Positions 1-45,462 of a stretch of DNA of 45,462 nucleotides are shown piece after piece; the stretch's first letter is position 1; every line of letters begins with the position of its first letter. The translations under genes were made by a program, and so were the position numbers. Source of the stretch: Seison nebaliae (taxonomy: Eukaryota > Rotifera > Pararotatoria > Seisonacea > Seisonidae); contig JALJEE010000433.1 in assembly GCA_023231475.1 (NCBI GenBank), forward strand, positions 1-45,462, given 5' to 3'. The notes under the pieces are model-generated. The model was not told where the DNA came from. It worked only from the letters and a program-made list of their open reading frames with translations, and did not search any database.

Positions 1-20
1 ATTTTCATTTAGATCATTTT

Positions 21-127
21 AGTTTAAACTAAGTTTAAACTATTTTGACGTCACTTATTTTAGTTTAAACTAAGTTTAAACTTTTACTTGATAGTCAATT
101 CTATAGTTTAAACGAAATAGTTTAAAC
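21..127. repeat. Cluster of GTTTAAAC palindromes
   Basis: Six copies of the 8-bp palindrome GTTTAAAC occur at 22-29, 33-40, 63-70, 74-81, 106-113 and 120-127. The first four form two near-identical 23-bp doublets (TAGTTTAAACTAAGTTTAAAC). A TGACGTCA palindrome sits between the doublets at 46-53. The cluster may continue beyond the left edge. It could be the end of a foldback element or a cluster of binding sites; I cannot tell which. Confidence 0.8.
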
Positions 128-316
128 TATTAAGTTTTTACTGTCACGCTACTTCACAGTCAAACAATTGCATTCCTACAATAATATATAATTATTACTG
201 TAAGTTTATCAGTTAATTGCTTTAAAATCAAATCATTTTCCAGTTTTAACTCTTTCCACCTATCAATTTACTATATGTGTAAAATTTCAGTTTGGTTATC
301 TGAGTAATATCGTACG

Positions 317-376
317 TGTAGCGCAGTGGTTTCAAATATAAATGTTCAAGCGAAGCTTATAAGTCCGAATTCCATT
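317..376 (+). repeat. tRNA-like sequence (degenerate tRNA or SINE head)
   Basis: TAGCGCAGTGG at 319-329 matches the RNA polymerase III A box of tRNAs. About 42 bp downstream, AGTCCGAATTCC (362-373) resembles a B box with one extra base. No complete cloverleaf with a paired acceptor stem is visible, so this looks like a tRNA-derived SINE head or a decayed tRNA rather than a working tRNA gene. Confidence 0.35.
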
Positions 377-849
377 GCAGTAGAAAGTTTTAACTAATAT
401 ACAAAAAATTGAGAGATACCAAAATTGGCATTACCGATTTTGCGGTGAAATTTGCACAACAAATATACATGGAAGTTTCTAAATCAATAGAAAATGAGGT
501 ATGCAAAGAGAAATCGTAACATATTGACCAGAAGTGGAGTGACGGAGAAAATTGCGCCCAACTTGATTTTTTGAGAAACGCGGAAAAAATGGCTCCCGTA
601 CAATGAGTCAAATATAATATATGTTCGCAACCAAAATATATAAGGAATATTTTCTCTTATCTGTTAGTCTTACTTCATCATTTGTTGTAAAAAAAACAAA
701 TTTAAAGAAGAACTGAATTTTTAAGAATATTTAAGAAAAATTGAAAAGTTTTCTTACGGAAAAAGAACTATAAAAAAAAAACAAATTAAAAATAATATTG
801 GGTTCAAAATGTATTAAATAATTTTAGATGCCGTGAAGATGCTTAATTT

Positions 850-1146
850 TTATTTAAAATTTACCCTATAGGATTTACATTTACAATAAAAAATAAATAA
901 AAAAATAAAACTGTATAGAAAGGATAATATGCGATCGGAATTAAAATTGCATATCTTTTTCTTGATGTCTTCATCTTTCTTTAATTGGGCGCTACGTAAT
1001 CTTCTCGTTGCTCCTTGTACGGTTCTGTTGAATCGAGTAACTTCCAAGTTAAACCTTCCGCTTTTTTTCTTACTTAAGTTGGGTCTTGGGATTATAAACT
1101 CAAACCCATTGTTGCCATCCTCAGCACCATTATTAGTTCGCGGCAC
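850..1146 (-). CDS. Unrecognised basic ORF, possibly an exon or gene relic
   Basis: A minus-strand open frame of about 98 codons with no ATG at its start (the first usable codon is GTG, and a stop lies about 13 codons further up). The first 75 residues are basic and polar with plausible amino-acid usage, including stretches such as RPNLSKKKSGRFNLEV and ATRRLRSAQLKKDEDIKKK. The C-terminal part runs into A/T-rich sequence coding for F, I, Y and L, which looks like chance read-through. I do not recognise the family. It could be one exon of a gene, a transposon fragment or noise. Confidence 0.2.
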   Translation of the reverse strand: MPRTNNGAEDGNNGFEFIIPRPNLSKKKSGRFNLEVTRFNRTVQGATRRLRSAQLKKDEDIKKKICNFNSDRILSFLYSFIFLFIFYCKCKSYRVNFK

Positions 1147-1850
1147 TTTTGAAATTATTCTTGTATAGTTGGATCATAGTTTTGGAGGAAACATAGGAAC
1201 TGTCCAACCCGAAAATAAGGAATATATATATAATATATAAGTTCTTTTCGAAATATGCATAAGTTTCCTTAGCCTGATCGGAAACTGCTTCTCCTATCTT
1301 CCTAAATCCTACCGATATATCTTCAGGCGTTAAAATGATAATGCGGATAGCAATCTTATCTCTTTCCTAAATTCCTTATTTTCTTGATAAAGTGTTTTTT
1401 TACCTAAACTTTGAACATGCATTCTTCGTTATATTACAAAGCAGCAACACTATTAATATCCAATACATTAGGTAATAATTAATGACAGTTAAATTAAATA
1501 ATTGTTATGAAAATTATTCGAATATAAAATACCAATTACAAATTATTCTATTGAGAAATATTAAAATTTTATTCTTTATTTATTAAATAAAACATTTATT
1601 GAACAAAAAATGATTATTATTTACTCACTTTACAGCAACAGTACTCAGTGGTTTTCTCACGGGTACCCACTCCTAATATAGACTATACAAGATTTAATAT
1701 ATTTTTTAAAAATTAAATGGATTTTCCACTAATTTATTGAATAAGGATTCTTTTCAAATGCTTAGGCAGTTCAAAATTTGAGTGAAATAAAGAGAATTAA
1801 TATTCCATTAAGATAATCGAGGGAAGAATCAGAAAACGGATAATTCATAT

Positions 1851-2220
1851 TCATTTCTTTCCATTGAACAATTTCTCTTGTTCTTCAATGAAACGTGCCA
1901 ATTTAATGTCACGTTGAGAGAGACCATTAACATCATGTGTTGTCAATGTTATTTCTACTCGATTGTAGACATTGAACCATTCGGGATGATGATCCATTTT
2001 TTCCGCTTTGATGGCTATCGATGTCATGAAAGAGAATGCCTAAACCGAAAGAAGATGAATAAAGTCGAGAAGGAAGAAAATACACTTCTATAAAATTAGA
2101 GAATTGAAATTTTTTTTTAATTGCATCACGCTCCTCAATATACTGCCATCCGTTTTTGAGGAATTCTTCTGTTAGAACAGTCTCACGTTCATTTGGAGAA
2201 AATGCATTTGTCGAATTCAT
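1851..2220 (-). CDS. PCBD: Pterin-4a-carbinolamine dehydratase (PCD/DCoH)
   Basis: Two exons (2220-2086 and 2039-1851) joined across a 46-bp intron (GTGTAT...TTTAG) give 107 residues, the usual length of the family. The enzyme dehydrates 4a-hydroxytetrahydrobiopterin, which is formed each time an aromatic amino acid hydroxylase turns over, and so recycles BH4. The diagnostic segment follows the splice junction: [17 protein letters not shown], then [17 protein letters not shown]. The paired histidines of DHHPEW and the later TTH supply active-site residues in the family. The vertebrate protein is also a dimerisation cofactor of HNF1, which cannot be judged here. The start is the first ATG compatible with the family N-terminus ([16 protein letters not shown]). 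The neighbours are unrelated. Confidence 0.95.
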
Positions 2221-4536
2221 TTTAGTTTTATTTGATAGAAAATTTTTTGGAATAAGAAAACTTTTGTGTTTGTATTGTCGTATATGTGAAAAGATGAAAT
2301 AAGCGCCATTCTGACACACAGTTTTATACATGACCATTTGGAATGAAGCGTGAAAAGATGGAAATATGTATTAGTTGTAGATGAGAAGCCTGCTTTTCTA
2401 TTTGCATTTTATCCTTCGACTAACGGATTGACGTCTATTGTTCAAGTATTCTTATACACCTCCTCTTCCATTCTCCTTCTTACACTATTTTGTACCGAAA
2501 CGAACCATAGCAGTGGTAGAAGAAAGGATATTGATTGGAATAGTGTTGAAATGACAATATGAACTAGATTGATCTCAATTCTCATAATTGTTTCTTTAGA
2601 GAAATAGAATAAGAAAAAATAAAAAAGAAAATGTGAAAACTTGGTATGGATACGAATCGTATCTTTTAATTGGGAAACTTATAGATTTAAATTGAAAAAA
2701 ATGGAAAAATATTAGACGGTTTGTGTTCAGGGACAATTTTTGTTAATCGATCAGTAAATTAAAGGACCTTCTGTCTCTTATACATTCATGTATAATTTAT
2801 GATGAATTGCCATAGACATATTTAATTCTAATTTCTATTGTTGTGGATGATTGATCTGACAAAAACTATAAATTCCAATTGGGATTCCTCTTAAAATGAA
2901 ATATTCTAATATCGAAAATTCTAATTCGGTCGAGTCGAACTGAAGTATTAAAAATCAATTTCATATTCATCTTTTTCACCACTTAAAGAAGAAGATGATG
3001 TCCTGATTGGAAAAAACAAGAAAATTATTTTAAATTATTTATCAAAATTATACTATTGACAATTCAGTAAATGAAAAGGATGAGGAACAAATAAACAAGT
3101 TAAATGTATTTGACGTAAATAAATTGCGGGAACGATTTTGGGGGTGAGAAAATCATTTGAATAAGAAGGAAGTTCTACTCGCATTTTATTTACAGACGGT
3201 CTACCAGAACAGAACATATTCCTTTGCGAACAATCGACGTTTATATTTGTGTTGTTTGTCATGTAATTGGAGGACAAGTCTCGTATAAAAGACAATAAAG
3301 TTTTGATGTGAATAATTATTTAAATTTCATTCACTATTCTTTCCTTTTTTATTTTAAATTACTATGTTATGTGAATGATTTCCGGATATAGAAAAGGTTG
3401 AACGAATGGCTGGTCGTTTCATGTGACATTTCAACCACATCACACCCAACAATTACTGCCATCACTTAAAGATTTGGTGTTGTATATTGGGGGTATCGTT
3501 CGGTGTTGCAATGTTGTAGAGAAGTTGCACATTCTAATTTTGGAAGGAGGGGCAAAAGAAACAACTTACATTTTTTTGTATTTCTTTTAATGAAACCATA
3601 AATTGTATGAAGATTGATGACCAAATATATAGAATGGATGACACCCATCCGTTGTCATAGTAACTGAAGAATATAAAATTTTAGTGAATAATTATTTTAT
3701 TTCGATCATCATTATTATTAGGACGAGACATAATGGAATAGAATAGTCTTTATGTGAAACGACTGATTAAAAGAAGGAGATAGATGAGAGAGAAGTTTAT
3801 TAAATAAAATAAAATTAATATATAATAGTTGCCTTTCATCATCATGAACTTTATGACAGACATGAGAAGAAGACGTCATAAAATTTTTCTTCTTTCTTCT
3901 TTTCGCACTCCAACTAATATTCCACCATCATGTCAAACGAACATTTTTTTCAGGCAATGGTTTCTTCCAGTCTCTTCTTGTTGTTCCGGTCTAAAAATTT
4001 TAGTTCCGATAAATTTTATGCTTGATTATATTTCTCTTCTTTCTCATCTCCTTCATCTCAGATCACTTATCTCAATTAATTTGAAGTTATATGGAATTGT
4101 TTCATTCATCTTTTTCCTTCTCTTCGTCCAAAGAAGAAATGGAAGAAACATATGAAAATTTTCTCAAAATTTTTCGTTTTTTCCAAATTTTACTTCCGAA
4201 AAAAATTCGATTCAAGTTGTTCAATCAAAAATTCCCAAATTATTATCGAATTCTGACGTTATTCTAATTATGAAGTAGGAGGAATGAAACCGAATATTTT
4301 CCTAGTTAATTATGTAATAGAAAATTATGGAGAGTTCACCATACTACTCGGAATCGAGCAGTCTCTTATTTGAATTCCCCAAATTACGTTAACTGACGAA
4401 AAGTGAAGAAAAGCGAAAATACAAGAATTTCTGATAGTTCTAATTCGACATGATAAGTGATAGCGAAATGGAATTTGCTTTTTAACTTTAAAACTAGTCT
4501 CTTTCTCATTTTACTTTAGGTTTAGTAGATGTCATT
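2221..4536. other. Region with no confident gene
   Basis: About 2.3 kb without a recognisable gene. On the minus strand a plausible last exon ends at about 2950: after TTTTTTCCAATCAG, one frame reads TSSSSLSGEKDEYEIDF and stops. Another open stretch at 3053-3295 (minus) could be an upstream exon, but no splice pair joins them in frame. Around 3466-3648 all three minus frames stay open, so no frame can be chosen. A perfect X-box lies at 3651-3664. A small minus-strand gene at 2950-3650 is possible but not shown. Confidence 0.35.
3651..3664 (-). promoter_or_regulatory. X-box (RFX/DAF-19 type) match
   Basis: GTTGTCATAGTAAC satisfies all positions of the RFX consensus GTHNYYATRRNAAC. No ciliary gene can be identified beside it. 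If functional, it would serve the possible minus-strand gene at 2950-3650, or a gene whose exons I cannot see. Confidence 0.3.
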
Positions 4537-5154
4537 ATGAATTGTTTTTTTATTTCGGGAACTATTATTGTCTTCTGTTCATGCGTATTGCTACTCACAT
4601 CTCTGTTGACGAAAGAATGGTTCTCTAACAAATCCATTACAATGGCAATTTACGATTACTGCACATTGAAAGTGAATGACAATAAGGAATGTTTCACATT
4701 TAAACGACACGAAAACTCTGATAATGACAATGATCAATGGACGAAGGATGTGATACTAATGGTTATTGCCAGCCTTTCAGGAACACTAGCACTTTTTACG
4801 TTAATGGTCGCTCTCATTTCATTTTATTTACCGAGACTACGATATAAGAAACGAACTTATATTCCTCTCGTTTTGGCAGTTTTCTGTTTATTAACAAGTT
4901 ATTTTTTTATCTTTTCTTGTGAAATATTTCAAAATTTTCTTATTTATTAAGGTGGATTAATCGCATATACGTTCGGGTTCTTCCTCAGTGATCTCAAAAC
5001 GAAAAAAATCGACGATATTGGTTACTCGTTCTGGTGTAATGTGAGTGCAGCAATTGGATTTATCTTCGGTGTAATATTTTTCCTGTTGTCATTTCTTGAT
5101 TCGTACGTGTCGAACAAATCAATGAAACATCTCAGACCGACGTTGAACTACTAA
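4537..5154 (+). CDS. Clc-like / claudin-superfamily four-TM protein 1
   Basis: Two exons (4537-4897 and 4952-5154), intron 54 bp starting GTTATT, 187 residues. Four membrane segments are visible: about 6-24 (IIVFCSCVLLLTSLL), 71-94 (VILMVIASLSGTLALFTL), 105-128 across the splice junction, and 147-165 (IGFIFGVIFFLLSFL). The topology is that of claudins and the nematode Clc-like family: a first extracellular loop with W and C residues (KEWFSN, YDYCTL, KECFTF), a short intracellular loop, and a short basic tail. Function is not defined; claudin relatives take part in cell junctions or act as channel auxiliary subunits. The gene at 14039 is a paralogue: both share the pattern (D/K)(V/K)(V/I)ILMVIAS at TM2 and an intron in the same place in TM3. 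Confidence 0.75.
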
Positions 5155-5592
5155 AGTGATATGTACGTTTGGGAAGTATGAGAATCAGTTGACATACGGA
5201 TCGAAATGAGTATATCGAAACTCATAGAATGAAGTTCGTAAGAAAAGAATGATATTGAATTTCCTTCACTGGAAAATGCTTTGGTGAGATTGATTATGAA
5301 ATTCATTCAAAATTTTTTTCTAAAAAAAATTTTTACTATTTTAAAATAAATTTATTTGACATCGTCCTTAAAATATCGCACTTGAATCTCAATATTTAAT
5401 TGGAGTTGGTATGGGAATTTCCTTTTCATTCAAACTCTACTTTTCATGTGAATTATGATTGTGCCTCACGAAGATGATTAGTAGATTCCTCCATAGAATT
5501 AGTGTAAAAGATATTGTGGAAATGAGGAATGTGGGAAAGATGTAGGAGTCTCACATGTGTATCAGGCATTAAAAAGAAACATCACACTTCTC

Positions 5593-5606
5593 GTTGTCAT
5601 GACAAC
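5593..5606 (+). promoter_or_regulatory. Palindromic X-box (RFX type) match
   Basis: GTTGTCATGACAAC is a fully palindromic match to the RFX consensus GTHNYYATRRNAAC. It lies 440 bp downstream of the first Clc-like gene, and no recognised gene starts nearby. Confidence 0.3.
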
Positions 5607-8058
5607 GGTCTGCAATAATAAAATAATATTTACTCATTCACCTTATCATACATTCTTTTTTCTTGTGTATATTCCTCTATGCAAAACGGTATTCTACTTT
5701 TACCTTACCCTCCCACTTATACAAGATGAACACTAGTGAACAGTATGAAAATTCTCAGGTTACTGTCATTCTTAATCGTCCGACCGAATAACTTGGGAAA
5801 AACTTCGTTTTTTATATTGGATTAATGACATTTACCATATTTGTCTGGATGCCACTCTACTCCACCTCTCCAATAGAATAAAATGAAAAATAATAGGAAT
5901 ACATCGCCGCATATTATTAGAAAGAACAACAATTCGTTTTATAAATGTGCTAGCTTCCCATAAAAAAATATGGTTGGAACGGTAGGCAATCGTAGTGCCA
6001 TTATCAAATATCGCACTTACGACATATCCGTCATAAGTAGAATGATTGGAAATGGAACGATTGGAAAGAAAAGATTGAAGATAAATTAAGTAAAATCGTT
6101 CTTCTAACACTTCCCCTTCACTTTTATGTTTCTTTAAAAGAACTAATAAATTATTAGTAATAATTGATGTAATAATAATTTATTATCGAATCTCGAATTA
6201 TCGTGACCATTCTAATGTGGAAGAAATAACATTAACAACTTTTCTTAAATCATATGTCATTAAAAATTCAACAGCAATATGTGACTCATCCACACGAATA
6301 CACAAATGTCAGATGATGTTATGGTAAATGAAGGAAGTCATCATTTTCATTCCGGAAGAAAAAAAAGTAAAATTTGTCGATCAAAAAAAAGGAAAACTTT
6401 CTCACTTTCACGTTTCCATTCGGCATTTGGTAATTCCTTTCTTACTATGTCCTCTTTTCAGTTCTAATATTTTATTAAATTAAGACGATTCCAATTATCC
6501 TCCAAAAATGTCATCAATTCAACATGAACCTCTTCCCACATGTACCACTTTCACAAATCGAAAAGAACATTCCCTCTACAAAGAAGACCAAGGAGATAAA
6601 TATTGTATATTCAATTAATGAAAATATGATATGTTTCTCGTGGTTTCTCTTATCGAAATTCCACTCATTCACCCGTTCTGTGTCCTCTTTTTAAGCTGTT
6701 CTTACCACTTAAACAATTATCATCATTTCTCCCTCATTCAATCATAAATATTCGACCGGCTTCTTCTTTTAACGTTCTTTCTCTCTTCGACGCACGAAAA
6801 TTAGAAGAGAACTCTTATTCTCAATTTGTTCAGTATTTAAGAGGTGAATTATACGATTGAGAAGTTCGTTCATGAAGAAATAAAATCCTCGAGTCAAATC
6901 TAAAGTGAAGATTGATTCAATTCTTCTCCATTGAAACAAAATCCAATTTATTTTCTCTACATAATTTATGAAAGGCAATTTATTTTTTTACCAATGTCTT
7001 CTTTAAATTTTTCCTGAGAGAAGGACGCCATAATACTCGCGTTTACTCATATTTTGAATTAGAACTCTTATTTCATCGGTTATTAGATATTCTCAAAAGT
7101 TCACTTCATTGTAACAAAATTATTATACGAGAATTACAAACAATTGTTCTATTTCCGTTATGAAATTACTTTAATGTTTAAGAGAAACCCTTAGGTAAGT
7201 GTCGCACCGATTGGAAGAATTTAAGAAGGTTTTCATTTCAATAAAAATATATTATTTGACTAACTGTTGATATGGCAATAAATTGACCATTGAGACATTT
7301 GAAATGCAAATAATAATGATTTAAAATTATTTCCAAATTTTCGCTACCTGCAAAACAGTGATTTCGCAACACTATTTGAATTGAAACCATGATTATATTG
7401 AGTCACGGAAAGAAGTGAATGCTATTTCAATTTACTTCATCTAACTAATACGTTCATTGCTCTTTCACGTCAATAGAAACAATTTGTCATTCACTTACGA
7501 AAGAGAGTCTTATGGTCATTTCATTAGAGAAACGAATTGGTACCAAGGTAATCCAAGAAAAGTAACTTTTCTCTTTTACCAATTCTTTTCATCATATTTA
7601 TTTTCCTTCCACTATTTTCTTCAGTCGCACATTCTATTAACATTAGTCGTTTGTTCATTTCACTTCTCCCTTTCATATTTCATGTTATTCTTCATCTCAA
7701 ATTCTATTCCATACTGTTCTTAAATTTACCTGAGTTAGATGTACATGCGATTTGTGTGTAATTTCGTCTCCGTTCCTATACGATTGTATATATGGTATTC
7801 ATACAATTATATTATTTCTAGTCTAATTTGCTTTCTACTTCTTTCGAGAGAGACGGAAACTTATTTGTTCATTCTTTTTTCACATAAAAGAAAGTTTTCC
7901 GATATAAAAACGTGAATGACAATTTCCAATATCCATAGGATTCATGAAGACAAACTAACAAAATTGAAAGTTTCGTGGAAACTTCAATGATAAATTTAAA
8001 TGTTAAACATTGTTCTTTTAATTCAGTGTGAATTTCACACTGTGAAATTGAGAACAAT

Positions 8059-8072
8059 AATTGACGTCAATT
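8059..8072. promoter_or_regulatory. CRE-like 14-bp palindrome
   Basis: AATTGACGTCAATT is a perfect 14-bp palindrome with the bZIP/CREB core TGACGTCA. No neighbouring start site is known. Confidence 0.3.
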
Positions 8073-8589
8073 CGTATATTTTTTCAATATTTAATTTAAA
8101 TATTTTTGTTGATAACAATCTTCTTTTTTTGGGCGTCGATAATTAATTATATTTATCATCTTTTTCTACACAGCGTGTAGGTTAGTTGTCGGACAGATTG
8201 TAACTCTAAATAAAAGTTTTGTAAAGGTCCGTTCTCATTCCATAATTAGGACAGTTAATTTTTATTCTTTTCCACAATTTTCAATTGCTTCAGAAAAAAC
8301 GATAGTTCAAAATTTTACAAGGCAATGAAGAAGTAACTGGAAGGATTGTAGCTGTTTATAAAATTTTTAAAAAGACGACAGTTATCAACTCCCAGTTAGA
8401 ACAAGTCTTCAATTTATTCTTCAACTGTTCATTATTAACAGATAAACGTGTTAGTAAGTTTAGAAGATTCATAGATTTATCTGGAATATTGATTGACGAT
8501 ATTTCTCCAGGGATAAAAATTCAAAGAGATATATCTAAGATATGTAAGTTTCAAACTTATATGAGACGAAGTATATGTTATGTCAGATG

Positions 8590-8754
8590 GAATTGGAGAA
8601 CGACATTTTCTAGACTTTTGTGCTCTGTGTGAGGAAGAGAGTACAGAAAGACTTTTTATAAATGATAAGATTAAAAGAGAAAAAAAATTAATTCAATACA
8701 TTAGGCATGAGAAACTGAAGAGATTAATGGTAAATTATGACGTTTTCATTGTAT
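8590..8754 (+). mobile_element. Possible retroelement C-terminal remnant
   Basis: One plus frame reads ERHFLDFCALCEEESTERLF and continues, rich in K and R, to a stop at 8754. A C-x2-C pair followed by acidic residues near a stop codon resembles the C-terminal zinc-knuckle region of non-LTR retrotransposons. No reverse transcriptase is visible upstream, and the resemblance is weak. Confidence 0.2.
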
Positions 8755-11700
8755 AATATGAACGCAATGACAATTACGTGGTCGACAGCTCGAAGATTAG
8801 ACAATTTTGAGACTAATTTACTTTTAAATGAACGAAAAAGATTACTTATAAGAATATGTAAAATAAGAATTATAATTTTTTTCGAACGAATAATAAAAAA
8901 AATTAATTTAATTATTTAATTCATAAAAAACGCGACTACATCGATTAATTACGCCGTGCTGTTGACACCGAAGACAGCAAAAAAAATCTTCAGGTTTTTT
9001 CTAATTTATTCTGGTTGGAATTTTAAATAAATAATGATAATAAATAACATATAATTGTAATTTTTCAGTATCTCGTAATGTTAAAAACATGAATTTCTTC
9101 AGGAATTGTCCGTCAAGAAGTTGAAGGCATCTATAATTGTCCGAAAGAATAAAAAAATAAGTTGAGAATTGATGTTGATGTACGGTTACAAGATGTCCTC
9201 CAACCTGTACACTAATTTCCATATTTTTTAATAATTAATAATAAAAACACTAATTTTGTTAATATACAAATATAATGAATAAGTATTGAAATAATTAAAT
9301 AGAATGTTAATATGATTCATCAACTTTAACACATCTCCTCTAAAAAAGAATGATCCGGTTCTTTTTCTTATAGCACCCGCCCCATCGTCGCCGTCTCAAA
9401 TAAGTTCGTAGTGTTGCATTTAAATAAGAACATGATTTAAATAAATACAAGAAATTTGTTTTTATGAGATGAGAGATTGTAAGAAGAGACGACATGGAAT
9501 AGACTCATCCTAGTAGAAAATAATAAATATCCATTTAACCATACACCTGTTACCAACCGACCGACTAACTGAAACTCATATAGTCGAAGTAATATAAGAA
9601 GCGGATAAAAAGTATGACTTGTTGACACAAGCGGAGATGTAAGAAAATTGTTTTCTGGATGTTCTATTAAAGAACTTATTATATTTATATTAGTTGTATC
9701 TCAAATATCTTACGTAACTTAAACACATAGGTAAAATGTTTTTATAAGGACATCATCTTTCATTATTCATTGGTATTGTCTGCGGAGATAAGATCAACTT
9801 TTTACATTTCTCTTCTGATTCTTCCTCATAACCGACCAATCACCCTTAGTTTATTTTCATTTATTTCTTTCTCCCAATACACTTCCATATTGGATGGATG
9901 GAAAAAGATAAAGTTGAATTAATTCTATCAATGGAATCAATGTAAATAAAAGAATAATTATGTGTAAATTTTTTTATCAAATTTCATCGAATTCAGATTC
10001 ACAGGTTTTCGATCAGCCACCGAAATTCTTAAGCTTAACTGAAAGAAACTTTGTTTTCAGATGGAGTTAATTAATTTGGTGAGAACTCTATTTATTGTGA
10101 AGAGTTGTGATATTGATATGAACTTTTCAGATTTAATCTGGATTACATTGAACTTAAACTAGATATTTTCTGATTTGTCATCATACTATTCTACTTTACA
10201 AGTTATACCTAGTACGAAATTGTATCAAATGAAACTTTCAGTTTTGTATATATACGTTTAAGTAATTTAAGAAGAAAAGTTATAAATTGATTTTCTTTTA
10301 TTATGGACAATGTTCTTTGTCATTTTTTCGAGGGGAATTTTTATGAATTGACATAGCACCATATGATACTCATCGAGTTGTTGGAGAGAAGGCAGATTGT
10401 ATATACGTGAAGAGAATGAGGATATTTTCTATGGGAATTATAATAAAGAATGAAGGAAGAAGATGAAATTAAATGATTCTCTCACACAAAGATTCGTTCA
10501 TTCGAATGCAATATTGTCAGTTATTCCACAATTAAAATTAACGAAATTATTCCAAATAATAAATTGTTTCCATTGTCCATTTATGAGACTGTATTTATTC
10601 ACATCTAACAAAATAGAATAGAACGTTCTCATTTAATGGAGTCGTACGAAATCTGCTTCCGTTCGTTTCACGTTAACTTGTCAATTCTGATGATGAAGGG
10701 ATCAAATACGTTATGGTTAACATAATCAGTGACACATTAGATATGCGATCTCAACAGATAATATAAAAATTGCCGATTCTCAACAATTTCGCAATTATCA
10801 ACTATATGTATTCGATTCCTCGTCTTCGTTTTATTCCATATATCTATCCGTCCACTCTCTTCGTACCATCAAAACCGACATTTTCTTATTATACCTTACC
10901 ACCACCATCAGCTCTACCATCATCATCGCTATCGTTGTTCTTCTTTTTATTCCATCGATAAAATGGTGATACATCTTTTTAAATTTCTTTCTGATAAGAA
11001 ATACGATAGAAAAGAAAACGGTTATAATTGCGATAACTCCAGACGATAATGAGAACGAATTCTTTCTTTAATTCGCCATACACATTAATGGTGACTTCAT
11101 CAAATTAACACATCAACATTCCACGACCATTATGTTAAACGAATAACTGTAATCGTCCACCAAATATTGACGAATTCACGAAACCATTTATGTTCCTAAA
11201 ATATTTATAAAAGGAGAAGAAATCATAAGAAAATTTCAATTCAATTTATTGAAATGTTTAATATCTTCCTCCTACGTCGTCAATAAGAACAACATTTATT
11301 TTTATAGTCAAATTCATTCTTTTCCATTCATCCCCCCTTATTTTTCTTCCTTTCGAAAGAATGAGATAGGAGATCTCTGAAATTTTACGATACTTCATTT
11401 CTATACATTTCTTCTAATCAACTTTTCTTATTTAAGGTTGAGAGACATTGATGATAAATTAACTGTTCTATTATAAATGGACTGCGTTTGGAATGAATCA
11501 ATAACGCACCGATATTTTATAGCCAATTATTAAATAATTATTCTCAAATGAGTTCATCATAAATCTTCTTTTCTCATTCGATCTATCAATCCTCCAACAT
11601 TTTCTTTAGCTTTAAACGGAAATTTTGGAAAAAAGGAAAGAAGAATAATGAAATAGAATTAAATAGAATTCATACATTATTCAACTAGTGATTAGTGGAG

Positions 11701-12374
11701 CATCTTATTCCCAACTTATTATCATCTTCTGTATCAAAATTTATCAAATAATAATAATTATTTGGTAATATATTCGGAAATTTTAAGTTATCAAGTCAAT
11801 CGAATAGTTTTGACAGGAAAGTTTGTCGAGGAATCGTCTGCCAAAACTAAAATAGAAAGGTCGGTTACTATTGGCTTCGCAGACGAAAGGTTTGTTGTCA
11901 TATGCAATTCATATTTAAGTAAAGAAAAATATTATTATCCACCAAACGGTCGGTCGATCAAAAAACACGTTTGTCAAATGGTTCGTGTATCAAATAACTC
12001 AAATTCTGAGACCAAAGGTAATCATATGAATTCGAAAAATTTCTTTCGTTAATAAAATTTGTGTTTTCTGGAAGAGAATTCGTGAAATCTCTTCGAACGA
12101 AGGTTTGAGAAGAATAAGAAACATGTATCTCTAACGTCAGCAGAGACATTATTATACAAACGAATTTATCGATTGTCATAGAATGTTATCGAAAAAAATC
12201 GATTGTAACTTATCATTAGTCATTCAGAATTTACAATTTTACGGATGTTACATAATTATGTTTTCCTTCCAACTTGCGACATATGTCTTATCAATTTCAT
12301 TAAATTTATAATATTTGTATCTTTTCTAATGGTAAGAGTCTGATTTATTTCGCATTAACAATTTGTGACTTCTT

Positions 12375-12655
12375 CTAACATATGAGTCTAGGACATAAGA
12401 GCCACAAGACAAAAGATCCACGGCACAAAAGAGCCACGAGACAAAAGAGCCATGAACAAAAGAGCCACGGATAAGACTCGATTCCTCTGTAAATTTTGGA
12501 AAACAAAAATCCTTCACATGACAACATAATCACAGTTATATACTGTGTTTTACTTATTTTCAATCAATAAATTTTAGAAAATCAAAGTCTGCGTGGCTCT
12601 TTTGTCCCGTGGCTCTTTTGTCTCGTGGCTCTTATGTCCTTCTCCCCTAACATAT
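12375..12655. mobile_element. Foldback/MITE-like element with terminal repeats made of 16-bp units
   Basis: The two ends (12390-12437 and 12593-12640) are inverted repeats of about 48 bp that differ at only about three positions. Each arm is itself a tandem array of a 16-bp unit, roughly ACAAAAGAGCCACGGG; the left arm has five units and the right arm three. A 9-bp direct repeat, CTAACATAT, flanks the whole unit (12375-12383 and 12647-12655) like a target-site duplication. The roughly 155-bp centre has no coding potential. This is the structure of a non-autonomous foldback DNA transposon. Confidence 0.7.
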
Positions 12656-14038
12656 ATGTGAAACTCATCTATCTTCTTGGAAGGAGAGAAAAGAGATTCA
12701 TCTTTCATCTGTAAATTGTAATAGTGGTGGCAGTAGTGATATGATTGGAACAACCTAGAATCTCACCAATAATAAGGAAGTTAAGGATATCGTTTGAAAT
12801 AGTGGAAAATGATATTAGGCGAAATAAATAAATATGACCAAACACACTCCCGAATGGAGTACTGTCTACCGTCGTATATCCAAAAAGGAGTGTTTGTTCT
12901 TCTTGCGTTCTTTAAAATTATTCGATATGTTCATAAAACGAATATATAATTTATTCGAGAGTAGTCTCCTTTTAGAATGAAACATTGAAGAATAATCAAT
13001 CAAATATCGAAGAAATATGACGACGTCAGAAAAAGGAAGTTATGTTGTCCTACAACAGAATTTTTTCTATTTTTCCTCTTCTTCCTTGCCTTCCTTCCTT
13101 TTTCCTGTTTTCAAACTGATTTACACATATCATCATCAGCATTATCATCAGATTGATCATCGACCAACATTATCATCATTGTGACCATTAACATTACACG
13201 TATATATTCCATAAGATGATGATGCTCTCTTATTAGAACTTATTGAGAGAGAGGAAATTCCATAGTGGAGCTATTATGGAATTGCCTTAACTTTCTCATC
13301 CTTTTCATAAAAAAGAAGAAAAACAATAAATTTCTCATGATTAGGATGATGAATGAAATGTGTATGAATGTGGAGAAGAATGATGAGGAAATGTCACATT
13401 GGACGAAGTGGCCAACTTAGTATGGGGATGATCCCGAAAAACTTATTTGGAGACGCTCTCCGACGACATTGTTGACAATCATTCCTCTTCTTCCCAATCT
13501 CGCGTTTGATTAATAAGAGAGAAATTTATTATTATTATTATTAATGTGAAGTAGATGTACGTTATTCTCATTCGATGACTAGGGTAATCAAGAATTGTGA
13601 TTAATGTTCTCTCATTCTCGAACTGTGGAACATATGTAATCTGATTGAATTCTTGTTCTTACATTCTTCTTAAGTTCAATGAGAAGTTTCGTCATCATTC
13701 GTCTTTTTGTTCTTATTCCATCTCTTAAAAGAAATCGATTAAATAAATAATAGATCACTTAATCTATCACTCATTATTTTCTTCCTCAACTTCAGCTGAT
13801 TACCCGTTAAAGAACTGTTGATTCATTCGAAATGATGATATCCGATTCGACTTTTACCATTCTCCAATTATTTATTTACTTCGATTATGTACAAGTCACC
13901 TCAATCAGCCGCAACTTATCGAACTAAATAGATCGATCGTCCATATATATCTTTCTCCCCCATAATTTTCTCTACGAATTTCTCTCATTCATCTTCACTC
14001 CATCTTCCACAAACTTTCTTCACTTCTACCATTTCTCA

Positions 14039-14808
14039 ATGAATTACACGTATAATTGTTTGACAACAGAATTGTATAAAGAGAAACATCATAGTATGGT
14101 TCTGGCGTTTCATCTTGGTAACGTCTTTGCATTTCTCGCAACAGTCGCTTTCCTCATCGCAATTAGATCATCAAATTGGTGCCAAACTGAAATCGATAGC
14201 GGTGATGGAAACGAGAAGAAATATGGAATTATTCAAGAAGGTATCTTCGAAAATTGCACCATCATCCACAAATGGACCAACAGTAGTACACTATTATATG
14301 AACTCCAGAGGAATACAAGCAGCACCGGTTTAACCAATTGTCAACCGTTACGTCAATTCGAGGATATAAAAAAATGGAAAGCAAATATCAATGGTTTCAT
14401 TCAAAAATATCTTCTTAATTTAAAAATTATATTTGACAGATAAAAAAATTATTTTGATGGTCATTGCTTCAGTAACGGCATTTCTTGGTGTTTTTACTTG
14501 TATACTGTCCTTATTCGCGGGTTGTACTCGTCGAGGTATATTATCTCAACGCATGATTGAAATTATCATATTCTTCTGCTTCTCATCATGTTTGAATGTT
14601 TATTATATTGAATTTATTAAAACTTTTCATTTTAGTTGTATTAACAACGACAACATTTTCATTATTCGCCGCTGAATCGAGGAAGACTGTTGGATCATTC
14701 AAATGGGGATTCTTCCTTTGTGTGGCTGCCGCTGGTGCATATCTGATTGCATTCAGTTCATATTTTATTTGTCGAGCGAATTGTAGTCGAACTCAGAGAG
14801 AAGACTGA
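14039..14808 (+). CDS. Clc-like / claudin-superfamily four-TM protein 2
   Basis: Three exons (14039-14393, 14440-14589, 14636-14808) with two 46-bp introns starting GTTTCA and GTTTGA. The chosen second donor keeps TM3 intact (MIEIIIFFCF then VLTTTTFSLFAA), matching the paralogue at 4537. Four membrane segments: near residues 22-42 (HLGNVFAFLATVAFLIAI), DKKIILMVIASVTAFLGVF, the spliced TM3, and WGFFLCVAAAGAYLIAFSSY. The first loop carries W and C residues (SSNWCQTE, ENCTIIHKW, TNCQPL) and NxS/T sites. Translation may start at 14039 or at the second ATG (14096), which sits directly before TM1 and better matches the paralogue. Role unknown; likely plasma membrane. Confidence 0.72.
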
Positions 14809-15596
14809 AAAGTCAATCCCACCAGAAAACAAAACAAATCCAATCCTTCTTCAAAGCCATTCAGAAAGCAATTGAACTTCATCCATTTTGTAAAGATATC
14901 GAAAAGTATTATAAATCCTTCAATTTTATCTCGGCAACTCTCCTATTTGAAAATTCTATTTATTCTCATGAAAATGATCTTTTCTTTTTGTCGAAATCCT
15001 CGCTCTCTCCTCACCTTACAAATGCCGATGTAGATGATGACAATTGTTTCATATCATTCTTTTTCAAAAATCATCTCATCGAATTCTAAAATTTTCAATC
15101 AATTTCCTACAAATGCAGTTTATCCTTTCACCTTTTACCTTTTCACACCACCACTTCATTCTCTTTTCATTTTAATTCTTTCCCCTTTTCACAGAGATAT
15201 CATCACCAAATTCATATTTCTTTATAAACGATAAAATTTTCCATTCATTTCTTTTAGAACATCATTTTGATATTATCAAGAATTAAACGTTATTAAATCG
15301 AATGAAATTCTAGAGAATTAATTGAACTGTGGACAACAAAGATAGTTTCTAGGAATGTTGAACGAAAAACAAGTTTCCAATTGAATTTCTGTCCAATGAT
15401 TATGTAAATAAAAATTCCCATTCCCATCATCGAAAAAGAATTTTAATTATTTGTTAAAAAATTTCGTCTGATTAAAATCATTATTTTTTGGTTTCCATCA
15501 ATTTCTCTTTTTTAATTTAATTCAAATTAATTTTTCGCAATAAAATTTATCTATTTTATTCATCTTTTCAAACTCCATCAATTTTTCGTATGTCCA
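14809..15596. other. Intergenic, nothing recognised
   Basis: This is the 3' flank of the Clc-like gene and the 3' flank of IFT25. It is pyrimidine- and A/T-rich with no supported ORF or structured repeat. Confidence 0.5.
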
Positions 15597-16135
15597 TTAT
15601 TTTTGTGCGATATCAATATCTTTGATTGCGAAGAATTTGTCATGAGCCGAATCCACTTGAAATCGTACATGTTTCGCTTCCATTTTTTTTGAGAATGTTA
15701 TTTTGGTCGGTTTAAATCCACCTCTTGGATCCACTCGAGAGATATCTGAGTTAACATAATTTATATGAAATAAGGTAAACGGGTTACTAACCTACAGCTT
15801 TTACTTTTTTGAAATCGGTGCTGGTTGTATCAGTAGAGATAGAAATGAGTAATTTGTTGACTGAAATTAATATCAAGAAATTTATTTGTAAATTAGAACA
15901 AACTCCCATAACTGACCAGAATAATTTCATTGAAATGTAAGAGTTGGGGAAACGTAATGACAATAAATTGTGGAACGAATCCACTGGAAACCCAATAACT
16001 TGATGGATTTCTATAAAGACAATCACGATTTCAATCGAAAATGAAAAGAAACCCATCGATGACATGGTCGGGTCGATGCACATCGTCATTCGATGTTGCC
16101 ATCGAGACAACACCTCCAATTTTACGCAGTCCCAT
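15597..16135 (-). CDS. IFT25: Intraflagellar transport protein 25 (HSPB11)
   Basis: Four exons (16135-16053, 16010-15913, 15860-15792, 15745-15597) joined by introns of 42, 52 and 46 bp, all starting GTT, give 132 residues, close to the family length. The galactose-binding-like jelly-roll fold is recognisable from the signature ATSNDD...HVIDGNPSSYW, followed by SGFVPQFIVITFPQLLHFNE and, near the C-terminus, KHVRFQVDSAHDKFFAI. IFT25 binds the small GTPase IFT27 in the IFT-B complex and helps move signalling proteins out of cilia. C. elegans and Drosophila lack it, so its presence constrains the organism. Two X-box motifs lie 65-108 bp upstream of the start. Confidence 0.92.
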
Positions 16136-16199
16136 CGTATTATAAATTACTTTTCTTTTTACCATTATGATTTAGATGTAATCACTAACGCTACCAGCT

Positions 16200-16213
16200 G
16201 TTACTATGGAAAC
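16200..16213 (-). promoter_or_regulatory. X-box upstream of IFT25 (proximal)
   Basis: Read on the gene strand, this is GTTTCCATAGTAAC, a full match to the RFX/DAF-19 X-box consensus GTHNYYATRRNAAC. It lies 65 bp upstream of the IFT25 start codon, in the distance range typical of X-boxes in ciliary genes. Confidence 0.75.
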
Positions 16214-16229
16214 TAATATATAATGGACG

Positions 16230-16243
16230 GATACTATGGAAAC
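16230..16243 (-). promoter_or_regulatory. X-box-like motif upstream of IFT25 (distal)
   Basis: Read on the gene strand, this is GTTTCCATAGTATC, identical to the proximal X-box except at position 13. It lies exactly 30 bp further upstream, so the two are near three helical turns apart and on the same face of the DNA. Confidence 0.6.
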
Positions 16244-16740
16244 AATGGATAAATATATGTTCTATCATTATTAACTGGTGGTTGGAGAATTAAACTGAGA
16301 ATATTAAGCTTATCTCACCGATCAGATAAACAAAATTTAACAAAGAACTAAAATTTCTATAATAATTTTTATTTATTATTAAATTCTCGTAAATACATAC
16401 ATTAAATGGAACATTTCGATCTTGATCAACGTTCTCGATTGAACTTACCTATTCTTCGCCAACGACGAGCGAGAAATCCGACCGTCTTAAAAGATTAATT
16501 ACTTGAAAAATTATGGAGATTGATCCATAGAAGCTCTTAAAAAGTTACAAACGTAACCTTAAAAAACAAATTTAGTTTTTGGAACGAAAAGAAAAATCTG
16601 AATATTTTGTTTCGAATATAATCTACCACGATAGAAGAGAGATAACGGAGGTCGATGATTGAACCAAGGATGATAGATGGTGGAGAATATAAGGGGAATT
16701 GAGCAGAAAAATTCTTTAACAAGATTTTTTACCAACTAAC

Positions 16741-16860
16741 AAAAGGAACGATTAAGAAGCAGAATGTCATCTGCATAGACCAGAACATGTAAGAACGATA
16801 TAAATGACGCTTAATTCGTTCAAGTTAGGGAGAAGGTCGTCGATGCCTATCCGTAAAAGC
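16741..16860 (-). mobile_element. Decayed LINE reverse transcriptase fragment
   Basis: The minus strand encodes VYADDILLLNRS (YADD at 16766-16777), the catalytic motif of non-LTR reverse transcriptases. About 20 codons earlier, in a different frame, it reads GIDDLLPNLNELS, as in the segment preceding the catalytic motif in such enzymes. The two parts are now frameshifted and there is a stop between them, so the element is dead. No other domains are readable on either side. Confidence 0.6.
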
Positions 16861-17081
16861 CAAGAACTAATAATAGTAGAATGGCTAATATTCTATAGAA
16901 ACTCATTTTTTATCCAAATTTGTTTAATTATGGAAAAGATGTAAATAAAGGAGAAATATTAATTTATAAATATTATATATATAATTATAGAGGGATTAAT
17001 AAAAACCAGATTCTTGACTATAGATGTATGAAAGATAAATATGAAATATTGTCTTTTGATAGTTGATAAATGATTATGTTT

Positions 17082-17150
17082 TGATAGCGCGATGTTTATA
17101 AATATGTAGTGAAAGAAGACTGTCCTGGGTTAAAATCCCACTTACAAGTT
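17082..17150 (+). repeat. tRNA-like sequence (SINE head candidate)
   Basis: TAGCGCGATG (17085-17094) resembles an A box. About 40 bp later, TGGG-TTAAAAT-CCCA (17126-17140) folds into a T-arm with a seven-base loop. The acceptor stem is not evident. It lies near the LINE fragment, as expected if a LINE mobilised it. Confidence 0.35.
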
Positions 17151-17886
17151 GTTAGAAGAAAAAAATTTGTTCTAAAAAGAAAAATTTTGGATTCGAATAA
17201 AATATGAGGTAGAAACGTAACAAAAATATATGAGCTGAGGAAATGTCTAATCTGTAGGCTATACAGAAATACTCTATGAGTATACACTTTCTTTTATACA
17301 GTTACATGTACCTTAAATCTCCATTCAGAAGCCAATTTTGTTTTAAACTTATCATGCATTATTTTTAGAATATGCATGATTTTTTTCAGCATCTTTGACG
17401 ATTGCGAGAACGTGTTGTTTCCATTGTGAATTTCATATTTCAGAAAAGTTTTCGTACATTGTTTTCCAGTGATATCAACGTTATTAAAATACATTGATCT
17501 TCTTTGTTTATTGATATCGGGAAAGAGAAGCAATTGACACCGAAACCTGTTCCATATTAGACTTCAGACAAATGAAACAGATTTTATATCTGAAATATTT
17601 TGAATAATATTTGAATTTATGTAAATCGGCCGAACATTTTTAAGTTTTGCTTTAGATTGAATGATTGAATTATGTGAATGAACATGAGCTATTAACTTGA
17701 ATGAAATGAGGAATAAGTAATAAAATTATTATAAAAGAAATTGAATGTTGTGTGAATAAAATAATTGTGGATTAATTTTTATTACAGAAAAAGAAAAATT
17801 CTTCTTATTTTAATTTGAACGTTACAATTTAATTTGTTGAAATTCTCTAATTTTATATACTACCAAATTAGTTGAGCATCGAAAAA

Positions 17887-18345
17887 ATGAGTGTCATCGT
17901 CGATACATTAAAGAAAGAGAACGCTCTGAAAACATTGGAGAAATATGACAGTAGCGTCTGTGAGAATTTGAAGAAGACGTTGGATAAAGATATGAAGGCG
18001 AATGGTAATGATTTCGATGATATTCAGAAGGAAGCTCGTCAAAACATTCTCTTATTCTCTAAATGGCAAGATGCACTTCCTTCCGGTTTATCTGAATGTC
18101 TAAGAGAATATTGGACGAGGAAAGCAGTCTACTCTCCAAAGTTTGATCCTCGTTTCCCAAATTCAAATCAATCAAGAAATTGTTATATTAATTATGTCGA
18201 TTTCCATCGATGTCGCAAGATCAAAGGAGAAGATTATAAACCATGCGAATATTTCAAACGAGTCTATCAATCAATTTGTCCCGACCAATGGACGGAAAGT
18301 TGGGACGACCAAATGGAGAAAGGTGCCTTCCCTGGACATGTTTAA
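17887..18345 (+). CDS. COX6B: Cytochrome c oxidase subunit 6B with N-terminal extension
   Basis: A single exon of 152 residues starting at the ATG at 17887. The C-terminal 75 residues are unmistakable: FDPRFPNSNQSRNCYINYVD, then DFHRCRK, CEYFKRVYQSICPDQW and a terminal GAFPGHV. The two cysteine pairs have the C-x9-C and C-x10-C spacing typical of COX6B, which is oxidised in the intermembrane space through MIA40 and caps the complex IV dimer. The first ~75 residues are extra relative to the ~86-residue vertebrate subunit. They are rich in K, E and D, look helical and have no clear targeting presequence. The gene converges on the minus-strand gene at 18489 with 143 bp between them. Confidence 0.93.
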   Translation: MSVIVDTLKKENALKTLEKYDSSVCENLKKTLDKDMKANGNDFDDIQKEARQNILLFSKWQDALPSGLSECLREYWTRKAVYSPKFDPRFPNSNQSRNCYINYVDFHRCRKIKGEDYKPCEYFKRVYQSICPDQWTESWDDQMEKGAFPGHV

Positions 18346-18488
18346 AAAGAACTTCTTTTCAAATTAGTTATCAGAATGAAGTAGAAAAAGATGAAATTCT
18401 TGACTATTTTTTCATTAAAATAATTACAAAATTCTTTATGAATATCTTCAACAAAATTTTATTTAAACAAAAAATTAATTTAACAATA

Positions 18489-19217
18489 TCACAATTCGTC
18501 GGAGAGTTTTGGGCGTCGAATTTGCCTCTTTTTTGTCTTCTTCAACTCTTCTCGTTCCTTCTCCTCCTTCTTCTTCAACATTGTCGTTGCGAATTCCTTT
18601 TGTGCTCGATATAATTCAACCGATTCCTGGAACTTATTCACGAAATTATCCGAACGAGATTGTACGTCGAATTGTTGGAGATAAACAAACAATATCTCCT
18701 TCAACGTTTCCGTCAAATATTTCGAATTTTTTGCCACATCCTCAATCACCTCACTAATCCATAACCAGTAATAATTGCGGTTTTTACGGAATTCCATACA
18801 ATCCCCAGTGAAATAGAGACAGAATGTGGAGAATGATAATGAGAGTTCGTGCATTTTCGAAAATGTATCACGTTCATTTAAATCGCTCGGTAAATTATTA
18901 GATACATCGATATCGGGATTTTTCATTCTCTCATTATTTAAAGTGACATAAATTTGATTGAATAATTTTTGTAAAGTTTCACCTCGAACTTCGTCCGAAT
19001 ATTCAAGCATTTTTACTGCAAATGCCGAAAATTCTTGTTGCGATTGTTGCAGTAATGAAATGAAAGTCTTCTCTTCTTTATCTTTAAAAGTTTCTTTTAT
19101 CGTCTCTTCATCCTTCTCTAACGTCACATTTACACTTTCAGACTTATTCGTCATTTGTGAGAAGATTATCGGAAGAATTATGAGAAAAATTAAAAGAAAT
19201 AAATTAATTTTTCCCAT
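18489..19217 (-). CDS. Secreted/ER-lumen candidate ending in SDEL
   Basis: A single exon of 242 residues. It begins with a signal peptide (MGKINLFLLIFLIILPIIFS), has two central cysteines (STFCLYFTGDCMEF) in an otherwise helical, charged protein, and ends in a strongly basic segment (KKKEEKEREELKKTKKRQIR) followed by RPKLSDEL. A C-terminal SDEL is a plausible variant of the KDEL/HDEL retrieval signal, so an ER-resident soluble protein is likely. I do not recognise the family. The open frame continues upstream of this ATG but without another ATG, so 19217 is the start. Two ACGTCA-core motifs lie about 160-200 bp upstream. Confidence 0.7.
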   Translation of the reverse strand: MGKINLFLLIFLIILPIIFSQMTNKSESVNVTLEKDEETIKETFKDKEEKTFISLLQQSQQEFSAFAVKMLEYSDEVRGETLQKLFNQIYVTLNNERMKNPDIDVSNNLPSDLNERDTFSKMHELSLSFSTFCLYFTGDCMEFRKNRNYYWLWISEVIEDVAKNSKYLTETLKEILFVYLQQFDVQSRSDNFVNKFQESVELYRAQKEFATTMLKKKEEKEREELKKTKKRQIRRPKLSDEL

Positions 19218-19373
19218 TCTATAAAAGAAAAAGAATAAATAACTTTTACAATTAGAATCACCAAATAGTATCAGATAGAATTTATGGAATAATAATTTCG
19301 TTGAATATTCTGAAAATGTGGTTTGATTAGAAAAAACTGACAAAAGAAAATTATTTAGTTCAATTTTAGTTGA

Positions 19374-19421
19374 AAGACGTCATAATTTGAAATTTATAGT
19401 ATAAATGCGCAGACTGACGTC
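19374..19421. promoter_or_regulatory. Paired CRE/UPRE-like ACGTCA motifs
   Basis: AGACGTCATAA near 19375 and TGACGTCACG near 19414 carry the bZIP core ACGT. They lie between the divergent genes for the SDEL protein (minus) and RABL6 (plus). XBP1, ATF6 and CREB relatives bind such cores, so ER-stress control of the SDEL gene is an inference only. Confidence 0.35.
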
Positions 19422-19846
19422 ACGTTTGGTAACAGAAAGAAATTAAAAGAAATTTTTATTTATAGCGGAGCGATTTTTCTATCGGTGATGAAAGGAAAAA
19501 AAAAGAAAAAAAAAAGAATTCAAATTTCAAGTTGACAATTTTTTTTATCATATATTTCTCTCATAGTAAACTTATCAATTTAACACAATTCTTCATGATA
19601 ATTTTTAGATGGAAAATAAAGTTGTATTTATAAGTAGTAAATATGAAGAAAAAACGTAAATTATTTTAAATGGGAAGAAAATTGTTGATAGAGTTTCCAT
19701 GGTAGAAATGAATTTCATCCTGTATGATATGTAGTCATGATGATATTGTTGAGAGTAGGACATTTATGTGTTTCATTAGTGATTTGTTTGTTTTCATAAA
19801 ATTTTTTTTAAAAAAAAATTCCTTTTAAATTTCCTGCAGATTCCCT

Positions 19847-21061
19847 ATGAAATCATTGAAACAATTGTTCTCCATAAATTCCAATAACACGAACAATAAA
19901 AACGAGGGAAAACAGGAGAATCGAATTGCGTCATTTGGGGAACCGTTACCGAAGAATTTGCAGAAACGTTTCGCTCATGGTGTCGATTATAATTTGAAGG
20001 TGATCATTCGAGGAGATATCAATGTGGGAAAAACGAGTTTGTGGCAACGTCTGCAAGGAATGGAAAAATTGCCAGAAGATTACGAGGAAACGAAAGAGAT
20101 TCAAATAGCAAATATTTCGTGGCGATTATCGCAAGAAATGAATGAATCGAATATCGTCAAAATCGAATTGTGGGATGTTGTCGATGAAGCGAAACAATTG
20201 CGAAGTATTTTATCAAATGATTCAAATAATTTGAATTCACATCAGAATGATTTATTAAAAATAATGAACACAAATAAAGATGCTCATCAACAACAGAAAG
20301 TTTATGGATTAGATGCTCAATTCGTTCAGATATATCAACAAGTGGACGGAGTGATTTTTATATATGATTGTACGAAACCGTGGACATGGAAATATGTGGA
20401 GAGTAAATTGAAGAATGTTCCCCAACACATTCCCATTTTAATTCTAGCAAATAAAATCGATTTGTTCGAAGAATTGGAAGATGAGAATGAAAGGAATAGG
20501 ATGAAAGAAATGATTTGTTCATCGTTCAACTTTGTGAAGACTTTCGATCGATCGTCAATGATGTCGAATGATGTTCAATTTAGTATTTGTTCCATGAAGA
20601 AATTGTTCGGTATTCAATTCATTCATAAATTCTTTCGATTTCCTCTTTTATTAAAGGAAAGAATTACTCTCCATCATTTATTGGAACAGAATTTACATCA
20701 GTTAGATATTATTCAACATTCATTCGAAGAGAGTCCAATGAATGATTTCTTTAATAATCGTCTCAATATGAATAAATCAAATAATAGTAATAATAATAAT
20801 AAAGAAATTGATCATAATAATAATAATAATAAAGAAATTGATCATGATCATAATAATAATAATAATAATAATAATAATTTGAAAAATGATGAAGAGAAAA
20901 TGGAAGTGAAAGAAACGAGTGATAAAAAGTTGGGAGTGATACCAATGAAGAAGAATGAACCATTAGTTCTTGAGGATATCGAAGATGTTTATGAAGATGA
21001 CGATGTTTACATATCTCCAACGACCATTCCTTTCGAAGAGAGTGAAGAAGAAAGTGATTAA
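19847..21061 (+). CDS. RABL6: Rab-like protein 6 (RABL6/Parf)
   Basis: A single exon of 404 residues. A Ras-like GTPase domain fills roughly residues 45-280: RRF-like entry (LQKRFAHGVDYNLKVIIRGD), P-loop GDINVGKTS (~55-63), WDVVDEAKQ in place of the usual DTAGQ, the distinctive segment YDCTKPWTWKYVESKL, LANKIDLF as the G4 motif, and SSM/CSMKKLFG before a C-terminal helix FIHKFFRFPLL. These are RABL6 hallmarks. RABL6 is an atypical, large, non-prenylated GTPase reported in cell-cycle and nuclear roles. The tail is acidic (LEDIEDVYEDDDVY...EESEEESD), as in the family. The N and KEIDH repeats at about residues 312-346 are DNA-slippage insertions. TTTCCTGCAG lies 7-16 bp before the ATG and could be a splice or trans-splice acceptor. 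Confidence 0.92.
   Translation: MKSLKQLFSINSNNTNNKNEGKQENRIASFGEPLPKNLQKRFAHGVDYNLKVIIRGDINVGKTSLWQRLQGMEKLPEDYEETKEIQIANISWRLSQEMNESNIVKIELWDVVDEAKQLRSILSNDSNNLNSHQNDLLKIMNTNKDAHQQQKVYGLDAQFVQIYQQVDGVIFIYDCTKPWTWKYVESKLKNVPQHIPILILANKIDLFEELEDENERNRMKEMICSSFNFVKTFDRSSMMSNDVQFSICSMKKLFGIQFIHKFFRFPLLLKERITLHHLLEQNLHQLDIIQHSFEESPMNDFFNNRLNMNKSNNSNNNNKEIDHNNNNNKEIDHDHNNNNNNNNNLKNDEEKMEVKETSDKKLGVIPMKKNEPLVLEDIEDVYEDDDVYISPTTIPFEESEEESD
20779..20880 (+). repeat. AAT microsatellite with duplicated KEIDH unit inside RABL6
   Basis: AAT runs code for asparagine, and the segment AAAGAAATTGATCAT (KEIDH) occurs twice, about 30 bp apart. The insertion keeps the reading frame and lies in the low-complexity linker after the GTPase domain. 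Confidence 0.85.
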
Positions 21062-21564
21062 TTTCTTCTCGTTTATTATCTCCAAACTGATCTCGATAAA
21101 AACTCAAATGCGAAATGAAAATATTCAATTGAGAGAAAGCAACAACAACAACAATATCCATAAGAGTGATTAATATAGATCGATTTGAATGATCTATTTA
21201 ACTCTCTCATCATTCAACTAAATTTCTCATTCAACTAAAAGAAGAAGAACACCTTGTATATTCACATTAAAACTAACGAATTACATAATGAGGAGAGAAG
21301 TGGGGGACAGCGACGAATCTTGACGTCAAACCTTTGAAGAAATCCTTCTTCTTCTTCTTCTTCCTCCCTCCCTCCCCTTCTCTTTTTCCAATGTTCTATT
21401 ACTATGAAATTGGTTTTCCACGCAGTTGACGCATCTCACATCATTGTCACGATAAACAAACGCCAATTGAAAACGAGATAATTCACTTGCTTCTTTCTCA
21501 TGAGAACATCTATCGTACGCATCTAACAATGAGATATCCTTATTATTATCCCACCGGTTTTCAG

Positions 21565-22940
21565 ATGCCGCCACCAGCTCGAAAGTTTTAATTACTCAAT
21601 AAAATATTTCATTCCATCGTCTTCTTTGTATTTGAGTAAGGTCGAACATTTGGAAAATTCTTTCTCTTCTTGGCCTTCTCGCCGTTATCGGTCTGGCCAT
21701 AGCATTGACTGTCGTTCTAGTAAAGGATGATGATGAATGCACGACTACTACAACTGTAGCTGGGTTTATATTATTTATTTTTATTTTAATACTTTATTCG
21801 TGCTAGTCGAATCCCAAATTGAGTAACATAGAAGATTGAGAGTATAAAGTATAGTAACAGAAAGAAACAGTTATAAGAAATATCTTTTTAAATTCACATT
21901 TAGTTTTTAATTAATTGAATATTTAGAATACAAATTTAGATTAATAGTAGCAAAAAACGATTATAAATAAAATAATAATAATAATAATACAATTGGGAAA
22001 TGGTAATGGAGAATATAAAGTTCCGTAGAAAAATCATCAAATTACCTGTTCCATATCATTCAATGACTATATGGATTTATTTGAAGTACGAAGACAATTT
22101 TCCAAACTCACAAGAAAAAATGAAGAGTAGATGAAAAATGAATGTCAAATTGCCTCATTACAATTATGGCTGGGGGAATGGTCCATGATCCTTAAATGAT
22201 AAGGATCGATCCTTCTATATATTTTGGGAAAAAAAATCCAGACTCCAAACGACTCCTATACATTTATTGGATCGATCTTAGGTACGAGCCACAGTCATAC
22301 TCAGGATCGATCCAACACGTCGTTTGGAGTCGATCCATCTCAACTTCAACTGAAAATATTTTATTGAAAATAACTTTAAATTTTATCTAAACAATCTATA
22401 ATTTTCGACATTAATCTAATATTATAGTATGAAGTTATATATGTTTAAGGTCTATTTTTTAAGGGCTACAAGATGGTTTGATTGGAGATAACCGGTAGTA
22501 TCTGCCAGTGTATGTGAAGACGGAATGGGTGTGGAAAGGACACTTATACAACTAATTATACAACTAAAAAAAAGTAACATTCTAAAATATTGGAAAAGAG
22601 AGGGAAGAATTATTGAATTGATTTAAACTTGAATGAAATCATGTAAGATACATAACACACTGGAAATGATGAGATGAAATTATCGTAGGGTAGAAGGGAA
22701 TGTATATGTTATGAAACCATTTCAAATTTAATTTCTTTTTCTTCATTTCATAGAGCAACCACCACAACTACATCAGCGGCTGACAATCGTTTACATAAAA
22801 AAAGTTTAAAAAATATTTCTCTCAAATTCTAACCCTTTCTCTTTTTAAGACTATATTCTCCTTTTATTGATGATACTGATGGTTGGTTGTGGCAATCCGT
22901 TCCACAACCAATAACAACTCAACCAATCCAACAAATTTAG
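21565..22940 (+). CDS. Small type II single-pass membrane protein
   Basis: Best model: exons 21565-21584, 21641-21763 and 22850-22940, giving 77 residues. The N-terminus is short and basic (MPPPARKSNIWK), followed by one membrane segment (ILSLLGLLAVIGLAIALTVVL), an acidic juxtamembrane DDDE, one cysteine, a threonine run, and an extracellular tail containing YSPFIDDTDGWLWQSVPQP. Introns start GTTTTA and GTTTAT; the second is 1086 bp, by far the longest placed here. A possible cassette exon at 22754-22805 would extend the Thr run (ATTTTTSAADNR) but cannot be joined in frame to the last exon. TTTTCAG directly precedes the ATG, as at a trans-splice acceptor. No family recognised; a type II surface protein is inferred. 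Confidence 0.6.
22201..22338. repeat. GGATCGATCC palindrome cluster with inverted arms
   Basis: GGATCGATCC occurs at 22203-22212 (within a perfect 14-bp palindrome) and 22304-22313, with a one-mismatch copy at 22269-22278 and a partial copy near 22330. A perfect 13-bp inverted repeat, GACTCCAAACGAC (22241-22253) and its complement (22319-22331), brackets 65 bp. All of it lies in the long intron of the small membrane-protein gene. Confidence 0.7.
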
Positions 22941-23199
22941 AATACATTCCCACGAATCAAACCACTTACACATTTAATTCTTCATAAATGAGACTCTTAT
23001 TATTTTGCTTTTTCTTTATTTGTGAAGAATTCAAAAAGAATTTTTCTGTTAAAAAATAAATTTTGGAAAATCTTTTCTAAAGTTTGAGATTTAGATTAGA
23101 GAAGTGGAAAATCGAAGCTTTCACCATCCACAATTGTGATGTTAATTATTGTTAAATCTTCACGTATTTATAGATCGAATTTTCACCGTCATCGGTGAA

Positions 23200-24306
23200 A
23201 TGGAGGATATTTGTCGATTTTATATCATGCGAAAAGGGAGACACTGTCAAATGAAATGTCGGAAAAATGAAGAATTTTGTGCAGAACATTCTTCAATTAA
23301 TCGAATAAAATGTCCCATCGATGGGAATCATACTGTCGATATTAATAAATTGGAGAAACATCTTCTGAAATGTAATAAAGGAAAAATTTGTAATTCATTC
23401 CTCTATGAAAAGAATTGTAATTCATCACAAGATGATGATATTGATGGAAATGATAAAGTTCTTTTATCAAGTTTCCTTCCTGATGAAATGGATGATTTAA
23501 TGATGGATTTGAAAAAACTGTTTAATTTATTAAATGTTATTAATTATGAGAAATCGTTATCGATCGATAAAAGTGAATCGATTTTACCAGTCATGAAAGA
23601 ATCGATACAAATCGAATCGATTATCGATTTGATGAAACATGAGAACTTTTTTCAACATCCATCGACGTTCGTCGAATTGGGTTGTGGGAAAGGAAGATTG
23701 TCATACTTCATTAATCGATATCTTCACGAAATGAAAAGTTCTTCCAATTTCGTTTTAATCGATCGAAAGTCACAAAGAAATAAGTTCGATGGGAAATTCG
23801 AGAAAGATGTTGGTTCATGCCAACGATATTGTATCGATTTAAAACATTGTCAATTGAAGCGATTGGAGAATTGTCATTCAATCACAGCGATTGGCAAACA
23901 TGTTTGTGGCAATGCCACAGATTTGACACTGAATTCCTTAAAGAATGTAAAAGTGAAATTGAAAGGCGTTGCTATAGCAACATGTTGTCATCATCAATGT
24001 ATCTGGAGAGAATATGTCGGTCAAGAAATGTGGTGTGGTCGAATGAATTTAACGGAACGTCATTTCCAATTGGCCATTCGTTGTTGTAGTTGGGCCACAT
24101 CACATCGACAGGAAAAATTCCGTCATGGATCTCAAGAATTACAAACAAAAGATCGAGAAGATATCGGCATGTTATGTCGACAATTAATTGATGAGGGAAG
24201 AAGATATTTCATTGAGAAAGAACTTGGATTAAAGCCGGCTCTTCTCACTTCCTACATTCCCACATTTGTTACACCAGAAAATTTATTATTAATGGCAACT
24301 GTTTAA
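23200..24306 (+). CDS. TRMT13: tRNA 2'-O-methyltransferase TRM13
   Basis: A single exon of 368 residues, somewhat shorter than the human enzyme. It methylates the 2'-hydroxyl of nucleotide 4 in the acceptor stem of certain tRNAs (Gly, His, Pro). Domain order is that of the family: an N-terminal CCCH zinc finger (CRFYIMRKGRHCQMKCR...FCAEH), a CHHC finger (IKCPIDGNHTVDINKLEKHL), a Rossmann methyltransferase core with the SAM-binding motif FVELGCGKGRLSYF near residue 158, and the C-terminal signature GVAIATCCHHQCIWREYVG. The ATG at 23200 is chosen because the zinc finger starts four residues later. TATTTATAG at 23164-23172 may be a leader acceptor. It converges on NEDD1 with 218 bp between the stops. 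Confidence 0.95.
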   Translation: MEDICRFYIMRKGRHCQMKCRKNEEFCAEHSSINRIKCPIDGNHTVDINKLEKHLLKCNKGKICNSFLYEKNCNSSQDDDIDGNDKVLLSSFLPDEMDDLMMDLKKLFNLLNVINYEKSLSIDKSESILPVMKESIQIESIIDLMKHENFFQHPSTFVELGCGKGRLSYFINRYLHEMKSSSNFVLIDRKSQRNKFDGKFEKDVGSCQRYCIDLKHCQLKRLENCHSITAIGKHVCGNATDLTLNSLKNVKVKLKGVAIATCCHHQCIWREYVGQEMWCGRMNLTERHFQLAIRCCSWATSHRQEKFRHGSQELQTKDREDIGMLCRQLIDEGRRYFIEKELGLKPALLTSYIPTFVTPENLLLMATV

Positions 24307-24524
24307 ATATTCTTTCGTTTCACGATCAAAAAATAAAATAAAATTTGAATAAAAAATTTCGATTGTTTTCTTACTAAAACGTCGACCGTTCAAGTTTGAA
24401 ATTTCATCTTTGAATTTTTTGGAAGAATTTATGGTCGGGGGTCTGTGTGAAGAAATTTGGAAGAATGAGATGAATTTCTTCAACCAACAAATAAATTACA
24501 ATTATTTTAGATGATTGTCGATTG

Positions 24525-26905
24525 TTAATAAAGTGTTCTCAATTCAGCATTCTCCTCTCGAAGTCTCGTCACTTCCTCGATGAGTTCGGCATTCATTTGA
24601 GAGATTGGAATCAATTTTTCCATTTGTGTCTTTATCTCGTTCGTTAATTTTTGTTGGTCCCATTGAAGTGAAGAGATTTCGAAACTGAGATCGACACTCA
24701 TTCCGAGGAGAACGGTTTTGGTTTTTTGGAATTCATCCCGAATATCTTCCATCTGTTTTGAGAGAGTGGACAATGTCAATTCTCCATCATTGTTCTTTTC
24801 ATCCACCATCTGAGTAAGATCGTCAGCACCATCATCGTTCGATAATGTCCTCGTATTACGATGTACACGTCGATTAACGTTATCGTAACTTTTTTGCCAT
24901 TTATTCTCTTTCAAATCGGGATTATTCGCCAAATGTGTCAAAGAATAGAAAGGTGCATTCGATTGTTTCATCAATGTGGATTCATCTTGTTTTTGAGGTT
25001 GAGAGGAATTACCACCATCCAACGGTATCACAACATTTCGACGCTCATTTGAATTACCATTAGAATTATCGATGTTAAATGTATTTCTCGAACTTGTCTT
25101 TAAATTATTAATAATCATATTTTTGTTATTGTTGTTGTTATTGGAGGTTGAGTTATGAAAAGTAGAAAAATTTGATTGATCAAAATTATCCCGTTGATGA
25201 GTTAGATTACTAAAATCGCTGCCGTTTGAGAAACGATTTTCATAATCACTTTTCGTTGTTGTCAATCGATCGATAAATTCTTTTTATGATTATTGGAGAA
25301 TAGTAATGAAATAAAAATAGAAGAATTAAAGAAAAAACTTGATCGATATTGATCTCTTTCGATTTCATTATAATTTCTATTCAAATTCTTTTCTTGTATC
25401 GGTTTCACTTTAAATATATTTATGAAATTATTTTACAACAAATTATTAACATTGTACTTGTTGTTGTTGTTGTTGTTGTTGATTCATAGTAGATTGTGAA
25501 TAATAATCACTAACACGATCATCAGTCAATTGTCTAGGATGAAATGGTTTATTTGAGAGACTGTTAACAGATCGATCCGATCGTTCCGTCGATTCTCCAT
25601 TCAGTTCATTTGACAAAGGTTTTTGTAAGATGGCTGATAAATTAGATGATTCTGATTTACTCGATCGTACTTTCGATAATAAACTATTATTATTATTATT
25701 ACTATTATTGATTGATTTATCGTTTTCATTCTAATAATAAAAAAATGAAATTACAAAAAATTTTCTTTTACAAATTAAAATTTTTTTCTAACAATCTCAT
25801 TAAATCGATTAACTTGTTGTGGTTCGTTTGATAATGATGATACAGATACTCGACTACTAATAACATTATGTCGGAATTTTAACGAACGTAATGGACGTTC
25901 ACAGCAAACAATGGTATTTACCGGTTTCAAATCGGACATGTGTAAATATCTCAAATCATAAATTAACGCATTTCCATCCGCCGTACCAGCTGCTATCGTA
26001 TAACCGGAAGTATAAATATCGATACTACACAATTTCCTTCCTGTCTGATACATTTTCAATTGTTTCTCTTTCTTCACGTCGAACAAACCAAGACGTCCGT
26101 CCAAACTGACCGATACCAACAAATACGGATTAATGGGCGAGAATGCCAATTGTGCATCTTCTAACGTCTGAGTTTTTCGGAAATCCTGAATACATTTCTG
26201 CGCGTTACAATCCCAGAGAGTGATAGCTCCGCTTAAATGAGCCGAAGCGACCAAATAAGGTCGATGATGTGAGAAGAAGGCGCAACTAATTCCCCCATAA
26301 TATTTCCGATTAGACGATGTTCGTTGAGAAGTCGACGTCGAATTACTGTGAACACTGTCCGAATCTTTCGATGGTTGATGACAAACATAACCTTCAACAC
26401 ATAAGGGAAATCGATTTCCAGTGACGAAATTATGAGTCACCAGATCTCCATTTTTTGTTCCGATGAGAACATTGGTATAAGTTCCATTGAAATCTAATGC
26501 CGTCACTTGACCATTATTACCCACATATTGTTTAGCAATCTTTATTTCATTTCTATCATTATTATCGTCATCGTTAAAAACATTTCCGTCATCATCTTCG
26601 GTTGAAAGAATGTCATTTGATTGATATAAATTCACAATTCCATTCATATGACCTGTACTGAACATATCCTCCGTAAATCGACATATTACCGCCTCGTTAA
26701 TATTATTCAGCGTCGTCACATAACCATCAGAAACGCTAATGATATTCGCATGATCAGCTGTCACACTACATGAGCCCAATTGAGTGTACTCATTATTCCA
26801 GACACAATCCGTTAAGAAATCCTCTTCGAATGGAACGAATTCTCGATGTAACGTATTCGTTTCGAGACTCCAGATTTTTGCCGTATCCGAAACGGTGAGA
26901 AACAT
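24525..26905 (-). CDS. NEDD1: NEDD1, gamma-tubulin ring complex targeting WD40 protein
   Basis: Four exons (26905-25793, 25730-25451, 25407-25339, 25279-24525), introns 62, 43 and 59 bp, all starting GTT, 738 residues. The N-terminal ~310 residues form a WD40 propeller; clear blades are SAHLSGAITLWDCNAQKCI, FSPINPYLLVSVSLDGRLGL and AAGTADGNALIYDLRYL. A low-complexity linker (N and Q runs, Ser-rich) follows, then a C-terminal coiled coil ending in LIEEVTRLREENAELRTLY, the part that binds gamma-tubulin in NEDD1. NEDD1 docks the gamma-tubulin ring complex on centrosomes and spindle microtubules. The 69-bp third exon was found only by requiring GTT donors and a continuous frame. The first ATG (26905) starts inside the first blade, so a short upstream exon is possible. 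Confidence 0.88.
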
Positions 26906-27550
26906 CACTAACACCTTTTATTCTTGATATAGAAGGAAATATTTCCTGTCTCTATACAACCACTAACTATTTAGAGATTATCTACATTCATTATTTATAT
27001 GTCTCAAATCTTATCTTCCCTCTAATAAGTCGGATGAGAAGACGAGTGAAGAGGGAAACTGGAATCTTTTATCCACTATATGTCCAGGAGCGACGATGAA
27101 TATTTAGAGGAAAAAGAGATATAGAAGATGTAAGTAGAAGAGAGCTCTTCTTCCGATTATGTTTCTTTTTTTATTTTTATTTTTTTGATATTATTAATTC
27201 GACCACTTACTATTAAATTCGCCCGAGCTCAAGTTTTCATCTTCTTCTCCTTTCTATCTCACTCACGAAAAACCATTTAATCGATTCCTTCTGTTCATTC
27301 ATTCTAAGAGAGGATATACTAGTGGCAATAGGTGACTAAAACCTAGACGAGAACGAAAGAAAAATAGTTGTAAGTGAAAAAAAAACATGGAACACAGAAG
27401 AGTATCAACAGAAGAATTAGAGAAGTTTTCGATTATTTTTCGTAATTCTTTTCCACTTAACTGAATAGTCCATTTATTTATTGTTATTCATCATTCAACC
27501 ATTCAATTTATTCATTCTGTTTGGTCTCATCAATATACTTTTTTGGTGAC

Positions 27551-27657
27551 CGGCGATTTCGTCACCCTATGTTTTTTAAGTGAAAATCGGTGATTTCGTC
27601 ACCCACAAAACGGTGATTTCGTCACCCATTTAGCTGTATTTCGGTGATTTCGTCACC
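27551..27657 (+). repeat. Four-copy hairpin repeat CGGTGATTTCGTCACC
   Basis: Copies at 27551-27567 (one mismatch), 27588-27604, 27611-27627 and 27642-27657. Each forms a hairpin GGTGA-TTTCG-TCACC. The spacers of 20, 6 and 14 bp are unrelated to one another. A separate GGTGAC precedes the first copy. The array begins about 210 bp from the transposase relic at 27868-28089 and may belong to that element. Confidence 0.8.
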
Positions 27658-27867
27658 AATTAATAAAACATTTTTTATAATTTGCTTCATGTTTATGGAA
27701 ATAAATATAATAAAATGATTTTAATTATCAATGGAAACTTTGTTTCATTATTGAAAATACAATAAGAGTAATTGTTGTTTAATTGCATAATTTTATTATT
27801 TTAATGTGATAATATGTGATAAATAAAAAATATACATCGAGTGGTTGTAGTATTGAAGTTGTTTTTG

Positions 27868-28089
27868 CCAAACTTCGCGGCAAATTCGACGGTCTAACCT
27901 AGCCAACGTGCACCGATTCCTTCTGGTTTACTTCATCCTCGTCCCATAATATTTATCATTTTTAAACGAATAAATAACTTTCTTCGACCGATTAATTTTC
28001 TTGTCGATATCCGCTACTGAAACACCTTCGGACAATAAGGCCGTTATCTGTCCCTTTTCGAACTCCGATAATGTTTTTGCTTTCCCCAT
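27868..28089 (-). pseudogene. Tc3-like (Tc1/mariner) transposase N-terminal relic
   Basis: From an ATG at 28089 the minus strand encodes 53 residues including MGKAKTLSEFEKGQITALL and INRSKKVIYSFKNDKYYGTR. This is the bipartite helix-turn-helix of Tc3-type transposases, with the RS..VI..Y..D...YGT pattern. A TAA at 27928 interrupts it; the same frame then continues with TLARLDRRICREVW, the start of the second DNA-binding subdomain, before homology ends. The catalytic DDE domain is absent. It is a dead, internally deleted DNA transposon. Confidence 0.85.
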
Positions 28090-28618
28090 AATAAAATGTG
28101 ATTAGCAATAGTATGTGATAGTAAAATGTAAATAATAGCGTGGGTCGAAATATTTAGATTTAACAAATTGTTAAATTTAAATTTTACCATTGTAAACTAA
28201 ATTTTACATAGTTTTCTGCTATTTAATCTTGCAGTTTCTAAAGATATGACACGCTTATTTAAAATTTATTCATTATATACTGCTCTTAAAAATTTTAAGG
28301 ACTATCATTATGTATTGTAATAACAAAAAGCCCGAAATTTCGCTTCAAAATTTAAAAAAACCATTAAGAATATCCCGCAATAAGAATGTTTTTGGCACCA
28401 ATTTAAATCAAAACTAACAATTGAGAATATCGTAAGACATAAAATGACGTTTTAAATCTTCGCATAATGGGAAAGTGTAAAAGTTTAAATGAATATGGGA
28501 AACGTCAAATTTGTGTGCGATGGTGTATTATTACGATGGTATCGCTGAAATGTTGGTAATTAGGATTGGTATTGATACCAATCATACAACTAGGCGGTAT
28601 CGCAGGAGAGAGAAATAA

Positions 28619-29013
28619 TTCCCCCATAAGGTGAATACCGCTCCGGAATTCGAAACAGTTCCTGAGAATTGGTCAATATGCCGATGAATTTTTAAAACCG
28701 ATATATGGTTGTTAATTGGTTGTTATACTTATATACGAATCCCGGAGCGGTATTCACCTTATGGGGGAATTCACCCTGTTTCTCATTTTCGGAGAGGAAC
28801 TCACTCAAATATCGGAGCGGAATTCACCCAAAAAGATGCTTTCGGAGAAGAATTCACCCAAAAGTAGTTTTTCGGAGAGGAATTTACCCAAATTTGAGGA
28901 TTTCGGAGAGGAAGTCACTCTATTTTTAGTTTTTCGGAGAGGAATTCACTCTAATTTCAAATCTTCCAAGAGGAATTCACCTCCTTTCAGTTTTTCGAAG
29001 AGGAATTCACCTT
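28619..29013. repeat. Inverted repeat joined to a ~30-bp periodic array
   Basis: A perfect 28-bp inverted repeat (28619-28646 and 28742-28769; core CCGGAGCGGTATTCACC) brackets 95 bp. From the right arm onward the motif TTCGGAGAGGAATTCACCC recurs at about 28742, 28789, 28812, 28840, 28870, 28901, 28933, 28963 and 28994. The last six intervals are 29-32 bp, with unique A/T-rich spacers of 10-13 bp. Copies drift progressively toward the right end (GAGAGG becomes CAAGAGG, then GAAGAGG). The array keeps one plus frame open for over 100 codons, but this follows from the repeat and I do not call a gene. Confidence 0.8.
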
Positions 29014-29030
29014 TTAATTTTATCTTTCAA

Positions 29031-29074
29031 GATTATTCCTGTTATATTTTTCCTTTTCATATCTTTTTATTTCT
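29031..29074 (+). repeat. 44-bp dispersed repeat, copy 1
   Basis: Forty-four bases starting GATTATTCCTGTTATA are identical to 34665-34708. This copy directly follows the last unit of the 30-bp periodic array. Confidence 0.9.
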
Positions 29075-29247
29075 CGGTCATCCATGTCACTAAACTAATG
29101 GAGGAATTGATTGATAATGACGTTCTCTTTAATATGATGAATGTTGATTTGTAGAAATGATGAATCGGAATAAATGAATTTTTTTCTTAAAAAATTTATT
29201 AAAATTAGATTTCATGTAGAGAGAAAAGAAGTTTCCAATTAAAAATC

Positions 29248-29904
29248 TTACTGATATTTCCAGCTAAGTTTCAATGGGAAATATAAAAGTACTTGAAGGA
29301 GGAAAACCGATGAAATGATGAGAGCACTTATCGATTGACAATAAATATGAATGAAAGTTTTATTTTCCATAATTGCTTCACAATTGGACGGTAACAGAAT
29401 AAGTAAAGAATTCTTGAACAAAGTGACATCGGAACAAATTGTGGTGATTTGCAGGTAACTTCCGTAGAAGAATAGTGCCATTCCATATATCTTCATCTTA
29501 ACTGTGCACTTATTGTTATGATTGGGTCTGTATGAACATGAGTTCCAATGTCGTCCGTACAGCATGAACATTAGAGTGAAGTAAATGAAAATTCCATGTT
29601 CCGTTAACGAGATCTTCTTATAACAGTAGGCCAGATAGTAGGAGTGGAGGAAAATGACGAGGAATGGAATGAAGATATAATCGACGATTCGTGTCCGATT
29701 CCGCACATACTCCACCACACTCAACAAACTACCTATTGAGTAGACGATCAGATAAATCTTCCACTTATTCTCCAACAGATAATCTGAGAGAAGAACACAT
29801 CGGATTATTATCAATTGAATGATCAATCCCAAACACCATCGTAAATATGGTGTAGTCGTCACATCATAACCCATTAGTTTCAGATGTCCTATTCTCAAAA
29901 ACAT
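29248..29904 (-). CDS. Unrecognised polytopic membrane protein
   Basis: A 218-residue open frame with an ATG start and no intron needed. Five to seven hydrophobic segments alternate with short polar loops: CLGLIIQLIIIRCVLLSDYL, IYLIVYSIGSLLSVV, DYIFIPFLVIFLHSYYLAY, GIFIYFTLMFMLYG, IYGMALFFYGSYLQITTI and SALIISSVFLLQVLLYF. The tail is short and basic (KLSWKYQ). There is no signal peptide, active-site motif or family signature that I can name. Length, composition and the intact frame make a real gene likely, though a multi-exon gene with this as its main exon is also possible. Confidence 0.5.
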   Translation of the reverse strand: MFLRIGHLKLMGYDVTTTPYLRWCLGLIIQLIIIRCVLLSDYLLENKWKIYLIVYSIGSLLSVVEYVRNRTRIVDYIFIPFLVIFLHSYYLAYCYKKISLTEHGIFIYFTLMFMLYGRHWNSCSYRPNHNNKCTVKMKIYGMALFFYGSYLQITTICSDVTLFKNSLLILLPSNCEAIMENKTFIHIYCQSISALIISSVFLLQVLLYFPLKLSWKYQ

Positions 29905-32900
29905 TATCCAATATGAATTTCAATAAAGAAATTGATTGAATTGATTTTTGATAATCTCTTCAGTTGTGATTCACTTCACTTTTTCAATCCGTTGAACTTA
30001 ATAAATTGAATTCTATTTAACAAATTCGTTTACATTAATCATACGAAAATTATATTATTCGTAATTGTTGGGAAAACTTACTGGAATTTTATTACTGCAC
30101 TTCTGGAATTATATAATTCTTCCAAATAAGAAGTTTAATAGACTGTTTTTTTAAATTATCCTGTCTCTTCAAGTCGGTTTTTACTTCACTTCTTTTCATT
30201 CTTATCAACTATATTCATTCTCTTCCATCCTCCACATTTGGTGTTGAGTTACAGTTGTTGTGTTGATATTCACTAAATTCTAATGATGTTTAATGCTGAT
30301 TCGTGTTAAAACGTTATCACATAATTTATAGCATGGACATCAAGTTAGGAGTTTGAAATTCTGTCATTCTGTAATTTTTCATTAGTAGATCTCTATAATG
30401 CAGAGGAAGCTGAAAACTGAAATTTTCCCTTTCTTGGTCCCCATTCGATTTATTTATACTATTTATTTTTTCGTAGATTTTTATGACATTATAATCAATG
30501 TGTTGAATAATAGGTTAAAAGGAAGAAATAACCGTAGATATTTTACACAATTTATCATCATGAGAAACTTATTTTTTGCTTTGATGTTCGTCATACACTA
30601 AATTTTCTAAATTTTTTCTAAAAATTGTGGAAAATTCCAAACCTTATAAGAATTTCTTTATAAATTGTCTTTTTAAAAATAAAATTTTTAATCTAATCTA
30701 AACGATGTTTAATAAACATTTTATTTTGTTTATTAAAAACTTGATCAATTTCAATTTACTAGATATTCTGACTGTTAATTTCCTTTTACTAATTGGGTGA
30801 AATCGAAAATTGGGAGATTGGAAAGCCGAAAATTGGAAGACCGTATATATAATTGAAGTTTAACTTAAGCAAATTTATTACAAAAAACAATTATTAGAGT
30901 ACACCAAAAATCTTTTATTTTCGTTTTTTTCCCAATTTTTTAAAAAAATATTCCGATTCCCATGTTGAAATATTAGATTTGATAAATTGTTTGTGGATGA
31001 GCATATCTGTTCACAATTTGGATTAGTTCCATAAAACTCCGTAATTAATAATTTCCTATTAGTCTACTCACAAAAAATCTAACTCTACATGTCAGAATAA
31101 AAATGAATCTAGAATATCTATTATTGAAGTTAATTCTGATAAAATAAAATTTTGCTATTGGTATGCGATCGATTGATGAAAAGTGGAAAGTATCGATATT
31201 TGTGGAAGTGGAAAGAAAGAATCCATTTCCATTATCTGCATTAATAGCAACTAATAATCAATATAGAAATGTCAATTGGAAATATTTCAAGGAAAAGTCT
31301 GAAGTAGTTTCTTAGGAGGATGTTCGAAGGAATTTTCAATGGAATATTAAGAAAATTTTGAATAAAAAAAATAAATCCATAAGTGCCAAAAATTGGCGAT
31401 GGATTAGGTCTATATTTACTTGAAATGAAAAAATGATGAACGATGATTGAAATATGATGAGGAATGACATGAGAACATAATTATGATACATGAGAAGTGG
31501 AATGATAAAATGAGATTTCACAGTGTGTTGATGATTGAATAAGAATGAGAGAGGTGATTAAGTGAAGAAAGTAGAGGAGATGTTTTAATTCAATTTTGAA
31601 GTGTTAACTAAATGAGGAGTTTTTTTTCTTGAGATTAACAGTCCCAATCTCTTCTCTTCAGTACTTACTTTCGCATACTTCGATTCTTCCGGGAAAAATC
31701 TGAGTTTGAAATGAAGATTGATGAAATGAAAGTTTGTTGTTGAATGAGATTGATGGAGATGAACGTTTTATAAAAAATACTTGAAGAATTGATTGAATGT
31801 GGATATAATTGACTTAATTGGAAATACATCATGATGTATTGGGCAATTAAACTATGAACTTGATGTGACTTGTTTCATGAATGGAACTTGTTCCGAAGGG
31901 GGACAGAGAATGATTAATTTAAATTTGATGAAATGGCGATAATTGTAAGCGGAGCTGTAATGAACCGAACTAAACTGAATTGAAATAGTTGGGCGAGTGT
32001 ATGAATTAAAAGGAACATGAGAGGGACTAAGCTTCGCATGTCTCCCCACCTGTATCACATTCGCCTGTGTGTGTGTGGAGGGGGACGATGTTGTGTTTGA
32101 CCTTGGATCTCAACCAGATGCCTATACATGATCCCTATATATATATATATATCTGTAAGGAGATTATGTGAGTTATTGAAAGAAACACAATTTTCTTTGA
32201 ATTTCAACAAAAGTCTCCTTTCGTTCAGAAGAGAAGCGAAGTAGAAACTGTTAATATTAAACCGTTCGGTCCATAGAGTCTCGTTGAACGAATATTAGAG
32301 AAAAGCAGTGGAAATGCTTCTTCTTCGGGACTTGACTTGAGTTGGCTTGACCGGACGAATGAACATACTGTTCCAATGTACACAGAACAATATAATTACT
32401 AATCAGATTATCTTTGAGATCGATTCGGAGCATTTCGACGACTACGGTTGAAGATGATTCAACATTTCTCTTCACTCCAAGTAACAATTGATGTAATATT
32501 TGCTGTAATAGTAATAGATGGTGGTGGTGTTGATGTTAGCAATAATGGCAAATGAAAATGAAAAAGAAGGAGGAGAAGAAGAAGAAGAAGTACTTATTAT
32601 TCATTAGTCGTAGATAAGGAATGGAATATGAAAGGAATATGGAAGAAATCTGTTTCCCAGTTTATTACACATTAATAATTCATAATTCGTATTTGAAAAT
32701 TTATTTATATTCTTTCTCCTCGACATCTCCCACTTCTTATCTGGTGGAGTACCACGTTGTATCTCCAAACGATATCGTTTCAATATTGAGATGTTGGCAA
32801 ATGTATTGAGACAGACAACGGAAATTGGTTCGAATCGTGCTCTCCGTTCATCTGACACTCCCAATGAGAACGTAATATTTATGTTTTAAAGTTGAATAGA

Positions 32901-33529
32901 TGTGACAAGTTGGAAATATTGGATAGTTGCTTTCACTGCGATAAGTCCTCCTCCATCTCTCGCTCAATCAACTCAGTCATGTTAAATGAGTCGTGTTCAA
33001 ATCGTATTTGGTAATCTAATAAAGCTTTAGTTATTGAACGAGAAATCGAAAGTTTAATGGAAACAGGAAGACGATCCATCTACTCTATTTTAATGATAAT
33101 AAGAGGAATAGATTGCATGCAACCATTCGATATTATGTGTCGGTTAACTAGTTTTTTTCTTGTTTTCGAATGAAACTGCCTGCTAACTGGAGAATGTGCA
33201 GAGTAGGTACTAAAGTGAATGTTTGAAGTAGACTAAGAAAAGAAAAGCGGAGTGAGAGAAAGAGGTATAGGAAATGCCATTGGCAAAGAATGGTAGTAAT
33301 GGAAAGAAAGTTTACTAGCGTCGGGATTGGAGAAAAGGTCATGAGAAAAGACTCATTAATTTCTTTTTATTTCCTAATTTCTTCTTTCCATCCATCATTT
33401 CTAATATACTATATCCCGAGTAGAAGTCGGTTTATATTTTTCATTCAATTTCCATGTTGAACGAACATCTTACTTATCTAATTGTTGCAATTTTCTAATT
33501 AACATACTCATTCGATAAGTGATAGAAAC
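29905..33529. other. 3.6-kb interval with one weak gene candidate
   Basis: No family can be recognised. A 67-codon plus ORF (30398-30601, ATG start) is hydrophobic and likely chance. An (AT)n run lies at about 32139-32151. The best coding signal is the minus-strand exon listed separately at 32257-32502, with a further open minus frame at 32604-32864 (segment ERRARFEPISVVCLNTFANI) that could be an upstream exon. Confidence 0.4.
32257..32502 (-). CDS. Possible last exon of an unknown gene
   Basis: After a good acceptor (CTATTACTATTACAG), one minus frame is open for 81 codons with coding-like composition: ILHQLLLGVKRNVESSSTVV, EMLRIDLKDNLISNYIVLCT and VPKKKHFHCFSLIFVQRDSM. A GTTTAA donor near its end would also permit a short further exon. 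An upstream exon is plausible at 32604-32864, but no frame-consistent junction or start codon could be fixed. Family unknown. Confidence 0.3.
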   Translation of the reverse strand, partial: QILHQLLLGVKRNVESSSTVVVEMLRIDLKDNLISNYIVLCTLEQYVHSSGQANSSQVPKKKHFHCFSLIFVQRDSMDRTV

Positions 33530-34334
33530 ATGAAAAATTTGGTGATCTCTTGTATTCTCTTCTGGATTCAACGACCACTCGTCGCCCAACAACTGGCACG
33601 ATTCGATAACGATGATGACCGATCCGACTCTCTCAAATGTTTCAATTGTTACGTGCCTATGTTGGGTGTGACGAAGTCGACGGTTTATTGTTTGGGGATC
33701 ACTCACTTCTTCGAGAAGAAATTGGAAGTAGAACGAAAATCATTGAACAAGTCGAAGAACGAAATACTGGAAGAGAATTCGGTATTAATTCCCCGTCAGG
33801 TTTTCGACTATCAATTCGTTCAAGCCGATTACCAACAACAGAGCGATGGGAGAATTCTATTTCCGGCGGTGATATGTAGAAGCGATGAAGTATGTTTCGT
33901 TAGTATATTACTTCCAATACTTCTTTATTAGTCACCTTTTATTCCTTCTCCGAAAACTATATCTACTACGACTGGATGTTAATTGGGTTGACTTGGAAAT
34001 TGTGTTGGTGATCATTCCATTGTTGACGAATGTTAATGGAATACTGATGATACTGATGATAATGATGAAATTGAATAATATATCCATCATAACGAATTAA
34101 TAGACAGAAAGAGTGATATTCAGCAATGTTGACACTTCATTCAGACGTGGCTGCATTTCTCGCCAACAATGCAACATGTCGGCTTGCATCGAATATCATA
34201 ACTATGTCGCATGTATGCATTGCTGTCAAACAAACCTGTGCAATCGAACTAACAACTCGAAAAGAATAATATCAAATGATGATATAATGCTTATCATCGG
34301 AATGTTTTCCATTTTAATAGTAATGTTCATTTAA
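33530..34334 (+). CDS. Ly6/three-finger GPI-anchored protein
   Basis: Two exons (33530-33898 and 34104-34334), intron 205 bp starting GTTAGT, 199 residues. A signal peptide (MKNLVISCILFWIQRPLVAQ) is followed by the Ly6 entry LKCFNCY, further cysteines at VYC, VIC and EVC, and after the junction RRGCISRQQCNMSAC, then the family hallmark CMHCCQTNLCN. Twelve cysteines in all, two more than the basic ten-cysteine three-finger fold. The C-terminal hydrophobic stretch IMLIIGMFSILIVMFI after a polar linker is a GPI-anchor signal. Such proteins sit on the outer cell surface and often modulate receptors or channels, or shape junctions. The loop between the third and fourth cysteines is unusually long (~60 residues, with dibasic and Gln-rich parts). 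Confidence 0.85.
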
Positions 34335-34664
34335 AAACATTGGAACTGTTAGTTTATTCTTTCTCCCTTCATGCTCTTCCTATCTCATCCACAAACTCTA
34401 ATAATCACACTGAAAGAAGATCGAAAGATATGTCGAAAAGGTGATCGATGAACCACTATCACTCGGAACGATTTCGTGAATACAGAGAAAGTAGTACCTT
34501 AATCGTCGACCTCGGTGTACATCTTAAGGGGAGGAAGGTTTTCTCGAATATTTTTTTTTTCAAATTTATGTCATTCTTCTTTCTCCTTCTTTTGTATTCT
34601 TTTGCCTCTTTTTTTTATTATGAGCGAGAAAAGGTGAAAGGAAATGGAAAACATTATTCCTGTA

Positions 34665-34708
34665 GATTATTCCTGTTATATTTTTCCTTTTCATATCTTT
34701 TTATTTCT
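34665..34708 (+). repeat. 44-bp dispersed repeat, copy 2
   Basis: Identical over 44 bases to 29031-29074. The flanks on both sides differ completely, so this is a dispersed repeat rather than a large duplication. Confidence 0.9.
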
Positions 34709-34778
34709 AATATATTTACACATCTTTCCACTTTCTTTCCATTATGAAACATTATGTGGAAGAATAGCAATTCTTTCT

Positions 34779-34816
34779 ATCCATCCATCCATCCATCCAT
34801 CCATCCATCCATCCAT
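34779..34816 (+). repeat. CCAT microsatellite
   Basis: About nine uninterrupted CCAT tetranucleotides, followed by degenerate CGTT/CCAT units to about 34860. Confidence 0.95.
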
Positions 34817-36829
34817 CGTTCCATCGTTCCATCTATCTATCCGTTCAACTAACCATCTATCCGCCCCATCATCTACCTACAATAGATGGGGCAGTACGCT
34901 TGTGTTGGTAGGAAGGATGTATCGATAGGAATTGTTGTGATAAAATTTTTCATATTCCTATTTTTGAGTATTGGCATACATATGTATATGTGGGACATGT
35001 ATACCTTATTCGGATGTTACATAAATAATATTCATGTGGGAGAAAGAAAGGAAGAAAGAAAATGAAGGAATATTGAGGAGCTTTCGACATGCTCCTTTTC
35101 TCCCTTAGTTCTTGCTTTGTTTACTTATACATACAATGTACTTCCCATTATAATGCAATTTGAAGTTGGAGAATTTTCTACTTTGATTCTCCTCCTCATT
35201 ATCAGCATCAGTAGCATTATAATCATCACCGTCATCATGTAGTTAAATAACAATACCTGATTCTCAGTTGTTCTTACTGAAAATTGGTGTACGAGTAAGA
35301 ATGTGGAAGAATAACTTCCACTCATTCATTTCAGTTTACTCACCAACTCTTCCACAAACACACAAATGAACACAAAGAGATGCATCGAATAACATTCAAT
35401 GCTCACCTTCCATCAGTACATTATGATATTGGAAAATAATTACTTGTTTTCCTTTTCCGTCATTCTGCCTATTAGTCAACTAATTAACTTTCCGTTTTGC
35501 CTATTTTACATGTTCGTACGTTTCCTCTTCAATTGCTCATGAAGATTTTAATGAGATTTGGAAAATCGATAAATTTATTTTTTCTTATTCCGATCTGATG
35601 CATTCTAATTACATCTCGACAAGTGTCGAAGTAAATAGACGCACATTTTTGCTTCGTTGAAAGAAATTTGGTTAATTCTCTCATCGATCATCTCCCACCC
35701 CATTAAATGCTTCTCCACAATATGACGACGGGGTGACATAAGAAAAGGAATTTGCTCGAAAAATAAGTATCTTCATTCGTTTGCCTTTCCGTCCACTGCA
35801 CCGTGCACATATGGCTGATTGGAAGGAAGATGTGTTCTTCTGCCTCGTTCTTTTCTTCATTATCAAATCGGCATTTCTTTCATTACAATACCAAATTAAT
35901 TATGCACACATCTATCTGTAATTGAATCGCATAATATGTCTTTAATTATATCGTTCTGTACATATTCAAATTTACATAAATATTCATTGGTCTTTCTTTG
36001 AAACATGTTTATCTGGAAACTAAAAGAAAAGTATTTCGTTTTAATTTGGAATGGAGCTCTTAAGTTCTTCCTCTAATTCCAATCGAACTTCTCTTTCATA
36101 TCCCCCAACTTTCATTCTTCCATTGCAAACTAGTTTAACAATTGATTTTCATTCTTTCTTCAACCATTCTAATCTACCTTTATGGCTTTACACAGAAACC
36201 ATTCTCTCCAGACCATAATTCTTTCATTCCTCGCACCAATCTTTCATGAGACAAGTCTCTTCCCAACAATTCTTCAAAGGTTTCTCCTCAAAACTTTCAC
36301 GATGATAAATATGAATGAATTCACTTTCCAAATTACCTTCCCCAATTACGAATCCTAATTAGAGAGAACCAAATTTCCATATACTATCTTTACACCTTAC
36401 TGATTTTGAACGATTGGATTTGAGGGTTGTACCATTTCATTTGACGTATTCAACTACTCTCAAATCATTCCCATATGAAGAAGCTTCTCCATATGAACTG
36501 CAACTCCATTGTATTGATGATCGTATGTTTGTGAGATGATCTATTATCGTATATGATCATAGTTCATTCACATTCCTACATCAATCATTGGAGTAGGGAA
36601 GAAAGAAGGAAAGTTTTAACGAAACAAATCTGCTGTACGTGCAATTTTATGCGTACATCTAGGTGTGTATGGGACGAAGTTATTCTACTAATATCACCCA
36701 TTAGCTAGTTATCATTCTTCTGTATATCCAAACGATTCAATCGGTTGATGATGTACATATGCTGATGGTAGTATTATACCAATAGCACAATGGGTCTGTG
36801 TCTTATTGTGCGATTGTGCATATTCTCGT

Positions 36830-36906
36830 ATGTGTATATATGTGTGTATATATGTGTGTATGTGTGTGTATGTGTGTGTATGTGTGTGTGTGTGTGTATG
36901 TGTGTC
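36830..36906 (+). repeat. TG/TATG microsatellite
   Basis: A 75-bp run of TGTG with regularly interspersed TA (TGTGTGTA units), ending in an uninterrupted TG stretch. Confidence 0.95.
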
Positions 36907-37598
36907 AGTAGTCAGTAGAGTTATGTAAAAGGAAAGAATCGATTATATAATCATTGTGTATGAGACGTAAATCATAAAATAAGTTGGGTGAAAGAATAAA
37001 GATTTAATTAATTTGATATTAATATAAATTAGAAATTAATGAATTTATTTATCAGAAACAATTTCTATTCTTTTCTTTTTCGGATGTGGAGTTACGTATG
37101 ACCAAATCTTTCGGTGCATCTTATTCATATATATATTACATATTATGTATGAACTTCAACTTTTCCCTCATTTCTATTTACTTCTAATCACACTCATAAT
37201 GATTAAAATAATGGAAATAATACGAAATGACATTCATCAACTACATCCATCACCTCCCTCCTTCTCCCCATCTGCCCCATCTCTCTATATGTCCATTGAC
37301 AGCAGTAGTAGCGGCGGCCGTAGTAGTGGTGGTGGAATATACATGTCGATGATTCTATAGTCTCTCTATAACCGTCTGTACAAGTGGCTCTGTTGCCAGA
37401 CAGGAAAAAGAAAAGTAGATTGAAAGTGCTGAAATTTATTATTTTTTCTTCTCTATTCCAATTGCATTGCACATCGATGATTCTTCTCATTATTGTTTTC
37501 ATATGTTTCTCCCATAGTTTGCCCGTCTCGCTACCTCCGAGGAGCAGAATAACGAACACTATTTCTATTTGAAACACTTAATCGAATTGAGTGACACA

Positions 37599-38232
37599 AT
37601 GGGAAATGAATATTCCAATATCCCACTTGATCTTCCCGTCAACTTCGATTTGGAAGAGATCAAACGACTCGGTTCATCTTTTTCTTCTCTTCTCTCAATC
37701 TCAACTCAAACTTTTCATAGGTAAACGCTTTCGTCGAATCGATTTGGATGGGAATGGATCGTTATCTGCAACTGAATTCAAATCAATTCCCGAACTTGAT
37801 CAGAATCCACTCGTCCAAAGAGTCATCGACATCTTCGATACAGATAAAGATGGCGAGGTGGATTTTAAAGAATTTATTCAAGGTCTCATTTCCATTAGAC
37901 TATTTCTTTTACATCTCCATTTCCTTTCTCTTCTCCCCGAAGGAATCTCATTATTTAGTGTGAAAGGTGAAAAGTTGAGTAAATTAAGATTCGCCTTCCA
38001 AATTTACGATGTTGATAACGACGGGTATATAAGTAACGGCGAACTATTCCAAGTGCTCAAAATGATGGTAGGCAACAATTTGAAAGATACGGCCCTCCAA
38101 CAAATCGTGGATAAGACAATAATGAATGCAGATAAGGACGGTGACGGTAAGATCTCATTCGAAGAGTTTTGTGATGTCGTTGGCGATTCGGTGAAAACGA
38201 CGATCGAAACTAAAATGACCGTTCAATTATGA
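37599..38232 (+). CDS. CNB: Calcineurin regulatory subunit B
   Basis: Three exons (37599-37671, 37721-37882, 37943-38232) give 174 residues. It starts MGNEYSN, the N-myristoylation signal of calcineurin B. Four complete EF-hands follow: [39 protein letters not shown] and [13 protein letters not shown]. The linkers [14 protein letters not shown] and [15 protein letters not shown], which face calcineurin A, are near-invariant in the family. It is the calcium sensor of the calcineurin phosphatase. The second intron (37883-37942) is 60 bp with no stop in frame, so an unspliced transcript would encode 20 extra hydrophobic residues between EF2 and EF3. Its donor is GTC, the only such donor in the window. 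Confidence 0.97.
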
Positions 38233-38349
38233 ATTTGTATAAACCATTTTCACTCATTCTTTCAATTTCCGTTAAATTTTATTTTGCTGATAAAAAAAAA
38301 GAAATTCCATCAATCGTTTTTCTAACTAAATCTCTTCGATTATTCTCCG

Positions 38350-41076
38350 TCAGTCTTCAAAAATACCTTCAATAATTGGATGTGCCAAATGGAAAGGTGA
38401 TTCCTGTTATTCTCATCATCAACAAATTCATCATTCGTCAAATGAAATTCTAACCAATAATTGTCGTCCATCTGAACTATTACATGATTGAGTGATGGGA
38501 GCACGATTATAGAAGTTTTGAAGTAATTGTCGACTGAACGGATTGATATTCATCATATTGAATAATTTCTTATGATCATTTGATCCATTAGTCGAAATAT
38601 TGAACGAACTAAGAAATGGAAAAGAAGGAATATATTTATAGGAATTATAATAACTAATTGTAAGTGGAGAAGAGTTTATCTAATGATTTCTCATCAACAG
38701 CCGATTTGCACAATTCCAAATTGATTGATGGGTAATAATGGATGTAATTAAGACACATCTCATCGAAGATACTCGTACCACCCTACGTTTCAAACGAAAT
38801 GAAGAGCAAATTAACATATTACATAACAATACATTAACATAAAACAAAGTTACCAACAAATGTCATTTTATTCCGTTCCATCGTGTTATGGAGACATTGA
38901 TGAATAATCATATCTCCCTGAATTGGAAATTAAGAAGAAATTCAATTGGACTTCATACGAACTGGAAATATTTTCACTTCATTCTGTAACAAACGAATTT
39001 CTTGAAATGTCGAATCATAATTCTCATCACGATTCAATGATATTATTTTCCCGTCTTTCCGCACGACATATGTGGAGACTCCAATTCCCGTCAAATGAGT
39101 ATGTAATTGAGAAGCGAAAACGGATATACCTTTTTCTGGTATGATCTTCATGGAACTGAAATGTTTCTAAAGTAGAAATAGAATTGGAACCTGTTCCGTA
39201 CATTCAGATAAACAGAAAGCAGTTTGAATAAATTTTGGGGATTGAGGTGGAATTGAATTAAGTTCGTTATATTCCAATCCCAATTCCATGATAGCGGCAT
39301 CGTTCGACCGGATATCAGGTGTGATGGTGAACCGAATTCCTGATGAATCTCTCACTCCAAGAATATGTCGGGGATTATTATAGTGAATCTCCAATACGAC
39401 ATAGGGAGGAAATGCTTCACCTCCAACAGGTGTGCCGGTGTTTGCAGGATAAATAAATTCCTAAAAGATTTCCAAAAAAATTTTGAAAAAAAATTAAATT
39501 TTTCTTCAAAACATATGAGAAACATTAGCACCCATGGCCCATGCACCCAATACTTTGCGGCATGATTCCAAGCCTGAAGGCTTCCCTTCACTCGTACATC
39601 GACCGTTATATTCCACGACTTCATCATCCGTCCAACAATGGAACAATTCCATATGGTGAACGATTCCTGATGATTCTGGCGACAGTTCCGCATCAAACTG
39701 AAAGAAAGAATTATTTTTTTACTCCTCAATATATTAACGGCGATTATATGATGTTTGTGAGATAATTTGGGGAATTTGAATGTTGTGCACCAATAGGTGG
39801 TCTCATCCGATGGTATTTCCACATTTCTCGCTCGGAATTTTATGGTGAAATTATTTGGGGTAGAATGAAGAGTGGAATAGAATAGTTTACTTTTTGGTAA
39901 TTGAATCATTTGGTAAATCGGTTCTCCAAAATGCAACTTGTTCAACATCGGAAGATCATTGCCAACAACGACGGAGGACGTGGACGATAATCCTTTCTCA
40001 ATATTGATCATCACCAAATGAGTAGTTCCTACCTGCGAAACAAAAACGTTACCAAGATGATGTTTCGGTTATCTAACTAAAATTTCATAAAACGGAATCG
40101 GCGGTTCTCGTTCTCGTTCGAATTGCACATAATTAAATGATTTCCATTTGAATTGTTTAATTTTCTTCAAAGTATTCATGGTGGAACTTCTTCCATTGAT
40201 TGAGCCATTGACGAAAAGAAGATGCTACAAATAAATGATTATGATTAATATGTAAATAATGAACTTCGATTAAACGATGTTCATTCGTATGTTGAGGATT
40301 GATGAGAATGAGATCGGAATCGATTAAAGATTTTTGAGATTGAGTAAATCCGAAAACGATTCCATTTGGTGAATGATTCAAGTTAGTTCGTATAATGAAA
40401 TCGAACGATTTTACATCACTCACATCATCACCATTCTCATTAACCGTCTTCACTCGATTCGTGTTCCAATACAATTTCATTTCATTTTTATTATCTAACA
40501 CGACCGAATTATAATTGGTCAATGATTCTTCGAAATTCTTCGACGATTCTCTAAAAATAATCACGAAATATTTGAATTCGAATTCTCATCGAAAATGAAC
40601 CGAAGACAATTCTTGAAAATTGATTTCAAACTGTCAATTCCATCGGACAATTTGAAGGATTCTAATAACTCTTCGATACAAGTCAAAATTGATTCGACTG
40701 ACGACTCTTCCAAATTCTTCAAAAATTCTCCACTTCGTTTTCCCATTAAATTTTTTGTGGACAAGGAAAACTGGTGTGGGAATTTGAAGAGATCTGAGTT
40801 GGTCTTTTCTCCATTCCAATCGGCATATGGAAAACGGAAAATTGGCTTCTGCCAAAAAGGAACTAATGGTCCGAAAATATTCGGACGGAAAAAAGGAAAT
40901 ATTTTCTTCCGACGAACTAAACTGCTACGATCGATGGCATTGTGAAGATAGTGAATTGCCGTTGGATAATTATCGAGAGTTCTCAGATGATGATCAATGT
41001 TTGTTAGTAAGTCGTCGATCGGTACTGAGTTAAGTTGGAGAAGGAAGAGAGTGAAAATGGTGAGATGGAGAAACAT
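38350..41076 (-). CDS. TBH: Tyramine/dopamine beta-monooxygenase (copper type II)
   Basis: Eleven exons (41076-40601, 40550-40265, 40224-40078, 40032-39739, 39697-39524, 39460-39191, 39145-38963, 38917-38858, 38782-38655, 38608-38455, 38403-38350), every intron starting GTT, total 741 residues. Signal peptide MFLHLTIFTLFLLQL; an unusual ~140-residue extension; a DOMON domain (~165-310); then the two-domain copper monooxygenase. CuH ligands: HH in KHHII (~397) and H in VHHMELFHC (~415). CuM ligands: HTH in QLHTHLTG (~564-566) and M in FDEMCLNYIHYYP (~639). ETTYWC and LELCKSAVD are also typical of DBH/TBH. It hydroxylates the side chain of tyramine or dopamine in secretory vesicles, using ascorbate and oxygen; in most invertebrates the product is octopamine. 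MOXD1-type orthology cannot be fully excluded. Confidence 0.9.
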
Positions 41077-41405
41077 TTTTCGCTCGAGAAAATGAGAGAA
41101 TGAAAAAGAAATGGGAATGTTGTGCTGGAGGGTAGTTGGGAGAAATTAATAAATTATTCAAATGTTCCATCATTATCTTATCTTGTGATATTAATTTAGA
41201 AATTAATAAAATTATGTAAATTTATCGAGATGTTGAAGAATTGAGGAATATTGTTTAGTCTTAGGTGTTAATGAGAGATGTGGCGGTGGAATTAGAAAAA
41301 AAGTGAATTTACTTCAAAATAGGAAAAGCAATATTTTTGCGCTAATTGAAATAGGAAGAGGAATTTAAATGAAATGAAATAATTCGATATGAAAACTTAA
41401 TTCGA
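41077..41405. promoter_or_regulatory. Shared upstream region of TBH and MSP-domain genes
   Basis: A 329-bp A/T-rich spacer between two divergently transcribed genes, so it must carry both promoters. I see no clear TATA box or known binding motif. Confidence 0.4.
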
Positions 41406-42140
41406 ATGGAAGAGATTCATCCGATAAAATTTAGTTTAAATGATAATGGACGATTTTATGCTTTTTTAAATCTGTACAATCATTCAGTGAATGCGTCACT
41501 ACTTTACAAGATCCTATCGAACAATCGGTATTATATCGCTAAACCGGCTATCTGTATTATTCCACCAAATAAGACAGTTCAATTAGAGATCATTCAGAAC
41601 ATCGACTATCCGGACGAGGAGAAAGTGAACCATCAATTCATTATCATTTGCCTCTTCCACCAGAATATCGAGCTGGGTGACCGTGAGAAATTACAGACTT
41701 TATTCAACTGTTAATTTATTTTAAGTTGATGTCAATGAAACTTTCATTTCGTAGCGAATAAAGAGAATGTGAGTCGAATTCAATTTTTTGCTAATCTACC
41801 CGATGACTTTGACGATTACGACGACGAAGGAATGAAAAACTTAAATTGTCATTTCACTAAATCTCATGATATCCGATTGACACATCCCATCATTGAGATT
41901 GTGGAGGATAAGGACTACGATCTAAGAAATAGGAATAACAATGCTAAAAAGGAGTCGGTAGACAGTTTAACATTTTCACTCATCGCTTATCCTTTGTAAT
42001 TTGAAGTAGAGGGTCAGAGGAAACAGAAAAAGAATTCGACGGAACCGTATTCCGATATCAGTTCGACCGGTACCAATCCACCGTCATCTAGACCACAGAT
42101 GGGGAAGAACGTTAACAATTTCATTCGTTCAACTAGTTAA
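41406..42140 (+). CDS. MSP-domain protein with charged tail
   Basis: Three exons (41406-41709, 41755-41964, 42007-42140), introns 45 and 42 bp starting GTT, 215 residues. Residues ~5-100 fit a major sperm protein/VAP immunoglobulin-like domain: IKFSLNDNGRFYAFLNLYN, a strand with YKILSNNRYYIAKPAICIIP, PNKTVQLEIIQN, and FIIICLF as the last strand. The rest is acidic, then polar (DDFDDYDDEG, then KQKKNSTEPYSDISSTGT) with no membrane anchor, unlike VAP proteins. MSP domains bind FFAT-like peptides or polymerise in nematode sperm; which applies is unknown. Its start lies 329 bp from that of the divergent monooxygenase gene. Confidence 0.75.
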
Positions 42141-42179
42141 AATATTCTCTAATAGTTCGTGGGTCAAACTTATCTTCAA

Positions 42180-43345
42180 ATGATTCTCATACCCGTTCTC
42201 CTCATTCTACTCTTCTCTGCCGTCACTCTCCATTTGAGGAATCGTGGTGTGACAAGTTGATTTTGGAGAGTTCCATCATTTTTTTTCATTCATTTTCAGA
42301 AATTACCGTCGTCGCCAAACAAAAGACGATGAGACCACATTTGAAGAAACCGATATTAGTCATTCCTCATCAACAAGCGCATCCTCAACTTGCTTATCAT
42401 ACAGCCATGCGACCACATCCACGTCCACGACCTCCATTTCGACCCGGTTCCGCATATCCGTTCTTTCAATCCAAATTTCCCTTGAGAGTCGAAGAGGAAG
42501 AATATCAGGAATATCCAACTGAAGAAATTAGTTATGGGAAAGTGATGAATCATCAGCCGATCAATCCAACTGGTGTCGATTACCATTATGGTGGTGTCAA
42601 TCACCGGGGAAGACCGGGTGGAAGGATCGGTGGGAGACCAGTGGGCAGATCCGGTGGAAGGGGATCAATGAGGACAGGGAAACATAACAAATTTACGAAA
42701 GCGAAGAAATTGGCGGAACCGCCGATAGAAAAAACGGCAGTTAACACCCATACATTTATAGGTAGAAATCAGAAGATTAATCGAGCAAGTCATAAGATTG
42801 GTGCAAGTTCGGGTCATATGCCCATTGTTCAATCGAATAGTGTTCGGAGTATGATGGTGAACAGTGAAGTGGAAGCGAAGCAAAATCGAGAAATTGAGAA
42901 TTTAGTTCATGACAATTTGGCATTGGATAATCGAAATTTTATGATTAATCAAAATATCGGAGGTAACAACCGAATCGTTCGTGGAGCAGATGAAAATAAT
43001 GAACGTAGTAGAAACTTAAAACGAAGACATGTTCACACACTTCCCACATTTCAGGGTTCCCGCTATCGAGGTGTTCGTCCTAATATTCGAGATTATCGTC
43101 TTCTCGTCAAAGGAGCAATTGGGAAAGATTTCAAGTCACATATGGTTGATGTTCCTCGATTGCATCCTCTACAATTACAAGTGAAATCGTTAATGTCTGG
43201 TGATCTACAAGTGGATCGACCCGTTTTCAGTGATTACTTGAAAACGTTGTGTGAACAGGATCATTATGACAGAATTCTCCGAATCAAATGTATGGACACG
43301 GTGAAAAGAAATGCAGCGAAATTCAAGGGGAAAACTGTCAATTGA
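42180..43345 (+). CDS. Secreted Gly/Arg-rich basic protein
   Basis: Two exons (42180-42246, 42300-43345), intron 53 bp starting GTGTGA, 370 residues. The first exon supplies a signal peptide (MILIPVLLILLFSAVTLHL). Next come a Pro/His/Arg-rich part (MRPHPRPRPPFRPGSAYPFF), an acidic patch (VEEEEYQEYP), a repeat-like GGR segment (GRPGGRIGGRPVGRSGGRGS), possible dibasic processing sites (NLKRRH), and a C-terminal region that looks folded (HPLQLQVKSLMSGDLQVDRP, then two cysteines in TLCEQDHYDRILRIKCM). I do not recognise the family. An extracellular matrix or peptide-precursor role is a guess. It starts only 39 bp after the MSP-domain gene ends, on the same strand. Confidence 0.65.
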
Positions 43346-43619
43346 TTTTTTATAAATAAATGTCAATTTCTTTTGATTCGTGCAAATTCAATCTCTTTTC
43401 TCATTTGCATTATCATCTCCGAGTCACTTCAAATTTCGAGTTCCATTCTATTCATGTTTCTTCCAATTGGAATGAGATGGCACAATTAGATTCGACGGAA
43501 AGTTATTTTTTACAATAAACAATCGAATAATTCCAAATAATTTAAGATAGTTTTAATATCGGATTTCAGTTCGTTATCTTCCTCCAAAACTAATCTAATC
43601 TTTCAATAGTCTCTTTTGG

Positions 43620-43808
43620 ATGTTAGTTATCATAACAGCAATCATCTTCGTTCTCTTCCTCATTTGGTGTTGGAGATTATTTCGGAGAAATGAAGTTGAT
43701 GATTCTGATGAGCGACCACATCTCACTAGCATTTCTCGCACCAGAACCAACTCGAATAATTATTTGGCTTTAAACACTTACATAGAAAGATCAGTATACT
43801 TACGATGA
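43620..43808 (+). CDS. 62-residue single-pass membrane micropeptide candidate
   Basis: An ATG-initiated ORF with one hydrophobic segment at the very N-terminus (MLVIITAIIFVLFLIWCWRL), followed by a basic stop-transfer FRRNE and a polar tail with Ser/Arg repeats (LTSISRTRTNSNNY). Topology would be short N-terminus out, tail in the cytosol. GGATTTCAG 52-60 bp upstream could be a splice or trans-splice acceptor. It is short, so chance cannot be excluded, but the stop-transfer arrangement is well formed. Confidence 0.4.
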   Translation: MLVIITAIIFVLFLIWCWRLFRRNEVDDSDERPHLTSISRTRTNSNNYLALNTYIERSVYLR

Positions 43809-43922
43809 ACATTCAGATTGAGGAATGAAGTTGATGGTTTATTTGATGGTCCTTTGTGTCGAAGAGACGAAGAAAAAAAATGTATTTTTTGTTGCAAAAT
43901 AAATTAAATTAATGAACTAAAT

Positions 43923-44726
43923 CTATTCGTTAGACGATTCGGATAAAGTTCTCACATGTTTTCCTGAAGTTAATTTGGTTTCTTTATTCACTAAATTTTT
44001 CTCTAAAATGGGAAACTGATTTAACTCATCAGTCGTCGACATCACTTTGAGTCGTGGTTGAGTCTTTGAATATTTCGCTCTGAATGAATCGATTTTCGAT
44101 TTTTTTTTCTTCTTTCCACCCACCACATTCGTCGTTGTAGTCGTCGATGTTGTTGTTGTTGTGAATGATGATTGAATGGAATTTGTTGATAAATTTTTAT
44201 TCTTTTGTTTTGTTGTTGTTGTTGGGAGATCGGAAAGTTTAGGTGAAACTAAATTATTTATATCATCTAAATTCCGTTTTCTTCTTTCTTCAAAATTCTC
44301 ATCTGTACCATCCTCATCATTCTCTTCATCTAATTCATCTTCAAATTCCAGTGATGGTTGTTGCTCGTTGTCAATCGATTGTTTCAATGGTTCTTGTTCT
44401 GGTTGAGGTTCGATTTCAGGCGGTTCGAATGATAATCGATATGAATCATTTACACGATTCAACGTTGCTTTTTTCGTTCTGGGATCGAGAATTAAGAGGA
44501 ATTCTTTCTCCGGAACCTTCTGAACATTTCCTGTGAAATTCGTAGTAGAATGATCTCTTCTCGGAATGTTCATTTGGACTGTGCCATTCTCGGAAATGTC
44601 GAGTATAGCATTCGCCGAATCGTCAACGGAATTGGGAATGAAATTATATCGGATGAAATGGTAATCTGATTCTTCTCTTTTGTGTTGATCGAAAGCTCCT
44701 CCTAAGTCGACCACATACCGATTCAT
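43923..44726 (-). CDS. EAF: ELL-associated factor (EAF)
   Basis: A single exon of 267 residues starting at the ATG at 44726 (MNRYVVDLGGAF). The conserved N-terminal EAF domain is visible: YHFIRYNFIPNSVDDS, then LDISENGTVQMNIPRRD, then VPEKEFLLILDPRTKKATLN, the strand pair that binds the ELL N-terminus. The C-terminal half is low-complexity: acidic (ELDEENDEDGTDENFEE), Thr-rich with long T runs, then a lysine cluster (GGKKKKKSK) that could be a nuclear localisation signal. Vertebrate EAF C-termini are Ser/Asp-rich activators. EAF stimulates ELL-dependent RNA polymerase II elongation in super and little elongation complexes. Confidence 0.85.
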   Translation of the reverse strand: MNRYVVDLGGAFDQHKREESDYHFIRYNFIPNSVDDSANAILDISENGTVQMNIPRRDHSTTNFTGNVQKVPEKEFLLILDPRTKKATLNRVNDSYRLSFEPPEIEPQPEQEPLKQSIDNEQQPSLEFEDELDEENDEDGTDENFEERRKRNLDDINNLVSPKLSDLPTTTTKQKNKNLSTNSIQSSFTTTTTSTTTTTNVVGGKKKKKSKIDSFRAKYSKTQPRLKVMSTTDELNQFPILEKNLVNKETKLTSGKHVRTLSESSNE

Positions 44727-45462
44727 TTTCTCATTATCCAATTCAGCTACTCATTCGAATGGTGAAAATACTCTCACATTTTCTTCTTCTCCTCTAAGTT
44801 CATTTTTTGTTCGCTCAACCTATTTAACCTATTTAACTCGGCATTTCCAGCTGGAAACAACATTCGAAAGTGATTAATATTTTATTAAATTTCTTATTTC
44901 ACTTCCCAAACCAAATTCTACTAACTAACTAATTAAGATTTATGATTGAAAGTCTAATTTTTTATTGAAACTTATTTAATAGTTTATTGATAAAATTTAT
45001 TTAAACTATCTAAAAATATCTGATTTCAAAATACTATTATTATTATTTATTATCAAAATTCTCGTTAGGATAACTTACAAATGGACAAAATATTAAAAAA
45101 ATTCCGGTCCTTGCCAATGTTGATCAAGTGGTGCAAGTCGATAAGAGTTTCTTGATTAATTGGAGAAAATGTGATCGGATCGTAAGAAAAAAATGAAGTC
45201 CTTAAAATCGGGAATGAGAATATCTGGTGGTAAATCGTAGTATCGAATAGTATGAGAAAAGATTGAGTGAACGTGGAAATCATTATTATAAGTAATAAAA
45301 GAAGTGAGAGGATTCGAAACTGAAATTTTGTCAAGGAGAGAAAAATTTCTACGAGAAAAGATAATAGGCAGTGGAAGAAAAAAAACGGTGCCGAAGAGTA
45401 AAGAACGATTACACCTGTGGAAACAACAGACTAGTCTCCCGATCTCAATTGTAGGCGCGATC
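44727..45462. other. Right end: EAF upstream region and a possible partial gene
   Basis: After about 330 bp of A/T-rich EAF 5' flank, the minus strand has an open stretch at 45065-45334. It starts after an acceptor-like AAAATTTCAG and codes for a hydrophobic segment (ILSLLLLLIIMISTFTQSF) without an ATG. In another frame, 45090-45150 reads YRLAPLDQHWQGPEFF before a stop. These could be final exons of a minus-strand gene entering from the right, but frames and junctions are not resolved. Confidence 0.3.

Follow-up and report, generated by a model that had tools for sequence, protein, structure and literature searches.

The first bases of U1 snRNA pair with the starts of introns, which usually read GTA or GTG, and a change in these bases is rarely seen; because they pair with every donor of a genome at once, they have been treated as frozen. 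Variant U1 genes are present in other animals as minor variants or dying copies. Engineered suppressor U1 snRNAs, in which a compensatory 5'-end base restores the use of a changed donor, are laboratory-made and act on single sites. The introns of Entamoeba have GTTTGT donors with a strong G at +5, and we know of no matching U1 for them (a literature search returned no paper).

According to a yeast survey, the segment ACUUACC is invariant in all U1 candidates found (227/230 Saccharomycotina and 9/10 outgroups), and a switch of the +4 donor base from A to U in Saccharomycotina is associated with METTL16 and SNRNP27K and is described there with no compensatory change in U1 or U6 (PMC10581693). 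The larvacean Fritillaria borealis is reported to have mostly non-GT/AG introns and a U1 5' end that is strictly preserved (PMC13326754). In the diplonemid S. specki, an alternative U1 is reported in which a C stretch replaces the 5' end, both U1s being comparably complementary to the donors (PMC12621601). RNA-seq of Seison nebaliae, a tiny marine rotifer, has been published from a directional library made with 120 specimens (PMC8351084). What was found in its genome is read here as natural U1/5' splice-site co-evolution, and no report of co-evolution of this sort was found in the literature searched.

Donors in the window and in the genome sample

The introns of the window (the whole stretch of DNA that was analysed, 45,462 nucleotides) were placed again in our own reconstruction of the genes of the original prediction, made without its coordinate list. 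The 29 introns obtained were the following.

2040..2085, minus strand: PCBD intron, GTG..TAG (exception); FNRAF/FIEAF homology unbroken across the junction, by comparison with human PCBD1
4898..4951, plus strand: Clc-like A intron, GTT..AAG; gene model
14394..14439, plus strand: Clc-like B intron 1, GTT..CAG; same donor in the HMM, which took a later acceptor
14590..14635, plus strand: Clc-like B intron 2, GTT..TAG; gene model
16011..16052, minus strand: IFT25-like intron 1, GTT..TAG; gene model
15861..15903, minus strand: IFT25-like intron 2, GTT..CAG; gene model
15746..15791, minus strand: IFT25-like intron 3, GTT..CAG; gene model
21585..21640, plus strand: type II membrane protein intron 1, GTT..AAG; gene model only
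21764..21806, plus strand: type II membrane protein intron 2, GTT..TAG; gene model only, the weakest placement
25731..25792, minus strand: NEDD1-like intron 1, GTT..TAG; deposited protein
25408..25450, minus strand: NEDD1-like intron 2, GTT..AAG; deposited protein
25280..25338, minus strand: NEDD1-like intron 3, GTT..AAG; deposited protein
33899..34103, plus strand: Ly6-like intron, GTT..TAG; continuous cysteine-rich Ly6-type frame, the HMM giving the same donor and another acceptor
37672..37720, plus strand: calcineurin B intron 1, GTT..TAG; exact homology, EIKRL-GKRF
37883..37942, plus strand: calcineurin B intron 2, GTC..AAG (exception); exact homology, missed by the HMM
40551..40600, minus strand: TBH intron 1, GTT..TAG; deposited protein, not recovered by homologues
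40225..40264, minus strand: TBH intron 2, GTT..TAG; deposited protein, not recovered by homologues
40033..40077, minus strand: TBH intron 3, GTT..CAG; deposited protein and Brachionus homologue
39698..39738, minus strand: TBH intron 4, GTT..CAG; homology and deposited protein
39461..39523, minus strand: TBH intron 5, GTT..TAG; homology and deposited protein
39146..39190, minus strand: TBH intron 6, GTT..AAG; homology and deposited protein
38918..38962, minus strand: TBH intron 7, GTT..CAG; homology and deposited protein
38783..38857, minus strand: TBH intron 8, GTT..TAG; homology and deposited protein
38609..38654, minus strand: TBH intron 9, GTT..TAG; homology (adjoining an alignment gap) and deposited protein
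38404..38454, minus strand: TBH intron 10, GTT..CAG; Adineta homologue and deposited protein
41710..41754, plus strand: MSP gene intron 1, GTT..TAG; gene model
41965..42006, plus strand: MSP gene intron 2, GTT..AAG; gene model
42111..42155, plus strand: MSP/secreted protein intron 3, GTT..TAG; gene model only, the HMM fusing both genes here
42256..42299, plus strand: secreted protein intron, GTT..CAG; gene model only

The donors were GTT in 27 of these introns, GTC in one, GTG in one and GTA in none, and the acceptors were TAG in 14, CAG in 8 and AAG in 7. The tallies of the original prediction (25 GTT, 2 GTG and 1 GTC, n = 28; acceptors TAG 12, CAG 8 and AAG 8) are close to these and therefore give the same overall picture. 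A candidate GTA intron is present in the window at 29251-29186 (GTAAGA..AAG). The 10 TBH and 3 NEDD1-like introns agreed exactly with the deposited protein models SNEBB_001402 and SNEBB_001398 of Seison nebaliae, the spliced products being identical to the deposited proteins (741 aa for TBH and 738 aa for NEDD1-like), and this agreement extends to the junctions that had been flagged because the GTT preference partly guided their choice (TBH introns 1-2 and NEDD1 intron 2). These protein matches identify the source of the DNA as a seisonid rotifer. In the parse by the gene-model HMM, the base after GT was T at 47% of the GT sites in introns (n = 658) and at 33% of those in exons (n = 5105), and the 27/29 GTT donors of the window were significantly above the intronic background (p = 1.7×10−7).

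When introns were placed by protein homology alone, 22/25 introns in six conserved genes had GTT donors (p = 2.4×10−5 against the 47% background), and the single GTA of this set was located at the poorly conserved end of a proteasome gene, for which the gene model gives a GTT intron at that place. The total homology score over nine runs was 6473 with GTT donors only, 2295-2392 with GTA, GTC or GTG only and 6802 with any GT, and with AG acceptors GT was the best of the 16 donor dinucleotides (6802 vs 6124 for the next). A wholly unconstrained alignment scored 7148 and left the intron ends uncertain by a few bases, and because of this imprecision the GT-AG-constrained version was used; 10 of its 27 introns could be given a GT-AG reading without altering the product (9 GTT, 1 GTC). 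All nine runs together gave 50 introns (GTT 41, GTA 5, GTC 3, GTG 1), a tally that counts TBH with two homologues and includes several TBH placements that adjoin gaps and are not trusted. The introns have the GT..AG ends of U2-type introns and not the non-GT/AG ends seen in Fritillaria.

A self-trained gene-model HMM was run on a 245 kb sample and donors were counted over 201 well-flanked introns. GTT was obtained in 181/201 introns from a flat start at +3, in 178/201 from a start biased towards GTRAGT and in 166/201 when decoding was done with the donor preference removed, and all 21 sampled pieces contain GTT introns. At 16 loci sharing nothing with the training sample the donor was GTT in 21/27 introns (27/44 without the flank filter), counts that leave out two loci, one overlapping the training sample (L026) and one having a U2 gene in common with it (L027); with these two included the figures were 24/32 and 32/52. 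When the dinucleotides at both intron ends were left free at the start, training ended in a meaningless signal. Errors of the HMM were seen in RFC5 and AMPK-gamma, whose exons were off by some codons, and at calcineurin B intron 2. The GTT donors are confirmed, and they are genome-wide within the sample read.

The earlier claim that GTA donors are absent held for the 29 re-placed introns and failed in the converged gene model, in which they are rare (15/201); only one of these 15 starts with GTAAG, 4/15 are within one doubtful gene model, and one is the candidate at 29251-29186 in the window. The +3 base was T in 83-90% of donors and the information at +4 and +6 was 0.01 bits, as in the intron background. 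At +5, where no preference for G had been seen before, a weak one was found (24% vs 9.5% in introns; 0.20 bits). Neither the strong +5 G nor the +3 purine of U2-type donors is the rule in Seison nebaliae. The introns are short (median 53 nt, n = 281), which fits intron definition. If the GTT excess were a by-product of T-rich introns, arising by mutational bias and unlinked to U1, a high T content would be expected, and introns are indeed 43% T with T after nearly half of the intronic GT sites; however, a signal that stands out at +3 while +4 and +6 stay at background disfavours this explanation, which would also leave the U1 change described below as an unexplained coincidence and which we regard as highly improbable.

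U1 genes and their complementarity to the donors

U1 genes were searched for with the Rfam model RF00003, and as scoring was limited to the best 41 of 293 candidates, further U1 genes could exist. Four loci were found, all with the consensus fold and above the gathering cut-off (97.4-112.9 bits vs 69.5), and a genome pattern scan for ATACTNACYTGGC returned the same four and one place that was not U1-like by eye. The first bases AUACU and the consensus stems are present in all four loci, and three of the four begin AUACUAACCU/AUACUAACUU and not AUACUUACCU. In these three, spread over three contigs, base 6 (the partner of donor +3) has become A and is thereby complementary to U, and in one of them base 9 is U instead of C, so that the pairing segment ACUUACC is replaced by ACUAACC or ACUAACU; it is present in the fourth locus, L002. 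The copies are 62-67% identical and 15/41 predicted pairs are changed on both sides, and A6 thus persists in genes that are diverged and structurally constrained. No clear common upstream promoter element of the U1 genes was found.

Among 33 single changes at U1 bases 1-11, U to A at base 6 (U6A) gave, for each of the three donor sets, the highest mean number of Watson-Crick pairs (4.98 vs 4.15 for the canonical sequence, 4.49 vs 3.97 and 5.04 vs 4.20). By a crude duplex energy U6G ranks above U6A, because of G-U pairs. The A6 genes are complementary at this base to the GTT donors of every sampled piece. Given the low information at +4, +5 and +6, donor pairing is weak overall, and further factors may be needed for recognition.

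Two options had been offered, an altered U1 5' end or reliance on intron definition by very short introns, and the gene sequences support the former; a change in U6 was not seen, since the sole U6 locus found reads AUACAGAGA and keeps an ordinary ACAGAGA box. For U6 and for U5 at least one locus each is present, both over the cut-off, and the U5 match is ordinary. Genes for U1-C, a LUC7-like protein, SNRNP27 and a METTL16-like protein are all present, and loss of METTL16 as the cause of the missing +4 A was rejected on the presence of the METTL16-like gene. A spliced-leader scan with a bdelloid-like query gave 6 two-mismatch matches vs 19 in the reversed-pattern control.

Misplaced introns, assembly error or contamination could in principle produce such a pattern, as a single draft assembly (846 contigs) is the source of both the window and the U1 genes. 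However, the junctions are backed by homology to solved proteins, the deposited proteins agree, 298 kb of reversed sequence, read in one orientation, gave 5 introns and A6 occurs on three contigs, and we consider an artefact exceedingly improbable. The finding of a single U6 and a single U5 locus, counts that are lower bounds, gave no hint that the assembly contains DNA of another eukaryote, and a search of the assembly for COX1 gave no match.

The locus L002, which lies on the same contig as L001, has a canonical 5' end, and canonical U1 may therefore still be made. One could then suppose that real GTT donors are read by canonical U1 despite the +3 mismatch, aided by the short introns and by protein factors, the A6 genes being minor variants or dying copies. 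The score of L002 (112.4 bits, vs 112.9 for the best A6 copy) and the presence of the protein genes listed above are compatible with this, but the same change is found in three of four loci and is the best of the 33 by Watson-Crick pairs, and it is the A6 loci that keep the loop II sequence AUUGCAC (the U1A site), the stems and the 3' box (A/T)AATTAAACT common to U2 and U5, whereas L002 has AGAGCAC and a poorer, partial 3' box. We judge this explanation to be improbable. Alternatively, two U1 classes could divide the work, with A6 serving the GTT majority and canonical U1 serving the GTA/GTG minority or a role outside splicing, e.g. suppressing premature polyadenylation. Stems intact in both classes, the existence of some GTA donors and the remnant of a 3' box in L002 speak for such a division; the near lack of GTAAG starts, the share of GTA donors in one doubtful gene model and the chance that L002 is a relic speak against it, making it rather unlikely.

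Probable co-evolution of U1 and donors, and comparison with known systems

It is very probable that Seison nebaliae has ordinary U2-type GT-AG introns in which the donor core changed from GT(A/G) to GTT and the major U1 snRNAs changed alongside. A6 of U1 would pair with the donor U at +3 and so restore the U1/donor helix, and U9 in one copy would fit A, the commonest last exon base. After the hand-over from U1 the catalytic steps are presumed to be ordinary, in view of the U6 box and the U5 match. The A6 genes are probably transcribed and would then take part in the choice of 5' splice sites, and we infer that the donor and U1 changes represent compensatory co-evolution. A more far-reaching scenario, put forward only tentatively, is a natural, genome-wide rewiring of 5' splice-site recognition in an animal, in which U1 was duplicated and A6 arose in one class of copies (with U9 in one of them), GTT took over nearly all donors, A being the commonest base at -1, and the original U1 with its canonical 5' end was kept with an altered U1A loop and a separate job, giving two U1 specificities per cell.

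Seison appears to have changed the U1 5' end, and its several U1 copies are possible stepping stones, so that the evolution of a one-to-all RNA contact becomes directly testable. It also offers a natural U1 specificity for transfer to a model system. In the Seison lineage, exons may be misplaced by gene-finding programs that have learned GTRAGT donors.

Compared with the U1 family RF00003, the Seison loci share score, stems and the AUACU start and differ by A6 in three of the four found. Donors with T at +3 are common to Entamoeba and Seison, and the strong +5 G is found only in Entamoeba. The compensatory logic of A6 is that of engineered suppressor U1s, except that it is natural and genome-wide in Seison.

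As in the +4 switch of Saccharomycotina, the preference of Seison at a single donor position has shifted across the whole genome, but here the shift is accompanied by a changed U1 base, and the genome has both a METTL16-like gene and an SNRNP27 gene (PMC10581693). Seison and Fritillaria borealis are both animals with rule-departing donors; Fritillaria is reported to depart at GT/AG itself with U1 kept, whereas Seison keeps GT/AG with U1 changed (PMC13326754). As in S. specki, a natural U1 with a changed 5' end is present beside an ordinary one, but the change in Seison differs in being a single base that matches a genome-wide donor shift (PMC12621601).

Introns of the window and of conserved genes

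The window belongs to a 36.03-Mb assembly (846 contigs) of Seison, a rotifer of the order Seisonacea; COX1 had no match anywhere in this assembly, so the mitochondrial genome may be missing from it. The original prediction was that 25 of 28 introns in the window begin with GTT and none with GTA. When the introns of the same genes were placed again, the excess was reproduced, with GTT at 27 of 29 donors and GTC and GTG at one each; the acceptors were TAG (14), CAG (8) and AAG (7). Both exceptions are backed by homology, hence non-GTT donors do exist. The predicted NEDD1-like (738 aa) and TBH (741 aa) proteins match SNEBB_001398 and SNEBB_001402, respectively, two proteins deposited for Seison nebaliae, in every letter, so the deposited models contain the same 13 GTT introns.

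Exceptional donors and other features of the window
Calcineurin B, intron 2: GTC donor, supported by homology
PCBD intron: GTG donor, supported by homology
29186-29251, reverse strand: candidate GTAAGA..AAG intron from a gene model without homology support, the sole GTA called in the window
27543-27660: repeated palindrome-like GGTGATTTCGTCACC unit, seen by eye
27928-28089, reverse strand: short open frame, by eye resembling the start of a Tc1-type transposase
28740-29010: repeated GGAGAGGAATTCACC-like unit, seen by eye

Introns were also placed by homology only, using homologues from solved structures for proteasome alpha-3, beta-tubulin, AMPK gamma, calcineurin B, a threonine-dehydratase-like enzyme and RFC5 (for RFC5 no solved-structure homologue was found at the stricter cut-off, and one was found at the other). 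With GT-AG required and position +3 ignored in the spliced alignment, the 25 introns of these six genes had GTT 22 times, GTC twice and GTA once. Over nine runs (the six genes, TBH with two rotifer homologues, and PCBD) the total score was 6802 for any GT donor and 6473 for GTT only, compared with 2314, 2392 and 2295 for GTA, GTC and GTG alone. The best-scoring of the 16 donor dinucleotides was GT, followed by TT (6124). Removing the intron-end constraint gave 7148; the unconstrained alignment settles fewer junctions than the constrained one, and 10 of its 27 introns allow a GT-AG reading (GTT 9, GTC 1).

Donor preference in the genome sample

A self-trained gene finder (HMM) that demands GT..AG and starts without preference at +3 to +6 was applied to 245,462 bases, made up of the window and twenty 10-kb pieces that came from 20 other contigs. 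Among introns flanked on both sides by 60 or more coding bases, the first pass without donor preference gave GTT 80, GTA 18, GTC 12 and GTG 8 (n = 118), and after training the counts were 181, 15, 4 and 1 (n = 201; without this flank filter, GTT 249/281). GTA is absent from the 29 introns placed again in the window and rare in the genome sample. Four of the 15 GTA calls fall in the piece and strand of locus L013 carrying a reverse-transcriptase-like model (6801-8728 in the reverse-strand coordinates of the locus), and these may push the GTA count up. The translation of that model resembles, by eye, a decayed reverse-transcriptase element.

A start biased towards GTRAGT also shifted to GTT (178/201), and decoding the trained model minus its donor preference left GTT at 166/201. 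When a single donor triplet was forced, GTT gave the best fit, with log scores of -622457 for GTT, -623698 for GTA, -623831 for GTC and -623872 for GTG. At 16 held-out loci (47.6 kb, no overlap with training) donor-neutral decoding called GTT in 21 of 27 introns (27/44 without the flank filter), and in reversed sequence (298 kb, one orientation) five introns were called. A start with free intron-end dinucleotides failed, giving no usable signal. Introns in the sample are short, with a median length of 53 nt; short introns as the basis of recognition had been the second explanation proposed.

Donor information, measured against intron and exon background, was 0.72 bits at +3, 0.20 at +5 (G 24% vs 9.5% background), 0.14 at -2 (A 52%), 0.09 at -1 (A 45%, G 25%) and 0.01 at each of +4 and +6, so that most of the donor signal past GT is the T at +3.

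U1 genes and their fit to the donors

Base 6 of U1 pairs with intron position +3 in the standard register. An Rfam search for U1 found at least four loci above cut-off, with 41 of 293 candidates scored, and the altered U1 5' end that had been proposed first as an explanation can be read in the DNA of three of the four loci found, as A in place of U at base 6 (A6, or U6A).

U1 loci and their 5' ends
L001, contig C208: AUACUAACCUGG, A6
L002, contig C208:6576-6739: AUACUUACCUGG, canonical
L003, contig C647: AUACUAACCUGG, A6
L004, contig C762: AUACUAACUUGG, A6 with an extra change, C9U

Scanning the genome with ATACTNACYTGGC returned the four U1 loci and one site not U1-like by eye; given that the reversed pattern matched six times, the scan proves nothing alone and U1 identity rests on the family matches. 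The U1A loop AUUGCAC is kept in all three A6 loci and is changed to AGAGCAC in L002; this gene and the A6 gene on its contig lie about 1.5 kb apart. Pairwise identity among the four genes is 62-67%, and 15 of 41 predicted pairs carry pair-preserving changes on both sides; judged by these comparisons, none of the four looks like a recent duplicate or simple decay.

A 3' box, (A/T)AATT(A/T)AACT, lies 8-18 bases downstream of U1, U2 and U5 genes (L001, L003, L004, L026, L027 and L029). The A6 U1 genes, U2 (L026) and U5 have (A/T)AATTAAACT in common, L027 has TAATTTAACT, and the element of the canonical L002 is AAATTCAACT (7.1 bits, p = 0.028 vs random places). U2, U5 and U6 all scored above their cut-offs, and the U6 ACAGAGA box, which the original prediction had marked for checking, is unchanged. 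In a weak U2 copy, L028 (contig C796:78598-78799, 78.7 bits), many of the pairs are broken and the 3' box is missing downstream; it looks like a pseudogene.

All 33 single changes of U1 bases 1-11 were compared by counting Watson-Crick pairs with donor positions -3 to +6. U6A had the highest mean in each of three donor sets: 4.98 vs 4.15 for the canonical end in the trained HMM set (n = 201), 4.49 vs 3.97 in the first pass (n = 118) and 5.04 vs 4.20 in the homology set (n = 25). C9U ranked second in the trained set only. A crude duplex energy places U6G above U6A because G-U pairs count, and this measure alone would therefore not pick out U6A. By the same energy, the best pairing is confined to one A6 form or to both for 175 of the 201 donors and to the canonical end for 11, and 15 tie with the canonical end.

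Probable co-evolution of donors and U1, and other systems

Loss of U1-C, LUC7-like, SNRNP27 or METTL16-like proteins was considered as a source of the donor logo; all four genes are present, so their loss does not account for it. The simplest account of the donors, the U1 genes and the observed complementarity between them is compensatory co-evolution, in which donors would have shifted to GTT and the main U1 genes would have acquired A6; the expression and use of these genes and the order of events are what we infer under this account. The surviving canonical U1 may be a relic, a minor partner of the few GTA/GTG introns, or a gene with a non-splicing role.

Engineered U1 suppressors work, and Entamoeba donors read GTTTGT. 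The Seison genome paper (PMC8351084) has neither 'donor' nor 'snRNA' in its main text by term search, and the lone splice-site passage there concerns homeodomain searches. Among titles and abstract openings on rotifer or Seison splice sites and on variant or compensatory U1, most subscription journals and bioRxiv being outside the scope, no report of a GTT-donor/U1 change was found. In a survey of yeasts, the U1 candidates, obtained for 227 of 230 Saccharomycotina as well as 9 of 10 outgroups, all carried an invariant ACUUACC, and the donor shift in Saccharomycotina occurred without compensation in U1 or U6 (PMC10581693); a larvacean with mostly non-GT/AG introns is reported to preserve the U1 5' end strictly (PMC13326754), and one diplonemid is described as having a C-rich alternative U1 (PMC12621601).
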